From Lentilactobacillus diolivorans DSM 14421 (GTDB taxonomy: Bacteria > Bacillota > Bacilli > Lactobacillales > Lactobacillaceae): a DNA stretch of 59,043 nucleotides. This document shows positions 1 to 59,043 of this stretch, piece by piece. Where the stretch lies: contig NZ_AZEY01000105.1 in NCBI RefSeq assembly GCF_001434255.1, positions 1 to 59,043 of the forward strand, read 5' to 3'. The stretch's first letter is position 1, and every line of letters begins with the position of its first letter. Made by a program: the position numbers and the translations under genes. The notes below the pieces were generated by a model. That model made no database searches and was not told the DNA's origin. It saw only the letters and a program-made list of their open reading frames with translations.

Positions 1-63
1 AGTTCTATAAAAGATTTAATTGTTAAGAATATGGCACAACTAGCACAACGCGTTAATTACTAA
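1..63 (+). CDS. C-terminal end of an upstream gene (partial)
   Basis: Frame 1 is open from the first base to a TAA at 61-63 and encodes about 20 residues ending in AQLAQRVNY. The composition is plausible for the end of a cytosolic protein, but nothing identifies the family. The following stretch to about position 279 holds no ORF; a TATGAT at about 223-228 could be a -10 element for the next gene, without a convincing -35. Confidence 0.45.
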   Translation, partial: SSIKDLIVKNMAQLAQRVNY

Positions 64-279
64 ATTTTATATTGGATAGAGACCTTTAAGTTTGCCGTCC
101 CACAAAATTTAACAGCATCATCAATTTGGAAACTATCTTATCGATCTTTCGAAAAAAATTCAAACGATGCGATGATGATCGCGAAATTTCACGATTCTGT
201 TAAATTGTCGTTTGAACAACTAATATGATTGTCTTGAATGTTAGAATAGGCCTAAATTGATTTGAAAAGATGTGTAGGC

Positions 280-1386
280 ATGGACACAAAACTAACGAGT
301 AAAATGACTTGGGTTCAAATCGTTGCGGCAATTGTTTTTTGCTTATTTGCGGTATTCTTAATTAATCACAATGATGGCTTATATGCCCAGCCGATTTATC
401 AGGTAACCAGTGTAAAAAGTGGTAAGACGACTCGAATGACTGACGAGTTTCATAATGTCGATCACTATCATGTGCAGACCCTTTATGGGAAAATCACAAA
501 CGGCAAATACGCGGGGAGAAAACTGTCAATTAATAATGCGTATTCGGATTCTCACGCGATGGATCACCATTATTTGAAAGGCCAAAAATTATTTATTACC
601 TTACATACAACTCCCAGGCTTCACGCCACGGTAAAAGACTTGAAGCGGGATGCACCAATTGCTCTCTTGTTTGCCCTTGCAATTAGTTTGTTATTTCTAA
701 TTTTAAAGTTACGAGGAATTACTGTCATTTCCAGTATTGTCATTAATACGATTTTATTCTGGATCGCAATTAAAATTGATCATAACAATGATGGCGCGGC
801 GGTGATCCTTATCTTTAGTGTGTTAGCTGTCGTCTTTTGTTTTGTGACCTTATTTCTCGTAATGGGATGGAATCGCAAAATGTTGGTAACTTTAGCGGCA
901 GTCCTTGGCGCGACCGCAACGACAATTTTACTGACCCTGTTAGCCTTTATGGGGACTCATGAGCGGGGTGTTTATTATGAGTCGATGCAGTACGTGACTC
1001 AATTGCCCAAGCCACTGTTTATTGCGGAAGTACTGATTGGTGTTTTAGGGGCGGTCATGGATGAAGCAACCGACATTATCGCATCGTTGGCAACTTTAAA
1101 ACACGAACGACCGCAGTTGACTAAAATGCAACTCTTTAATTCTGGTCGCCAAATTGGTAAATCGATTATGGGACCACTGATTAATGTCTTATTCTTTATC
1201 TTTATGGCGGAAACCTTACCAATGACATTGCTATATTTGAAGAACGGGAATAGCTGGCAATACTCATTTTCAATGAATATGTCGCTAGGAATGACGTCGA
1301 GCTTGATTAGTGGGATTGGCATCGTGCTAACGGTGATTCTGTCAAGTTTGTTTGCGGGCTTATGGATTAAAGGAGATGATCGCTAA
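280..1386 (+). CDS. YibE/F-like multi-pass membrane protein (first of pair)
   Basis: Integral membrane protein of the YibE/F family, whose molecular function is not established. It has one N-terminal membrane segment (about residues 11-29), a roughly 90-residue outward-facing domain, then six or seven hydrophobic helices (from about 122 on). The stretch GAVMDEATDIIASL followed by GRQIGKSIMGPLINVLFF is shared in outline with the next gene, so the two are paralogous halves of one system. I prefer the ATG at 280 over an in-frame TTG at 262; neither has a strong ribosome site. The stop codon overlaps the start of the downstream gene by one base (TAATG), which indicates translational coupling. Confidence 0.75.
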   Translation: MDTKLTSKMTWVQIVAAIVFCLFAVFLINHNDGLYAQPIYQVTSVKSGKTTRMTDEFHNVDHYHVQTLYGKITNGKYAGRKLSINNAYSDSHAMDHHYLKGQKLFITLHTTPRLHATVKDLKRDAPIALLFALAISLLFLILKLRGITVISSIVINTILFWIAIKIDHNNDGAAVILIFSVLAVVFCFVTLFLVMGWNRKMLVTLAAVLGATATTILLTLLAFMGTHERGVYYESMQYVTQLPKPLFIAEVLIGVLGAVMDEATDIIASLATLKHERPQLTKMQLFNSGRQIGKSIMGPLINVLFFIFMAETLPMTLLYLKNGNSWQYSFSMNMSLGMTSSLISGIGIVLTVILSSLFAGLWIKGDDR

Positions 1387-2147
1387 TGGGAGCTATCACA
1401 GCGTTAGGGATTGTCTTATTGATTTTGATGATGATTGTTGGCGGCAAACAAGGCATCACATCATTTTTAAGCATGGTTGTCAATTTTGGAATTTTATTTT
1501 TCAGTATTGTCCTGATTGCGTTTCATATGCCGCCAATCCTCGTGGCCGTTGTGGCAAGCGCCATTTTATTAGCTATTACGATTTTTTGGAGCGATGCGAG
1601 TGACAATGCATCGGTCACGGCATTCGAAGCTTCGGTCATTATTTTAATTTTGTTAATTGCCATTATTATCCCGATTGAATATTGGGCTCAGGTGGGTGGC
1701 TTTGGTTTAGAGGACAGCGAAGAATTGGAAGGCTTATCAACGTACGTGGGCATTGATTTCACTAAAATCGCGATTGCCACGGCCATTCTAAGCTCACTGG
1801 GTGCCATTGCCGAGGCCGCAATTGCGATTGCCTCCGGTTTGGATGAAATTATCACCCAACACCAATTGATTCGGAGTGAACAGCTATATGTGGACGGGAT
1901 TGTCATTGGCAAGCAGATTATCGGTACCGCGGTTAATACCCTGTTCTTTGGCTTCTTCGGCAGTTCACTGGGCTTGTTTATTTGGTTTTACAGTTTAAAC
2001 TATTCGTTTGGTGAAATCCTAAATGATAAGGTGTTCGCAGCAGAATTAATTGCCATTGTCGTGTCACTGATTGGGGTGGTGACAACAATTCCGATTACAA
2101 CATGGATCATGAGTTTGAAGTTGAAACGGAAGACCGCAGCTAAATGA
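1386..2147 (+). CDS. YibE/F-like membrane protein (second of pair)
   Basis: 253 residues, nearly all membrane, with about seven hydrophobic segments and no large soluble domain. It carries the family stretch GAIAEAAIAIASGLDEII followed by GKQIIGTAVNTLFFGFFG, matching the same region in the upstream gene. Ribosome site AAAGGAGATGATCGC lies inside the end of the upstream gene and the start overlaps its stop. A conserved two-gene arrangement of this kind is known in lactobacilli and lactococci. The likely role is a hetero-oligomeric membrane complex or transporter, but that is inference. Transcription ends at the hairpin at 2194-2233. Confidence 0.75.
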   Translation: MGAITALGIVLLILMMIVGGKQGITSFLSMVVNFGILFFSIVLIAFHMPPILVAVVASAILLAITIFWSDASDNASVTAFEASVIILILLIAIIIPIEYWAQVGGFGLEDSEELEGLSTYVGIDFTKIAIATAILSSLGAIAEAAIAIASGLDEIITQHQLIRSEQLYVDGIVIGKQIIGTAVNTLFFGFFGSSLGLFIWFYSLNYSFGEILNDKVFAAELIAIVVSLIGVVTTIPITTWIMSLKLKRKTAAK

Positions 2148-2193
2148 GTCATTTTTTTGTTTCATATTTGCTTTGTAATAGTTATGATTACAC

Positions 2194-2233
2194 AAAAGAG
2201 ACCGGAAAAATCATGATTTCCCCGGTCTCTTTT
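2194..2233. terminator. Bidirectional intrinsic terminator
   Basis: A 12-bp perfect stem AAAAGAGACCGG / CCGGTCTCTTTT with a 16-base loop and A- and T-rich flanks. It sits between the convergent YibE/F pair and the secreted-protein pair, so it can serve both strands. Confidence 0.8.
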
Positions 2234-2311
2234 ATGTTACTGTAAATACAAATGTGATGGCGCAATGCTTTTAGCTTAAAGTTTACAGTAGTCAGTGCAA
2301 GTTACGATTCA

Positions 2312-3166
2312 TTAAAAAGCGAATTGATTCAGCTTATAGTAATTTGTTTTTGTGTTGCCAATGTAACAACGACTGACGATGACTGCAGAATCAACGTACT
2401 TGGAATTGGAATTGTTATTTCTTGGGTTGATTGTGACTAAATGATGGTTGGTGTTGATGACTTTTAAGCGGTATTGATAGCGACCACTGGCGTTGATATG
2501 CGTGCTTGGCAAACCGGCAATTTTAGTCGTCGTATATAGATATGTGATATTTCCTTTGGTCGTTGATTTTTGAACCTTGGCCGTGCTGAATGGTTGACTA
2601 ATTTTACTGCTGCCGATTGCCGGCTGACCTTTGAGAAATTCCAAGTAACCATCGGTGGTAACCCGAACTGCGTTTTCTTTAGCCTTCACAATCTGATTGC
2701 TGGCGGGATACTTAAATCCCTGCCAAATAAATCCATAATTGATGGACCAAGCCATTTGATTTGGCGAATAATACCGCAAATAATTAGGTGCGGTCACCTT
2801 TTTAAAGTTCTTAGTCGTTGCCCAAATGCCGGCAGTCAGCTGTTGGTTATGTTTGGAAGTGATAAACGGTTTTCTAAGTGACCAGCGTAATTGATTCGTA
2901 TCAATGCTGACATAGGGATAACCGGTTTTGGCACCCTTGGAAAGGCCGCTTACTTGAAAAACGGTTCCTTTGGGAATGGTGATGTTAACGTCATTGAAAT
3001 AACTATTGGTGGTGTGAATTGTTCGGTTGGTCATCAAGAAGTCCTGATTGGCAACGTTTGAAAGAAACCGGGTTTGGGCTGATGCCGTGGTGGTCAATGT
3101 GAGCGTGCTGACTAACGCGATGGCACTCGCTAAGCAGCAAGTAAAAATCATTTTAAATTTTATCAA
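2312..3166 (-). CDS. Secreted protein, paralogue of the upstream neighbour
   Basis: 284 residues with an N-terminal signal peptide (hydrophobic stretch about 6-25, cleavage probably after TTASA, about residue 30). The mature part is rich in Tyr, Asn, Thr and Lys. It contains a segment TIHTTNSYFNDVNITIPKGT...LRWSLRKPF and later VRVTTDGYLEFLKG, both of which recur in the gene just upstream (TIHTTNSKKQVQLSLPKGT...LSYRLRKPL and LRVTTDGYLEYFVK). The two are therefore a tandem duplication. Start is TTG with AGAAGGA nine bases upstream. I do not recognise the family; a cell-surface or extracellular role is inferred from the signal peptide and composition only. Confidence 0.7.
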   Translation of the reverse strand: MIKFKMIFTCCLASAIALVSTLTLTTTASAQTRFLSNVANQDFLMTNRTIHTTNSYFNDVNITIPKGTVFQVSGLSKGAKTGYPYVSIDTNQLRWSLRKPFITSKHNQQLTAGIWATTKNFKKVTAPNYLRYYSPNQMAWSINYGFIWQGFKYPASNQIVKAKENAVRVTTDGYLEFLKGQPAIGSSKISQPFSTAKVQKSTTKGNITYLYTTTKIAGLPSTHINASGRYQYRLKVINTNHHLVTINPRNNNSNSKYVDSAVIVSRCYIGNTKTNYYKLNQFAF

Positions 3167-3181
3167 TTTTAATCATCCTTC

Positions 3182-4000
3182 TTAAAATTTTGTGGTACTT
3201 GTCCGGTGGTACCAATCCTGATTACCAATTTTTGAAACATATTGGTGAGTCAATTCTTTCACATTATTTTCGTTGGGAATGGCGGTAACGGTTGCCGCAC
3301 TGAGCCAACGGATTGTCAACGTATAAGTGCTACCCGTGGTTTTTTGAAAGGGCAGTGGTGAAAATGATGAGTTGAAGACCATTATGTCCTTACCGCTGCC
3401 ACCGGGATGAGTGGCACTTTGCACCTTTAAGGCTGCTGTTGGTTTTTTAGAGACTCGGTAGACAAAGGGGGATTTGACAAAATATTCCAGGTAGCCATCG
3501 GTAGTTACCCGCAATCGGTTACCACTTTGGGAAGCATAATCGGCGGGAAGGGTGTCACCCTGCCATAAATTACTGTTGGTGCTGAAATACCGGTTGTTAA
3601 CGCGTTTTTTGCGAACATTGGTATTGTAATAGGATAAGTAAACGGGTGTCTTGATTTGTTTAAAGTTGGCTTTGGTTGCCGGAATCCAACCGCTGAAATT
3701 GCTGGTTACTTTTGAACTTAGCAACGGCTTGCGCAACCGGTAGCTGAGTTGCTCGGCATTAATGTAAATATATTTTCGACCAGCCTGATTTTTAACCTTA
3801 GCGGCTTGAACAGTGGTTCCCTTTGGCAGGGAGAGCTGAACTTGTTTCTTGCTGTTAGTAGTATGAATGGTTCGCTGGGTTGTTAAAAAGCTGTTTTGGA
3901 TGACTTTAGCGTCTGCAGTTGTGGTTCCTAAAAGAACGGATCCAATCAGAAATGTTAATCCAGCAGTCAGTCCTAAACTTAAACGGGTGATGACTTTCAA
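3182..4000 (-). CDS. Secreted protein, first of a tandem paralogous pair
   Basis: About 272 residues from a TTG start at 4000 (AGAGG eight or nine bases upstream). The reading frame stays open upstream to 4132, but that part lacks a ribosome site and would put a Cys-rich stretch before the signal peptide. The signal peptide is hydrophobic over about residues 5-25 and ends near TTTADA. The mature domain matches the downstream gene in the order PKGT motif, RKP motif, TTDGYLEY motif. The 15-bp gap before the downstream gene and common orientation imply one transcript. Function unknown; probably surface-associated or released. Confidence 0.7.
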   Translation of the reverse strand: MKVITRLSLGLTAGLTFLIGSVLLGTTTADAKVIQNSFLTTQRTIHTTNSKKQVQLSLPKGTTVQAAKVKNQAGRKYIYINAEQLSYRLRKPLLSSKVTSNFSGWIPATKANFKQIKTPVYLSYYNTNVRKKRVNNRYFSTNSNLWQGDTLPADYASQSGNRLRVTTDGYLEYFVKSPFVYRVSKKPTAALKVQSATHPGGSGKDIMVFNSSFSPLPFQKTTGSTYTLTIRWLSAATVTAIPNENNVKELTHQYVSKIGNQDWYHRTSTTKF

Positions 4001-4243
4001 AATAGTGAGCCTCTTTTCGTAGTTTAGGTTAATTGTAGCAGTGGTTGGCTGTCGCGGCAAAATCTTTTGGGATCGGAAAACATTTTCAAATATTAACAAG
4101 ATTCTGCAACATTCATGACAAATAACGGCCATTGAAGCGGTTGAACAATAAATTATTGTCAGTTTTTAGTAAATGACGTAAGCGGATTCAAGAAAGGGTG
4201 TACGCTTAAGATAAATTTGCTTCGTAAAGTGAGGATGACGATT

Positions 4244-5299
4244 ATGCAAAATAATGAAACTAAATTAAAACCAACTATCGAACCGATTTCTCAAGCAGCC
4301 AGAAAAGCCATGCGAGAAAAAATTGACAATTTAGCAAAACCAGTTGGCGGTTTGGGCAATTTGGAAGTGTTAGCGGTTGATCTTGCCGGGATTGAGCAAC
4401 GGGTTGAGTTACAAACTGAAAAACGTTGTTGTTTAGTTTTTTGTGGTGATCATGGTGTTGAACGGGAAGGCGTTTCGGCAACCCCACGGCGAGTCACAGC
4501 AATGCAAGCCGTTAATATGGCAGCGGGCCATTCAAGCGTGGCGGCGCTGGCAAAGGCGAATCATTGTGAGGTTAAAGTGATTGATGTCGGAATTGACGCT
4601 GATATTTTGGATCAGGCGGTCATCAATTTGAAGATTCGTAAGGGAACCAATAATTTTCTCGAGAAACCGGCAATGACCCGTGATGAAGCGATTCGAGATG
4701 TCCAAGCAGGTTATGACGTGGCGGCTCAGGCAATTCATGAGGGTAACCAGATCCTATGCGTTGGTGAACTTGGCATTGCCAATACCACGGTGTCTTCAGC
4801 AATGATTGCATCGTTGCTTTCACTGCCGGTTGCTGATGTGGTGGGCCGTGGTTCTGTGATTTCCGATAAGCGGCTGGCTCATAAAATCGATGTGGTTGAA
4901 AAAGGGTTGGCAAAATGGCAGCCGGATCCAACTGATGGTTTAGACGTTTTAAGTAAAGTTGGCGGTTTTGAAATTGGTGCAAAGGCTGGCGCAATGATTT
5001 GTGCGGCGGCGCATCATGTCCCACTCATTATGGATGGTTTTATTTCGTATGCTGCCTTGGCTTTGGCTGAAGCGATGTGTCCGGGAATCCAGAGGTATGT
5101 GATTGCATCGCACGCAACGCGGCAGGCAGGAACCAAAGCAATTTTGAAGAAGCTGGGAGTCACACCAATGTTTAATCTGGGAATGGCAACCGGAGAAGGT
5201 AGTGGCGCGGTGGTAACGTTGGCTTTGATTGACGATATCCAGTCAGTATTGAAAAATATGACGACTTTGGAGGATATGGGGGTGAATTTCACGGCGTAG
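4244..5299 (+). CDS. cobT: Nicotinate-nucleotide-dimethylbenzimidazole phosphoribosyltransferase
   Basis: Transfers the phosphoribosyl group of nicotinate mononucleotide to 5,6-dimethylbenzimidazole (or a related base) to make the lower ligand of cobamides. 351 residues, the usual CobT length. Visible family motifs: KPVGGLGNLE near the start, FCGDHGV, GELGIANTT (G to A relative to the usual GIGNTT), GGFEIGAKAG, MDGFIS, and ATGEGSGA carrying the C-terminal catalytic Glu. Start chosen at ATG 4244 with GAGG upstream; a TTG at 4217 is in frame but unsupported. No other cobamide gene and no cobalamin riboswitch is nearby, so the gene is an orphan here. The stop codon is the first base pairs of a hairpin-repeat array. 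Confidence 0.92.
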   Translation: MQNNETKLKPTIEPISQAARKAMREKIDNLAKPVGGLGNLEVLAVDLAGIEQRVELQTEKRCCLVFCGDHGVEREGVSATPRRVTAMQAVNMAAGHSSVAALAKANHCEVKVIDVGIDADILDQAVINLKIRKGTNNFLEKPAMTRDEAIRDVQAGYDVAAQAIHEGNQILCVGELGIANTTVSSAMIASLLSLPVADVVGRGSVISDKRLAHKIDVVEKGLAKWQPDPTDGLDVLSKVGGFEIGAKAGAMICAAAHHVPLIMDGFISYAALALAEAMCPGIQRYVIASHATRQAGTKAILKKLGVTPMFNLGMATGEGSGAVVTLALIDDIQSVLKNMTTLEDMGVNFTA

Positions 5300-5816
5300 A
5301 GTGCAAAACCGAGCGTTTAGCTTCCAGAATATAAGGCACTTAAACCCAGATTCTTGTTTTGAATCTGGGTTTAAGTGCCTTATATGGCCGGAAGCTGCTC
5401 GGCTTTTGCACGTTTTGACTAAGTAATAAGGGTGATTCGCAGTCAGCAAACAATATTCCTGGTTTGGGAATATTGTTTGCGGGGGCTTATATGGCCGGAA
5501 GCTGCGGTTGCTTTGCACGTTTCAACTAGATAACAGGGAGATTTACAGTTAAAAAGCTCAAAACGAAGCCTTATATGGCCGGAAGCTGCTCGGCTTTTGC
5601 ACGTTTTGACTAAGTAATAAGGGGGATTCGCAGTTAGCAAACAATATTCCTGGTTTGGGAATATTGTTTGTGGGGGCTTATATGGCCGGAAGCTGCTCGG
5701 CTTTTGCACGTTTTGGCTAAGTAACAAGGGTGATTCGCAGTCAGCAAACAATATTCCTGGTTTGGGAATATTGTTTGCGGGGGCTTATATGGCCGGAAGC
5801 TGTCCCTTTTTACACG
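5300..5816 (+). repeat. Hairpin-repeat array A (full hairpin plus four partial units)
   Basis: A complete hairpin occupies 5301-5411. Its arms are GTGCAAAACCGAGC... and ...GCTCGGCTTTTGCAC, with a perfectly paired inner core (about 5333-5381). It is followed by a conserved tail (ACGTTTTGACTAAGTAATAA plus GATTCGCAGT). Four further right-arm units start with CTTATATGGCC at 5486, 5570, 5677 and 5784 (spacing 107, 84, 107, 107). Three of the intervening variable parts contain the same small palindrome GCAAACAATATTCC / GGAATATTGTTTGC. The element begins at the cobT stop codon. Confidence 0.9.
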
Positions 5817-6137
5817 TTACACACGTTGATCATAATATTTTAACGTTAAGGTTTCGACGACATTTCGATACGACAGGCAGAGATAAAGAATGATTAAAAC
5901 TCGTGTGGTGCTAAACGTAAAGTGAATGGGGATGAAGACGCTCATAATTCCGATAATTGAGACAATCAATAGTAAAAAGTCATCGTATTTTTGAGTTATC
6001 GTATTTGATTTTGCCAAAACGTAATTCCAGCGCTCGTCATTTTGATACTTTATCCCTTGGTCTGCCTTATATTTTGCAAGATAAAGGGTGAAGAAGAGTG
6101 AAACTAGAACTAAACATACGATGATAATTTGATCCAT
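5817..6137 (-). CDS. Small three-TM membrane protein paired with an HTH regulator
   Basis: 106 residues with a hydrophobic helix at about 3-21 and two more over 50-90, joined by a charged loop (KYKADQGIKYQNDERWNY). It follows the HTH gene after 2 bp, with its ribosome site GGAGG inside the end of that gene, so the pair is one operon with coupled translation. Such HTH plus small membrane protein pairs are common in Firmicutes. The membrane protein may sense a signal or control the regulator, but nothing here proves it. The C-terminal codons run up to the edge of repeat array A. Confidence 0.65.
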   Translation of the reverse strand: MDQIIIVCLVLVSLFFTLYLAKYKADQGIKYQNDERWNYVLAKSNTITQKYDDFLLLIVSIIGIMSVFIPIHFTFSTTRVLIILYLCLSYRNVVETLTLKYYDQRV

Positions 6138-6139
6138 GG

Positions 6140-6340
6140 CTATACCTCCGCTTTATAAAAGATGTCAGTGATAGAAACGTCAAACGCCACTGCAATATCA
6201 AACGCCAATTCCAGGGATGGTGTGTACTTATACTTTTCAATTGAAATAATTGCTTGTCTGGAAATGCCAACTTTTTTGGCGAGCATGGCTTGTGTCCAGT
6301 CGCGTTCAGCCCGGAGTACTTTGATTCGATTTTTAATCAA
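6140..6340 (-). CDS. Small Xre/Cro-type HTH regulator
   Basis: 66 residues, essentially a lone helix-turn-helix: KNRIKVLRAERDWTQAMLAKKVGISRQAIISIEKYKYTPSLELAFDIAVAF, the classic single-domain form that controls its own small operon. Of three in-frame TTG codons, the one at 6340 is seven bases after GAGGAGG and is the likely start; the 6346 TTG is too close. Co-transcribed with the three-TM protein. A candidate operator lies in its promoter (6387-6415). Confidence 0.85.
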   Translation of the reverse strand: MIKNRIKVLRAERDWTQAMLAKKVGISRQAIISIEKYKYTPSLELAFDIAVAFDVSITDIFYKAEV

Positions 6341-6386
6341 CAGCAATCCTCCTCATTCAATCCAATGCAAATCTATTTGTAAATTA

Positions 6387-6415
6387 TGGTAACGAACCCG
6401 TTATATTATGTCAAG
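6387..6415 (-). promoter_or_regulatory. Promoter and possible operator of the HTH operon
   Basis: On the minus strand: TTGACA (6410-6415), 17-base spacer, TACCAT as a weak -10 (6387-6392). The spacer contains an inverted repeat AACG-AACC-CGTT at 6391-6402 touching the -10, a plausible site for autorepression. Confidence 0.4.
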
Positions 6416-6603
6416 AGATCATTACTATGATTTTGATGAATAAGTGCCAAAATAATCACTATTACCCACAAATTATCCTGTCAAAATGCTTTGACATCCC
6501 CGATTGCCAGGGGATTTTGGCGGTAAGTTGACGTGAATTGGCCTATGCTAAAAATGAAGCAGGGCAAATGCTTTAAACCGAAAATTGAAAGTGAGTGGTA
6601 ACC

Positions 6604-6993
6604 ATGCTGGAAGATAATGATTTTATTATTCGTCAAATTCGGGCAGCTGCTGAAGGGATGGCTTATATACTGGGTCATGGAAAGTCGACTGGACGGACTG
6701 AGATTGTTTTTCCACAGGATCAACGTCAGAAATTACCACATCAAAACGAGTTGCAACAATTAATTGATCAGCATCAGTATGCTCAGGCAGCAGAACGGCT
6801 TTTAAAATACCAGCGGACCATGGCAGATCAAGATTTTGTCAAATTAGGAAATTGGTTTTACGATCAAGTGAATTTGTCTAATCAGACCAACCACCCGAGC
6901 GAGGATCTGTCCAAACAAACCATTATGGCCGGACTAAGACAATTGAGTCGACTTAAGTTGGATGCTGATAAGGCGCCCAAAACAACTAGGTAA
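6604..6993 (+). CDS. Small cytosolic protein, possibly DUF6483 family
   Basis: 129 residues, no signal or membrane segment. It starts MLEDNDFIIRQIRAAAEGMAYILG and is mostly helical. The opening resembles the lactobacillar DUF6483 family, but I cannot confirm that without a search. Start set at ATG 6604, with GTG 6595 as an alternative. It stands alone between the HTH promoter region and a strong terminator at 6997-7049. Confidence 0.6.
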   Translation: MLEDNDFIIRQIRAAAEGMAYILGHGKSTGRTEIVFPQDQRQKLPHQNELQQLIDQHQYAQAAERLLKYQRTMADQDFVKLGNWFYDQVNLSNQTNHPSEDLSKQTIMAGLRQLSRLKLDADKAPKTTR

Positions 6994-6996
6994 ATT

Positions 6997-7049
6997 AAAA
7001 AGCCCATGATTTAATCCCTTGGTAAAAGGCGGTTAAATCATGGGCTTTT
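6997..7049. terminator. Bidirectional intrinsic terminator
   Basis: Stem of AAAAGCCCATGATTTAA against TTAAATCATGGGCTTTT, 17 bp, with A and T runs outside. It separates the convergent 6.6-kb gene and proA. Confidence 0.85.
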
Positions 7050-7098
7050 CAGTTTTGATAAAAGCTTCGAATAAGAAACAGGTAGGCAATGAATCAGA

Positions 7099-8343
7099 TT
7101 ATTCACGAATTTGGCCATTGCCGCGAATCACATATTTAGTCGTTGTTAATTCGTTAAGTCCCATCGGACCGCGGGCGTGCAGTTTTTGAGTACTAATGCC
7201 AATCTCGGCACCAAAACCAAATTGAAAGCCGTCGGTGAATCGGGTTGAGGCATTGACATAAACACACGCGGAATCAATTTTATCTAAAAAGGCTTGACCA
7301 TTTTGATAGTTGTCGGAAATGATGACTTCAGAGTGACCGGTTGAATATTGATTGATATGATCAATTGCAGCTTGCTCGTTATCAACTACCTTAATTGCCA
7401 TAATCAAATCGTTGTATTCAGTCGACCAATCGTCCTCGGTAGCTGGTTTGATTGAAGAAACAATTTGCCGGCTCCGATCATCACCCCGTAATTCAACGCC
7501 GTGATCCTGAAGTGCCTTGGCGATATCTGGTAATAAGGTTTCAGCGACATCTTGGTGAATTAATAATTTTTCGGCAGCGTTACAAACTGAAGGTCGTTGC
7601 ACTTTGGCGTTAACAATGATATCAATCGCCATTTGTTTTTCAGCAAATTGGTCAACATAGATGTGGCAATTGCCGGCGCCAGTTTCAATGACCGGGACCG
7701 TTGCGTTTTTGACAACTGCCTGGATTAAACCTGAGCCACCACGGGGGATTAAGACATCAACGAATTGATTGAGATGCATTAAATCATTGGCCGTTTCATG
7801 ACTGGTATCATGCAGAATCTGAATGACATTTTCGTCAAGATCGTTGGCAATTAAAACGTCTCGCAGAACTTGAGCCTGTGCCAAATTACTGTTGAGAGCT
7901 TCTTTACCACCTCGAAGAATAATGGCGTTACCACTCTTAAATGTGAGTGCGGAGGCATCGACCGTGACGTTTGGTCGAGCTTCAAAAATCATCGCAATGA
8001 CGCCAAGTGGCACCCGTTTCTGCTCAATCTGAAGGCCGGCATCGTTTTGCCAACCCTTTTCAATATTACCAATTGGATCCGGCAGGGCCGCAACTTGACG
8101 TAAGCCAGCGGCCATATCAGCGACGCGCTGCTCAGTTAATTTTAATCGATCAGTAAATTTAGCCGGCATGTCAGAAGCATTAGCCAAATCCTTTTGGTTG
8201 GCGGTTAAAATATCAGCCGTATGCAGGACTAATTTATCGGCAAATTCATTTAAAATCAGATTTTTAGTGACGGTGTCCAGTAAATTCATTTTATAAGCAG
8301 CTGCCTTGGCATTTTTACCAATTTGAATAAGTTGTTCATTCAT
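7099..8343 (-). CDS. proA: Glutamate-5-semialdehyde dehydrogenase
   Basis: Reduces gamma-glutamyl phosphate with NADPH to glutamate-5-semialdehyde, the second step of proline synthesis. 414 residues, the normal length. The catalytic Cys lies in QRPSVCNAAEKLLIH, and the family stretches IFEARPNVTVDASALTFKSGNA and FGFGAEIGISTQKLHARGPMG are intact. The start ATG overlaps the end of proB by 8 bases (ATGAATGA), giving translational coupling. Regulated with proB by the upstream T-box. Proline completion would need proC, which is not in the window. Confidence 0.97.
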   Translation of the reverse strand: MNEQLIQIGKNAKAAAYKMNLLDTVTKNLILNEFADKLVLHTADILTANQKDLANASDMPAKFTDRLKLTEQRVADMAAGLRQVAALPDPIGNIEKGWQNDAGLQIEQKRVPLGVIAMIFEARPNVTVDASALTFKSGNAIILRGGKEALNSNLAQAQVLRDVLIANDLDENVIQILHDTSHETANDLMHLNQFVDVLIPRGGSGLIQAVVKNATVPVIETGAGNCHIYVDQFAEKQMAIDIIVNAKVQRPSVCNAAEKLLIHQDVAETLLPDIAKALQDHGVELRGDDRSRQIVSSIKPATEDDWSTEYNDLIMAIKVVDNEQAAIDHINQYSTGHSEVIISDNYQNGQAFLDKIDSACVYVNASTRFTDGFQFGFGAEIGISTQKLHARGPMGLNELTTTKYVIRGNGQIRE

Positions 8344-9169
8344 GAGTAACGCCCTCCTTTAATTGTGGGGTAGTCCTGGAAAATAAGGTGCCAACTTGTT
8401 TGCCAGCCAAGATATCAAGGATGACCCGTGGATCCTTTCCGTTGGCCAGCACCATTTGCCGATCTTCATCCAACATGCGTTTTGCGGCTAATAATTTAGT
8501 CCGCATCCCGCCGGTACCAAACCGGCTGCCTGTGCCACCGGCGACTGAAAAGTCTTCATCGTCAATTTTAGATACCTGGTTAATTAGATTGGCATTCGTA
8601 AATTTCTTAGGATTTCGGTCGTAAAAGCCGTTAATGTCTGACAGAACGACTAGTAAATCAGCATTGACATGACTGGCGACAATTGCTGACAATTGATCGT
8701 TATCACCAAAGGTTGTTTTATGGTCCAGCTCGTCGGTAGCGACGGTGTCATTTTCGTTGACAATCGGGATCACATTGTCGTTAAGTAAACAATTGAAAGT
8801 GTTCATGACAAACTGATCGCTTTTGGGGTAGTCAAAAACATCGTGGGTTAATAAGACTTGGGCAATGTTTGTCATGTAATGATTAAATCGTTGGGTGAAC
8901 AAGGTCATGAGTTCTGATTGGCCAATGGCAGCCAGAGCCTGTTGAGCACCAATTTCAGTTGGCCGTTTTTTAAGATGCATTTTATTTAGGCCAACGCCAA
9001 TTGCGCCGGAAGAAACTAAAATCAGTTCCTTTCCCTGATTGTTCAGAGCGCTTAAAGTGTAAGCCAGCTGGTCGAATGTTTCAAAATTGATGGCGCCGTT
9101 GGGATAGATTAAGCTACTGGTACCAACTTTGACAACAATTCGATTTGCAGTAATAATTCGATTTTCCAT
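8336..9169 (-). CDS. proB: Glutamate 5-kinase (short form without PUA domain)
   Basis: Phosphorylates glutamate with ATP to gamma-glutamyl phosphate, the first step of proline synthesis. Amino-acid-kinase fold with VVKVGTSSLI at the N terminus, VSSGAIGVG, NENDTVATDEL, FGDNDQLSA and GTGGMRTKLLAAK. At 277 residues it ends after the kinase domain and lacks the C-terminal PUA domain of the E. coli type, as is common in lactobacilli. Start is ATG 9169 (AGGTGATCTCT before it); an in-frame GTG at 9178 is within the ribosome site. Glutamate kinases are often inhibited by proline, so control here may be at both enzyme and T-box level. Confidence 0.95.
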   Translation of the reverse strand: MENRIITANRIVVKVGTSSLIYPNGAINFETFDQLAYTLSALNNQGKELILVSSGAIGVGLNKMHLKKRPTEIGAQQALAAIGQSELMTLFTQRFNHYMTNIAQVLLTHDVFDYPKSDQFVMNTFNCLLNDNVIPIVNENDTVATDELDHKTTFGDNDQLSAIVASHVNADLLVVLSDINGFYDRNPKKFTNANLINQVSKIDDEDFSVAGGTGSRFGTGGMRTKLLAAKRMLDEDRQMVLANGKDPRVILDILAGKQVGTLFSRTTPQLKEGVTHE

Positions 9170-9219
9170 AGAGATCACCTGATGTTTATTATGATTGCGA
9201 AAGGAGAAACAGATACTGA

Positions 9220-9458
9220 ATCGTCATGCTTGAAAATTAGGATATTAAAAAAAGCCCCACTTTGAATGAGTTGAGACACCCAATTGCGGGCGGTACCATT
9301 CTCATTCAAAGCGAGGCTTCACACTTTTACATTGTTAACGGAAATATCCGTGTCAGATTAAGACAATTTTATTCGAAGGTAGGATTCATGGACTAAAACG
9401 CCTTTCAGCTTTTGGCGAATTCTCTTAATTGCCACTACTTGATCTTCTAAAACACCGT
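9220..9458 (-). promoter_or_regulatory. Proline-type T-box leader of proBA
   Basis: The minus-strand leader carries the T-box core AATGGTACCGC (about 9289-9300) inside an antiterminator. It overlaps a strong terminator whose stem uses CTTTGAATGAG and CTCATTCAAAG and ends in a T run. In Stem I the sequence GAATCCTACC offers CCT, a proline codon followed by A, as the specifier. That fits control of proline synthesis by uncharged tRNA-Pro. I placed the specifier by eye. Confidence 0.8.
9251..9320 (-). terminator. T-box-controlled terminator hairpin
   Basis: Long stem (9251-9270 with 9301-9319) followed on the minus strand by GGGGCTTTTTTT. It is mutually exclusive with the T-box antiterminator, so proBA transcription stops here when tRNA-Pro is charged. 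Confidence 0.8.
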
Positions 9459-9459
9459 A

Positions 9460-9489
9460 ATCATATATTACTTACTATCAACTTGTCAA
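9460..9489 (-). promoter_or_regulatory. Promoter of proBA
   Basis: Minus strand TTGACA (9484-9489), 18-base spacer, TATGAT (9460-9465), placed just before the T-box leader and just after the end of the amidase gene. Confidence 0.7.
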
Positions 9490-9501
9490 CTGAAATGGTT
9501 C

Positions 9502-10500
9502 TTATTCCAAATTAAGAGCCTTTTCGTAGACCCAATATTTCGTGGCGCCGGAGTCGCTGCTGAAGCGGATTCGGTACCAGTGATGGCCGTTTTCTTTAGT
9601 GCTGTCGTTGTCAATATAAACTTTCTTGCCAACAGTTGCACCTACTGATGCCCATGAATAAGATTTAACATTTGCCCGCGTATTTTTCACGTGGTTGTAC
9701 AATTTGTATGACTTGTACGTGTCTCCTAATAACGCGTTTTGGTCAACTGATTTGTAGGTGACTTCATCGTAAGCCTTTTTCTTTTTTACATTTGCTGTAA
9801 TGGAACCGCTCGTGCTGTCGTCACTCAAATTATCATAGTTGGTTTTGACTAGTTGATAAAATTGAGCCATGGTATAGGCGCCGCCGAAATAGGCTTTACC
9901 CATGGAGGAATAATAACCGTTTGGATCAGTATGATCAGAGCCTCCCAGAAATTTTGAAACAGCCTTGTGAGACCAGACCGTCCCCTTGCCATCATAGGCA
10001 GCATCGTTGGGCTTTAACCCATATTCATCCAAAGTATAAGCGGTGTAATACGCAGCATTGGCAATTTCGTGGGCAAACGCGGACTTACTGTGAACGCGAA
10101 CTTGTTCAAACTGGACAAATCTTGCGTTAGCCGGATATCCGGCTCCCCAAGCAAGATAGTTTGTGTTTGCGATATTGATAATTCGGCTGGCATCAACGAA
10201 AGTGTGAACGAAAGCGGCACTGTAGTTCTTTTTCATGTAGGCAATTTCGTTGTAGATGGTTGAGTTGGGGTTTGCGGTTTCGTGAACCACAACGCCCTCG
10301 GGTTTGCCAACGCCATTCCGATATTTATTCTTTGGAAAGCCGTTCCAAATTGAGGAGGTGACACTGGCATGGCCAATATCATTGCTGGAGATGTAGCTGT
10401 TAACACTGCTGGCAGAGGCGTGTGATCCGGAAAATGAGAACATGCCAATGACCGCGAATGACAGAGAGCAGACTGCTGCTAGTAGACTTCGTTTTTTCAA
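9502..10500 (-). CDS. Secreted N-acetylmuramoyl-L-alanine amidase
   Basis: Peptidoglycan hydrolase of the zinc amidase_2 type, cutting between muramic acid and L-Ala. 332 residues: signal peptide about 1-30 (ends near SHASA), amidase domain about 45-220, then a roughly 100-residue C-terminal part with Tyr/Lys-rich GW/SH3-like character that probably binds the wall. Likely zinc ligands are His73 in VVHETAN, His178 in TVWSHKA and His190 in GGSDHTDP. Monocistronic, preceded by about 380 bp without a gene (10501-10880). Role as autolysin or cell-separation enzyme is inference. Confidence 0.88.
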   Translation of the reverse strand: MKKRSLLAAVCSLSFAVIGMFSFSGSHASASSVNSYISSNDIGHASVTSSIWNGFPKNKYRNGVGKPEGVVVHETANPNSTIYNEIAYMKKNYSAAFVHTFVDASRIINIANTNYLAWGAGYPANARFVQFEQVRVHSKSAFAHEIANAAYYTAYTLDEYGLKPNDAAYDGKGTVWSHKAVSKFLGGSDHTDPNGYYSSMGKAYFGGAYTMAQFYQLVKTNYDNLSDDSTSGSITANVKKKKAYDEVTYKSVDQNALLGDTYKSYKLYNHVKNTRANVKSYSWASVGATVGKKVYIDNDSTKENGHHWYRIRFSSDSGATKYWVYEKALNLE

Positions 10501-10741
10501 AATAGTTTCCCCTTCAGATGTGTGAATGTGATTGTCTAAGTTTCGATTTTAATGGTTTATTTTTTAAGATTTTAGGATTTAACGCTGATGCAAAACGGTT
10601 GGTTGGCGTTCGTTACGTTTTTACTTAACTGAGCGGTGGCTAAATTCCCCCGACACCAATAACGTTGTATGTTAAATATTTACATCGGTTAACTTGTACG
10701 CTGTTTAATATAAACGATAACGACTAGTCGTTTCAAGCCGC
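10501..10741. other. Gene-free stretch upstream of the amidase
   Basis: AT-rich, about 240 bp, with no ORF and no clear structured RNA. It must carry the amidase promoter and long 5' leader on the minus strand, but I could not select a single convincing -35/-10 pair. Confidence 0.4.
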
Positions 10742-10785
10742 AAAAAAGCCCGCAAATAGCGAATTAACGCACTATTGCGGGCTTT
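10742..10785 (-). terminator. Terminator of perR
   Basis: Stem AAGCCCGCAAATAG / CTATTGCGGGCTT with one bulge, followed on the minus strand by a T run (GGGCTTTTTTG). Confidence 0.8.
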
Positions 10786-10880
10786 GTCGAACTAGTTATC
10801 AATCATATTAAGAGTTGTTGACAAAAGGCTTAAGAAACACGTCAAACACTGATGGGGCATGTGTTTGCGACTGTAATAAT

Positions 10881-11348
10881 TCATTTTTGGGATAGCTTGG
10901 CAATGTGTAACTTTTGTTGGCATTCAGGGCAGATTCCGGTAACTTCAAGCTGAGTACCTGTGATCAGATAACCAGTTTTGTTCCGGGTAAAGCTTTGGAC
11001 ATGTTTAACCAACTCGGGATACTCATCATCAAAAATATCGATGATTTTTCCACAGTTTTCGCAAATCGCATGGTAATGGGGCATTCCAAAATAATCGTAA
11101 CGAATTCCGCCGTCATTATTTGGCAGTTCGATGACTAGTCCATTGTCCACGAGTAATTTTAATGTATTATAAATTGTGGCCACACTTAAATTGGGCAGCT
11201 TGGTTTCAATGCCGTCACGAATGGTGTCAACGGAGGGATGATTATGGTGGGTAATGAGATAATCCAAGATAATTTCACGTTGAGGCGTTATTCGAATTCC
11301 TTGCTTTTTGAGCTGAGCAAGTGACTGTTTGAGTGCTGTACTGGTCAT
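10881..11348 (-). CDS. perR: Peroxide-responsive Fur-family repressor
   Basis: Metal-dependent repressor of oxidative-stress genes, inactivated when peroxide oxidises a ligand histidine. 155 residues. Numbering matches the well-studied PerR exactly at the regulatory site: His37, Asp85, His91, His93 and Asp104. The structural zinc cysteines are Cys96/Cys99 and Cys140/Cys143. Asp104 (rather than Glu) is the hallmark that separates PerR from Fur. The winged helix covers about 15-80. A Per-box-like palindrome in its own promoter (11435-11449) points to autoregulation. Confidence 0.93.
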   Translation of the reverse strand: MTSTALKQSLAQLKKQGIRITPQREIILDYLITHHNHPSVDTIRDGIETKLPNLSVATIYNTLKLLVDNGLVIELPNNDGGIRYDYFGMPHYHAICENCGKIIDIFDDEYPELVKHVQSFTRNKTGYLITGTQLEVTGICPECQQKLHIAKLSQK

Positions 11349-11434
11349 TAATGAATTCCTCCTCAGGAAAGAAAAGTGTCTAATCCAAACACAGTTGAAA
11401 ATCTGGTGCTTATTAAAAATAACTGGTTCTTACT

Positions 11435-11449
11435 TTAGAATAATTCTAA
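11435..11449. promoter_or_regulatory. Per box
   Basis: TTAGAATAATTCTAA is a perfect 15-bp palindrome that differs from the Per consensus TTATAATNATTATAA only at one symmetric pair. It lies about 90 bp upstream of the perR start codon. Confidence 0.75.
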
Positions 11450-11528
11450 TATAGTTTAACGAAATATTCAATGATATTGGCATAATTAATGGGATAATCT
11501 TAAAATACCTTAAAATTAGTCCAAATAG

Positions 11529-12020
11529 TCACAAGTCTAAAATAAAATGCTTTTGGTCGTTGGTCTTAAACTGGTTTTCAATCAGGCTTTTTTGAACGAC
11601 ATCGTTAGGAACTGATAAATTAACCTGGAGTTGATTGAAGTTAAAATGATCGGCTACAAATTGAATTGATCGACGAACAATTTCACCGAGGGCTTCTGAG
11701 TGTGCTTGATCAACAATAAAATCCAACTCACCGATTTGGTTAGGGTGGTCGAAACCGGAAATTGTGATGATTCCAACAAAAGTTTGGTTGTTTGAATCGG
11801 TGACGCCCCAAGTTAATTGTTTGTCGTTCATAACCTTCTGCATAATGTGGTTAATCCGTTTGACAGTATCCAGAATTTGGGTTGGCAGCTTTTCGGCGGC
11901 AACAGTTGAGATATTTGGATTGGTATAGAGATTATCGACTTGTTTGACTGGTGTTTGGGTCAACCAATCAAGCGTATAGTGGGAAGTGAGAACTGGGTGG
12001 AATTTTTCAAATGATGTCAT
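11529..12020 (-). CDS. Putative GNAT-family N-acetyltransferase
   Basis: 163 residues from ATG 12020 (GAAAGGA upstream); an in-frame start at 12083 would overlap the leader of the divergent gene. The order of elements suits a RimJ/RimL-like GNAT fold: LTWGVTDSNNQTFVGIITISGF for beta strands 2-4, GELDFIVDQAHSEALGEIVRRSI for the acetyl-CoA-binding region, and LQVNLSVPNDVVQKSLIENQFK near the end. The usual Q/R-x-x-G-x-G/A loop is degenerate (QAHSEALG), so catalytic activity is uncertain. Divergent from the lactonase gene with about 95 bp between starts. Confidence 0.6.
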   Translation of the reverse strand: MTSFEKFHPVLTSHYTLDWLTQTPVKQVDNLYTNPNISTVAAEKLPTQILDTVKRINHIMQKVMNDKQLTWGVTDSNNQTFVGIITISGFDHPNQIGELDFIVDQAHSEALGEIVRRSIQFVADHFNFNQLQVNLSVPNDVVQKSLIENQFKTNDQKHFILDL

Positions 12021-12116
12021 GATTTTTAATCCTTTCGTGAAAAAGCTTTCAAAGCTATTTTGGTTAAGTTCGTTCTGTGGCATAATGTAACTATAAACTA
12101 ATTCTGGAGGAAAAAT

Positions 12117-13169
12117 ATGATCGAAAAATATTTAATTGGAACATATACCAGACGAATCAGTAAGGGTGTCTATCAACTTGAATTAGATACCGATAATCAG
12201 AAGTTGCAAAACCTGACCTTTGTTGGCAGCGCCATTGATCCAACTTATGTTGCCGAGTCCAGCCGTAAGCGCATTTATGCGATTACCAAGGTTAAGGATG
12301 ATAAGGGCGGCGTGACTGGCGGCTTCCATGAATGGGATGGCAACCGGGATGATTTTCCATTAAAACCAATTGACACGGTGCATGATCAAGAAACATCACC
12401 AGCTTACATTGCTGTTGATGAAGCCCGGCGCCTTGTTTTTACAGCTAATTATCATGCTGGTATTGTCTGCACGTATAAGATCGCCGAAGATGGGACAATT
12501 TCGTTGGCTGATCGGGTGATGGACAAAGGCACCCTCGGCTTTCGTGCCGAACAACAGGATGGGCCACATCCCCATTTTGTTAATTTAACACCGGATAATC
12601 GGGTAGTTGCCGTCGATTTAGGTGTTGATAAGGTTTATCTCTATGACTTAAACGATGCCGGTAAATTGACGCCACACAGTGAATTGCAAATGGAAGATGG
12701 GTACGGTCCTCGACACATTGCCTTTGACCAAAAGAAGCATGTTGCTTACCTAGTTGGCGAATTGAGTAGTAATTTAGCTGTTTTGGACTATGATTCAACC
12801 AAAGGTGAATTGAAAGTCCGGACGATTTCATCAACGATTCCCGATGATTGGACAGAACACAATGGTGCTGCCGCAGTTCGGGTTTCAAAAGATGGTCGTT
12901 TTGTCTACGTTTCTAACCGGGGTAATAATTCAATCGCCGTCTTTAGTTCAGATGATAACGGTGATGTTCAATTAGTGCAACGAATTTCAACTGAAGGCGA
13001 TTTTCCAAGAGATTTTAACTTTAGTGACGACGAATCGTTTGTTATTTGTCTCAATCAAAATTCAGATAACGCAACGTTGTATACGCGTGATGCTGAGAGC
13101 GGGAAGCTAACGATGATCCAGAAGGATTTTGCCGTTCCAGAAGGTGTTAGCATCTTACGTAAAAAGTAA
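12117..13169 (+). CDS. Lactonase-family beta-propeller (6-phosphogluconolactonase-like)
   Basis: 350 residues forming a seven-bladed propeller of the YbhE-type lactonase family, which hydrolyses 6-phosphogluconolactone in the oxidative pentose phosphate pathway. That step carries the main carbon flux in heterofermentative lactobacilli. Typical landmarks: LIGTYTRRISKGVYQ at the start, SPAYIAVDEARRLVFTANY, DGPHPHFVNLTPDNRVVAVDLG, GPRHIAFDQKKHVAYLVGEL, GRFVYVSNRGNNSIAVF and FPRDFNFSDDESFVICLNQNSDN. Ribosome site TGGAGGAAAAAT. The gene is monocistronic with its own terminator. Substrate assignment rests on family only. Confidence 0.85.
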   Translation: MIEKYLIGTYTRRISKGVYQLELDTDNQKLQNLTFVGSAIDPTYVAESSRKRIYAITKVKDDKGGVTGGFHEWDGNRDDFPLKPIDTVHDQETSPAYIAVDEARRLVFTANYHAGIVCTYKIAEDGTISLADRVMDKGTLGFRAEQQDGPHPHFVNLTPDNRVVAVDLGVDKVYLYDLNDAGKLTPHSELQMEDGYGPRHIAFDQKKHVAYLVGELSSNLAVLDYDSTKGELKVRTISSTIPDDWTEHNGAAAVRVSKDGRFVYVSNRGNNSIAVFSSDDNGDVQLVQRISTEGDFPRDFNFSDDESFVICLNQNSDNATLYTRDAESGKLTMIQKDFAVPEGVSILRKK

Positions 13170-13209
13170 ATTGGCTAATTAATAATAAATGATTGTTTTT
13201 AAAAAATTG

Positions 13210-13253
13210 AAAGCTGGGAATGACGCTGATTGAGCGTGATTCCCAGCTTTTTT
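13210..13253 (+). terminator. Intrinsic terminator after the lactonase gene
   Basis: Stem AAAGCTGGGAATGACGCT / AGCGTGATTCCCAGCTTT with one internal mismatch, followed by a T run. Confidence 0.85.
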
Positions 13254-13399
13254 CGTAAAGGAATAAATGACGGTTTCTCTGTGTTGAATACGTTGATCAA
13301 CCAAACGGGATTGGGGTGAAAAAGACGATTAGCTTTCCGGGTATGATTAGGGCACCAAAAATGATCAGCGCCGGCGGTTGCAAGTCGGAAGTCTGACCG

Positions 13400-14398
13400 T
13401 TAACTTTTTTTCGGCAAAAATTTTGTGGGAACATCCCAGGTCAAACAATGGACAGAACCACCGGTGGTTGAGATTCGAGCGACATCAACGGGCACGACTT
13501 TTTTAGTAGTTTGTTGTTTAACAATTCTTAGTGCTTGAGCATCCGTTCGGAGACCATAATGTGGGACGTAAATGGTGTTCGGCGTTTCCAGCATGTTAAT
13601 ATATAATCCCTTAGCTGAAGCAATTTTGGCATCATATTGGCCCTTTGATGTATAGGCAGAGGGTAGGAGGACAAATTTGGCATCAGGAAGTTGGGCTTTA
13701 ATGAGTCGTTGCACCTTTCTGACCAATTTTTGGTTCCCAGAGAAATCACTAATAAATAGTTTCCGGGAGCTGATGAACTTAACCATCCCATCGGCGTGGC
13801 CCAATACGTCTCCAGGTTCGGTGGGGATGAAGATGACATGATGGACCGCTAATTTTGTTTTTAATTCCGCTATAATTTCCGCTCGGGACCAATCTGGGTT
13901 ATCGGCAAAGACGTGGGTCGTTAAGATAACGGTATCACTGTTATTCCAAATCAGATTACCACCATCCAAGACCAGGCTGCTGGTTTGATAATTGAATTTT
14001 TCCCGGTTGAGCCAACTTCGAAAACGTTGATCTAAATAGTGACTGTCTGCCCTTTTGAGATAACCTGGGTGGTAACGAAACTTTATCATTTTGGTGGTAA
14101 TTACCGGCGCAACATCTCGAAGCCAAATGTCGTCATAGGTGAAGTTACTGGTTCGATGAGATAGTGCCTCTTGGGTAATTGTGACGACGTTTCCCGGGTC
14201 CAGTCTGGCTAATTGATTGTCAAAATGATGGAGTGCTTTATTAAAGGGATGATAGTAGGTGTCATCAGAACTGGGTAGGGCTGTATAAATTGTCGACTGG
14301 TCTGCTGCGGCAGTTTGGTTGACAGAGCTTTTGGTTCCAGCGACCAATAAACTGCCGGCACAGATAATAAGTGCTAAAAATCCGATTCGTTTCTGCAT
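13400..14398 (-). CDS. Exported agmatine/peptidyl-arginine deiminase-family protein
   Basis: 332 residues of the guanidino-group-modifying (PAD_porph/agmatine deiminase) family, which hydrolyses arginine-like guanidinium groups to ureido groups plus ammonia. The catalytic frame is complete: DDIWLRD (89-95), DGGN (145-148), GHAD (200-203) and Cys318 in GGSVHCLT. Unusually, the N terminus (about 1-33) is a signal peptide or anchor (MQKRIGFLALIICAGSLLVAG), so the enzyme should act outside the cell. There are no agmatine transporter or carbamoyl-transferase neighbours. Substrate could be agmatine, free or peptidyl arginine. Monocistronic. Confidence 0.82.
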   Translation of the reverse strand: MQKRIGFLALIICAGSLLVAGTKSSVNQTAAADQSTIYTALPSSDDTYYHPFNKALHHFDNQLARLDPGNVVTITQEALSHRTSNFTYDDIWLRDVAPVITTKMIKFRYHPGYLKRADSHYLDQRFRSWLNREKFNYQTSSLVLDGGNLIWNNSDTVILTTHVFADNPDWSRAEIIAELKTKLAVHHVIFIPTEPGDVLGHADGMVKFISSRKLFISDFSGNQKLVRKVQRLIKAQLPDAKFVLLPSAYTSKGQYDAKIASAKGLYINMLETPNTIYVPHYGLRTDAQALRIVKQQTTKKVVPVDVARISTTGGSVHCLTWDVPTKFLPKKS

Positions 14399-14568
14399 TG
14401 ATAATATCCTCCAACTTGTTTGTTGGCATTATGATAGCACTGGATTTTGTTATTAATTTTATAAAAAATATTATAAGCGCTGTAAGAGGAAAAACTACCT
14501 GTTGACAAGGTGGGCTAATTATAAAATAAAATTATTTAGTAATATTAACTTATCAATAAATGATTTGG

Positions 14569-15564
14569 TTATAAAATGAACAAATGCCATTTTTCCGGCA
14601 TCGCTTGGTTTTGCTTAATAATATGCAGAGCTGTTTTGAATCCGGCTTTGGTTTGCGGTTCATTCAGGAGATCCAAAATAGTAATGGCTTCATTCATTTT
14701 ATTTTCGCCGGCGGTGCCATTAGATTTAATGAATTCATACCATCCTTGATAGAAATGGTATTCGATCGCGTAGGAACTATCTTCCCGTTCAGCAATCGAT
14801 TGTTTGATTAAGGCCAGCACATCACTTGCCCACTGCAATTTTCTGGCGTTAATATAGGTGGCGAATAAACTGAACAGTAAGTTAAACCGCATTGTTTGCA
14901 GAATCGGGAAACCGTCACTTTGGGCAGTTCGTTTAATTGCAATTGATTAAAGTTGATGAACGGTTTGAATTGGCATTGCGGGTTGACTGAAGCCGAATAA
15001 AATCACTTCAAATGTGCTCCAGTTTTCAATGTTGTAGAGGTAGCTGACAAGCGGTCGACATAGTTTCTCCCGAGTTCGATTAAGCACTGATAATGAGGAA
15101 GTGTGGTCAATTTCCCAATTTAATTCGGCTAGTTGAATCTGGTACAGGATGATAATGTAATGATTCCAGCCAACCTGATCAGTCTTTTCCAAGGAATTGA
15201 TGATTGTGATTAGCTGGGTTCTTTCCTGAATTCTTTCAGCCTTCGTGTGGTCTTTAGAATTAAATAATTGATTTGAGAAGCGACCTAATTGGTGCATAAA
15301 AGTACTTGTTAAAAAGACAGAATTATGATCTGAATAAGCGATGCTTAGTGGAATGAAAGTATCTTTTCCACGAAGATAAAGGAATTCTTCAACCGACACG
15401 TTGATTTTGTCAAGCAGGTAGATCAGCCGATTAAAGCTGATCTGAGACTGCCCATTTTCAAATGAGCTGATAAATGAAAGACTGTTCTGCTTGTCTGCGA
15501 CTTGTTTAAGTGTGAGGTGACGGTCCGTTCGTAACTTCCGGAATAGTTTACCAATTTCTTGCAT
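14569..15564 (-). pseudogene. Rgg/MutR-type regulator interrupted by an in-frame stop
   Basis: The N-terminal HTH (MQEIGKLFRKLRTDRHLTLKQVADKQNSLSFISSFENGQSQISF) plus a helical-repeat region is typical of Rgg/GadR regulators. These bind target promoters and often sense short peptides. The frame is stopped by TAA at 14947-14949 but continues in the same frame for about 127 more codons to 14569, including LFATYINARKLQWASDVLALIKQ and the usual C-terminal helices. A single base change in one codon is the simplest explanation. The start is taken at ATG 15564; an upstream in-frame opening (15663) overlaps the divergent transporter gene. A truncated DNA-binding protein may still be made. Confidence 0.8.
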
Positions 15565-15657
15565 TTCTTTGCCTTCTAACAATTCCAGTATATCGGAATT
15601 TATTAAAATCAAGTTTAATTCTTTTATAGAATGTAGGCAAGAATTGAGGTCTTGCTT

Positions 15658-16920
15658 ATGCATTCATATTTGACTAATCACGGATTCCGAGCGCTTGTTA
15701 ATGCGGCAATTTTTAATGCGATCGGCAGCAGTTTATTTAATATCGTTTTCATTATTTACGCGGGAAATTTGTCCTTTAAAACGCTTGCTGTCAGTTTAGT
15801 ATCGTTCACAAACGATATCCCCAGTATCATCGACGTCTTTTCAGGGTACTGGGCGGATAATGTCCATCATAAATATCTTGGAATGATTTTTTCACGGATT
15901 AGCCAGTTTGGCTTATTTGTCGGATTGGCAGGACTAATTGGGTTGAAGCGCTCGTTACCTATTTTTATCGTTCTTCTGACAATTAATATGATTAGCGATT
16001 CTTTGGGATTATTTGCCGATAGTTTATCATTACCGTTGCTTGGTCATTTAGTTGCCAACGACGAGTTAAATAACGCGATCGGCCTTGAATCAGGGGTGAC
16101 ATCGACGATTCAAATGGCTTTTCAGGGTGTTGGAGCGACGCTGATTGTTTGGCTGAATGATAATTACAGTCTTGTTGGTTTCATTAATGCGGTGACCTTT
16201 TTAATAGCAGCTGTGATTGTTTGGCAATATCGACAAACTTTTATGTCAATTGAACCTCATCTAAAGGTGAATCAAATCGCTCAAAAACGTAAACCGATGA
16301 TAGCAAGTCTATTAGTAACCGGTAAATTAATTTACTCAAATAAACGGTTAATGGCAATTGTGAGATTCGGATTTTTGATTAACCTGTATGCCGCTCCGGC
16401 GGATGGGCTTATCAATCTTGGTATTTTAAACAACCCTGTGCTTTGGATTGGCAGTTTTGGCAATAGTGTTGCATTGGTCAATATTTCATTTTCTCTCGGG
16501 AGTATTTTGGGTGCTGTCTATCAAAATGATTTTTTGGCTAGAACAAGGATTATGGGTCTGATTATCTTAACAAATGTGGCATTCGTATTTTTAGCTGTTA
16601 CATTTTTAGCTGAAATATCGATTGTTTTTATTATCATGATGGCGTTGATAACCGGATACTTACTGGGCAAGTTGAATCCGCGAACGACTGCCTTGTTTGT
16701 CAAAGTAATTCCCGATGACCAGTTGGGGGCTGCGATGAGCTTTTTGGGGATGTTGTTTATGTTAGGGGCACCAGTTGGCGATGTGGTCTTTTTAACAATT
16801 GCGAATATAGGTAAACAAGGCACTAAATACAGTTGGGGGTTGTTTGCGGTTTGTGCAGGCTTGACAGCTTTGGCAGCTATTCTTCGGCACAGGTTTCATG
16901 TTGGTAGTGTTGATGATTGA
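15658..16920 (+). CDS. Major facilitator superfamily transporter
   Basis: About 420 residues with 12 predicted membrane helices and a central charged loop (about 200-220, HLKVNQIAQKRKP). The N-terminal half has the MFS signature region with DVFSGYWADNVHHKYLG after helix 2. It resembles lactobacillar macrolide-efflux-like or uncharacterised MFS proteins; substrate unknown. It is divergent from the broken Rgg regulator with about 90 bp between starts, an arrangement suggesting the regulator once controlled it. Start ATG 15658, with a TTG two codons earlier possible. A degenerate hairpin repeat follows directly. Confidence 0.85.
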   Translation: MHSYLTNHGFRALVNAAIFNAIGSSLFNIVFIIYAGNLSFKTLAVSLVSFTNDIPSIIDVFSGYWADNVHHKYLGMIFSRISQFGLFVGLAGLIGLKRSLPIFIVLLTINMISDSLGLFADSLSLPLLGHLVANDELNNAIGLESGVTSTIQMAFQGVGATLIVWLNDNYSLVGFINAVTFLIAAVIVWQYRQTFMSIEPHLKVNQIAQKRKPMIASLLVTGKLIYSNKRLMAIVRFGFLINLYAAPADGLINLGILNNPVLWIGSFGNSVALVNISFSLGSILGAVYQNDFLARTRIMGLIILTNVAFVFLAVTFLAEISIVFIIMMALITGYLLGKLNPRTTALFVKVIPDDQLGAAMSFLGMLFMLGAPVGDVVFLTIANIGKQGTKYSWGLFAVCAGLTALAAILRHRFHVGSVDD

Positions 16921-16931
16921 AAAACATGAGC

Positions 16932-17040
16932 GAGATAGAGAACGTTTAACTTCCAGAATTTAAGGGATCTATCCGAGTACTCTGGTCCTGAACCTTTGGA
17001 TAAATCCCTTACATGACCGGAAGTTATTTTTTCGTATTTT
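16932..17040 (+). repeat. Hairpin-repeat element K (degenerate)
   Basis: Recognisable as a member by TTTAACTTCCAGAATTTAAG on the left and CTTACATGACCGGAAGTT on the right, then the tail TTCGGTAATAAGCATGATG. The core GGATCTATCC... / ...GGATAAATCC is only partly paired. A companion terminator-like hairpin follows at 17069-17102, as in other subclass B copies. Confidence 0.7.
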
Positions 17041-17068
17041 CTGTTCGGTAATAAGCATGATGGTACTA

Positions 17069-17102
17069 AAAGAGACTGGATAAAATGACTACCCAGTCTC
17101 TT
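17069..17102. terminator. Companion hairpin / terminator of element K
   Basis: Stem AAGAGACTGG / CCAGTCTCTT with a loop and a T-rich end. It lies between the MFS gene and the convergent hydrolase gene. Confidence 0.7.
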
Positions 17103-17142
17103 CTTGCTTTAAATTTTATTTTTCGTTACCGTTGTTAGTACG

Positions 17143-17994
17143 TTAATTTACTTTGGTTTCAATCGTCCCTAATCCATCAATATTGCTGGCAAAGACATCA
17201 CCAGACTTTAGGAAAACCTGTGGATCTCTGCCAACTCCGGTCCCACTAGGGGTGCCAGTAAAAATCAGGTCGCCGGAATAGAGTTCGATTACACCGGAAA
17301 TATAGGAAATTAATGTCTGGATATCAAAAATCATTTGGCCAACAGTAGCTTGTTGCATGATTTCACCGTTAACTTTAGTGGTGACTTTCTTTGAAATAAT
17401 GTCATCGGTATCGGCGATTGTTGTAATATATGGGCCAACCGGTGAGTAATTCCGAAATGACTTTCCGAGATCGAATTGGGTGCTGGGACCATCAATTGAC
17501 TGCATCGTCCGGTCGGAAATGTCCTGACCAACCATGTAACCGGCAATGGCATCTTCCGCGTCTTCACGGCTAATGTTTCGGCCGCCACGACCAATGACAA
17601 TGATTAGTTCCGATTCCCAATCTACGGTATCACTACTTAAATGAATGGTGTTAAATGGGCCGGCCAATGAACTGACAAACTTGTTGAAAACATTGGGGCG
17701 CTTGGGCTTTGGCGTATCCATTTCTTTCATATGATCGAGATAATTGAAGCCGATCGCCGGTAATTGGCGTGGATGTTGGACGGGTTGCTCGAATTTGTTG
17801 GCATCAAGCAACTCAGCGCGATCGTCATTAATAATTTTTTCGTCAGAAATATCGATCAAAACTTTTGAAAGAAACGACTGCCAATCATGTAAAATATCGT
17901 CGATTGAGTCATAGCCAGTGATTGCAACCCCCCAAAGCTGATCGTTTTGGGCCGCCACAAACGTTGGCTTTTTGTTGTACATTGCTAATTTCAT
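17143..17994 (-). CDS. Fumarylacetoacetate hydrolase-family protein
   Basis: 283 residues of the FAH fold, metal-dependent enzymes that cleave or isomerise beta-diketo or hydroxy-dienoate acids. A short N-terminal domain precedes the catalytic part with PAIGFNYLDHMKEM, VDWESELIIVIGRGGRNISREDAEDAIAGYMVGQDISDR (Glu-x-Glu and Asp metal ligands) and GDLIFTGTPSGTGVGRDP. Ribosome site AGGAGGG. No aromatic-degradation genes are nearby, so the physiological substrate is unknown; oxaloacetate decarboxylase/tautomerase-like activity is one family possibility. Monocistronic. Confidence 0.85.
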   Translation of the reverse strand: MKLAMYNKKPTFVAAQNDQLWGVAITGYDSIDDILHDWQSFLSKVLIDISDEKIINDDRAELLDANKFEQPVQHPRQLPAIGFNYLDHMKEMDTPKPKRPNVFNKFVSSLAGPFNTIHLSSDTVDWESELIIVIGRGGRNISREDAEDAIAGYMVGQDISDRTMQSIDGPSTQFDLGKSFRNYSPVGPYITTIADTDDIISKKVTTKVNGEIMQQATVGQMIFDIQTLISYISGVIELYSGDLIFTGTPSGTGVGRDPQVFLKSGDVFASNIDGLGTIETKVN

Positions 17995-18079
17995 TTCAAA
18001 CCCTCCTGGCTTAATTCAATTAACGAACAGCGATATTAGTATACACCCAAATGATAAGATTGTACTAATATCACTGTTA

Positions 18080-20437
18080 TCAATTGCCATTTTTCCAAAA
18101 GTTGTTCAATTCCTTTTTTAGTTGCGTCTGATTATTCGAAACTTCGATGTTGGTCCAATGTTTTGGAAAAATTTGACGGTATCGGGTTTGATTAAATCGT
18201 TGATCCATTAATACAATCACGCCTTTGTCCTCGTCAGTGCGAATGACCCGGCCGGCAGCCTGACTGACGTTGTTGAACCCGGGGAGTTGGTAAGCGTATG
18301 AAAAGCCTTGACCGTTTAGTTGGTCAAAGTAGTCGCGAATTAAATCGGATTCTTTGTTCATCCCGGGTAGACCGACGCTGACAATACCCACGCCAATTAA
18401 TTGATCGTTTTTTAAATCAATGCCTTCTGAAAAGATACCGCCCAGTAACGCAAAGCCGACCTTGGTTTGTTGGGGATCTGTTCGGAATTCGTTCAAGAAA
18501 TCAATTCTGGCCGTATTATCCATTTCGGCTTGTTGTGATAGGATTTGGACATCGGGATGTTGTTGGCCAAATTGGTCTCGGACCATTGTCAAATAGGCCA
18601 TTGATGGAAAGAAGATCATGTAATGGCCGGCCTTCTGGGAAATGAGGGTTAAAATGGTGTCACAAATTGGTTTGATGCTATTGTTGCGATTGGCATAAAG
18701 CGTATTAATATTGTTGGCAATGATTACCTGACAATTCTGTTTGGGGAAAGAAGAAGCTGAAATCATACACAAGCTATCGGGTTCGTTGCCTAATACCCGT
18801 TGGTAGTAAGCAATCGGACTCAAGGTTGCTGAAAATAGAATGGCGGCGCGGCCTAAATTTAAACTCGCTTGGATTTGCTTGCTGGGATCCATACAGAATT
18901 GGCGAAAAATAATGGTGTGGTCGTCGATAATAATTCGGGTGCGGTAGGTGTCATCGTAAAATTGGCTGATGAGATAGTAACTCCGACATTGCAAATAGTA
19001 GTCGACAACGGCATCAACCGTCTCACTGGGTTTCTGGGTGGCTAACCATTCATGGATAACTTCAATGAGGTCACCTAACGTATTGTTGAAATTATCCAGC
19101 GGCGCCAACTGGGCAATTTGCTGATCATCAGTTGTCGCTGCTGGTTTGCTGTATCGTCTAAAAGATCGTTTCAGCGATTGTAAGCTTTTGATGACTTTGC
19201 TATTTGCCGCCTTCTTCTTTGCCAATTGCGAAACAAGCGGATCAATGGGACTCGCAGTTAGAGTTGCCGAATACATTTCCCGGGAGCGCTGCACCAGATT
19301 ATGAACTTCATCAACAAGAAAGCAGTTTTGTTTATCGGGAACTGAGAAAAACCGTTGCAGGTGAACTTGCGGGTCAAATAAATAATTATAATCGCAAATA
19401 ATCACGTCACAAAATAAGCTGACATCTAATGAAAATTCGAACGGGTCAACTTGGTGTTTTTGGGCATATTTTTGAATATGTGGTTTGGTGATTTGATCCT
19501 CGTTTTGAATAATATCCTTAATGGCTGGTCGAATTCGATCGTAGTAGCCGACCATATATGGATTCTCTTCGGGGGCAAGATCACGTTCCTGATCAAAGAT
19601 GATTTTATCTTTGGCTGTCAGGGTGATGCTTTTAATGGTCAATCCTTTATCCGCCATAATCCCAATTGTATTCTCAGCAACGTGGCGGGTCGATTGTTTG
19701 GCAGTAAAATAAAAGATCCGATTGATTAAAGCTTCACCCATTGATTTGATTGCCGGAAAGAGGGTTGAAATGGTTTTGCCAGTCCCGGTTGGCGCTTCCA
19801 CAAATAGATGTTTTTCGAGCGCAATCGTTTTGTAGACATTGGCAGCAAGTTGATGCTGGCCGGCCCGATAGTTGCTGAACGGAAATTTGAGGTGCCGGGC
19901 TGATTTAATCCGTCGCTCATCCAGTTCGTGGCGCAGCTTGATCCACTCTTGGTATTCTTTGATCAATGCGTCAAAAAATTTAGTTGCTTCGGTTAAGTCA
20001 ATCGGTTGCTTCCGGATTGTAATTTGTTCGTCGGGGGTCTGGACATAGGTAAGCTGCATATCAATCGTGTCAATGCTTTTGTCTTGCATATAGATATATG
20101 AATAAACCTTAACCTGAGCCCAGTATAGCTTTAGCGTTGATTCTGGAAGGGTGTCAAAGGCTAAGTCGGACGTTTTGATTTCTTCAATTAGGACTTTGTC
20201 ATTGCCAAGATCGATTCCATCCGCCCGGCCACTGATGACATAGCTATCATTGAGATAGTCAAACGATGTTTTCAAGGCGACTTCCGATTGATAGGTTTCA
20301 GGACGATGATGTTGTAGCTTTCGGTGAATCCGACTACCTTTGCGGGCGGTGTTTTCACTGCTGGTGGCGGGACTAAGATCGCCACTGCGACGTAAAAATT
20401 CGACTAATTCCCGGATCCCAATTTGATGTTCTGCCAT
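18080..20437 (-). CDS. PD-(D/E)XK nuclease-like domain fused to a DinG/XPD-class helicase
   Basis: About 785 residues. The first about 160 contain GRADGID followed by KVLIEEIKTS, spaced as in PD-(D/E)XK nucleases of the RecB/Cas4 type. The rest is a superfamily 2 Rad3/XPD-like helicase with Walker A in EAPTGTGKTISTLFPA, DEVHNL as motif II, LFSATLSP, LLGGIFSEGIDL and the final QAAGRVIRT. I see no clear four-cysteine iron-sulphur cluster. It probably takes part in DNA repair or unwinding of replication conflicts. Start at ATG 20437 (GGGAGGGTG); the frame is open to 20470. Convergent or divergent neighbours are unrelated. Confidence 0.85.
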   Translation of the reverse strand: MAEHQIGIRELVEFLRRSGDLSPATSSENTARKGSRIHRKLQHHRPETYQSEVALKTSFDYLNDSYVISGRADGIDLGNDKVLIEEIKTSDLAFDTLPESTLKLYWAQVKVYSYIYMQDKSIDTIDMQLTYVQTPDEQITIRKQPIDLTEATKFFDALIKEYQEWIKLRHELDERRIKSARHLKFPFSNYRAGQHQLAANVYKTIALEKHLFVEAPTGTGKTISTLFPAIKSMGEALINRIFYFTAKQSTRHVAENTIGIMADKGLTIKSITLTAKDKIIFDQERDLAPEENPYMVGYYDRIRPAIKDIIQNEDQITKPHIQKYAQKHQVDPFEFSLDVSLFCDVIICDYNYLFDPQVHLQRFFSVPDKQNCFLVDEVHNLVQRSREMYSATLTASPIDPLVSQLAKKKAANSKVIKSLQSLKRSFRRYSKPAATTDDQQIAQLAPLDNFNNTLGDLIEVIHEWLATQKPSETVDAVVDYYLQCRSYYLISQFYDDTYRTRIIIDDHTIIFRQFCMDPSKQIQASLNLGRAAILFSATLSPIAYYQRVLGNEPDSLCMISASSFPKQNCQVIIANNINTLYANRNNSIKPICDTILTLISQKAGHYMIFFPSMAYLTMVRDQFGQQHPDVQILSQQAEMDNTARIDFLNEFRTDPQQTKVGFALLGGIFSEGIDLKNDQLIGVGIVSVGLPGMNKESDLIRDYFDQLNGQGFSYAYQLPGFNNVSQAAGRVIRTDEDKGVIVLMDQRFNQTRYRQIFPKHWTNIEVSNNQTQLKKELNNFWKNGN

Positions 20438-20586
20438 TTTTAACACCCTCCCCGCATTCAAAATTTGCACGCTTTACATTATACCGAATTTTTGAATGAT
20501 CCGTTACCCGGTTGAAGTTGTACTTTCAGAAATCGGCGTATACAATTAAAACATTAATAAGTCGAAATAAAGATGGGATGGTTAAC

Positions 20587-21180
20587 ATGCAGCCACATTT
20601 TGGTCAGATTGTTGCGGCAAAGCACGATCACTATTTTGCGTTGGGACGGGTAGTGACCAATAATCCGCAATTGATTTTGGATAACGTCAATTATATTGGC
20701 AAGAAAAATTTTGTGATTCATATTAAATTTGGTGCCGGCATTACCCGAGAAGCCCAGCTATTGGTTCGAGTGCCGGAGAGCCAATTACCGGACTATTTGG
20801 ATAAAACAAACCTGAAAACGTTTGGTCAGGCCATTGAAAATAATGATTTGATGTTATTAAACACTGATTCTGAGCAGTTTGAGAAGTTTCGAGTAAAGGC
20901 CGAACTGGAAATTGAGGATCCCAAGGATGAAAAGATTGCCTATGTTGCCAGTTTACGGGAAAATACGATTCAGTTGGTTACGGATTATTTGGAACAGTTG
21001 CAAGCCAAAATCGATAAGTTATCGCAGCGTAAGGCGAATCACTATTTTTCCAGCAAGACTCATTATGAGGACGTGAAGGATTTCTTGTTATCGGTGACAC
21101 CATACATGGATCTGAGGTTAAAGGAAAGTCAGGCACGCCAAGACGAGTGGCGGCCAAAGTTACGATTGGGAGGACAATAA
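20587..21180 (+). CDS. Unknown protein, first of a two-gene unit
   Basis: About 197 residues, soluble, beginning MQPHFGQIVAAKHDHYFALGRVVTNNPQLILDNVNYIGKKNFVIHIKFGAGI. The first about 90 residues look beta-rich and the C-terminal half is helical (LRENTIQLVTDYLEQLQAKIDKLSQRK, probably coiled coil). Start at ATG 20587 after GATGGGATGG; an upstream ATG three codons earlier is possible. It lies divergent from the helicase and 2 bp before a small gene, forming an operon. I do not recognise the family. Confidence 0.6.
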   Translation: MQPHFGQIVAAKHDHYFALGRVVTNNPQLILDNVNYIGKKNFVIHIKFGAGITREAQLLVRVPESQLPDYLDKTNLKTFGQAIENNDLMLLNTDSEQFEKFRVKAELEIEDPKDEKIAYVASLRENTIQLVTDYLEQLQAKIDKLSQRKANHYFSSKTHYEDVKDFLLSVTPYMDLRLKESQARQDEWRPKLRLGGQ

Positions 21181-21182
21181 AA

Positions 21183-21407
21183 ATGTTGAATGAAGCGAAG
21201 TTACAAGCAATTGTGGCAACTTTTGCCAAATACAATATTGAGGTCAAGACCGAGGAGATGCGAATAACGGCAATTAATGGCAACAAGGTGGATTTCGATG
21301 CCAAAACCTATATGCAGGATCAATTGATTGGCCTGATTTGTAAGGTGTTGGAAACGCAGGTGGTGCATGAGGTGTGGATGAGGGAGAGTGCAAAACCGAG
21401 CGCTTAG
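21183..21407 (+). CDS. Small unknown protein with repeat-derived C terminus
   Basis: 74 residues from ATG 21183, with GGGAGGAC seven bases upstream, two bases after the previous stop. The body MLNEAKLQAIVATFAKYNIEVKTEEMRITAING...LICKVLETQVVHEVWM is mixed alpha/beta. The last residues, about RESAKPSA, are read from hairpin element B, whose left arm starts at 21386 while the stop lies at 21405-21407. The ancestral stop codon was therefore probably lost or overwritten by the repeat. Function unknown. Confidence 0.6.
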   Translation: MLNEAKLQAIVATFAKYNIEVKTEEMRITAINGNKVDFDAKTYMQDQLIGLICKVLETQVVHEVWMRESAKPSA

Positions 21408-21660
21408 CTTCCAGAATATAAGGCACTTAAACCCAGATTCCTGTTTTGAATCTGGGTTTAAGTGCCTTATATGGCCGGAAGCTGCTCGGCTTTTGCACGT
21501 TTTAGATAAATGAGATTGGTGATTCGCGGTTAAAAATCAGCCCAGCCGGAACTTTATATTCTGGAAGCTGCTCGGCTTTTGCACGTTTTGACCAAATAGC
21601 AAGGCCATTCGCAGTTAAAAACCAGCCCAGACAGGACCTTACATTTTGGAAATTGTAGTT
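21386..21660 (+). repeat. Hairpin-repeat array B
   Basis: Complete hairpin at 21388-21498. Its core is essentially the same as array A (CACTTAAACCCAGATTC / GAATCTGGGTTTAAGTG). It is followed by one decayed right-arm unit (GAAGCTGCTCGGCTTTTGCAC at about 21566-21586) and a still weaker remnant near 21636-21650. It overlaps the 3' end of the small gene. Confidence 0.9.
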
Positions 21661-21691
21661 CATTTGAAACTCGAGAGCTAGTTATAAAGAA

Positions 21692-21878
21692 TACCGGGGC
21701 TGGGACAAAAGTAATTTTGTCCCAGCCCCTTTTGAGTAATCACGATTATTACCGAGTGAAAACGTGCGCCAAAAGGCAACTTCCTGCCACGTAACCGAAT
21801 TATCCAAACATTCAAGCCCGGAATATTCGGATAATCCGATTACGCTCTGGAAGTTAACCGCCTTTCGTCCCACTCTCG
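21692..21878 (-). repeat. Hairpin-repeat element I with companion terminator
   Basis: Minus-strand element: large hairpin about 21763-21875 with core CCGAATTATCC / GGATAATCCGA flanking a loop. Then comes the tail CGGTAATAATCGTGATTAC, then a companion stem GGGGCTGGGACAAAA / TTTTGTCCCAGCCCC (21696-21729), 15 perfect pairs with a GTAA loop and TTTT. It lies downstream of dapF in the same orientation and can end that transcript. Confidence 0.85.
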
Positions 21879-21937
21879 TATTTTTCAATATCGTACTAAT
21901 TTAACCCTTAACGAAGGGGCTGTTCTTTCAAAGCGAC

Positions 21938-22927
21938 CTATACATTCTGATTCTGCAGTCCCTTAACAAAATCCAGATAGGCGGCTTGTTCGCCAGTGTC
22001 GCTAATTTGTGCGTGACTTAAATCGTTATCGTGTAAGTCGGCTTCTGGGAGATCAACTTTATGAGTGAAAGTGGCATTGCCAATTAAATCAATCTGGTAT
22101 GTCCCGTCGTTATCGTGAACCCGGGTTTTGACCATCCCGCCAGGATTATAGGCTGAGATAGTTTGCTCAAAATCGGCCATTTGAGGATGATTTAAGCAAA
22201 AGGCAAGACTAGTAGCAGACATCCCAGTACCGCAGGCATTGGTAAAGCCAACCCCCCGTTCAAAGGTCCGGACAAACAAGCTGTTCTTGTCTAAAATCTG
22301 AGCAAAACTAACGTTAACACCATCTGTAAAGTAATCGTTAGGACGATTAAGCATAGTTCCCAAGTTGCCCAACGTGTCTGACCGCATCACATCATCAGTC
22401 ACAAAGCTGATTAAATGGGGATTGGGTACCGCGATGGCAGTGAACCTCAGTCCCTTTGCAAATTGGGGAACTTCTTGATCAATTAAAGTATCGGTTCCTA
22501 AGTTTTGAAATGGTAGGGATTCTTTGTTAAACGTGACTGGTGAAATTTCAACGCTAAAGGTCGGGACGTTTGGTGCTAATTCAGTTTCCCGGTGGACATC
22601 TAAATCACTGTCTTGGGTCTGAACCTTAAAGGCATCTTGGTGGTACTTATCTGACAAGTAACGGGAGACCGTTCGTAGACCATTGCCACACATGGAAGCA
22701 ATGCTGCCATCCGTATTAATAACTTGCATACTGCCAAGAACGTCGGGATGGTCCGAACTATCGATGACCAATAAACCGTCAGCCCCGTCTAATAGGCCAC
22801 TTTGGGGATCAGTAATATGTTTGGCCAGTTCGACCAGTTCGTCTTGACTCAACTGATTGGCTAATTCAGTTTGATCGAGAATAAAGAACTTATTTTGTGA
22901 GCCATGAACTTTCAATAATTGAACCAT
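21938..22927 (-). CDS. dapF: Diaminopimelate epimerase
   Basis: Converts LL-diaminopimelate to meso-diaminopimelate, the form used in peptidoglycan and as lysine precursor. 329 residues, longer than the usual about 275, with extra C-terminal sequence after about residue 300. The two catalytic cysteines are Cys80 in ASMCGNGLRT and Cys232 in NACGTGMSA, and ERG is at 223-225. Second gene of a leftward lysC-dapF unit, separated from lysC by a partial hairpin repeat. Ribosome site TTGGAGGAA. Confidence 0.95.
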   Translation of the reverse strand: MVQLLKVHGSQNKFFILDQTELANQLSQDELVELAKHITDPQSGLLDGADGLLVIDSSDHPDVLGSMQVINTDGSIASMCGNGLRTVSRYLSDKYHQDAFKVQTQDSDLDVHRETELAPNVPTFSVEISPVTFNKESLPFQNLGTDTLIDQEVPQFAKGLRFTAIAVPNPHLISFVTDDVMRSDTLGNLGTMLNRPNDYFTDGVNVSFAQILDKNSLFVRTFERGVGFTNACGTGMSATSLAFCLNHPQMADFEQTISAYNPGGMVKTRVHDNDGTYQIDLIGNATFTHKVDLPEADLHDNDLSHAQISDTGEQAAYLDFVKGLQNQNV

Positions 22928-22954
22928 ATCGCTATTCCTCCAAGTTTTTAAATT

Positions 22955-23050
22955 GAGAGACTGGGATAATAAAATATCCAGTCCTGTTTTGTGTCATTAC
23001 GACTATTACTGAGTGAAAATGCGGTCCAAACGCAGCTTCCGGCCCGCTCT
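22955..23050 (-). repeat. Partial hairpin-repeat element L
   Basis: Minus-strand right-arm fragment only: GGCCGGAAGCTGCG..., then tail CACTCAGTAATAGTCGTAATGACAC, then companion hairpin GACTGGATA / TATCCCAGTC (about 22957-22985). It fills the lysC-dapF gap and may reduce read-through into dapF. Confidence 0.75.
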
Positions 23051-23051
23051 G

Positions 23052-24452
23052 TTATTCCGAGTATACCGCATTCTTCGAAGGAGTCACCGATTGACTGCTC
23101 GCTTGTGAAAAGAAGTGTTGATAAATCCTTCGAACAGCTTCGTCAGCATCGGATTCACGTGTGCCCAGCATAATTGAAATCCGAGAAGCCCCTTGATTAA
23201 TCATATGAACAGCGATGTCGTGTTCGGCAAGTGGTCGGATGATATTTTCAATCGTACCAACCCGTGCCCGCATTCCTTCGCCTACTACCATGATAATGGC
23301 GTAGTCATCAATCCATTCCAGTGTATCAGGTTTGACGGTTGCTTTGATGTCTGCACACATCTTATGGATGGTTTCATTATCTAGTTGATTTCGATCAAAA
23401 ATGATGGTGAGGTCATCAATCCCAGAGGGCATATGCTCGTAAGAAACCCCATATTTGTATAAAATCTTGAGAATCTTTAAAGTGAAACCAACTTCCTTAT
23501 TCAGCAGATAACGATGCAGATAAAGGGCAGCGAAGCGATTTGATCCGGTAATTCCGGTAACTGATTTAGTTGGTTTAAATGAGTTTTCCGGAACAATCAG
23601 CGTCCCAGGCAAGTCAGGATTATTCGTATTCTTAACGTTAATGGGAACCTGACCTTGGATCGCCGGAATGATGGCTTCATCATTAAAAACTGAAAAGCCT
23701 GCATATGATAATTCACGCATCTCACGAAAAGTCATTTTGGCAATTGGGGCAGGGTTCTTAACGACTTTGGGATTGGCAGCGAAGATTGCGTCAACGTCGG
23801 TAAAATTCTCGTAGAGTGATGCGTGAAGTCCGCGAGCCAAAATTGAACCGGTAATATCGGAACCACCACGGGCAAAGGTAGCGATGTTGCCATCAGCGGT
23901 GAAACCAAAGAAACCTGGGAAAACTAATTTTTCGTCACCATACGACAGATGTTGGAGATGATCATACGTTTCTTCCAGCACTGATGCCGAATTGGGATCG
24001 TCGCTCAATAAAATACCGGCTTCACTGGGATCAACGAAGCGGGCTTTAGTTCCTAAACGATTAAGACAGGCCGCAAATAGTTCGGCATTTAATCGTTCAC
24101 CATGAGCTTTGAAAGCAGCCATTAAATAGTCGTTATTTGGATAGGATCGGGTGGGTAACGCCTTAAGTTTGCGATAGATGTCAGTTAAGACATCGTCAGG
24201 CACATTAAAACCATGTCCGATTTCCTGGTAACGATCAAATATTTGATCGGCATAGTTGTTGTCCTGGTCATTCAAAGTGGCATTGGCGTATTTGATCAGC
24301 AAATCAGTTACTTTGATGTCGCCAGTAAATCGTTTGCCGGGTGCAGAGGTGACAACGACCTTGCGTTGTGAATCTGCTTGAACAATGTGAATGACTTTTT
24401 CAACGTGGGCTGCGTCTGCTAATGAACTACCCCCAAATTTTACGACTTTCAT
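23052..24452 (-). CDS. lysC: Aspartate kinase
   Basis: Phosphorylates aspartate, the entry step to lysine/DAP, threonine and methionine. 466 residues, monofunctional, class with a single full-length chain: MKVVKFGGSSLADAAHV at the start, FARGGSDITGSILARGL, and two C-terminal ACT-type regulatory modules (about 310-450, e.g. ITIIFDRNQLDNETIHKM, IMVVGEGMRARVGTIENI). Feedback by lysine or other end products is expected from the ACT domains. Start ATG 24452 after GGGAGAGA. Transcribed away from lysA; its own promoter lies at 24517-24544 with no visible riboswitch. Confidence 0.95.
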   Translation of the reverse strand: MKVVKFGGSSLADAAHVEKVIHIVQADSQRKVVVTSAPGKRFTGDIKVTDLLIKYANATLNDQDNNYADQIFDRYQEIGHGFNVPDDVLTDIYRKLKALPTRSYPNNDYLMAAFKAHGERLNAELFAACLNRLGTKARFVDPSEAGILLSDDPNSASVLEETYDHLQHLSYGDEKLVFPGFFGFTADGNIATFARGGSDITGSILARGLHASLYENFTDVDAIFAANPKVVKNPAPIAKMTFREMRELSYAGFSVFNDEAIIPAIQGQVPINVKNTNNPDLPGTLIVPENSFKPTKSVTGITGSNRFAALYLHRYLLNKEVGFTLKILKILYKYGVSYEHMPSGIDDLTIIFDRNQLDNETIHKMCADIKATVKPDTLEWIDDYAIIMVVGEGMRARVGTIENIIRPLAEHDIAVHMINQGASRISIMLGTRESDADEAVRRIYQHFFSQASSQSVTPSKNAVYSE

Positions 24453-24516
24453 TTTATCAATTCTCTCCCTGGGTCTTCCCATTAATTTAAAATTCAGTTA
24501 GATTTCGTTAAGTCGA

Positions 24517-24544
24517 ATTTTAGCATCTTTGTGATTTTTTTCAA
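24517..24544 (-). promoter_or_regulatory. Promoter of lysC-dapF
   Basis: Minus strand TTGAAA (24539-24544), 16-base spacer, TAAAAT (24517-24522). The leader to lysC is only about 60 nt, too short for a lysine riboswitch. Confidence 0.6.
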
Positions 24545-24627
24545 CACCAAATATTTTCTTGCGGCTGGCAACATCACATCAGACGGGCTCATTAGCAATT
24601 CACTCCCATGCTCATGGCAATCAAAGG

Positions 24628-24656
24628 TTGACTATTTATGAGAGACATTATAGAAT
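24628..24656 (+). promoter_or_regulatory. Promoter of the lysA operon
   Basis: TTGACT (24628-24633), 17-base spacer, TAGAAT (24651-24656), directly upstream of the lysine riboswitch. Confidence 0.6.
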
Positions 24657-24669
24657 GATGTCAATTAAA

Positions 24670-24840
24670 TCATTAGAGGTTGCAACCAACATCAGTAACC
24701 AGTGGAGTTCCTACTTGAACTTTGAAGCTGGCAAAAGGGGCGGTTGCCGAAGCACCAAGTGAAGTAGGGCTTGGCGCGCTGGGACTTGGCTTAATAGGCT
24801 TTGGACTGTCGCAGCTAACATGTCGGCTGCGGGGCGCTAA
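24670..24840 (+). promoter_or_regulatory. Lysine riboswitch (L-box)
   Basis: Conserved aptamer blocks appear in order: TTAGAGGTTGCAACC, CAGTAACCAGTGGAG, GGGGCGGTTGCCGAAGC, GCGCTGGGACTTGGC and GGACTGTCGCAGC. The five-helix layout fits the L-box. A terminator follows at 24881-24932, so lysine binding should shut off the DAP/lysine operon. A spurious ORF runs through this region. Confidence 0.92.
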
Positions 24841-24880
24841 CGACAATTGATAAAGAATATCAGTTCAATAAAAATTCTGA

Positions 24881-24932
24881 AATCTCTTTGTTTAGTGCGA
24901 GCATCTTCGGCTGAACAAAGAGATTTTTTTAT
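24881..24932 (+). terminator. Riboswitch-controlled terminator
   Basis: Stem AATCTCTTTGTTTAG... / ...CTGAACAAAGAGATT followed by a seven-T run, ending 36 nt before lysA. Confidence 0.88.
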
Positions 24933-24967
24933 ACAAAATAAACGGCAACACCTTTGGAGGAAGAATA

Positions 24968-26284
24968 ATGAGTAATCAGATTGACCAACTAACAACGAAT
25001 CAAGCGGGACATTTAGAGATCGGTGGCTGTGACACTTTGGATTTAGCAAAGGAATACGGCACTCCGCTGGTTGTCTACGATGTTAAATCGATTCGCGATC
25101 AAATCCATCACTTTCAAAAGGTGTTTGAAGATAACGATGTTGATTATGCCGTCAGCTATGCCAGCAAAGCTTTTGCCTGCATCGCCATGTTTCAACTAAT
25201 TAATCAGGAACACGGCCACATTGATGTTGTGTCTGGTGGAGAGCTCTACACGGCAATCCAAGCCGGTTTTCCAATGGACCACGTTAGTTTTCACGGTAAT
25301 AATAAATCTCGTGAAGAGTTGGAAATGGCAGTTGATCATCAAATTGGTGTCATCATGTTGGATAACTTTCATGAAATTGACCTTCTTAAGCAAGTATTGG
25401 AAGAGCGTAACAGCCATATTAATGTGATGCTGCGGGTGACTCCGGGAGTTTCTGCCCATACCCATGAATATGATCAGACCGGTCAGGTTGACAGCAAATT
25501 TGGTTTTGACCTCAAAAGTGGTCAAGCTCGCCAAGCATTGGATCAAGTTTTGGCCGATCCAAGGATGACGATGTTGGGAATTCACGCTCACATCGGATCA
25601 CAAATCTTTGAAGTCAAAGGATTTGAGATGGCGGCTACAACGCTGGTTGATACTCTGGGGGATTGGCACGAAGAAATCGGTTATACGGCGAAGGTCGTGA
25701 ACGTTGGCGGTGGCTTTGGAATTCGTTATACGCAAGCGGATGATCCGATTGCTCCGGAAATGTTTGTTGACGCGATCGTTAAGGCCATCAAAAAGCGGAC
25801 CCATGAGTTGGGATTACCAATGCCGGCCGTTTGGATCGAACCGGGTCGCTCAATTGCCGGTCCGGCAGGCTACAACTTGTATACCGTCGGCAGCCGCAAA
25901 GATGTTCCTGGAATTAGATCTTACGTTACTGTTGATGGTGGAATGGGTGATAATATTCGACCGGCATTGTACCAGGCGAAATATGAAGCAGTTTTAGCCA
26001 AGAATCCTAAAGCTCCCATTAAAGAAACGGTTCGGGTTGCCGGTAAATATTGTGAATCCGGCGATATTTTAATTCAAAAGCAGGATCTGCCCGCAACTCA
26101 ACCGGGTGATGTACTGGCAATGTTAGCCACCGGCGCGTACGGCTACGCAATGGCCTCTAATTACAATCGTAATCCGCGGCCAGCCGTTGTGTTTGTCGAA
26201 AATGGGCATTCACAAGTCGCAATTAAACGTGAAAGTTTTGAAGATTTGGTTCATTTAGACGAACCGTTTAATTTATCAGATTAA
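24968..26284 (+). CDS. lysA: Diaminopimelate decarboxylase
   Basis: PLP enzyme that decarboxylates meso-diaminopimelate to L-lysine, the last step of lysine synthesis. 438 residues, alanine-racemase-like barrel followed by a beta domain. The PLP lysine is Lys67 in SYASKAFAC. Other landmarks are HIDVVSGGELYTA, HIGSQIF, NVGGGFGI, EPGRSIAGPAG, CESGD and GAYGYAMASNYN. First gene behind the L-box; ribosome site TTTGGAGGAAG. Placing the pathway's final enzyme first makes it the gene nearest the lysine-sensing switch. Confidence 0.96.
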   Translation: MSNQIDQLTTNQAGHLEIGGCDTLDLAKEYGTPLVVYDVKSIRDQIHHFQKVFEDNDVDYAVSYASKAFACIAMFQLINQEHGHIDVVSGGELYTAIQAGFPMDHVSFHGNNKSREELEMAVDHQIGVIMLDNFHEIDLLKQVLEERNSHINVMLRVTPGVSAHTHEYDQTGQVDSKFGFDLKSGQARQALDQVLADPRMTMLGIHAHIGSQIFEVKGFEMAATTLVDTLGDWHEEIGYTAKVVNVGGGFGIRYTQADDPIAPEMFVDAIVKAIKKRTHELGLPMPAVWIEPGRSIAGPAGYNLYTVGSRKDVPGIRSYVTVDGGMGDNIRPALYQAKYEAVLAKNPKAPIKETVRVAGKYCESGDILIQKQDLPATQPGDVLAMLATGAYGYAMASNYNRNPRPAVVFVENGHSQVAIKRESFEDLVHLDEPFNLSD

Positions 26285-26344
26285 CGAGTTATAAAAACGG
26301 ATGTTGATTAAAAATTAATTACTAAATAATAAGGGAGAAAGATA

Positions 26345-27055
26345 ATGGCACAACTAAACGCACGAGAAATCATTGATTATATTGGAAACGCTGAAAAAAA
26401 GACACCGGTGAAAGTTTATGTGAAGGGATCGTTATCAGAAGTGACCATTCCTGACACAATCAAAGCTTTTGTTGAAGCCCACACGGCAATCTTGTTTGGT
26501 GATTGGAAGGATGTTGAACCCTTCTTAAAACAAAATCAGGCGATGATCAGCGATACCGAAATTGAGGCAGATTCTCGCAATTCAGCTGTTCCATTGTTAA
26601 ATGTAAAAAACATTAATGCTCGGATTGAGCCGGGGGCTGTGATTCGCGATCACGTGACAATTGGTAATAACGCCGTCATCATGATGGGGGCGATTATCAA
26701 TATTGGCGCTGAAATTGGTGATGACAGTATGATCGATATGGGCGTTGTCATGGGCGGCCGAGCCATGGTTGGGAAGCATTCACACATTGGGGCCGGCGCA
26801 GTTTTGGCTGGTGTGATTGAACCAGCATCCGCCAAGCCGGTTCAAATTGATGACAATGTCTTGATTGGCGCCAATGCGGTTGTTATCGAAGGCGTTCACG
26901 TGGGTGAGGGTGCGGTTGTTGCTGCAGGTGCAGTTGTCACCGAAGACGTTGCCCCACATACCATGGTTGCCGGCATGCCGGCCCGTAAAATTAAAGATGT
27001 GGATGCCAAAACGGAATCGAAGACGGGTCTTGAAGATGATTTAAGAAAGCTGTGA
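26345..27055 (+). CDS. dapH: Tetrahydrodipicolinate N-acetyltransferase
   Basis: Acetylates 2,3,4,5-tetrahydrodipicolinate with acetyl-CoA, committing the route to the acetylated branch. 236 residues: a short N-terminal helical domain, then left-handed beta-helix hexapeptide repeats (about 85-215; e.g. [41 protein letters not shown]), ending with the family-typical [12 protein letters not shown]. Length and N terminus match DapH rather than succinyl-type DapD. In operon between lysA and the deacetylase, with 4 bp to the latter. Confidence 0.95.
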
Positions 27056-27059
27056 TTAG

Positions 27060-28220
27060 ATGGCACAATTAACAACTGAACAATTAATTGATATTAGGCG
27101 CCATCTACATGAGTATCCAGAGTTGGCAATGCATGAATTTAAGACCCATGACTTCCTATTAAATACGATCCAGACGTTTAATCAGCAAAATTTGGAAATC
27201 CGTGAATTACCCGATTTACCAACGGCATTGTTGGTTTATATCCAGGGTAGTGATCCTAAGCGAACGATTGGTTATCGGACAGACATCGATGCATTACCAG
27301 TTACCGAAGAGACCGGATTACCATTTTCTTCAAAAAATACCGGTATTATGCATGCTTGCGGCCATGATGTTCATATGACCGTGGCGTTGGGTGTCCTTAA
27401 TTGGTTTAGTGAACACCAGCCAAAAGATAACTTGGTCTTCTTCTTTCAGCCCGCTGAAGAAAGTGAAAATGGCGGTAAGGTTGCTTATGAACAAGGGGCT
27501 TTCAAAGGTAAATGGTTACCCGATGAGTTTTACGGGTTGCATGACAATCCTCATTTGCCAGCCGGCGCGATTGGTTGTCGAATGGGAACCTTGTTTGCCG
27601 GAACGACTGAAGTGAACGTTGATTTGATTGGCAAGAGTGGTCATGCGGCTTATCCGCAAGCTGCCAACGATATGGTGGTTGCCGCTGCAGAATTTATTGG
27701 CCAAGTCCAAACAATTATTTCTCGAAGCGTTGACCCAATTGAAGGCGGCGTGATCACGTTCGGCAAACTGGACGCCGGTACCATTCGGAATGTGATTGCC
27801 GGTCAAGCGAGAATTGAAGGAACGATTCGTGGATTAACTCAAAAGATGATTGAACATATCGTGGCCCGACTTAAACAGATCGCCAATGGGGTGGCGATAA
27901 GTTACGGTGCGCAAGTCAATATCCAGTTTAATCAGGGCGGTTACTTACCGGTTGAAAACAATCTGGCATTAACCAAGCGATTCATTGAATTTGCCAAACA
28001 GGATCCGGCAACTGAATTCGTTGAAACGGAACCAGCCATGACTGGCGAAGATTTTGGCTACCTATTATCTAAGATTCCCGGAACCATGTTTTGGCTGGGA
28101 GTTGACGATCCGAAGTCACAACTTCACGCGTCAACATTAAATCCAAAGGAATCATCAATTGCCAAAGGGATTCATTCAATTGTTGATTTTTTGGAATATC
28201 GACAGCAGGAGCGTAACTAA
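27060..28220 (+). CDS. N-acetyldiaminopimelate deacetylase
   Basis: M20-family amidohydrolase that removes acetate from N-acetyl-LL-DAP to give LL-DAP. 386 residues with metal-site motifs RTDIDALPV, HACGHDVHMTVALG and EESENGG, plus SGHAAYPQAANDM in the lid domain. Its position directly behind dapH (4-bp gap) identifies the substrate within this otherwise broad family. It completes the acetylated branch with the aminotransferase downstream. Confidence 0.93.
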   Translation: MAQLTTEQLIDIRRHLHEYPELAMHEFKTHDFLLNTIQTFNQQNLEIRELPDLPTALLVYIQGSDPKRTIGYRTDIDALPVTEETGLPFSSKNTGIMHACGHDVHMTVALGVLNWFSEHQPKDNLVFFFQPAEESENGGKVAYEQGAFKGKWLPDEFYGLHDNPHLPAGAIGCRMGTLFAGTTEVNVDLIGKSGHAAYPQAANDMVVAAAEFIGQVQTIISRSVDPIEGGVITFGKLDAGTIRNVIAGQARIEGTIRGLTQKMIEHIVARLKQIANGVAISYGAQVNIQFNQGGYLPVENNLALTKRFIEFAKQDPATEFVETEPAMTGEDFGYLLSKIPGTMFWLGVDDPKSQLHASTLNPKESSIAKGIHSIVDFLEYRQQERN

Positions 28221-28301
28221 TTATTTAAAATCAAGTGTAATTTGCAGATAAAAGTAATGGATAGTTAACAGACAAACAAATTAAAGAAAGTAGGGATTTT
28301 T

Positions 28302-29204
28302 ATGATTAATGCAGATATCATGACAGCAATTATTACCCCGTTTGGTGACGATGGCACGATTAATTTTGACGCTTTGGAACGACTAACAAATCATTGTTTG
28401 GAAACAGGCAGCCGCGGCTTTGTTATTGGTGGCACCACGGGTGAAACACCAACTTTGACCCATGATGAAAAAATTGAACTATATACGCGTTTTGCTCAAA
28501 TCGTAGATGGTCGGGGCGTGATTATTGCAGGAACTGGCAGCAATAACACTCGAGAAACCGCACGATTTACCGCTGAGGTTGGTCGAATATCCGGTATTGA
28601 TTACGCACTAGTAGTTGTGCCATACTATAACAAGCCAAACCAACGGGGAATGATTGCTCACTTTACAGCAGTTGCCGAACAATCACCGATTCCAATTATT
28701 ATTTATAACATCCCTGGTCGAACCGGCGTAACAATGGCCAACGATACCATTGTTGAGCTGTCGAAGAACCCAAATATTGCCGGTGTTAAGCAATGTACAT
28801 CAATGGAAGACTTTGAATACGTTGTCCAAAATACCAATGATGATTTCAATGTCTTTACGGGTGAAGATGCTCAGGCTTTGGCAGCTAAAGCAGTTGGTGG
28901 CCGCGGTGTCATTTCAGTTGCCAGTCATATCTATGGTAAGGAAATTCGTAAAATGTATGATGATTTGGATGCTGGGGATGTTAAGTCAGCCGGTGATCTG
29001 ATGCGGTTTTTAACCCCAAAGATCCAAGCATTATTCATGTATCCATCGCCATCACCTGTTAAAGCCGTTTTAAATGCCCAGGGTTACCATGTTGGCGATT
29101 GCCGCTTGCCAATTCTTTCCTTAAATAAGGAAGAAAAGCAGACGTTGGCCATGCATCTTGGGATGGAAAAGGACGCTTTGTTGTCAAGCAAGGCCAGGGT
29201 ATAA
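28302..29204 (+). CDS. dapA: 4-hydroxy-tetrahydrodipicolinate synthase
   Basis: Condenses aspartate semialdehyde with pyruvate, the first step special to DAP/lysine. 300 residues, TIM barrel. Active residues by family: Thr45/Thr46 in GGTTGETPT, Tyr135 in [10 protein letters not shown], and the Schiff-base Lys163 in AGVKQCTS. Followed by about 420 bp of hairpin repeats before dapB, an unusually long interruption for an operon. Confidence 0.96.
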
Positions 29205-29209
29205 ATTGT

Positions 29210-29608
29210 TTACCGTTGGAAATTGGTTACGCTGGGTCACCGAATGCTGATTTCTTGTGCGTGGTGGAATTTGGATTTTGTTGAAACGTGTGCCAGAAGA
29301 CTGATCCCTGCCGTGTGTCGGAATTTGAGCTTAGTTAAAATGTGTGACAAAAGGCAGCTCCCGGCCATGTAAGTGAATTATCTAAATATTCCAAGACCGG
29401 AATATTCAGATGATTGGAGTGGAAACTTAGCTGAAATGTGTGGCAGAAGGCTGATCCCTGCCGTGTATTGGAATTTGAACTTAGTTAAAACGTGTGACAA
29501 AAGGCAGCTCCCGGCCATGTAAGTGAATTATCTGAATATTCCAAGACCGGAATATTCAGATAATTCACTTACATTCTGGGAGCTAACCGCCTTCTGTCAC
29601 ACTCTGAA
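29210..29608 (-). repeat. Hairpin-repeat array G between dapA and dapB
   Basis: Minus-oriented. The complete hairpin spans 29492-29602 (arms GTGTGACAAAAGGC / GCCTTCTGTCACAC; core AAGTGAATTATCTGAATATTCC / GGAATATTCAGATAATTCACTT). Two partial units precede it in plus coordinates (about 29275-29490), one with a broken core (ATTATCTAAATATTCC against GGAATATTCAGATGATT). The left boundary of the hairpin is 6-12 nt from the dapB ribosome site, opposite in orientation to the operon. Confidence 0.88.
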
Positions 29609-29624
29609 TACAAGGAGATTTCTT

Positions 29625-30398
29625 ATGATTAAAGTGTTAGTTGCCGGATTTATGGGGTCGATGGGTCAAAAGACTGTCTCCATGGTCAATGAGAATGACA
29701 ACTTTGAATTAGTTGGTGCCTATAGTCCCAATGTTGATGTTGCGCATATGCAAGGGATGGGGCTGAATGATAACGTTAAATTATTTGGTGATTTGAAGGA
29801 TATTCAAACGGATGCGGATGTCTGGATTGATTTTACGATTCCAGCTGCCGCCTTTGAAAATGCTAAATTTGCCATCGAACATGGTATCCATCCAGTTGTT
29901 GGGACTTCAGGGATGAGCGACGACCAAGTCAGTGAGCTGCAAAAATTAGCTGCTGATAAAGGAGTTGGCGGGATTATTGCCCCTAACTTTGGCTTATCTG
30001 CCGTTCTTTTGATGAAGTTTGCCAAGGAAGCCGCTAAGTATATGCCGGACGTCGAAATTATTGAAATGCATCATGCTGATAAGCTGGATGCGCCGTCTGG
30101 AACAGCCTTATCAACCGCTAAGATGATTGATGAGGTCCGCGGCAATCATCCAACGCCTAAATCTGATGAAACATTATCGGGTGTTCGCGGTGGTGATTAC
30201 AATGGTATCAAGATTCATTCAGTTCGTTTACCCGGCTATATTGCCCATGAACAGGTGTTGTTTGGTGGTAAGGGTGAAGCATTAACGATCCGCCAAGATT
30301 CATTTGACCGTGGCTCATTTATGAATGGCGTTGAAATTGCTGTTCCAGCCGCAGCCAAAGCAACTAAATTGATTGTTGGCTTGGAAAATATTTTATAA
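29625..30398 (+). CDS. dapB: 4-hydroxy-tetrahydrodipicolinate reductase
   Basis: NAD(P)H-dependent reductase giving tetrahydrodipicolinate. 257 residues from ATG 29625 (AAGGAGATTTCTT). The frame is open upstream to 29523, but that part is the repeat element. Rossmann motif [23 protein letters not shown], and the family active-site stretch [18 protein letters not shown] with its His-His and Lys. It depends for transcription on read-through of array G, or on a promoter within the repeats. Confidence 0.95.
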
Positions 30399-30425
30399 GA
30401 TAAACAAATAAATGGAGGATGCGTA

Positions 30426-31613
30426 ATGCCACAGTTAGATAGTAGACTTTCAGAAGTTGTTAACGAAAATATTGATTCAGTAGCGCCTTCTGGAATTAGA
30501 GCGTTTGACCAAAAAATCTCCTCAATTCCAGGAATTGTTAAATTGACGATTGGTGAACCGGATTTTGACGTGCCGGAACATGTCAAACAAGCAGCGATTA
30601 AAAGTATTGAGGAAAACAAGTCCCATTATTCAGCGCAAAAAGGAATTCCTGAATTACGGAGTGGCATTGCCAACTATCTGAAAAAACGAACCGGGGTTGA
30701 TTATGATCCTGAATCAGAAATCATTGTTACCGTTGGCGCAACTGAAGCCATCTTTTCAGCATTAACTTCAATGCTGAATCCGGGTGATAAGGTCATTGTT
30801 CCAACGCCGGCATTCGCACTGTATTTCCCAATTATTAAGGTTGCAGGCGCGGAATTAATCACCATTGATACTTCTGATGATGGTTTTGTTTTAACCCCTG
30901 AAAAATTACAGGCGGCGCTTGATGAAAATGGCGACAGTGTCAAAGCCATTATTTTAAACTATCCGACTAATCCAACTGGGGTTGAATACTCCAAGGAACA
31001 ACTCCAAGCGTTAGCTGACATTATTTCTCAACATCAAATGTTCGTTCTAGCTGACGAAATTTATTGTGAGCTAACGTATGGCGTTAAGCATTATTCGATT
31101 GCCAGCATGTTGCCTGGCCAAACGATTTTGGTGAATGGCCTGTCAAAGTCCCATGCCATGACCGGCTACCGGGTTGGTTATATTGCAGCCCCAAAGGATT
31201 TTGTCACCGAAGCTTCTAAAATGCACGCGTTTGTCGTAACGGCACCATCAAATCCGGCTCAGTATGCGGCCGCCGAAGCATTAAATAATGGTTTGGATGA
31301 TGCAATTCCGATGCGTCAAGCTTATGAAAAGCGACGTGATTATATTGCTGATCGGTTAGAAAAAATGGGGATGGCAATCGCAATGCCCCAAGGCGCTTTT
31401 TACATTTTTGCCAAAATTCCTGATACAATAGACGAAACATCAGTTGAATTTGCGACAACTTTGGCTAGGGAAGCTAAAGTTGGTGTGACGCCCGGTTCTG
31501 CATTTGGACCCGGCGGTGAAGGCTATGTCCGGTTATCATATGCCGCCTCTGATGAAGATATTCAATTGGCAATGAATCGAATGAGCGAGTATTTATTAAG
31601 CGTTGCAGAATAG
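30426..31613 (+). CDS. Class I/II PLP aminotransferase (probable N-acetyl-LL-DAP aminotransferase)
   Basis: 395 residues of fold type I with [24 protein letters not shown] and the PLP lysine in [18 protein letters not shown]. The operon has every acetyl-branch step except the transamination of N-acetyl-2-amino-6-oxopimelate, so this gene most likely supplies it (the PatA role). Relatives also act as aromatic aminotransferases, and dual use is possible. It ends 10 bp past the opening of the asd frame but before its likely start. Confidence 0.88.
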
Positions 31614-31635
31614 GTTACGAGGGAGAAATGTTGAG

Positions 31636-32727
31636 ATGAAAGAATTTAATGTTGCAATTTTAGGTGCTACTGGTGCAGTCGGAACACGAATGATCCAACA
31701 GTTGGAGCAGTCAACCATTCCAGTTAAGAATGTTAAACTGTTAGCTTCGGCTCACTCTGCTGGAAAAGTGCTACAGTTCAAGGGTGAAGACGTCACTGTT
31801 GAAGAAACGACGCCAGAATCATTTGAAGGTGTTGATTTAGTATTAGCTTCAGCTGGTGGTTCTGTTTCTAAGAAATTCTTACCGGAAGCTGTTAAACGTG
31901 GTGCCGTGTGTGTTGACAATACAAGTGCGTTTCGGATGGAACCGGAAGTTCCACTTGTTATTCCAGAAGTAAATGAAAAGGCACTTTATGATCATCGCGG
32001 GATTATTTCCAACCCTAACTGTTCAACCATTCAAATGGTTATCTGTTTGGATCCGGTATATCGAAAGTTTGGCTTGAAGCAAGTGATTGTTTCAACTTAC
32101 CAAGCTGTTTCCGGTGCCGGCCAATCAGCACTCAATGAATTAATGGAAGAGTCCCAACAAGTCTTAAACGGTGAGAAAACCGATCCTAAGATTTTACCAA
32201 CCAAGGGTGACAAGAAGCATTACCAACAAGCTTTTAACCTGTTACCTCAAATCGATGTTTTTGAGCAGGATGGTTATTACACTCATGAAGAGTGGAAAAT
32301 GATTCATGAGACCAAGAAAATTATGCTTGATGACATGGATGCCAAAGACATTAAGGTAACGGCTACTTGCGTGCGGGTACCGATTCGAATTGCTCATGGC
32401 GAAACAGTTTACTTTGAAGTCGCTGACAAGAGTGCCACAACTGATCAAATTAAGGAAACATTAGCGGCCGCATCCGGTGTCGTCCTTCAAGACGATACAG
32501 CTCATCAAATTTATCCACAACCAATTTTGGCTGAAGGTAAGCGGGATACGTTTGTTGGTCGGGTTCGACCAGATTACGAAAATGAGGGCAGCTATCATAT
32601 GTGGGTGGTTTCTGATAACCTGCTTAAAGGTGCCGCTTGGAACACCGTTCAGATTGCTGAACGACTGGTTGCCGACGATTTGGTTCGGGTACCGGACAAT
32701 CCATATCTTGGCCCAGATAATCATTAA
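31636..32727 (+). CDS. asd: Aspartate-semialdehyde dehydrogenase
   Basis: Reduces aspartyl phosphate to aspartate semialdehyde, linking lysC to dapA. 363 residues from ATG 31636; the frame is open to 31603 but there is a GAGGGAGAAATG ribosome site just before 31636. NADP-binding ILGATGAVG (8-16), catalytic Cys129 in [10 protein letters not shown], and the conserved [12 protein letters not shown]. Last gene of the lysA operon, followed by a terminator at 32893. Confidence 0.95.
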
Positions 32728-32892
32728 TGTCGCTTAATAATGAGAAGTGGACAAAGAGCAGTCCGCTTTCAAGATGTAAATGAATGATTCATTTATTCTG
32801 GTTCGGATGATTTGAATTGTTCTCGTATACGACTTGAAGTTACCTCTGTTGTCCTTCATTTCTTTAGTAATCTTTGTGGTTACAATATAAAT

Positions 32893-32942
32893 AAGTCCAG
32901 TTAGAAACTGATAAATGTCGGCTTCTAACTGGACTTTTTTTG
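32893..32942 (+). terminator. Terminator of the lysA-asd operon
   Basis: Perfect 13-bp stem AGTCCAGTTAGAA / TTCTAACTGGACT followed by eight or more T. Confidence 0.9.
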
Positions 32943-32954
32943 TAGTACTTGGAG

Positions 32955-33214
32955 ACGGACAAATTCGGCTTTTGTGCCACGTTAAATAGGTAGTTCTTGA
33001 AGACTAGGAAGTTGAAAGGCTTACTAGAAAAGGGGCTCTGAGAAGTAGCTTCCAGTCATATAGGTGCCGTAGTAAAATCGAGATTTAAATCCGAAACGTG
33101 TGCCAGAAGACTGATCCCGGCCGCGGAAAAAGATTAACCAAATATTCTAAAAACCAGAATATTCGGTTAATCTCCTTCCACTCTGGGATCAAAGCGTCTT
33201 CTGTCACACTCTAA
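32955..33214 (-). repeat. Hairpin-repeat element H and older relics
   Basis: A complete minus-oriented hairpin occupies about 33098-33208 (arms GTGTGCCAGAAGAC / GTCTTCTGTCACAC; core GATTAACC.AATATTCT / AGAATATTCGGTTAATC). Before it are decayed pieces in the opposite orientation: TTCGGCTTTTGTGCCACGTT at about 32965 and TAGCTTCCAGTCATATAGGTGCC at about 33045. The locus has therefore been occupied more than once. The remaining bases from 32728 hold no gene. Confidence 0.8.
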
Positions 33215-33301
33215 TGTTTTTCATTCGCCAAAGCGCCAGCCAATATATTATAATGTTGTTAGAACAAAACTAATTTTTATGAAAAGAAGGGTGATAGTTA
33301 C

Positions 33302-36031
33302 ATGGCAGATAAAAATAATGAGGTTCCTCCCGATCAGAGACTGTGGCAGCGTAGTACCGCGGACTTGGTTCAGCAGTACCAGACCAATGCCAAAGATGGA
33401 TTAGGCGAACAAGTCGCTGCTCAACGGCTTAAGCGTGATGGTTACAACGAGTTGACGGTTAAGAAGAAGAGCAAGTTGGTCAAATTCATTGCACAGTTTA
33501 ACAACAGCATCATTTACATTTTGATTGCTGCGGCGGTTATTACGTTGCTGCTTCATCACTATTCTGATTCATCAGTAATTGGAATCGTTATTATTGCCAA
33601 CGCGTTTATTGGGTTCTTTCAGGAGATTCAGGCTGATAATGCGTTGACCAAGATTAAGGAATTGTTGGTTAGTCAAAATTACGTGATTCGTAATGGGCAA
33701 AAAATCGAAGTGCCGGCACGTGAGCTGGTGGTCGGCGACTTAGTTAATTTGGAGGCTGGGGATGCAGTTCCTGCCGATATGCGCCTGATTTCCGCGGATA
33801 ATCTGCGAATTCAGGAGTCAACGCTGACTGGTGAAAGTAATTCGGTTGAAAAAACTGAGGATCCACTAACCAAGGATTCAGTTCCATTAGCTGAGCGTTC
33901 TAATATGGCTTATGCGTCGACCGCGGTTACCCAAGGATCAGGAATTGGAATTGTCACCGCAACCGGTTCAAATACGGAGATTGGTACCATTCAGCAAAGT
34001 GTCTCGGACGTTAAGACCCAGGTAACACCATTGATGAAGAACTTAAACAAGCTAGGTGTTAATTTATCGGTCTTTATCGTTGTGATTGCATTCTTGTTGT
34101 TCTTCATGGGGCTATATACTAAAATCTATAGTTTGCCAGTGCTGACGATTGCCATTATTACGATGGTGGTTGGTTCAATTCCTGAAGGACTGCCTGCTTC
34201 AACCTCGGTTGTATTGGCAAGAGGCGTTCAAGTCATGACTAAGAAGGGCGCTATTGTTAAAACGTTGCCGGCGGTTGAAACGTTGGGGGCAGTTGACATC
34301 GTCGATACCGATAAGACCGGAACGTTAACTAAAAACGAAATGACGGTCACTGATGTCATTACGGATCGTCACCATTATCAAGTGACCGGAATCGGGTTCG
34401 TTAACAATGCCAAGGGTGTCGACGGTGATGTGATGCTCAACGATGAGAAGTTCGACTGGCAATCGGATTCTCAATTCGCTAAATTAGTGACGATTGCCGG
34501 GACAACCACTGATGCCGAGTTGGTCAACACAGACGGCGAGTGGAGCTTAACCGGTGAGCCGACAGATGGTGCGTTGACCACGCTTTATCATAAGTTAATT
34601 GGCCACGAACCGGAAGTTGACGAACTGGATACACTGCCATTTGATTCCGCATACCGCTATAGCGCAAGGCTGGTTAAAGGAATCGACCATAATGAATTGA
34701 TGGTTAAAGGTGCACCCGGCACGATTTTTGATATGGTTAAACAAAGCGATCCGAGTTTTGACGAAGATGCCTGGTTTGAAAAGGTGACTGATTTAACCGA
34801 ACATGGCTTACGAGTGGTCGCTTTGGGATCCAAGCCGGTCGCGGGTGATCGTGATGAAATTGATCAGGGCAAAATTGCAGAAGGCATTAAGCTAAGCGGG
34901 ATTGTTGGGATTATTGATCCCCCACGTGAGGAAGTCATTCCTGCCATTCAACATCTTCGTCGTGCCGGAGTTAAAGTTAACATGATTACTGGTGATCATC
35001 CCGATACCGCAACCGCCATTGCCCGTAAATTGGACCTGGATGAAAGTATTCACGCGATTACCGGGCCGGAAGTTGACGAAATGTCCGATGAAGAGCTGAT
35101 TAAAAACATTGGCCGTTACAATGTTTTTGCTCGGACAACCCCAGCCAATAAGCTGCGAATTGTCAAAGCCCAGCAGGCTAATGCCAAGATTGTTGCGATG
35201 ACTGGTGATGGGGTTAACGATGCTGCTGCACTTAAGCAGGCCAACATTGGGATTGCAATGGGAATTAAAGGAACCGACGTTGCTAAGGAAGCCGCTGACA
35301 TGGTTTTGGTTAATGATAGTTTTACAACAATTGTTGATGCGGTATCGGAAGGTCGGCATGTCTTTGATAACATTCAAAAGACAATTCGTTTCCTACTGCC
35401 GACTAGCTTTGCAGAAGGGCTGGTTGTCCTAATTAGTATGATTATGGGACAAGAGTTACCTTTATACCCAACCCAATTGCTGTGGATCAACACGGTTTCA
35501 GCGTTAACCATCCAGTTTGCGTTCATCTTTGAGCCAGCTGAAGAATCGATCATGGTCAGAGGGCCCCGAGATGTGATGAAAGGAATTCTGGGTAAGATGG
35601 ATGTCGTGGAGATTGTCTATGTCTCAATTCTGATATCCTCGCTGGGAATCTTTACCTTTGATCGATTTGTTGATGCTAACCTGATCAATCCAATTTTGGG
35701 TAGTACGATGGCCGTTAACATCATTATCTTTGGTAAGATTTTCTATCTGTTTAATATTCGTAACTCGTATCCAATCATTTCCAAGCATTTCTTTGAAAAT
35801 AAGATGGCGTTTGGCATTATTGGTATCTTGATTGCTTTACAGGCCTTCTTGATTTATGTGCCGTTTATGCAGGAGATTTTCCACACAGCGAACGTTAACT
35901 TCTATTATGGTTGGTGGATTCCAATCATCTGTGGTTTCGTTGTCCTGGTTGTAACGGAAATCATTAAATTGCTGCGAATTCAGTATCGTAAGAAGAAGGG
36001 GCAGGCAACTAAGATTCGCCAACAAGACTAA
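33302..36031 (+). CDS. P2-type cation-transporting ATPase
   Basis: ATP-driven membrane cation pump, 909 residues, ten helices. N-terminal actuator with TGES at 177-180, helix 4 with SIPEGLPAS (294-298), phosphorylated Asp337 in DTDKTGTLT, nucleotide-binding MVKGAPGTIFD, and the hinge TGDGVNDAAALKQANIGIAMG. The overall layout matches P2A calcium-type pumps. However, helix 6 reads LLWINTVSALTIQFAFIFEP and lacks the Asp found in calcium pumps there, so the transported ion is uncertain (a PMA/Na-type exporter is possible). Monocistronic; terminator at 36088. Confidence 0.93.
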   Translation: MADKNNEVPPDQRLWQRSTADLVQQYQTNAKDGLGEQVAAQRLKRDGYNELTVKKKSKLVKFIAQFNNSIIYILIAAAVITLLLHHYSDSSVIGIVIIANAFIGFFQEIQADNALTKIKELLVSQNYVIRNGQKIEVPARELVVGDLVNLEAGDAVPADMRLISADNLRIQESTLTGESNSVEKTEDPLTKDSVPLAERSNMAYASTAVTQGSGIGIVTATGSNTEIGTIQQSVSDVKTQVTPLMKNLNKLGVNLSVFIVVIAFLLFFMGLYTKIYSLPVLTIAIITMVVGSIPEGLPASTSVVLARGVQVMTKKGAIVKTLPAVETLGAVDIVDTDKTGTLTKNEMTVTDVITDRHHYQVTGIGFVNNAKGVDGDVMLNDEKFDWQSDSQFAKLVTIAGTTTDAELVNTDGEWSLTGEPTDGALTTLYHKLIGHEPEVDELDTLPFDSAYRYSARLVKGIDHNELMVKGAPGTIFDMVKQSDPSFDEDAWFEKVTDLTEHGLRVVALGSKPVAGDRDEIDQGKIAEGIKLSGIVGIIDPPREEVIPAIQHLRRAGVKVNMITGDHPDTATAIARKLDLDESIHAITGPEVDEMSDEELIKNIGRYNVFARTTPANKLRIVKAQQANAKIVAMTGDGVNDAAALKQANIGIAMGIKGTDVAKEAADMVLVNDSFTTIVDAVSEGRHVFDNIQKTIRFLLPTSFAEGLVVLISMIMGQELPLYPTQLLWINTVSALTIQFAFIFEPAEESIMVRGPRDVMKGILGKMDVVEIVYVSILISSLGIFTFDRFVDANLINPILGSTMAVNIIIFGKIFYLFNIRNSYPIISKHFFENKMAFGIIGILIALQAFLIYVPFMQEIFHTANVNFYYGWWIPIICGFVVLVVTEIIKLLRIQYRKKKGQATKIRQQD

Positions 36032-36084
36032 GCAAACGAGTTTCGTTATGTACTTTAATTTGGGGATTTCTTTGCTAACAGATT

Positions 36085-36207
36085 AAGAAGGGCTGAGATG
36101 AAGATAATTTTGTCTCAGCCCTTTTGGATAAATCACGGTTATTATCGGAAAAAGACGTGGGACCCAAGGCAGCATTCAGAGTGCAGCCTTTGGTCCCACT
36201 ATTTTTT
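36085..36207 (-). repeat. Hairpin-repeat element M (short core) and ATPase terminator
   Basis: Companion hairpin AAGGGCTGAGA..TCTCAGCCCTTTT (36088-36126) followed by the tail AATCACGGTTATTATCGG and a reduced stem GTGGGACCCAAGGC... / ...GCCTTTGGTCCCAC (about 36156-36199). The variable core is almost absent. The first hairpin can also terminate the ATPase transcript. Confidence 0.75.
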
Positions 36208-36306
36208 CTAAACGTAACCAAAGTGAAAATAGATTGCAACAGCCGACTTCAAGTGTGTTTTCTTGCTACTTTGCTAAAATGGTTAGCTCAAATGTTTTAG
36301 CATCTT

Positions 36307-36945
36307 TCAGCCAATTTTACTCCTTTGATAATTTGCAATTGGGATGTCGAGTCCGTCAGTTAATAATTTTTCAGCAATCAATTCATAGGTAAATGTACCT
36401 AAGATCCGCTTGTTTTCCGCATCTGTATTTTGGGGATTCAAGTTGACCAGCGCCTGAGAATGAGTTTGGAGCTTGCCATCCTTGGTCAATTTGACCAAGG
36501 TGCGAATGCTGTTAGGATCGTTTTCGTAAATTTTGACGGCTACTAAGGGATCTTGATAAATAGAAGTGCCGGTGAGTGACTCGGATCCGAATAAACAAAT
36601 TTGTTGGAACAATTGACTGGGCATATCGTAATAGCGCTGGCTGTCAAAAAATAACCATTCGCTGACATACCGATAAATTTTGGGCGCGTCTTGTAAATAA
36701 CCAATTAGTTGAGCCCGTTGGTTGGCTGCGGCGTCTGTTAGGGTAGGAAGTGTCATCTTTGGCGGCTCTTTGTTGATTTGTGGTCCTTTTACTGGTGGGG
36801 TTGATTGATTAGCGATGGTTTTGTGCGGTGCTTGTCGAATCCGTTTGGTCTTTTTTAAGTCCCACCAACTCCAAAGAACGACTACGATACCGATTATTAA
36901 ATATCTTAGAAAAAGATTATTACCAATTATTGTCGCCGTCACCAT
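36307..36945 (-). CDS. Unknown single-TM protein
   Basis: About 213 residues if started at ATG 36945; the frame is open to 36975, inside the end of the upstream gene. One N-terminal membrane segment (LFLRYLIIGIVVVLWSWW), a basic stretch (KKTKRIRQAPHK), then a soluble domain with LIGYLQDAPKIYRYVSEWLFFDSQRYYDMPSQLFQQICLF. It overlaps the Asp-rich gene, so translation is probably coupled. I do not recognise the family. Confidence 0.6.
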   Translation of the reverse strand: MVTATIIGNNLFLRYLIIGIVVVLWSWWDLKKTKRIRQAPHKTIANQSTPPVKGPQINKEPPKMTLPTLTDAAANQRAQLIGYLQDAPKIYRYVSEWLFFDSQRYYDMPSQLFQQICLFGSESLTGTSIYQDPLVAVKIYENDPNSIRTLVKLTKDGKLQTHSQALVNLNPQNTDAENKRILGTFTYELIAEKLLTDGLDIPIANYQRSKIG

Positions 36946-37738
36946 TACTATCATAATCATCCCCATCGTCATCATCTAAAGAATCATCAAGCGTATCGTT
37001 GAAATCATCGCTATCCCCATCATTGTGGTCATCATCGTCATTAAACTGATCATCATTATCAAAATCGTCATTATCAAAGTCGCTATTATAAGTATCGGTG
37101 TCATCAGGATCATCGTGGTCAAATTGACCGTCATCGGTATCGTAATCGCTTCTAAAGTCATTTTCATCGTTGGGTTGATCGTCAGAATCAAAACCATGAT
37201 CGTTATCAAATGGATCAGCGTGAGTGAGTGACTCATGGTCGTTATCGTCAAAGCGGGTTTCCAGATCGTGCTTTGTAAAGTCGTCCACGTCATTGAAAAG
37301 AAAATCGGTGATTGCGTTATCGTGGTCAAAACCGCCGGATGCCCAAACCCCAAACAAGTATCCGCCGACGATATCAACTAGTGGATTGCCGTCATCGACC
37401 GTATTATCTTGTGGAGAATAATTGCTTGGTAATTGTGAAGGGTCAATGCTTTGTGGCGCGTCGGAGTGTTTTCTGGTCTCCTTGGTCAAATCCAAGCGTT
37501 CGTTCTTTTCGTCACTAACAAGAGTCGGATGATAAGGAGTTGTTTGTAAAAGCTGGTTACTTTCGGCTCCTTCAGTATGTCGCAGCGGGGTAATTTTTCC
37601 AGATGAATTGATGACTGCCAGAATTTGTGGATCCAGTTTAAAAGTGGCACTGTCAGTGGATTGGATATGAGTGGATCCATAGGTCAGATGGTGAGTAAAT
37701 GGCAGTCTTAATAGCTGTTGTTTGGTGAGTTTAATCAT
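36920..37738 (-). CDS. Protein with a long Asp-rich low-complexity tail
   Basis: About 272 residues from ATG 37738 (frame open to 37771). The first about 130 residues are ordinary (MIKLTKQQLLRLPFTHHLTYG..., with GGYLFGVWASGGFDHDN). The last about 130 are dominated by Asp with Asn, His, Ser and Gly. The tail is encoded by an imperfect GAT/GAC repeat, which makes misleading ORFs in other frames. There is no signal peptide and no membrane helix. It overlaps the next gene, which has a membrane anchor. A metal-binding or charge-shielding role is possible, not shown. Confidence 0.65.
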   Translation of the reverse strand: MIKLTKQQLLRLPFTHHLTYGSTHIQSTDSATFKLDPQILAVINSSGKITPLRHTEGAESNQLLQTTPYHPTLVSDEKNERLDLTKETRKHSDAPQSIDPSQLPSNYSPQDNTVDDGNPLVDIVGGYLFGVWASGGFDHDNAITDFLFNDVDDFTKHDLETRFDDNDHESLTHADPFDNDHGFDSDDQPNDENDFRSDYDTDDGQFDHDDPDDTDTYNSDFDNDDFDNDDQFNDDDDHNDGDSDDFNDTLDDSLDDDDGDDYDSNGDGDNNW

Positions 37739-37812
37739 AATGAGGACTTTCTTTCTTGGGCAGAGCGCCAATAATGTCTAAATTAATTTTAATATTTCTA
37801 GTTTATTATTAA

Positions 37813-38304
37813 TTATAAGTCATTTATATCCGAAATGATTTTTTTCAGGAAGATATCTGTATTCCCGTTTACGAGAAGGCGGTCGTCAGGTGATAAGTAA
37901 TCATTGGGTAACCACCATTTCTCAAGCAGTTTTGATGAAAATGGCTGTGGCTTTTTGGCGTTATGTTTTAAAGTTTGCTCAAAAGAAATATTGAGGTAAT
38001 AAATGAATGCATGGTGACCGAATTGCTGACTAATTTGTTCTAGCATTTGTCCGTAGACGTCTTTTCGCAAAATACCCTCCAAAATGATGATTGGATAATG
38101 ATTTTGACCCCAAGTGACTAAGCTTTCGATCAGACTAATGGCGGGAGTACCAGGATGATCATTCGCATGTAACAGATTTCTACGCAGGACATCTTGTTGA
38201 AGCAGGAGACAGTTTTGGTAGCCGAAATGGGCTTGCAGTTTCTTCGCTAATACAGTTTTGCCGCTAGCAGAATTACCGCGGATTAGGATTAAAATTGGTA
38301 CCAT
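37813..38304 (-). CDS. P-loop kinase-like protein
   Basis: 163 residues opening with LILIRGNSASGKTVLAKKL, a Walker A motif (GNSASGKT). Then come LLLQQDVLRRNLL and IIILEGILRKDVYGQML, as in small nucleotide or zeta-toxin-like kinases. Relatives are annotated as uridine-kinase-like or AAA proteins; the substrate cannot be told. Ribosome site GGGGGAC eight bases before ATG. Cytosolic, monocistronic. Confidence 0.75.
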   Translation of the reverse strand: MVPILILIRGNSASGKTVLAKKLQAHFGYQNCLLLQQDVLRRNLLHANDHPGTPAISLIESLVTWGQNHYPIIILEGILRKDVYGQMLEQISQQFGHHAFIYYLNISFEQTLKHNAKKPQPFSSKLLEKWWLPNDYLSPDDRLLVNGNTDIFLKKIISDINDL

Positions 38305-38355
38305 TAATTATCGTCCCCCTAAAATTATGGAATCGAATTTTTACCTTAGGGTTGA

Positions 38356-38547
38356 TTATTGGTTCCTTTTGTTTTGGTATTTCGTTAATGAAACGGCCAA
38401 CACTGCAATGCCGCAAGTCATGAGGATTGTGCATAGCGTTCGTGCAAAATTGGTCATTTTATTATAAAACAAAAATAATCTGCCACCGCCAATCACAAAA
38501 AATGAAAAGCCAAGACATGTTAACTGAGATGATGACCATGTTCGCAA
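38356..38547 (-). CDS. Small membrane protein with TTG start
   Basis: 63 residues: MRTWSSSQLTCLGFSFFVIGGGRLFLFYNKMTNFARTLCTILMTCGIAVLAVSLTKYQNKRNQ, two hydrophobic helices and a basic end. AAGGAG stands eight bases before the TTG at 38547, a near-ideal ribosome site, so the frame is probably real despite its size. Function unknown. Confidence 0.5.
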   Translation of the reverse strand: MRTWSSSQLTCLGFSFFVIGGGRLFLFYNKMTNFARTLCTILMTCGIAVLAVSLTKYQNKRNQ

Positions 38548-38609
38548 TGCTTTTTTCTCCTTGTGTTTTTGGATGTTTTAGCTTCGAGAATAGGTGCTTG
38601 CTAATTTGG

Positions 38610-38861
38610 TTACCAATCCAGCTTTCCCAGTAACCAATGGGTCAGTATGAGTGTTGGAATTGCAATAACGATCAGAATCAAGAAAAGCAACGGTAAGCCG
38701 CCCAGGGAAAAGTAATTGACGGAGCTAAGTTGTTCAATAAAATTTTGAAAGATTAAAAATAATAATTTCCAGAATAGTTGAAACAAGGCTAGAAAGACAA
38801 TCCACCATGTAATCTGGTGCTTAATTCGGCTGAGTCGACGTTCTTTATAATTGTCATTCAT
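38610..38861 (-). CDS. Small two-TM membrane protein
   Basis: 83 residues with a basic N terminus (MNDNYKERRLSRIKHQ) and two helices (about 18-38 and 52-75). GGAG lies 14 bases before the ATG, rather far. Same strand as the small membrane genes on both sides; function unknown. Confidence 0.65.
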   Translation of the reverse strand: MNDNYKERRLSRIKHQITWWIVFLALFQLFWKLLFLIFQNFIEQLSSVNYFSLGGLPLLFLILIVIAIPTLILTHWLLGKLDW

Positions 38862-38968
38862 ATCAATTAGTTAATCTCCTTAAATGTTTTGAAGACATTC
38901 TAACAAGTTTTTATGAAGTTTGTTTGAAAATCTGGAATAAGCATTTATTCAAATTGGTTGATTACACC

Positions 38969-39004
38969 AAAAAAGCTGAGATAAATTTTTTCTCAGCTTT
39001 TTTG
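38969..39004 (-). terminator. Terminator after the 39.0-kb gene
   Basis: Stem AAAAAAGCTGAGA / TCTCAGCTTTTTT with an AT-rich loop. It can act on both strands. Confidence 0.8.
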
Positions 39005-39020
39005 ATACATATCATGATAG

Positions 39021-39236
39021 TCAAAGCTTTTTATTTTTATTAGCTTCGCTTACTGCCCGTGGTCCAACAAAAATAATTCCCAGTAAGGCTGCAATCCCAA
39101 CAATTAAGGCGATCCACCAGCGAATACTGAACATTGGCGGTGTCGAGTCAAAGACAACCAGGAAGCTCAGTGCGACACCAATAATTCCAAGCCAAAAAAC
39201 GTAGGTCTTATAAAAATTTTTGTTGAATTTCATCAT
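39021..39236 (-). CDS. Small two-TM membrane protein
   Basis: 71 residues, helices at about 12-29 and 38-58 (WWIALIVGIAALLGIIFVGP), charged C terminus. Ribosome site GGGGGTCGATC before tandem ATG codons. Function unknown; typical of lactobacillar small hydrophobic proteins. Confidence 0.65.
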   Translation of the reverse strand: MMKFNKNFYKTYVFWLGIIGVALSFLVVFDSTPPMFSIRWWIALIVGIAALLGIIFVGPRAVSEANKNKKL

Positions 39237-39392
39237 GATCGACCCCCCTTTTGCAAGGCCTGATCCACAGTTCCAACTTAATTATACAGTTATTTATCAA
39301 TAAGCTGGTGGTTTAACATTTTTAATTTTACAGTGGATTCAGATTTGAGAGACCCAAGAACAATTCAATGAGTTAGCCGATTTTATCAGCGA

Positions 39393-40835
39393 TTATTTCA
39401 AATCAGCCGGGTTTACCGCTTTGCCTTGCATGACTGAAAGCACGAAGGCTCCAATGATAATTACAAGAGAAACAGCGAACGCAATGTGCATCCCGAAGAT
39501 AAACGTCTCTGGTTGGCTTGGCAGATAAGTCGTGATATGAAAGCCGGCTTTAAGGCTCATGCCAACGAAAAGGGTACTGGTTGATAACGCGGTTCCGGAA
39601 ATCATGCCGATGTTTCGGGCCAGTGCATTCAGGCTGCCAGCGCTCCCAAGCTGATCTTTTGGAACGACAGACATCACGATATCACTGTTTGGTGACTGGA
39701 AGAGCCCAGTCCCGATTGCCATAATCACCGTGATCACAACGTAGACCCAGATTGGACTTGTCAAGCTTAGGAAATAGTAGAGCGCCTGGGCGAATGCGAC
39801 AATTGCCAGACCAATCGTGGCAACTTTGGCTTGAGAGTAATGATCAGCAAACCAACCACCAAGTGGACCGGCAAAGACCATAATGACCGGAAAAATAATG
39901 AGTAGTGCGCCGGCTTGCCCAGCACTTAGTCCCCGCGCATCTTCCAGGTAAAATGGGATGATGACCACGGTAAAGAAGTTGGACAGAAAAATCAGGACAG
40001 CCGCTCCCAAACCATACGTAAACGGTTTGATTTTGAACAAGGATAGCGGCATTAGTGGGTTCTTTGCCCGCTTTTCCGTGTGAATAAAGCCCCAGAATGT
40101 GATAATTGCAATCGCGAATAGAATCAGTGGTAATGGGGCTGTGTAACCAATCTCCTGCCCCAGGAAGACGCCAAGAAACAGGCCGAAAATTAATAACGAA
40201 AAGTTAAGAAATCCGAACCAGTCGATTCCCTTTCCAGTTGTTTGATAGTTTTTGGGCATCACAACGGCGCCCAGAATGATTGCAAAAATGCCAAACGGTA
40301 AGTTGACCCAGAAAATATATCCCCAAGATAATTGCGATAGGATCAGGCCGCCTAATCCGGGCCCGGCGATGGCTCCCAATGCGACAAACGTTCCGACAAA
40401 CCCCATTGCCCGGCCACGTTCTTTTACGCCAAAAGTCGAGGTTGTGATACCGTACGTATTCGACAGGGTCATTGCCGCGCCAATTCCTTGAACGGCTCGG
40501 CCAACGAGTAACCATGGAAAATTAATTTGTAAACCGGAAATAAACGAACCGGCGATGAACACAACGGTTCCAATCCGAAAGACTTTGATTTTGCCATATA
40601 AATCGCCCAGTTTACCAAAAAACAGCAGTAAGGCGCTTAAGATAATCAAATATGCGGAAACCACCCATTCGATTTCATTCATTGGCACGTGTAGTTGCTT
40701 GGACATAATCGGCATGGCAATATTAACAATACTAGCATCCAAATTTGACATAAACGCGAACGTCCCAATTGAAACTAAAATCCACCAACCATTTTTTTGC
40801 GTGGTCGTTTGGGTAGTCGGTGTTTTCTTCATCAT
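39393..40835 (-). CDS. DHA2-family multidrug MFS transporter
   Basis: 480 residues with 14 predicted helices, proton-coupled drug or metabolite export of the EmrB/QacA type. Landmarks: NLDASIVNIAMPIMSKQL in helix 1, GKLGDLYGKIKVFRIG (motif A), GRAVQGIGAAMTLSNTYGI (motif C-like region), GPGLGGLILSQLSWGYIFWVNLPFG (motif C). Specificity is unknown. Divergent from the peptidase E-like gene; no adjacent regulator. Confidence 0.92.
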   Translation of the reverse strand: MMKKTPTTQTTTQKNGWWILVSIGTFAFMSNLDASIVNIAMPIMSKQLHVPMNEIEWVVSAYLIILSALLLFFGKLGDLYGKIKVFRIGTVVFIAGSFISGLQINFPWLLVGRAVQGIGAAMTLSNTYGITTSTFGVKERGRAMGFVGTFVALGAIAGPGLGGLILSQLSWGYIFWVNLPFGIFAIILGAVVMPKNYQTTGKGIDWFGFLNFSLLIFGLFLGVFLGQEIGYTAPLPLILFAIAIITFWGFIHTEKRAKNPLMPLSLFKIKPFTYGLGAAVLIFLSNFFTVVIIPFYLEDARGLSAGQAGALLIIFPVIMVFAGPLGGWFADHYSQAKVATIGLAIVAFAQALYYFLSLTSPIWVYVVITVIMAIGTGLFQSPNSDIVMSVVPKDQLGSAGSLNALARNIGMISGTALSTSTLFVGMSLKAGFHITTYLPSQPETFIFGMHIAFAVSLVIIIGAFVLSVMQGKAVNPADLK

Positions 40836-41010
40836 TTTGTTTTACCCCCTCAGATACGATAAAGATTTTATGCGATTAATTCAGCTTCATTATACGCAGG
40901 TTGGGAGAAAACTAATGAATTTTGCTTGGATAAACATGCTCAACGGCTAAGCTTCGAGTGATATAATGAGCAATAAACTTGTGAGCAGAACAGGTATCGG
41001 AGGTTGTGCA

Positions 41011-41634
41011 ATGACTAGCATTTTATTATCTTCAAGAGCATTTGTTACTGATCTTATTACGCACACCTTTTTTGAGTTAATGGCGGATGGAAACAAAAAT
41101 CGGCCGGTTGTAATTATTGTTAATTCAGTTAAGGAAGGAAAACAGCATCCTAAAATGATCGCACTAAAAAACACCTTAATCCAAAAAGATGTTTTGCGGC
41201 CAATCTTGTTTGATGTTTATCATGATGATGTTGCAGTGTTAAAGCAGGCAGCAGCTATCATTTTAAATGGGGGTTATGAATTCTTTTTGTTGCATAGTTT
41301 GAAAGAATCCGGGATGGGGCAGGTGCTCAGAACACTTATTTTAAAAGGAGTGCCGACATATGGCATTAGTGCCGGTGCGATTGTTTTGGGGCCTGATCTT
41401 GGATTATATCAAGCCATTTATCCTGAAGACAATCTATTTCACGATAAAGATATTAGTGGCCTTCACGTGACAGACATTAGAATTTATCCGCACTATGATC
41501 AACATTTTGTTCAGGATCCAACGCTAGCCGAAAAAATTTCAAAATGGGAAACGGCAACTCATAATCATGTGATTCGAATCGCTAATGATGAGGGCGTAGT
41601 CATTAGTGACAATGCTGCTCGGCGGTTCAAATGA
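41011..41634 (+). CDS. Peptidase S51 (dipeptidase E)-like protein
   Basis: 207 residues from ATG 41011, six bases after GGAGG; the frame is open to 40966. Class I amidotransferase-like fold. NGGYEFFLLHSL replaces the usual GGGNTFxLL, and the nucleophile Ser lies in YGISAGAIVLGP; a distal HYDQHF may give the acid-His relay. The N-terminal loop differs from well-studied peptidase E, so Asp-dipeptidase activity is only probable. Cytosolic, monocistronic. Confidence 0.78.
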   Translation: MTSILLSSRAFVTDLITHTFFELMADGNKNRPVVIIVNSVKEGKQHPKMIALKNTLIQKDVLRPILFDVYHDDVAVLKQAAAIILNGGYEFFLLHSLKESGMGQVLRTLILKGVPTYGISAGAIVLGPDLGLYQAIYPEDNLFHDKDISGLHVTDIRIYPHYDQHFVQDPTLAEKISKWETATHNHVIRIANDEGVVISDNAARRFK

Positions 41635-41654
41635 CGAAGCTTGTTGTGCAAAAT

Positions 41655-42206
41655 TTAATCCTTGGATGATGGCGATTTAACCGTCGATTTCGTTGCTTTT
41701 GATGTCTGTTTTCCTCGGCGAATGATGATGGGAATTAGAAATAAGATGCCAACCAAGATAACCAGAATATTAATCACAGAGTTTTTGAAGATGTTAAAGC
41801 CCCAGGTTGAAACATCTCCATAAGACTGTGTTTGAGAAGCGCTATATTCCCACGGGTTGGATGTGACGTGATCAGGTGTCCATGAGTGGCCTTTATGATT
41901 GTTCTGAATATCTTGATGATGAAGTTTCATTGCTTTATCTTTGTATGTTTCAAAAGCGACGGATTTGCTGCTGTATAGACGAGGCAGATAATGTCTGATA
42001 ATCGGGAGAAGAATCAACAAATTAAATAAGAAGTAAAGATCGACAAGGCTATAATTCATTTGGAATTGAAGTGCGCTGGCACCACTTTTATCCACGAGAT
42101 ATGGAAAGGTGATTGAACCATAAAACAGCAGGACTAAGAAGAATGCCAACAAACCACTCAGCACGAAATAGCAATATTTGATAACCGTTTTGATTATTCT
42201 CATCAT
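41655..42206 (-). CDS. Three-TM membrane protein of unknown function
   Basis: About 183 residues: two helices in the first 75 residues, a hydrophilic loop (about 85-145, with TPDHVTSNPWEYSASQTQSYGDVSTWG), then one helix and a basic Ser/Thr-rich tail. Start at tandem ATG near 42206 after GGACGGTGATC. Convergent with the peptidase gene. Family not recognised. Confidence 0.6.
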   Translation of the reverse strand: MMRIIKTVIKYCYFVLSGLLAFFLVLLFYGSITFPYLVDKSGASALQFQMNYSLVDLYFLFNLLILLPIIRHYLPRLYSSKSVAFETYKDKAMKLHHQDIQNNHKGHSWTPDHVTSNPWEYSASQTQSYGDVSTWGFNIFKNSVINILVILVGILFLIPIIIRRGKQTSKATKSTVKSPSSKD

Positions 42207-42311
42207 GATCACCGTCCAATTTGTTTAATAAGTTACTATGAGAATAGCACGAAAGTCGGTCGACTGATAGATTGAATTGCGATTTGATGGCATGCGACAG
42301 AGCAATTGAGA

Positions 42312-42362
42312 AAGGACCCGCTATTTGAAGTATCATTGAGGCTTCAAATAGCGGGTCCTTTG
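42312..42362. terminator. Intrinsic terminator
   Basis: Stem AAAGGACCCGCTATTTGAAG / CTTCAAATAGCGGGTCCTTT, about 20 bp. It ends the 42.4-kb gene on the minus strand. Confidence 0.85.
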
Positions 42363-42406
42363 CTGGTTAAATTTTTATTGTTGATCTAATTAGATTGGCC
42401 CAGATT

Positions 42407-42736
42407 TTAGTCAGTGCGCCATCTTTCAAAATATGCGGTGTTTTTGCCAAGATAGTCAATTGCTTCGTTGGCTAATTGGGTTGCCCGCGTTTTAGCTTCT
42501 TCTGCATCCAAGCCATCATAGTCACGGACAAACCCTTCGCCGATGTTGAAAAATTTATTCTGACGGCCAAAACCATTGTCTTTAAATAAATCATCAAGCT
42601 TTGTAATGTCGTCTTTAGCAGCATCATAAACGATTTGAGAAAGATTCTTTTTGGGATCCAAGAGGGTCGCCGCATATGTAACGATAAATTCGTCCATATC
42701 GATGATAATATCGTGCTTTCTATTTTTTCTTGCCAT
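42407..42736 (-). CDS. Small cytosolic protein of unknown function
   Basis: 109 residues, helical and charged (MARKNRKHDIIIDMDEFIVTYAATLLDPKKN...), without membrane or signal segments. Ribosome site GAGGTG. It is monocistronic with a strong terminator downstream. I do not recognise the family. Confidence 0.6.
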   Translation of the reverse strand: MARKNRKHDIIIDMDEFIVTYAATLLDPKKNLSQIVYDAAKDDITKLDDLFKDNGFGRQNKFFNIGEGFVRDYDGLDAEEAKTRATQLANEAIDYLGKNTAYFERWRTD

Positions 42737-42835
42737 TATATTTTCACCTCACTATTCAGTTTAATGCTTTTGGTTGGGATTGGCTAATTTTATTCGGAAT
42801 TTGGGGTAGTTAGAGATATTTTGGATTTTTCGTCG

Positions 42836-43160
42836 TGCCGAGCTGAAATGTGCGTTCAAGCCGAGGGGCTGCTCTCGGTTATATAGCTAAACAATCTCAA
42901 TGTTCCAAAATCAGGTATATTGAGGGAATGGACTATTAACCGAGCCGAAATGTGCGCCAAGCAGCAGCTCCCGGCCATATAACCAAACAATCTCAATGTG
43001 CCCAAAACCAGGCATATTGGTGGAATGGATTATTAACCGAGCTGAAATGTGCTCCAAAAGGCTGATCCCGGCCATATAACTAAACAATCTCAATGTGCCC
43101 AAAACCAGGCACATTGAGATTGTTTAGTTATATGGCCGGGATCAGCCTTTTTCCGCACTC
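42836..43160 (-). repeat. Hairpin-repeat array F, with a 43-bp perfect palindrome
   Basis: Minus-oriented and begins at the potD stop codon. The proximal hairpin has arms 43057-43099 and 43108-43150 that pair without a single mismatch over 43 bp (8-base loop), including CCCGGCCATATAAC / GTTATATGGCCGGG, where other copies have a bulge. Two partial units follow further from the gene, each containing AACAATCTCAATGT with unpaired partners. Confidence 0.92.
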
Positions 43161-44231
43161 TTACTTGTTCATCTTAAACTCCAAATACAAATCATTATAC
43201 TGCTGAACCTTCTGGGCACTCAGGTTGCGATACACCTGCAGTTTATCAATGACCTTTTGCGGCGGATAAAACTGCTTATCTTCCCGGACCTTTTTCGGCA
43301 GTAGCTTAAATGCTGCTGTATTTGGGGTCGAGTAACCGATATAACGAGCGTTTTGTGCCGCGTTTTCCGGCTTGCTCATGAAGTTCAGGAACGCATAAAT
43401 TGCCTTGTAATGCTTGGCCGTCTTGGGGATAACCAGGTTATCAAACCACATATTGCTGCCCTCGGTTGGCACCACATAGTGCAAGTGCGCGTTCTGCGAC
43501 ATCATTTCCGTCGCCTCACCGGACCAGTCAACGGCTACCGGTGCTTCACCTTCCGCCATATACATTTTAATTTCATCGGCGACAACCGCTTTGACATTTG
43601 GTGACAGCCGATTAAGTTTATCCTTGGCAGCAATCATTTCCCGAGAATTGGTTGTGTTTACTGAATGACCCATGGAAATGAGCGAGAAGCCCATAATATC
43701 CCTAGCTGAGTCAATCAGCATAATGTCATTTCGATATTTTTTACTCCAGAGCTGATTCCAATGTTCTAAAGAACCCGTTTTAACATCCTGGTCGTTATAG
43801 ATAATACCTAGTGTACCCCAGAAATAGGGAATTGAGTATTTGTTACCAGGATCAAAACTTTTATTCATAAATGAAGCCCCATAGTTATTGAGACCGGTCA
43901 ATTTTGACTTATCCAACGGAACAAGCAGGTGATCAGCCTTCATCTTTTGAACCATGTAATCGCTGGGGACGGTTAAATCATAGTTAGTGCCGCCCTGCTG
44001 TACCTTGGTGTACATTGCTTCATTACTATCGAAGGTATCCACATTGACGTGATAACCGGTTTCTTTTTGAAATTTGGTCAGAAGGTTGGGATCAATATAG
44101 TCACCCCAATTATATAAATTGAGAACTTTATTGCCCGAATCACCGGTTGATTTGGTGAGTTGATTACTCCCATAGGCGAGACCGGCACAAATGGCAAGGA
44201 TCGCGATAAACACCATCGCAAACTTTTTCAT
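43161..44231 (-). CDS. potD: Spermidine/putrescine-binding protein
   Basis: Extracellular substrate-binding component of the polyamine ABC importer. 356 residues with an N-terminal signal/anchor (MKKFAMVFIAILAICAGLAYGSNQ; the Cys at about 16 is a possible lipid site, though the lipobox is weak). The mature part starts LNLYNWGDYIDPNLLTKF, the family hallmark, followed by VDTFDSNEAMYTKVQQG and VPSDYMVQKM. Overlaps potC by 4 bp. Last gene of the potABCD operon. Confidence 0.95.
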   Translation of the reverse strand: MKKFAMVFIAILAICAGLAYGSNQLTKSTGDSGNKVLNLYNWGDYIDPNLLTKFQKETGYHVNVDTFDSNEAMYTKVQQGGTNYDLTVPSDYMVQKMKADHLLVPLDKSKLTGLNNYGASFMNKSFDPGNKYSIPYFWGTLGIIYNDQDVKTGSLEHWNQLWSKKYRNDIMLIDSARDIMGFSLISMGHSVNTTNSREMIAAKDKLNRLSPNVKAVVADEIKMYMAEGEAPVAVDWSGEATEMMSQNAHLHYVVPTEGSNMWFDNLVIPKTAKHYKAIYAFLNFMSKPENAAQNARYIGYSTPNTAAFKLLPKKVREDKQFYPPQKVIDKLQVYRNLSAQKVQQYNDLYLEFKMNK

Positions 44232-45049
44232 TTTCCGGTCACCTCCAATTTATCCTGTTTCTTTAGTTTACTAGCGTTGTGATTTTCAATGAAATAGTAC
44301 ACGACAACAAGAATTAACGAGAAGATAAACATAATTCCGGCTAAGGCATTAATTTCCAAACTAATCCCTTGGCGGGCTCGTGAGTAAATTTCAACGGACA
44401 AGGTGCTAAATCCGTTCCCAGTTACAAAGAAGGTAACGGCAAAATCATCCAGAGAATAGGTAATCGCCATGAAAAAGCCGGCAATAATTCCTGGTTGAAT
44501 AACCGGTAGAACAATTCTGCTTAGGGTTTGGCCGGTCGTAGCACCAAGATCGTTGGCCGCGTTAATGAGTGATGGACTCATTTCATCCAGTCTCGGCAAG
44601 ACCATTAACAGGACAATCGGAATTTCAAAGGCAATGTGGCTTAGCAGCACTGACCAGAACCCTAATGGGACCTTCAGTGCAGTAAAGAAAATCAAAAAGC
44701 TGGCACCGATGATAACGTCTGGTGAAACCAACAGGATGTTATTAAGCGATAACAGGGTTTCACGTTGATGCCGCCGCTTAGTGTTGTTGACCGCCAATGC
44801 GCCCATTGTTCCAATGATGGTCGAGAAAGTCGATGACAGCAGGGCGATTAGAATGGTGTCCAGAAAGATTGCCAACATTCGTTTATCAGCAAATAATTCG
44901 CCATAGTGGGTCAACGTAAACCCATTAAAATTAGTCATGGTGGTACCCTTGCTGAATGAATACAGAATCAGGTAAACAATTGGAATATAGAGCAGTAAGA
45001 AAACAATAATAATATACAATCTTCCTAATTTTGATGAACGATTGGCCAT
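44228..45049 (-). CDS. potC: Spermidine/putrescine ABC transporter permease
   Basis: Membrane permease with six helices, 273 residues. The EAA loop that contacts the ATPase is visible as LINAANDLGATTGQTLSRIVLPVIQPGI. The start shares one base with the potB stop and the stop overlaps potD, so the whole operon is tightly coupled. Confidence 0.94.
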   Translation of the reverse strand: MANRSSKLGRLYIIIVFLLLYIPIVYLILYSFSKGTTMTNFNGFTLTHYGELFADKRMLAIFLDTILIALLSSTFSTIIGTMGALAVNNTKRRHQRETLLSLNNILLVSPDVIIGASFLIFFTALKVPLGFWSVLLSHIAFEIPIVLLMVLPRLDEMSPSLINAANDLGATTGQTLSRIVLPVIQPGIIAGFFMAITYSLDDFAVTFFVTGNGFSTLSVEIYSRARQGISLEINALAGIMFIFSLILVVVYYFIENHNASKLKKQDKLEVTGK

Positions 45050-45858
45050 TATGATCGCCTCCTGTTCCGTTTAGTGGTTGTCAGCAACATAACAATCACC
45101 ATTGAAATAATCAGAACCACACCAATCGTCGACCCCATTCCCCAATTCATGGTTGTTAGGAAATGTTCTTCAACGGCAGTTCCCAATGTAATGACTTTAT
45201 TACCACCAATTAATCTGGAAAGCATGAAAAGGGATAGGGAAGGGATGAAGACAATTTGGATACCGGACTTAATCCCCGGCATCGTTAGTGGAATGATAAT
45301 CTTGGTTAAGGTTTGCCAATTTGTCGCCCCTAAATCCCGGCTGGCTTTAATATATGACTCGCTGATATCGGTCATCGAGTTATATATCGGCAGGATCATA
45401 AATGGAATTTGAATATAAGCAGCGACCAGAATGAAGCTGGCGTCCGTAAACAACATGTGCTGAACCGGCAGGCCAAAAAACTGGAAAATGTTATTAACCA
45501 GACCATCGTGACTCAAGAGACCAATAAAGGCGTACGCTTTTAACAGCAGGTTAATCCACGTTGGCAGGATAACCAGTAGAATCCAGAGGTCGCGATGCTT
45601 TAGCTTACTGATGACCAACGCCATTGGGTAACTGATTAGAATGGAAAATAGCGTAATTAAAAAAGCGTACAGAACTGAATTAGCCGTCATGGTTAAATAA
45701 GTACCTGATGAAAAGAATTCTTGATAGTTTGAGAAGGTAAACTGATGATGAATATTAAAGAATGAATAATAGACAATTAAGGCAACCGGTGAGATCACAA
45801 AGAGGACCAACCAGAGCATGTAAGGCGTGTAAAACATGGTTTTGAAACTTCGTCTCAT
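45049..45858 (-). CDS. potB: Spermidine/putrescine ABC transporter permease
   Basis: Second permease, 269 residues from ATG 45858 (AGGGGC before it); the frame is open to 45951, inside potA. EAA loop SYIKASRDLGATNWQTLTKIIIPLTMPGI. Pairs with PotC to form the channel. Confidence 0.94.
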   Translation of the reverse strand: MRRSFKTMFYTPYMLWLVLFVISPVALIVYYSFFNIHHQFTFSNYQEFFSSGTYLTMTANSVLYAFLITLFSILISYPMALVISKLKHRDLWILLVILPTWINLLLKAYAFIGLLSHDGLVNNIFQFFGLPVQHMLFTDASFILVAAYIQIPFMILPIYNSMTDISESYIKASRDLGATNWQTLTKIIIPLTMPGIKSGIQIVFIPSLSLFMLSRLIGGNKVITLGTAVEEHFLTTMNWGMGSTIGVVLIISMVIVMLLTTTKRNRRRS

Positions 45859-45868
45859 GATAAGCCCC

Positions 45869-46954
45869 CTAATCTTCATAGGTTTCCAAGCGTTGATTGA
45901 ACTTGGTTTCCGTTTCGTTGTAACGCATGATATGCATGTCAGTTGGACCAAAAGTTAGCCCAATCACAGCGTCATCCTTGGTGGCATTCGTTGAGTGGAT
46001 TAACCATTCGTCGCCTTGATTGTCGGTTGCCATGATTTCATAATAGTCGCCACGAAACAGTTGGGTATCAACTTTAACTTGGAGTTTGCCCTTTTCCGGC
46101 GTTGTAATGACCAAGTCTTCAGGTCGAATCACCACTTCAACTGGTTCATTTGGGCGCATCCCGGCGTCGGCACATTCAAATTGGTGACCTAAAAATGCGA
46201 CCTGGTAATCGGCAACCATTTTTCCCGGAATAATGTTACTCTCGCCGATAAAGTTGGCAACAAAATGATTGATCGGTTCGTCATAAATATCAACTGGTGA
46301 TCCTTTTTGGAGAATCTCACCCTTGTTCATGACAAAGATATGATCACTCATTGCCAAAGCTTCCTCTTGATCGTGAGTGACGAATAGGAATGTGATGCCC
46401 AAACGTTGTTGTAAATCACGCAATTCATACTGCATATCTTTACGGAGTTTGGCATCAAGAGCTGATAAGGGTTCATCCAGTAAGAGCACCTTGGGCCGAT
46501 TGATAATGGCCCGAGCAATGGCAATTCGTTGTTGCTGGCCACCGGAAAGCTCAGAAATTTCCCGATGCGCATATTGTTCAAGTTGAACTAATTTGAGTGC
46601 ATCGTGAACTCTGGTTTCAATTTCATCTTTACTGACTTTGTGGACGACCAAGCCAAAAGCAACGTTGTCATACACGTTCATATTTGGAAATAGCGCGTAG
46701 TCCTGAAAAACGGTGTTAAGGGGTCGCTGATTGGCGGGGATGTCGTTAATTTTCTTACCATCAAATAGGACTTGACCACTTGTAACTTCGGTGAAGCCGG
46801 CAATTGATTGAAGAATCGTGGTCTTACCACATCCGGAAGGTCCCAGAAGCGTATAGAATTCTCCTGCATTTAGTGTAAAGTTGATGTTTTTAAGGGCGGT
46901 AAAGTCGTCGTACTTTTTGTAGACGTTTTTTAATTCAATGATCGTTTTGCTCAA
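45869..46954 (-). CDS. potA: Spermidine/putrescine ABC transporter ATPase
   Basis: ATP-binding subunit, about 361 residues. TTG start at about 46954, nine bases after AGGAGG; an upstream TTG at 47026 overlaps the promoter. Walker [10 protein letters not shown], signature [15 protein letters not shown], Walker [13 protein letters not shown], switch His in [10 protein letters not shown], then a C-terminal TOBE-type regulatory domain (about 290-360). First gene of potABCD. Confidence 0.95.
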
Positions 46955-46996
46955 CGCACCAATCCTCCTAGTTGGGTAAAAATAATGGAACAATAT

Positions 46997-47026
46997 ATTA
47001 TAACGAGATGAACGGGTTGTGTACAA
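46997..47026 (-). promoter_or_regulatory. Promoter of potABCD
   Basis: Minus strand TTGTAC (47021-47026), 18-base spacer, TATAAT (about 46997-47002), 40-45 bases before the potA start. Confidence 0.65.
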
Positions 47027-47089
47027 GATTTAGTTTTACCAATATAGTAGAAAACCATTGAGCCGTTTCTAAAAATGAGGATCGTGGGT

Positions 47090-47461
47090 CTAGTGTCGGC
47101 TGGCACGGTGGTTGCCGCCACCTTTGATCTTGTGAACCCGTCGTTTGAAGCTCGGCTTAGCGTTGTCGGCGACAAACTTGAAGCCGGCCATTTTGCCGTT
47201 AAAGGGTTGACCTGACAGGCGGATTTGCAACCAGCGGGTCATAACGTTGATCATGGATTCAATTGATTCAACTCGTGACGCAACGTTTTCATTCTTGGCC
47301 GCTTGCATAATATCAGTTTTTAATCGGTTCACCAAGTTTTGATGATAATCAACTAATTCCTGAGTTAATGGGGCATCTTTATATTTATTAAATAATTTTT
47401 CGATTTGACGCACAGCATCTTTTGAATCTTGAGGCGTATAATATCTATCAGAATTTGCCAT
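47090..47461 (-). CDS. Small protein with basic C terminus, unknown
   Basis: 123 residues, helical and charged for about 100 residues (SKDAVRQIEKLFNKYKDAPLTQELVDYHQNLVNRLKTDIMQAAKN), ending in a very basic His/Gly/Arg tail (KRRVHKIKGGGNHRASRH) that could touch nucleic acid. Ribosome site GAAGTGAG. It is upstream of potA on the same strand but has the pot promoter between. Family not recognised. Confidence 0.65.
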   Translation of the reverse strand: MANSDRYYTPQDSKDAVRQIEKLFNKYKDAPLTQELVDYHQNLVNRLKTDIMQAAKNENVASRVESIESMINVMTRWLQIRLSGQPFNGKMAGFKFVADNAKPSFKRRVHKIKGGGNHRASRH

Positions 47462-47554
47462 AAGCTCACTTCTTTCTTTTGGTGTTAGGCAATTACTTAC
47501 ATTCTACGTTACAATAATGGAGATTAACAGGATGATGGAGGGTAAAAACAGATC

Positions 47555-48529
47555 ATGAAAACAATTTTGGCAATACATACTGGTGGGACAATTTCAATGT
47601 CTCAAAATGACAAGGGTGAAATCGTGCCTAACGATGAAAATCCGATTGCGGAACAACAGTCAATTTTAAAGGGACAGGTCAAATTAATTACCGATGAAAT
47701 GTTTAATTTACCTTCACCGCACGTAACGCCCGAGGTGATGTTAAAGATTAAGCAGCGGATTATCAAGGCGATTGCTGATGGGATTGACGGTGTGGTCATT
47801 ACTCATGGGACTGATACACTTGAAGAGACCGCTTATTTTCTTGACTTAACGTTGCCAAATACAATTCCGGTCGTTGTGACCGGGGCAATGCGGTCATCAA
47901 ATGAAATTGGGTCTGATGGCCTGTACAATTTTAGAAATGCGATTTTAGTTGCTGCTACCGATGAATCATATGGCAAAGGTGTTTTGGTGGTGATGAACGA
48001 TGAAATTCATACGGCACGGTTTGTAACCAAGACGCATACAACAAACGTAGCGACGTTTAGAACACCAACGTTTGGGCCAATTGGGATTGTGACTCAAGAC
48101 AAGGCTAAATACTTCCAGGAATTGATTCAAACCGAAGTTGCCGACATTGATCATGTGGTTAGTGGTGTCTATTTGATTAAAGCGTATGCCGGAATGGATG
48201 GCACCCTGTTTGACGCAATTAACCAATCGGATACCAAGGGATTGGTTATCGAAGGACTGGGAGCGGGAAATTTGCCGCCGCAAACATTGCCGGCAATCCA
48301 GAAGTTGTTGGATAGGCAGATCCCAATTGTGCTGGTTTCAAGATGTTATAACGGTGTGGCCCAGGATATCTATGACTATCAGGGCGGCGGCATTCAATTG
48401 AAGAAAATGGGCTTAATCCTGTGCCAAGGGTTGAATGGCCAAAAAGCAAGAATTAAGTTGCTGGTGGGATTAAGCGATGAGAAGAGTGGGAAGAGTTTGG
48501 CCCATTTTGTGAGGAATGCCGTGTCATAA
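47555..48529 (+). CDS. ansA: Type I L-asparaginase
   Basis: Hydrolyses asparagine to aspartate and ammonia in the cytosol. 324 residues without a signal peptide. The first catalytic Thr lies in IHTGGTISM and the second with Lys/Asp in ITHGTDTLEETAYFLDLT; GAMRSSNEIGSDG is also typical. Its product aspartate feeds the lysC pathway of this window, although no regulatory link is visible. Followed after a few bases by a hairpin-repeat array. Confidence 0.93.
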   Translation: MKTILAIHTGGTISMSQNDKGEIVPNDENPIAEQQSILKGQVKLITDEMFNLPSPHVTPEVMLKIKQRIIKAIADGIDGVVITHGTDTLEETAYFLDLTLPNTIPVVVTGAMRSSNEIGSDGLYNFRNAILVAATDESYGKGVLVVMNDEIHTARFVTKTHTTNVATFRTPTFGPIGIVTQDKAKYFQELIQTEVADIDHVVSGVYLIKAYAGMDGTLFDAINQSDTKGLVIEGLGAGNLPPQTLPAIQKLLDRQIPIVLVSRCYNGVAQDIYDYQGGGIQLKKMGLILCQGLNGQKARIKLLVGLSDEKSGKSLAHFVRNAVS

Positions 48530-48534
48530 AAACA

Positions 48535-48845
48535 GAGTATGAAATCAAGCGTTTAGCTCCCAGAATATAAGCGTCCCTTATCCAATATTCCGGGCTTGAA
48601 TATTGGATAAGGGACGCTTATATGGCCGGGAGCTGCTTGATTTCACACGTTTCGGCTAGGTAGCCAGTCCCAAATCTCCGAGTAGAAAATATTAGGTTGA
48701 AGTACTTATATGGCCGGGGGTCTGCTTGGCTTCACACGTTTCGGCTAGGTAGCCAGCCCAGGACCAGATGTTCTCGGTTTTGAAATATCTGGTCTAAGTG
48801 TTTATATGCCTGGCAGCTTGCTTAGTTTCACCCATTTCGCAACCA
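48535..48845 (+). repeat. Hairpin-repeat array D
   Basis: Complete hairpin at about 48537-48648 with arms GAAATCAAGC / GCTTGATTTC and core AAGCGTCCCTTATCCAATATTC / GAATATTGGATAAGGGACGCTT. Right-arm units recur at 48705 and about 48801 (spacing 88 and 96), each followed by CACGTTTCGGCTAGGTAGCC or a decayed form. Begins 5-8 bp after the asparaginase stop. Confidence 0.9.
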
Positions 48846-48943
48846 TTCCAAGCATAATTTCACTAAATAATTAACCAATGAAGTACTATTAACAATGTAA
48901 GCATTTTTATTTATAATGATAGATTTAGAAAGAAGGTGCACCC

Positions 48944-50104
48944 TTGGAAACACTGTATGATCAGCTTAGAACTGCCCAAATTGATGAATCGTTAATTAAT
49001 GCATTCCAAAACGACAGTGACATTGTCTATACTGGGATCATTCAATTTTTAAGTTCAACTGATTTTATCATGTTAACTTATAACGATTATGGTCTTCAAG
49101 ACGGGGAAGTTTATTTGAAAATTAGTTCGGTTAAGTCGGTGGAAACGGATAGTTATGATTTGGCAAATATAAAGGAGCGGATTTCTTTTGATGAAGTGCA
49201 TCACCTGTCAGCTAATCCATCTTTTGATTTGCCGATTAAAATGAGCGACACGTTGTTTGACAGGGTGGTTCAAACCCTTCATGAAGATACAAAAGTGGCC
49301 TTGGTCATTACCATCGAAAACGGCAAGCTAACCTATAACGAAGGTTTGATCCAGGAACTTCAACCGGATCACTTAACATTTTTGAATTTAAATAAATTTG
49401 ATTTTTCAAAGCGACCAGTTTTTGATATTCCCTATACCGATATCCGTGGTATTGAATTTGGTGGCACTGAATTGAAATTATTGGAAGACGCGCTTTCACT
49501 GATTGATCCGAAAAATCACGTTGAAGACGTAACGGTTACTGATCCGGATCAATTTGTGGTGGAAGCTGAAAAATTGCGTAAGAGTGGTCAATGGCTCATC
49601 ATTGATACGAATGACAAGCGGCGATATTTTTATGTTGGTCAAATTATCGCCAGCAATTCGCGTGAATTAGTGATGATGGTTGTTGATATGAATGGTCAGT
49701 TTGGTGGCTATGTTTGGATTCGGTATGATGATATTAAGCGGTTCATTACGGATGCGGATTATTTAAAGATTATTGATCAATTCGTTAAGGTAAATAAAGC
49801 GGCTAAGAACTTTGCGTTACCGGTATTAAATGCAGACCGAGCATTTGACAACGCTGATGATATCTTGGTTCATGTCTTAACGCAGGCAATTCAGTATCAT
49901 CGCTTGATTAGATTCGAAATGACCAACCAGGATAATTTTGTTGGTTATCCAACAAATTTTGATTTTGCGAGTGGTCTGGTAACGGTGGAGTTGCTGGATG
50001 TGGATGAGCAGGACGAAGAATTGACAAGAAAAATCGGTGTGGAATCTATCAGAGAAATGGCTTTTGATTACTTTAGGGCTTATTTGGTGGAGAATAATGT
50101 ATAA
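48944..50104 (+). CDS. Unknown protein with four internal beta-rich repeats
   Basis: 386 residues from a TTG start after AGAAGGTGCACCC. Four stretches share one pattern, a beta hairpin (G-x-I/L, then D/N-x-L-x-M/V/L) closing on an I-x-x-I/V-K/R segment: TGIIQFLSSTDFIMLTYNDYG...ISSVKSVET, EGLIQELQPDHLTFLNLNKFD...YTDIRGIEF, VGQIIASNSRELVMMVVDMNGQ...YDDIKRFIT, and GYPTNFDFASGLVTVELLDVD...VESIREMAF. The look is of tandem Sm-like or SH3-like barrels, perhaps RNA or protein binding; this is inference from pattern alone. No membrane or signal segment. Confidence 0.6.
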   Translation: METLYDQLRTAQIDESLINAFQNDSDIVYTGIIQFLSSTDFIMLTYNDYGLQDGEVYLKISSVKSVETDSYDLANIKERISFDEVHHLSANPSFDLPIKMSDTLFDRVVQTLHEDTKVALVITIENGKLTYNEGLIQELQPDHLTFLNLNKFDFSKRPVFDIPYTDIRGIEFGGTELKLLEDALSLIDPKNHVEDVTVTDPDQFVVEAEKLRKSGQWLIIDTNDKRRYFYVGQIIASNSRELVMMVVDMNGQFGGYVWIRYDDIKRFITDADYLKIIDQFVKVNKAAKNFALPVLNADRAFDNADDILVHVLTQAIQYHRLIRFEMTNQDNFVGYPTNFDFASGLVTVELLDVDEQDEELTRKIGVESIREMAFDYFRAYLVENNV

Positions 50105-50485
50105 AGAGTGGGAAACCAAGCGGTTAGCTCCCAGAATATAAGCCTCTCAACCTAATATTCTGGGTCTGAATATTAGGTTGAGAGGCTTATATGGCCGGGA
50201 GCTGCTTGGCTTCACACGTTTCGGCTAGGTAGCCAGCCTATTTCTGGGTCTGAATATTAGGTTGGGAGGCTTATATGGCCGGGAGCTGCTTGGTTTCACA
50301 CGTTTCAGCTAGGTAGCCAGTCCAAGATCTCCAGTTTCAGAATATCTGGTTGAAGTACTTATATGGCCGGGGTTTGCTTGGCTTCACACGTTTCGGCTAG
50401 GTAGCCAGTCTATTTCTGGTTTTGAATATTTGATTGGTGGGCTTATATGGCCGGGAACTGCTGGGCTTTCAAGCGCTTTCAGTCT
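50105..50485 (+). repeat. Hairpin-repeat array E
   Basis: Complete hairpin at 50108-50218 (arms GGGAAACCAAGC / GCTTGGCTTCAC; core AAGCCTCTCAACCTAATATTC / GAATATTAGGTTGAGAGGCTT). Three more right-arm units start at about 50270, 50358 and 50442 (spacing 84, 88, 84), with tail CACGTTTCGGCTAGGTAGCC, itself containing GGCTA-GG-TAGCC. Begins 3 bp after the upstream stop. Confidence 0.9.
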
Positions 50486-50550
50486 AATCAGCTATTATTT
50501 AATGTGTCGGTTTTTGGGATAACCACTTAAGAAGGGAGACATAGAAGACC

Positions 50551-50907
50551 ATGCCAAAGAAAACCAATTCTCGTTTACCAAAGTGGTTAAGGGACACCTT
50601 ACAAACAGCCACCTTAATTGTTGTTTTGATGGTTTTATATAACTTGATAGGGCCACTTGTGTACAAAAACGGCTCGTATTTTCCATGGTGGACGGTTCCT
50701 TATTCGATTGTCAGTGTTTATTTAATAATCGGTGCTTGGAACTTTATGGTGGCAAAATTGAAGGCAACCAACCAGAAATTGGTTGATGAAGAGAATCGCC
50801 AAAAGCAAAAGCAGGTCGAACTGCGTCAACAAAATGCCGCTAAGCAACAGGGTGAGGCTGAAAAACGTCGCCAACGTAATCAGCAGCATCAGACTAAATC
50901 GAGGTAA
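50551..50907 (+). CDS. Two-TM protein with charged C-terminal tail
   Basis: 118 residues: basic N terminus, helices at about 20-38 and 50-68, then about 50 residues of Gln/Lys/Arg/Glu, probably a coiled coil (KQKQVELRQQNAAKQQGEAEKRRQRN). Ribosome site GAAGGGAGA. Six bp before the zinc-ribbon gene, so co-expressed. Function unknown. Confidence 0.7.
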   Translation: MPKKTNSRLPKWLRDTLQTATLIVVLMVLYNLIGPLVYKNGSYFPWWTVPYSIVSVYLIIGAWNFMVAKLKATNQKLVDEENRQKQKQVELRQQNAAKQQGEAEKRRQRNQQHQTKSR

Positions 50908-50913
50908 TAAAAA

Positions 50914-51159
50914 ATGACAGCTGAAGACTTTTCATTTTGTCCATATTGTGGTGCTAAATTAAAAACGGGTGACCTTGTGTGTCCACATTGTCATCGGCGA
51001 TTACCGGTGGCACAAACCGAGCCCAAGCAACCATCGATTAACCGAATGGCGAATAACCCATTTCGAGAGGGGATGGCGCGGTATCACGAAGAAACCAAAA
51101 GTTTAGCTAAGACACACCATCAGTCATTTTGGCGAAAGTTGTTTTTTAGATCGAAATAA
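50914..51159 (+). CDS. Zinc-ribbon protein
   Basis: 81 residues: an N-terminal zinc ribbon FCPYCGAKLKTGDLVCPHCHRR (two CxxC pairs), then a basic, unstructured tail ending in WRKLFFRSK. Ribosome site GAGGTAA. Coupled to the preceding membrane protein, it may be its cytosolic partner. No DNA-binding domain is visible. Confidence 0.7.
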   Translation: MTAEDFSFCPYCGAKLKTGDLVCPHCHRRLPVAQTEPKQPSINRMANNPFREGMARYHEETKSLAKTHHQSFWRKLFFRSK

Positions 51160-51256
51160 TTGACACTGTCAAAATTGATTCGCAAGTAAAATTTGAAACC
51201 AGGGATTGTTTCACGACTTAAAAGTGTCATAATCAAGGTATCAACTTCACTTGGGG

Positions 51257-52087
51257 ATGAGGGTATTGCTTAAGAAAAGGTCATGGCAATGGCTGATTGG
51301 TTTAATGACGTTGCTGACAATTTGTGGGCTGAGTACAATTGTTCATGCACAAATAAATTCGCGGCCAATGATTCAGGATCAGCGGCATTTATTATCGGCA
51401 ACGCAACGGCAGCGGATTATTGAGACTAATCGACGGTGGCAGCGGGACAGAAATCACCCGGCAATTTGGGTTTATACCTTGAAAAGGTTACCTGATGCAG
51501 TAACGAATGATCCGGCCTTTGGAACGCGTAATGAGGACGCAGTTATGTCATTTCGAGGATTTACAGAAAACGTTTTGCAAAGAAATGCCCATAACGAGGT
51601 ACCAGTTCATGTAAATGAGGATCGGCAAACGGCAATCGCACAGCAAGCCGGTCGCGATGGACAACACGTTTCGTTTATTATCGTTTATCCGGCTAAGTCA
51701 CAATTACACACCATCTTTGTGCCTTCAGATGACGTAGATACAGCAACCTCAGATCTACAAACATGGCTTCTGAATTTCCGACTACCAAGTAAACAAGGAA
51801 ATGGATCAAGCGTGATGGCATATTTTGACCGCTACCAGCCATTTATCACGAAGCATGTTGCCACAACCTCAAAAATTAAGCCCGGTCCGGGTTGGGGCAA
51901 AGTCACTTTCTGGTTATTCTTGGCAATCTTGGTTCCTTGGTTAGTGATTCGTAAGTTGATCCATCCTGGTTCGCATATTGATTGGTCGACTGCTGGAAAT
52001 GATAATTTTGGTGAAGGTTATTTCTGGGGCTGGTTTGACAGTAATCACTTCGGTGGTGGCAACGGTGGCTGGGGACCGTGGTGGTAG
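51257..52087 (+). CDS. Exported TPM-like protein with Gly/Trp-rich C terminus
   Basis: About 276 residues; start uncertain among TTG 51251, ATG 51257 and TTG 51266. The signal peptide ends near IVHAQ. The domain that follows opens with MIQDQRHLLSATQRQRIIETNRRWQRDRNHPAIWVYTLKRLP, like TPM (YgcG-type) proteins. A membrane helix (VTFWLFLAILVPWLVI) is then followed by a short tail rich in Gly, Trp and Phe. TPM proteins are implicated in membrane-protein or envelope upkeep. Terminator at 52143. Confidence 0.7.
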   Translation: MRVLLKKRSWQWLIGLMTLLTICGLSTIVHAQINSRPMIQDQRHLLSATQRQRIIETNRRWQRDRNHPAIWVYTLKRLPDAVTNDPAFGTRNEDAVMSFRGFTENVLQRNAHNEVPVHVNEDRQTAIAQQAGRDGQHVSFIIVYPAKSQLHTIFVPSDDVDTATSDLQTWLLNFRLPSKQGNGSSVMAYFDRYQPFITKHVATTSKIKPGPGWGKVTFWLFLAILVPWLVIRKLIHPGSHIDWSTAGNDNFGEGYFWGWFDSNHFGGGNGGWGPWW

Positions 52088-52142
52088 CAACAATCCATTA
52101 TGACGGTTAAGCAATCTCAAATTTAATCAATTTATTAACAAT

Positions 52143-52196
52143 AAAGACCCTGTAAAGTTGGTTTTCATTTAACCAACTTTACAGGGCCTTTATTTT
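52143..52196 (+). terminator. Intrinsic terminator
   Basis: Stem of AAAGACCCTGTAAAGTTGGTT with AACCAACTTTACAGGGCCTTT, nearly perfect, then T-rich sequence. Confidence 0.85.
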
Positions 52197-52266
52197 ATCG
52201 GATGCTGAAAGAATCTTAATGCCATTAGTATATTCTGGCTTTCATTCAGCTTGTTATTTTTCATTG

Positions 52267-52449
52267 TTAACGGATGAACGATTCGATCGTTTTCTTCTCT
52301 TCAGCTGTCGGGGAGGACTCCATTGATTTGATATCGTGGAGGCGTTCAACGGAAATATGCAAATTAAATGCTAATGCTGTGTCTGGCATATCGTGCTTCT
52401 TTTGATAATTAATGATTTCTTCAGCTAGGGTACTAAATTCTTCTGCCAT
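52267..52449 (-). CDS. Small HTH-like protein
   Basis: 60 residues: MAEEFSTLAEEIINYQKKHDMPDTALAFNLHISVERLHDIKSMESSPTAEEKKTIESFIR. The pattern (LAFNLHISVERLHDIK) resembles the small lactobacillar LBP_cg2779-like proteins with a degenerate helix-turn-helix. Ribosome site ACGGAGGAATTAAG. Monocistronic; DNA binding unproven. Confidence 0.7.
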   Translation of the reverse strand: MAEEFSTLAEEIINYQKKHDMPDTALAFNLHISVERLHDIKSMESSPTAEEKKTIESFIR

Positions 52450-52521
52450 CTTAATTCCTCCGTTTGATAAATCGTATTGCTATAGTTCCATTATAGCAAT
52501 AAAAGTGGAATCGGACACAAT

Positions 52522-52836
52522 TTAACGATGTCTAAGGCCATACTCGATTAAAGCAACTAGGATCGCGGTGACAACAAGACCAATCCAGAAGTTATTTGTC
52601 TGGATGTAAAAATAATAGAGTAGCCCGATTGCGATGATTGCTTGGAGCGCATATCGCTCAATCCGATTGGGAATTGATAAAAATGCCAACCCAATTGCCA
52701 GAATAATACTGCCAATTAAGACCACCTGCGCACTTTGTAAGCTTTCAAATTGATTCACAAATCCCCAAATATCAACTGCGATACCGACAACTAGTGCGAA
52801 AATTCCGAATGCAAATGCAAATACGTTTGCTCTCAT
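52522..52836 (-). CDS. Small membrane protein, unknown
   Basis: 104 residues from ATG 52836 (GAAGAAGGC before it); the frame is open to 52986, inside the transporter gene. Three to four hydrophobic segments with a short polar stretch (SIPNRIERY). Function unknown. Confidence 0.65.
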   Translation of the reverse strand: MRANVFAFAFGIFALVVGIAVDIWGFVNQFESLQSAQVVLIGSIILAIGLAFLSIPNRIERYALQAIIAIGLLYYFYIQTNNFWIGLVVTAILVALIEYGLRHR

Positions 52837-52936
52837 AGTTAGATGCCTTCTTCCAATTCTTTTCTTTCTTAGAATCAAGTATAAAACAAAAAAGGAAGAA
52901 GTGGGTGAACAACTAATAAAATCAGTGGGCCGCCAG

Positions 52937-53590
52937 TTAGTATCTGATGAAGTAGAGCATAGCCTGAACGGCCGCAAATAGGACAATTAACAGTGCCCAA
53001 TCCAAGGTTGTGATTTTGATGATCTTATAGTGGGTGCGGTCTTGATCTTCAACGAAACCATGAGAAGTCATGGCCTCTGCCAAGTTTTGCGACCACTGAA
53101 TCGAAGATAAAATAGCTTTGAAATACAATTCCGGCGACCAGAAATGAAGTGCTTCGCCGCGCATTAACGCTGAAGTCTTGATAATCTTGATCTCTTCTGT
53201 AATTTTTGGCATCAAATTAAACGCTGCCAGAACACCATAGGCGAATTTTGAAGGCAGCCGAAAATCCTGTTCCAAGGTGAGTGCCAAGTCAGTAATACTG
53301 CTGGTGAGGGTGAAAGTTGCCCCCAAGAAGACATAGGCGTAGATCCGAGTAAACAGAATCCATGCGAAATGAATCCCGGCATCCCCATACAGCCACTGTG
53401 AAACAAAGAGCCCCAATGCGGGAAACAGCGGCCAAAAGACCAAGGCAAACAGCGCTTTGAAACTAATTCGATGAAGTAAAATGTAAATCAGACTGACAGC
53501 GATTAAGATGACGTTGACGATCAAACTCTGAGTAAATGAAATTTCTAACGCGATTAACATGACTAGCAACAGTTTTAATCCAGGATTCAT
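52937..53590 (-). CDS. ykoC: ECF transporter transmembrane T component
   Basis: 217 residues with about five helices, the energy-coupling T subunit of an ECF vitamin transporter. The coupling stretch includes TLEQDFRLPSKFAYGVLAAFNLMPKITEEI and IKTSALMRGEALHFW (ARG-type motif near the C terminus). Starts 4 bp inside the ATPase gene end; last gene of the ykoEDC operon under TPP control. Confidence 0.9.
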   Translation of the reverse strand: MNPGLKLLLVMLIALEISFTQSLIVNVILIAVSLIYILLHRISFKALFALVFWPLFPALGLFVSQWLYGDAGIHFAWILFTRIYAYVFLGATFTLTSSITDLALTLEQDFRLPSKFAYGVLAAFNLMPKITEEIKIIKTSALMRGEALHFWSPELYFKAILSSIQWSQNLAEAMTSHGFVEDQDRTHYKIIKITTLDWALLIVLFAAVQAMLYFIRY

Positions 53591-55017
53591 TTCACAACCT
53601 CCTGGTAAGTCAAATTTTGGTTTTTAAAGTTGGCGTGGTAATCGATTAATGCTTCAAGGCCGGATAATTGATGAGAGATGGCAATTTGAGTCTGGCCAAA
53701 CTTATTTTTGGCATCGTTCAGAAAGCCAACGATGACTTGAAGTGACTGGTAATCAAGTCCCTTAAACGGCTCATCAAGTAACAAAACTGGTGGGTTCATA
53801 ATCAACATTTCCACGATTTGCAATTTCTTCTTCTGACCCTCACTTAAGGAATAAACAACCTGGTTATCGCGCCCAGTTAGGTCGAGTGCCTGTAACATTC
53901 CCTGAACATCTTCAGCCGAGTAAGCCTCGGTGAATTTGTTTGCCAAGGATAGATCCAACTCTTCTTTAACGGTAATGTTGAGAAATTGATTTTCAGCATC
54001 CTGAAACAGTAATGTCACGTTTTTGGCGTAGTTAAGCGGTCGAATTTTTTGAATGTTCTTGCCGTCATACGAAATGGTCCCTTGATAGGCCAGTAGTTTC
54101 GTTAAAGCATTGAACAATGTTGATTTGCCAATGCCGTTAGCCCCGGTAATTAAGGTCATTTTACCTTTGTAAAAATTAAAATTATCCAGTTTTAGAAGGA
54201 TTGAATGATGTGGATTTAATTTGAAATCCCGAATATTCAAGATAGCTGGGTCAGATGTACTTGGCAGCGGAACCCGTTTGTTGATCGTCTGGGTGGACTT
54301 GAAATGTTCAAAGAACTTCTGGGCAGATGGGGCATCCAGTAAACTAATTTGATGACTTTTTGGATCAAGATAATAGAACTCATCGATAAGTGACTGATAA
54401 TCTGCCAAGTCGTGGTCAGCGATGATAATAGTCTTACCGTGTTCAGTTTGTAATACCTTGAGTTTATGCAGCAGGTCTAATCGTGAATCCGGATCAATGC
54501 TGGCAAAAGGTTCATCGAGAACAATCACTGGTGGGTCCATTGCGACGATGCAGGCTAAAGCAACCCGCTGTTTTTCACCACCCGATAACGTATTAATCAC
54601 GCGTGATCTGAGGTTACCAATCCCACAGAAAGTTAAGGCATGGGTAATAATATTGTCCATTTTGGCCGGTTCAATCCGTAAATTTTCCAAGACGAAGGTC
54701 ATTTCATGAATGACAGTGTCCATTGCAAATTGTTGATTAGGATTTTGAAACATCATCGCCACCGTTTTACTGACTTGATCACGGGGAACTTGCTTAATGT
54801 CGGTATCACCAAATTTGATGGTTCCCGTTGCATCAAGGCCGATAAACCGAGGATATAGGCCAGCAATGAAATAAAGCAGCGTGGACTTGCCACTTCCGGA
54901 GGGCCCTGACAATAATGAAAAATGGTTACTGTGGAATGTTAAATTAATGTCGTTTAATACCTTAACGTCGCTCTTAGGGTAATGAAAGGTGAAGTGGGTA
55001 ATCGAAACGTCCGTCAT
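53587..55017 (-). CDS. ykoD: Duplicated ECF transporter ATPase
   Basis: 476 residues with two ABC domains in one chain. First: SGPSGSGKSTLL, LSGGEKQRVALA, VIVLDEPFASID. Second: ITGANGIGKSTLFNAL, LSEGQKKKLQIVEM, VLLLDEPFKGLD. The second signature has LSEGQ in place of LSGGQ. A fused pair of this kind is typical of the thiamine/HMP YkoD type. Middle gene of the operon; 18 bp after ykoE. Confidence 0.92.
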   Translation of the reverse strand: MTDVSITHFTFHYPKSDVKVLNDINLTFHSNHFSLLSGPSGSGKSTLLYFIAGLYPRFIGLDATGTIKFGDTDIKQVPRDQVSKTVAMMFQNPNQQFAMDTVIHEMTFVLENLRIEPAKMDNIITHALTFCGIGNLRSRVINTLSGGEKQRVALACIVAMDPPVIVLDEPFASIDPDSRLDLLHKLKVLQTEHGKTIIIADHDLADYQSLIDEFYYLDPKSHQISLLDAPSAQKFFEHFKSTQTINKRVPLPSTSDPAILNIRDFKLNPHHSILLKLDNFNFYKGKMTLITGANGIGKSTLFNALTKLLAYQGTISYDGKNIQKIRPLNYAKNVTLLFQDAENQFLNITVKEELDLSLANKFTEAYSAEDVQGMLQALDLTGRDNQVVYSLSEGQKKKLQIVEMLIMNPPVLLLDEPFKGLDYQSLQVIVGFLNDAKNKFGQTQIAISHQLSGLEALIDYHANFKNQNLTYQEVVK

Positions 55018-55034
55018 TTTAAAAACCTCTTGTT

Positions 55035-55628
55035 TTACAGATTATATGCGTTACTCCGGTTCAATAATTTCACGATTGCCTTGGTTAATAAACCACCAAA
55101 GACAAAGGTTGAAATGTAACGAATGACAAATAGCCCGATGATCATTGGCAGTGCAAAGTGACCATAACCATTTTTATAGATATCCCAAGCAAAGGTGATT
55201 ACAACGGTCGTGAAGATTGAAGCATTAAGGCCAATCCAGTCATAATGCTTGTAGCCGGTCAACGCAAAACCAAGTTCGGAACCAAATCCTTGAACCAGGC
55301 CGGAAATAAAGGCCCCGGCACCCCATTGACCACCTAAGAAGACTTCAACGGCAGCTCCTAAAAACTCGCCCAGAAAAGCAGAACCGTAAGTCCGAATCAC
55401 AAATCCAGCCAATGGTCCAGCCATTGTCCAAAGCCCCATTAGTAAGTCATTGGCAGCCGGTGCCATACCGATTGGTGTTAATGCAACGGTGAGGGCGGTG
55501 TAGAGGAACCCGGCACCCCAGAAAATAATCCCACAAAAAATAGCAATTAAAGCAATTAAAATAATATTGCGTAAATTCCACGCACTTTGGCGCTGATGTT
55601 GCTGATGATTCTCAACCTTGTTGTCCAT
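55035..55628 (-). CDS. ykoE: Substrate-binding S component for thiamine precursor uptake
   Basis: 197 residues with five or six helices, the specificity subunit. Family features include WGAGFLYTALTVALTPIGMAPAANDLLMGLWTMAGPLAGFVIR and FLGGQWGAGAFISGLVQGFGSELGFALTGYKHYDW. Start ATG 55628, seven bases after GGGAGG. The TPP riboswitch 280 bases upstream supports uptake of thiamine or its HMP moiety. Element J lies in its 5' leader. Confidence 0.92.
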   Translation of the reverse strand: MDNKVENHQQHQRQSAWNLRNIILIALIAIFCGIIFWGAGFLYTALTVALTPIGMAPAANDLLMGLWTMAGPLAGFVIRTYGSAFLGEFLGAAVEVFLGGQWGAGAFISGLVQGFGSELGFALTGYKHYDWIGLNASIFTTVVITFAWDIYKNGYGHFALPMIIGLFVIRYISTFVFGGLLTKAIVKLLNRSNAYNL

Positions 55629-55689
55629 AACAAGACCTCCCAATATTTTTTTCATACGAGGAGTGCTGCCTTGAAAAACCAAGCAAACG

Positions 55690-55872
55690 CAAAAAGAGGC
55701 TGGAACAATAATCGTTTTAAACGGTCTCTGTTAGTGTCAACTCGATTATTACCAAGCAAAAACGCGGGACAAAAGGCAGCTTCCGGCCGTGTAGTCGAAT
55801 TATCCAAATATTCAGGTTCAGAATATTCGGATAATTCGGTTACACTGGAAGCTAAGCGCCTTTTGTCCCGCT
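55690..55872 (-). repeat. Hairpin-repeat element J in the ykoE leader
   Basis: Minus-strand hairpin at 55763-55871 (arms GCGGGACAAAAGGC / GCGCCTTTTGTCCCGC; core CGAATTATCC / GGATAATTCG with AATATTC inside), tail GGTAATAATCGAGTTGAC, then a companion segment ending GTTCCAGCCTCTTTTT (about 55690-55730). It is located between riboswitch and start codon. Confidence 0.88.
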
Positions 55873-55905
55873 CTGCTCAAAGTCATCTACTAATGCACTT
55901 TATCC

Positions 55906-55992
55906 ATTCGGATACAACGGAATATGCTCCCTTCGCTGGTATTATCCAGATCAGGTTCGATGGGTTTTTCTCAGCCGAAAGGCACCCCAGAT
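55906..55992 (-). promoter_or_regulatory. TPP riboswitch (THI element)
   Basis: On the minus strand the canonical blocks appear in order: TGGGGTGCC, CGGCTGAGAAA, ACCCATCGAACCTGATCTGG, and TAATACCAGCGAAGGGAGCA. Thiamine pyrophosphate binding should reduce ykoEDC expression. No simple terminator follows at once; element J takes the place where an expression platform would be. Confidence 0.95.
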
Positions 55993-56010
55993 AGTTGTAT
56001 GATCACGAAT

Positions 56011-56039
56011 AGTATACTAGAAATAAGCAGGCGTGACAA
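56011..56039 (-). promoter_or_regulatory. Promoter of ykoEDC
   Basis: Minus strand TTGTCA (56034-56039), 17-base spacer, TATACT (56011-56016), about 20 bases before the riboswitch. Confidence 0.75.
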
Positions 56040-56225
56040 GGTATCCTAATTTGGATGCCTCCGGAAACCGGCAATCGGCCGCTTAAGTAGTTTAACGATT
56101 TAAATTTGTCTAGTCGGAATGGCTTTGCAATTAAGCTGAAAAAGATTGCAAGATCCCTTGACGTGGTATTGGTCGATAAGTGTATGATTTTAGTAGAGCA
56201 TTATTAGGAATTGGAGGAATTTGGT

Positions 56226-57032
56226 TTGGTAAAAGTAATTGCAAGTGATATGGATGGGACTTTTTTAAATAATGAGGGTACTTTTGACGAGAAATTGTTT
56301 CAAGAACAATTGAAAAAGATGGCGGCTAATGGGATGCACTTTATTTCAGCAAGCGGCAATCAGTATCAACACTTGTTGGCACTGTTTGATAATGTCACTG
56401 GCCCAGTTTCGTATGTCTGCAATAATGGGGCTCTGGTCGTTGATGAAAATGGCGTCATTATCTCAGAAACAATTATCGATCATCCTGTTTTGCAAAGTGC
56501 CTTGGATTACTTGGTGAAAGATCCGAGCTTCTTTGGCGCCAAAATTATTTTAGTTGGTCGAGATGGGACTTATTGTAATTTATCCAAAAATAATAAACGG
56601 TTTAAAAAATCAGAACATTTCTATCCAGATCTTCAATCAATCTCGGATTTAACGATGGTTTTTGACCCAATTTATAAAATTGAAGCAACTTGGGAAGAAG
56701 GCAGCCCACTTGAGCGCCAGACCAAATTTAACCACAAGTTCAGCCGACGATTGACTGCCGCAGCTTCTGGTAATGGCGGCCTCGATATTGTGGTCAGTGG
56801 GACAACCAAATCAACTGGGGTCGATGAATTGTTACAGTCTTGGCAGTTAACCTTCGATGATGTTGTGGCGTTTGGCGATAACAATAATGATTTTGAATTA
56901 TTAAATGAAGCTAAATTAGGGTATGCCATGAAGAATTCGGCACCGGATTTGTTAGCCAAAGTTGCCGCGGTTACCGCCCATGACAATAATGAGCAGGGCG
57001 TTCAAAAACAGATTGATCAACTATTAGGTTAA
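56226..57032 (+). CDS. Cof-type HAD-superfamily phosphatase
   Basis: 268 residues; TTG start at 56226, seven bases after GGAGG (an earlier TTG at 56211 lies in the ribosome site). Catalytic Asp pair in IASDMDGTFLNNEG, a Cof-type cap domain in the middle, and the distal loop FGDNNNDFELL binding Mg. Members remove phosphate from sugar phosphates, pyridoxal phosphate or HMP pyrophosphate. Its place beside the thiamine transporter is suggestive for the last, but the gene is divergent and outside the riboswitch. Confidence 0.9.
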   Translation: MVKVIASDMDGTFLNNEGTFDEKLFQEQLKKMAANGMHFISASGNQYQHLLALFDNVTGPVSYVCNNGALVVDENGVIISETIIDHPVLQSALDYLVKDPSFFGAKIILVGRDGTYCNLSKNNKRFKKSEHFYPDLQSISDLTMVFDPIYKIEATWEEGSPLERQTKFNHKFSRRLTAAASGNGGLDIVVSGTTKSTGVDELLQSWQLTFDDVVAFGDNNNDFELLNEAKLGYAMKNSAPDLLAKVAAVTAHDNNEQGVQKQIDQLLG

Positions 57033-57052
57033 TCAGCTTTGATTGGAAAAAA

Positions 57053-57991
57053 TCAAGCTAGAAATTGGTTGACTTTGGGATGGCTTTTGAGCAAATCAGG
57101 TAATGAAACGGCCAAAATCTGATTTGAGTCATGATACCGGAAATAGTAGCTTTGAGTTGTTGAGTCAAGGATTGACAAATAATGGGTGTAGTTGAAATTG
57201 GGATGGTGATCCATTGCTGGCTGATAGGGGATTGCCACCTCGGCCAAAACGTTAAATAATCGAGTCCGGGCATCAACCTGGGTCCGGCTTTGTTGCAAGC
57301 CAAGTTTATTGACAGCGGCAACCAGAAACCGGGTCGTTGGCGTGTTGGTGGCACTTGGTAAGTGTTGGCGGCGAATCAAATTTTCGGACTTGACTTGGAG
57401 TTCGCTTAGAGATGAGTTAACGTGCAGTTTCTTTGCTAAACGTCTCATGTGATCAGGATAGGTTGGCGAGTTGGTTAAAACGCCAATCGAATCATCAATG
57501 ACTTCAAGTCCATTAACGGTTGGTTCAATGACTAAGGTTTGGCCTGATTTATCAGTTAGGATCCAATGAAATGAGAAGATTTCGTTACCTGCCAACCAAT
57601 TTTTGCCAATGATGGCAATGGTTGTTAGATCGTTTTTTACGTCGGCAATTGACGCGTGTTCACCTAATGCCCACGGTAAAAAGTCTTGCGGGGTTAGATT
57701 GAGTTTATTGTTGACCGGCTCGTCGTGATAGTGGGCTTTGAGTGGGAACATGAGCTCGGCACAAGTTAAGCCTTTGGTGTTGACCCCATCGGCAACCAAA
57801 ATATGATTATCGCCCTCAATCCGACCGCCACCAACATAGGGGTACCTGACTGGCCTGGTTCCTGATAAAGCGGTTTCATAATTGGTCTGATTAATTAAAA
57901 CTGGTTTCCAGGCCGCCCGTACCGGAAAATCCATGGTTCGTGCCAGCAAAGTATGGTCGTTTAAAGTTGTTAAAGTTAAACTGGTACACAC
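57053..57991 (-). CDS. Choloylglycine hydrolase-family enzyme (bile salt hydrolase / penicillin V acylase-like)
   Basis: 312 residues of the Ntn-hydrolase family that cleaves linear amides. The start must be GTG 57991, six bases after GAGGTG, because this puts the nucleophile at Cys2 (MCTSLTL) after removal of fMet; longer versions would bury it. Other active-site landmarks: LARTMDFP, VADGVNTKGLTCAELMFP, VLTNSPTYPDHM and RTQVDARTRLFNV. Whether it prefers conjugated bile salts or penicillin V/N-acyl homoserine lactones cannot be told by eye. Cytosolic, monocistronic. Confidence 0.9.
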   Translation of the reverse strand: MCTSLTLTTLNDHTLLARTMDFPVRAAWKPVLINQTNYETALSGTRPVRYPYVGGGRIEGDNHILVADGVNTKGLTCAELMFPLKAHYHDEPVNNKLNLTPQDFLPWALGEHASIADVKNDLTTIAIIGKNWLAGNEIFSFHWILTDKSGQTLVIEPTVNGLEVIDDSIGVLTNSPTYPDHMRRLAKKLHVNSSLSELQVKSENLIRRQHLPSATNTPTTRFLVAAVNKLGLQQSRTQVDARTRLFNVLAEVAIPYQPAMDHHPNFNYTHYLSILDSTTQSYYFRYHDSNQILAVSLPDLLKSHPKVNQFLA

Positions 57992-58082
57992 AAGAATCAC
58001 CTCATTTAATTGTTTGACATTATCGCACTTACCTATAATTTAGTGTAAACTGAAGGCAATAACAAGTAAAAGGGGAAATAGT

Positions 58083-58709
58083 ATGAAATCCGCGTGGAAC
58101 CTAGTTGGAATGGGCCTTTGGCTGATTCTATTTATCTATTTTATCTGGATGATTTACAACATGCGTGGTCGTCGGCTGCGTTTGATTGTTACCCAGAAGA
58201 AAGGCTTTACCTGGCAAAATTTTGGCATCTCAATGGCCGAATTGATTGTGTTCTTGTTGGTGTTTTGGGGGATGTCGTACACAACATTCTTCCAGGATGT
58301 TCGCAAGTTAAATAAAAATAACGTGCGGACGTCATACACTTACAAGCCGCTGATTGTTCAATATCAAGCGGATCAATCTGATTATGTGACGGTTAAGAAT
58401 GGCAATGGCCGGAAGCCGATTCAGCGGTATACATATTACGTTGAGGGTCGCAAATATGAGGATGATAGTTTGAATGCGACGGTCGTTTCTGGTGAGAGTA
58501 ACCTAAACGTGCAGGCGCAGGCCTATAAGTGGAACAAGGAGTGGTTGAACCATCTGGACCAGCGATATCAACATGCGTGGGTTGGTACTGTGACCACAAC
58601 CTATAAGAAAAACTTCTTTAATGGAATTGGTCTGCACGCAGGGAGACAAGCAGACCGTTTCAGTTTGATTAGAATCCCGGATCGATCGTTTATGAAGGTG
58701 TTGAAGTAG
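58083..58709 (+). CDS. Two-TM membrane protein, possibly LVIS_2131 family
   Basis: 208 residues: helices at about 8-27 and 52-68, then a soluble, Lys/Tyr/Asn-rich domain (FQDVRKLNKNNVRTSYTYKPLIVQYQADQSDYVTVKNGNGRKPIQRYTYYVEG). It resembles the lactobacillar LVIS_2131-like proteins; no function is known. Ribosome site AAAAGGGGAAATAGT. Ends 4 bp before array C. Confidence 0.7.
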   Translation: MKSAWNLVGMGLWLILFIYFIWMIYNMRGRRLRLIVTQKKGFTWQNFGISMAELIVFLLVFWGMSYTTFFQDVRKLNKNNVRTSYTYKPLIVQYQADQSDYVTVKNGNGRKPIQRYTYYVEGRKYEDDSLNATVVSGESNLNVQAQAYKWNKEWLNHLDQRYQHAWVGTVTTTYKKNFFNGIGLHAGRQADRFSLIRIPDRSFMKVLK

Positions 58710-58710
58710 A

Positions 58711-59043
58711 GAGTGCAAAACCGAGCGCTTAGCTTCCAGAATATAAGGCACTTAACCCCAGATTCCTGTTTTGAATCTGGGGTTAAGTGCCTTATATGGC
58801 CGGAAGCTGCTCGGCTTTTGCACGTTTTAACTAAAGTAACAAGGCCATTCGCAGTTAAAACCCAGCCAAGCTGGAAACCTCATATGGCCGGAAGCTGCGG
58901 TTTCTTTGCACGTTTTGGCTAAGTAACAAAGGCCATTCGCAGTTAAGAAATAAGCAAAACAGTGCCTTATATGGCCGGAAGCTGCTTGGCTTTTGCACGT
59001 TTTAACTAAAGTAACAAGGCCATTCGCAGTTAAAACCCAGCCA
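58711..59043 (+). repeat. Hairpin-repeat array C (continues past the window)
   Basis: Complete hairpin at 58714-58823 with core CACTTAACCCCAGATTC / GAATCTGGGGTTAAGTG, a paired variant of the core in arrays A and B. Right-arm units follow at about 58881 and 58966, with tail ACTAAAGTAACAAGGCCATTCGCAGTTAA, and the array runs to the last base. Confidence 0.92.

What the first reader, a model, noticed from the sequence alone, without database searches (positions are those of the whole stretch)
5300..59043. Dispersed family of large hairpins with a conserved shell and a copy-specific, self-complementary core
Thirteen loci (5.3, 16.9, 21.4, 21.8, 23.0, 29.5, 33.1, 36.1, 43.1, 48.6, 50.2, 55.8 and 58.8 kb) share one plan, seen directly: left arm (GTGnnAAAnCnAGC...TTAGCTnCCAGAATATAAG), variable core, right arm (CTTATATGGCCGGnAGCTG...CAC), then a conserved tail (GTTTnnnCTnnGTAAnAA). 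The core differs between loci yet pairs with itself within each copy. The ordinary MITE or REP model predicts one shared sequence; here structure is kept while sequence changes. Candidate mechanisms are hairpin-templated correction, single-strand transposition or a transcribed RNA with selected fold. I know of no named family with this design, but I could not search.
Basis: partly seen in the sequence, partly recalled or inferred. Interest (0 to 1): 0.85.

Follow-up and report, generated by a model that had tools for sequence, protein, structure and literature searches.

The report
Stop-codon hairpin repeats with changing cores
This lactic acid bacterium carries well over a hundred copies of a large hairpin, many sitting directly behind the stop codon of a gene, whose stem sequence differs from copy to copy while its two arms stay matched, which makes it a natural test case for how paired RNA stems evolve.

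Summary
Eleven of the 13 listed loci are full ~128-nt hairpins; two (23.0 and 36.1 kb) are remnants. A covariance model finds 150 copies in the host genome (150 was the number scored) and hits in 19 of 24 Lentilactobacillus genomes. In 73 copies, 97.7% of paired cells pair and 40 of 45 pairs change on both sides (covariation 0.644; shuffled 0.195).

Four things go beyond the finding. (1) Of 52 copies with a same-strand gene upstream, 28 begin within -2..+6 nt of its stop codon (random mean 5.7). (2) G-T mismatches exceed A-C 124:28, so the fold is kept on one strand, as RNA or single-stranded DNA. (3) In 14 orthologous copy pairs of two species, 65 base pairs changed on both sides and 26 on one; at one locus the interior looks exchanged as a block. 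(4) Half-elements are right halves: 48 right inner motifs and 2 left arms lie outside full copies.

Best reading: a non-autonomous, transcribed hairpin repeat, related in kind to Efa-1, SPRITE and BOX, whose stems are renewed by events that write both arms and kept by selection on the folded strand. Its mover is unknown; Y1 transposase and reverse transcriptase do not fit.

The parts
5298..5426 (+). full hairpin; its AG completes the stop codon of the ORF 4217-5299 (DBI_PRT family)
   Evidence: 137.1 bits; (153 nt folded)
5427..5802 (+). tandem right-half units behind the 5.3 kb hairpin; three of them carry a core different from that hairpin
16927..17051 (+). full hairpin (diverged), 6 nt behind an MFS-family ORF
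   Evidence: 87.3 bits
21385..21513 (+). full hairpin, followed by diverged right-half sequence to about 21660
   Evidence: 134.9 bits
21749..21876 (-). full hairpin 61 nt behind the ORF 21938-22927 (DAP_epimerase family)
   Evidence: 129.4 bits
21696..21729 (.). terminator-like stem beyond the tail of the 21.8 kb hairpin
23006..23050 (-). short remnant (right end) behind the ORF 23052-24482
   Evidence: E 0.11
29477..29605 (-). full hairpin, antisense between DHDPS and DapB ORFs (the DapB ORF as listed, 29523-30398, overlaps it and probably starts later)
   Evidence: 141.5 bits
29282..29476 (-). right-half units behind the 29.5 kb hairpin
33083..33212 (-). full hairpin, antisense between two + strand ORFs
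   Evidence: 127.1 bits
36085..36200 (-). core-less remnant with a terminator-like stem; read by eye, approximate limits, no model match
43034..43161 (-). full hairpin overlapping by one base the stop codon of a solute-binding protein ORF (43161-44231)
   Evidence: 96.1 bits
42881..43033 (-). right-half units behind the 43.1 kb hairpin
48534..48663 (+). full hairpin 4 nt behind the asparaginase-family ORF 47555-48529
   Evidence: 130.5 bits
48664..48830 (+). right-half units behind the 48.5 kb hairpin
50105..50232 (+). full hairpin directly behind the ORF 48944-50104 (0 nt)
   Evidence: 137.6 bits
50233..50468 (+). three right-half units with partly different cores
55749..55874 (-). full hairpin, on the - strand downstream of the TPP riboswitch at 55910-55999
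   Evidence: 127.4 bits
58710..58838 (+). full hairpin directly behind the ORF 58083-58709 (0 nt)
   Evidence: 135.8 bits
58839..59043 (+). right-half units behind the 58.7 kb hairpin, cut by the window end

Best explanation
It is a high-copy, non-autonomous hairpin repeat of Lactobacillaceae that sits in sense orientation, often directly behind the stop codon of a gene, and would be transcribed as part of the 3' untranslated region. The conserved letters are the ends and the non-helical parts with their flanks (AGAGTG, the GNTT bulge in GCGNTTAG, the AGA/GGCC internal loop, CACGTTT). The helices between them vary in sequence but are held in pairing. Shown: the anatomy, the placement, the one-strand mismatch asymmetry, and an excess of two-sided over one-sided change at orthologous copies. 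Inferred: that both arms change together because polymerase template switching copies one arm onto the other and because interiors are exchanged between copies (right-half units being a likely reservoir); that selection on the folded single strand, most likely RNA, removes broken folds; and that the hairpin acts as a 3'-end element (transcript protection or termination). The enzyme that spread it is not identified.
For: Two-sided covariation: 40 of 45 pairs, score 0.644 against 0.195 shuffled and at most 0.107 slid. One-strand fold: G-T 124, A-C 28, bootstrap 95% of the G-T share 0.73-0.89; without the model, 71:6 in the 49 of 73 cores that could be cut out and 162:78 over all 73 whole hairpins. 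Placement: in co-directional gaps 27 sense to 6 antisense; 28 of 52 start at -2..+6 nt from the stop, random mean 5.7 and maximum 12 in 2000 draws; in two other species 24 of 42, random mean 3.3 and maximum 10. Deposited annotation: on a Lactiplantibacillus plasmid the CDS ends at 1500 and the match starts at 1501; on a Loigolactobacillus plasmid fabI ends at 1498 and the match starts at 1501. Two-arm change: over 14 orthologous pairs, 509 shared base pairs, 418 unchanged, 26 changed on one side, 65 on both. Block exchange: at L314:2614 / L321:3191 the 45 nt upstream, 18 nt of left shell and 20 nt of right shell are identical (counted on the alignment), the middle and core stems differ, and a right-half unit downstream in G006 carries the core that G005 has in its full hairpin; one arm of the G006 core occurs exactly at a second place in that genome.
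Against: No RNA data; the G-T excess would also fit a fold of one single-stranded DNA strand. Rows of A4 are related copies, so cells are not independent, and the CM alignment leans towards its own structure. Within the host genome cores are not uncoupled from shells: with gaps allowed and the conserved inner part included, copy pairs with shells at least 90% identical have mean core identity 0.83 against 0.65 for all pairs, and only 4 of 59 fall below 0.60. The ungapped count (16 of 56 below 0.60) was inflated by one-base shifts. The direction of the block exchange is not known, and some other core differences between species could be new insertions at the same stop codon. One changed core has no donor in the genome searched, another has one, so no single process covers both. 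A third annotated plasmid copy has no same-strand gene directly upstream; 13 of 65 placed host copies and 17 of 59 in the other two species are not behind a sense gene. No clear target-site duplication was seen.
Confidence: 0.52

Rival explanations
1. An ordinary structured RNA element: stems drift one base at a time through G-U intermediates under selection for pairing; no special mutation process.
For: G-T is the commonest departure; some orthologous cores differ by few paired changes; cores of copies with like shells are mostly alike.
Against: At orthologous copies double changes outnumber single ones 65 to 26; at one locus the whole core stem differs while 45 nt upstream and both shells are identical.
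Confidence: 0.23
2. Site-specific re-insertion: the stop codon is a hot spot, elements are lost and different copies insert again, so cores differ between orthologous sites without any change inside an element.
For: Stop-codon placement; sites occupied in only one of two species.
Against: At L314:2614 / L321:3191 left flank, both shells and the downstream spacer are conserved, and the G006 right-half unit carries the G005 core.
Confidence: 0.15
3. A single-stranded-DNA transposon remnant (IS200/IS605, RAYT-REP or attC-like) whose hairpin is kept for enzyme recognition.
For: Conserved bulge and internal loop, one-strand fold, high copy number.
Against: Y1 transposase (PF01797) in 7 of 24 genomes and absent from G006, G014 and G004, which have 106, 128 and 133 model hits. 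No integrase was tested.
Confidence: 0.08
4. A retroelement-like origin: right-half units are 5'-truncated copies made by reverse transcription from the 3' end.
For: Right inner motifs outside full copies 48 of 93; left arms 2 of 58, one of which lies in a weaker full copy.
Against: Reverse transcriptase (PF00078) in 8 of 24 genomes, absent from G000, G005, G006, G014 and G004.
Confidence: 0.05

Closest known systems
Efa-1 of Enterococcus faecalis (PMC2267715); probably the EFAR elements (Venditti et al. 2007, recalled, paper not held)
   Same: 163 nt, 65 copies in their table, type I, a pair of adjacent stem-loops (passages read). Recalled for EFAR: insertion at stem-loops, near stop codons.
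   Different: No sequence of Efa-1/EFAR was compared here; copy-specific core, core exchange and right-half arrays are not in the passages read.
SPRITE of Streptococcus pneumoniae (PMC3049150)
   Same: Close to 3' ends of genes, enriched between convergent genes, proposed as co-opted terminators (passages read).
   Different: SPRITE is described as an 18-bp duplex with a U-rich tract; this one is a ~45-pair hairpin with bulge and internal loop.
BOX of Streptococcus pneumoniae (PMC3049150)
   Same: Modular, with module copy-number variation and a predicted fold as RNA (passages read).
   Different: BOX modules are described as shared sequences; here stem sequence differs between copies.
REP/RAYT (GTAG- or CGTC-tagged palindromes, PMC3733652)
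   Same: High-copy extragenic palindromes.
   Different: REPs are 20-40 bp (start of abstract in the listing); Y1 transposase does not track these elements.
Template-switch evolution of RNA hairpins (PMC8794818)
   Same: Two-arm compensatory change in one event (abstract and discussion read).
   Different: That work dealt with RNA genes such as microRNA and rRNA; here many dispersed bacterial copies can serve as replicates.

Membership tests
MITE | terminal inverted repeats | tested here: met
   end helix (columns 4-8 with 131-135) 95.3% paired in 73 copies
MITE | target-site duplication | tested here: inconclusive
   no clear duplication at sites occupied in one of G005 and G006; junctions blurred by divergence
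MITE | autonomous parent with the same ends | tested here: inconclusive
   58 left arms in 444 kb of G000, 2 outside the 73 copies, neither examined for a gene behind it; rest of the genome not scanned
REP/RAYT | Y1 (RAYT) transposase in genomes rich in the repeat | tested here: not met
   PF01797 in 7 of 24; none in G006, G014, G004
REP/RAYT | 20-40 bp palindrome with GTAG or CGTC tag | tested here: not met
   128 nt, starts AGAGTG or a near form; the definition is from a listed abstract and memory
Efa-1/EFAR | two adjacent stem-loops | tested here: inconclusive
   a strict pattern for the second, terminator-like stem found it behind 4 of 73 copies; diverged forms seen by eye behind some others
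Efa-1/EFAR | sequence homology | not tested
   no Efa-1 sequence at hand
Rfam families | score above gathering threshold | tested here: not met
   only lysine and TPP riboswitches in the window; in two stretches searched permissively, matches stay below threshold and are mostly miRNA hairpins, with Listeria rli51 at E 0.015
group II intron or retron | reverse transcriptase in element-rich genomes | tested here: not met
   PF00078 in 8 of 24, not in G000
integron attC | conserved boxes and an integron integrase | not tested
   considered because of variable stem and place behind stop codons; no integrase search was made

The most novel reading that the evidence does not exclude
A hairpin repeat that renews itself: stops of genes are the insertion targets (perhaps because DNA strands open just behind the last ribosome), tandem right-half units bank alternative arms, and template switching rewrites the other arm to match, so copies keep a near-perfect but changing stem. 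This would be a self-correcting repeat system, a bacterial case in which compensatory change is one event rather than two mutations.
Probability: 0.2. Interest if true: 0.8.

Novelty: new variant of a known kind. Interest (0 to 1): 0.6.

Why it matters
How perfect RNA stems keep their pairing under random mutation is an open question; PMC8794818 calls the evidence for template switching in the maintenance of short stems circumstantial (discussion read). Here one genome holds over a hundred natural replicates, relatives hold orthologous copies, and right-half units keep other cores next to the full hairpin. That makes rate and mechanism of two-arm change measurable. A repeat that begins at stop codons in more than one genus of food and beer bacteria also affects annotation of 3' ends and may shape transcript ends of many genes.

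Tried and rejected
Rejected or left open: (a) RAYT/IS200 mobilisation. (b) Reverse transcriptase. (c) The core being the captured native terminator of the site: by eye, cores at 45563, 38747 and L312:10201 do not resemble the native stem in the other species. (d) A pseudoknot between the GNTT bulge and the tail: looked at by eye only, no support. (e) A named Rfam RNA. (f) G011 against G016: 94% identical over one 20-kb region; about 354 kb of other G011 contigs had no long near-identical match in about 727 kb of G016, unexplained. (g) Papers: searches listed no named family of this design in lactobacilli; open-access library only. (h) Phage records: no match for one copy.

Corrected on checking: I first took the ungapped core comparison as proof that cores are uncoupled from shells inside one genome. 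A gapped recount does not bear that out; I lowered the best explanation from 0.55 to 0.52 and raised stepwise drift from 0.20 to 0.23 (ssDNA from 0.10 to 0.08). I also first called the G005 core at L314:2614 the older one; the direction is not known.

Rows dropped: 8 of 73 copies lay at a locus edge and 9 overlapped a called ORF at their midpoint. In one search, 4 of 73 had no GAGTG/GAGCG start. In one search, 24 of 73 had no TAAG..CTTA frame for the core count. For one search I chose 14 pairs: of the 15 I left out two (L313:15473 and L314:8186) because shell and flanks did not look orthologous, and added the 2614 pair; further candidates (among them 59674, 23834, 56761) were not counted. Five of the 14 pairs share 33 or fewer folded pairs because the cores do not align; upstream flank identity over up to 300 nt is 0.80-0.96.
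Full report
WHERE. The window is contig C56 of a 3.26-Mb genome in 109 contigs. The host species was not determined.

THE OBSERVATION. The two arm motifs are far above shuffle expectation. A model of 128 positions and 45 pairs was built from 11 window copies. It finds these 11 at 87-142 bits, a remnant at 23.0 kb (E 0.11), and nothing at 36.1 kb up to E 10, where a core-less remnant is visible. Opposite-strand hits of the same hairpins appear in the lists because a hairpin also resembles itself on the other strand. One copy folds at -49 kcal/mol (DNA parameters) against -15.7, sd 3.1, for shuffles. In the whole host genome 150 candidates were scored and 150 matched, so the true number may be higher; the right inner motif alone occurs 296 times with up to one mismatch, reversed-pattern control 5.

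COVARIATION. From the window plus 20 stretches of the host genome (444,309 bases), 73 copies pass E 1e-16. Of 3263 cells 97.7% pair (slid controls 33-47%), 40 of 45 pairs change on both sides, and the covariation score is 0.644 against 0.195, sd 0.006. Conserved blocks are AGAGTG, GCGNTTAG, CCAG and the following TAA, GGCCGG and CACGTTT; an outer helix, a short middle helix and the core vary. There are 59 distinct left cores of 73; 790 of 797 core cells pair within a copy, 58% between copies. Cores and shells are not independent: with gaps allowed, copy pairs with like shells (0.90 or more, 59 pairs) have mean core identity 0.83 against 0.65 for all pairs, and 4 of 59 lie below 0.60; single examples with almost equal shells and unlike cores exist (printed).

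WHICH STRAND FOLDS. A change in one arm gives G-T or A-C on the element strand, and the reverse on the other strand. G-T 124, A-C 28, of 3263 cells. A count without the model gives 71:6 in 49 cores and 162:78 in 73 whole hairpins aligned by halves, a cruder measure. Of the 124 G-T cells 58 lie in columns whose main pair is A-T (counted on the table), so C-to-T mutation on one strand is not the whole cause. The fold is kept on the element strand, as RNA or as single-stranded DNA.

PLACEMENT. Of 65 copies placed (8 of 73 at locus edges), 52 lie sense behind a gene: 27 in co-directional gaps, 25 between convergent genes; 6 are antisense in co-directional gaps and 7 lie between divergent genes. 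With refined neighbours, 28 of 52 begin at -2..+6 nt from the stop codon and 5 at -23, where the ORF runs into the element to its own TAG; random re-placement in the same gaps gives a mean of 5.7, maximum 12. In G005 and G006, 24 of 42 do so, random mean 3.3, maximum 10; 17 further copies have no same-strand gene upstream. Genes were called by a simple script. Deposited annotation agrees on two plasmids of other genera and not on a third. At two sites occupied in G005 only (89710 and 100258) the protein ends at the same codon in G006 (read by eye), so the element did not shorten the gene.

TANDEM UNITS. In the host 32 of 73 full hairpins are followed by one to three right-half units by a fixed pattern. 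Of 93 right inner motifs 48 lie outside the 73 copies; of 58 left arms 2 do, one of them in a weaker full copy. In G014, G016 and G008 neighbouring full hairpins stand head to tail with different cores. Between G011 and G016 (94% identical there) units are present in one and absent in the other.

ORTHOLOGOUS COPIES. G005 and G006 are colinear, mostly at 82-90%, over the stretches compared. Some sites are occupied in one species only; one of these keeps a core-less shell in the other species (75856). Junctions show no clear target duplication. In 14 chosen orthologous pairs, 509 shared base pairs: 418 same, 26 one side, 65 both sides. The clearest block difference is L314:2614 / L321:3191: 45 nt upstream and both shells identical, middle and core stems different. 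A downstream right-half unit of G006 has a core like that of the G005 full hairpin, and one arm of the G006 core occurs exactly at 1,708,589 in another unit of that genome; which species changed is not known. Another changed core has no match within 2 mismatches outside its own locus in G006. So both exchange and local two-arm rewriting may occur.

DISTRIBUTION. 19 of 24 Lentilactobacillus genomes match at E 0.001, three of these with only 1-4 matches. In a sample of 301 Lactobacillaceae genomes 128 match at E 1e-8, in 22 of 40 genera, at most 11 candidates scored per genome. Outside the family 12 further genomes of an order sample of 198 match at 47-76 bits, so weak hits may be any long hairpin. 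Matches at E 1e-25 or better lie in 24 of the 301 genomes, in four genera (counted). Copies are also on plasmids of Loigolactobacillus backii and Lactiplantibacillus plantarum; no match in phage records for one query.

MOVER. Y1 transposase is in 7 of 24 genomes, reverse transcriptase in 8 of 24; neither follows copy number. Other families were not searched. The mover is unknown.

READING. Best supported is a transcribed, selected fold whose stems are renewed by events that write both arms. Template switching is a proposed way to do this (PMC8794818; abstract and discussion read), and one locus fits exchange between copies. Kin in kind are Efa-1, SPRITE and BOX. Whether it shares descent with Efa-1/EFAR was not tested.

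Noticed in passing
window 24666-24847: Lysine riboswitch ahead of + strand ORFs that include DHDPS and DapB families; a hairpin copy lies antisense between two of them (29477-29605).
   Followed up: partly
window 55910-55999: TPP riboswitch on the - strand; a hairpin copy lies between it and the next listed - strand ORF.
   Followed up: no
L319 about 12060-12115 (G006): A gap holds a nearly perfect native palindrome where G005 has two hairpin copies facing each other.
   Followed up: partly
L126:4865 and L357:1501: What looks like the same gene end (a nucleobase symporter in L357) carries the repeat at the stop codon both in the host and on a Lactiplantibacillus plasmid, with different cores.
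   Followed up: partly
L326 and L329: In two genomes of another genus a similar gene end appears to carry copies with like shells and different cores.
   Followed up: no
L129/L130 against other G011 and G016 stretches: One 20-kb region is 94% identical while about 354 kb of other G011 contigs had no long near-identical match in about 727 kb of G016; chance, or recent transfer of the region.
   Followed up: partly
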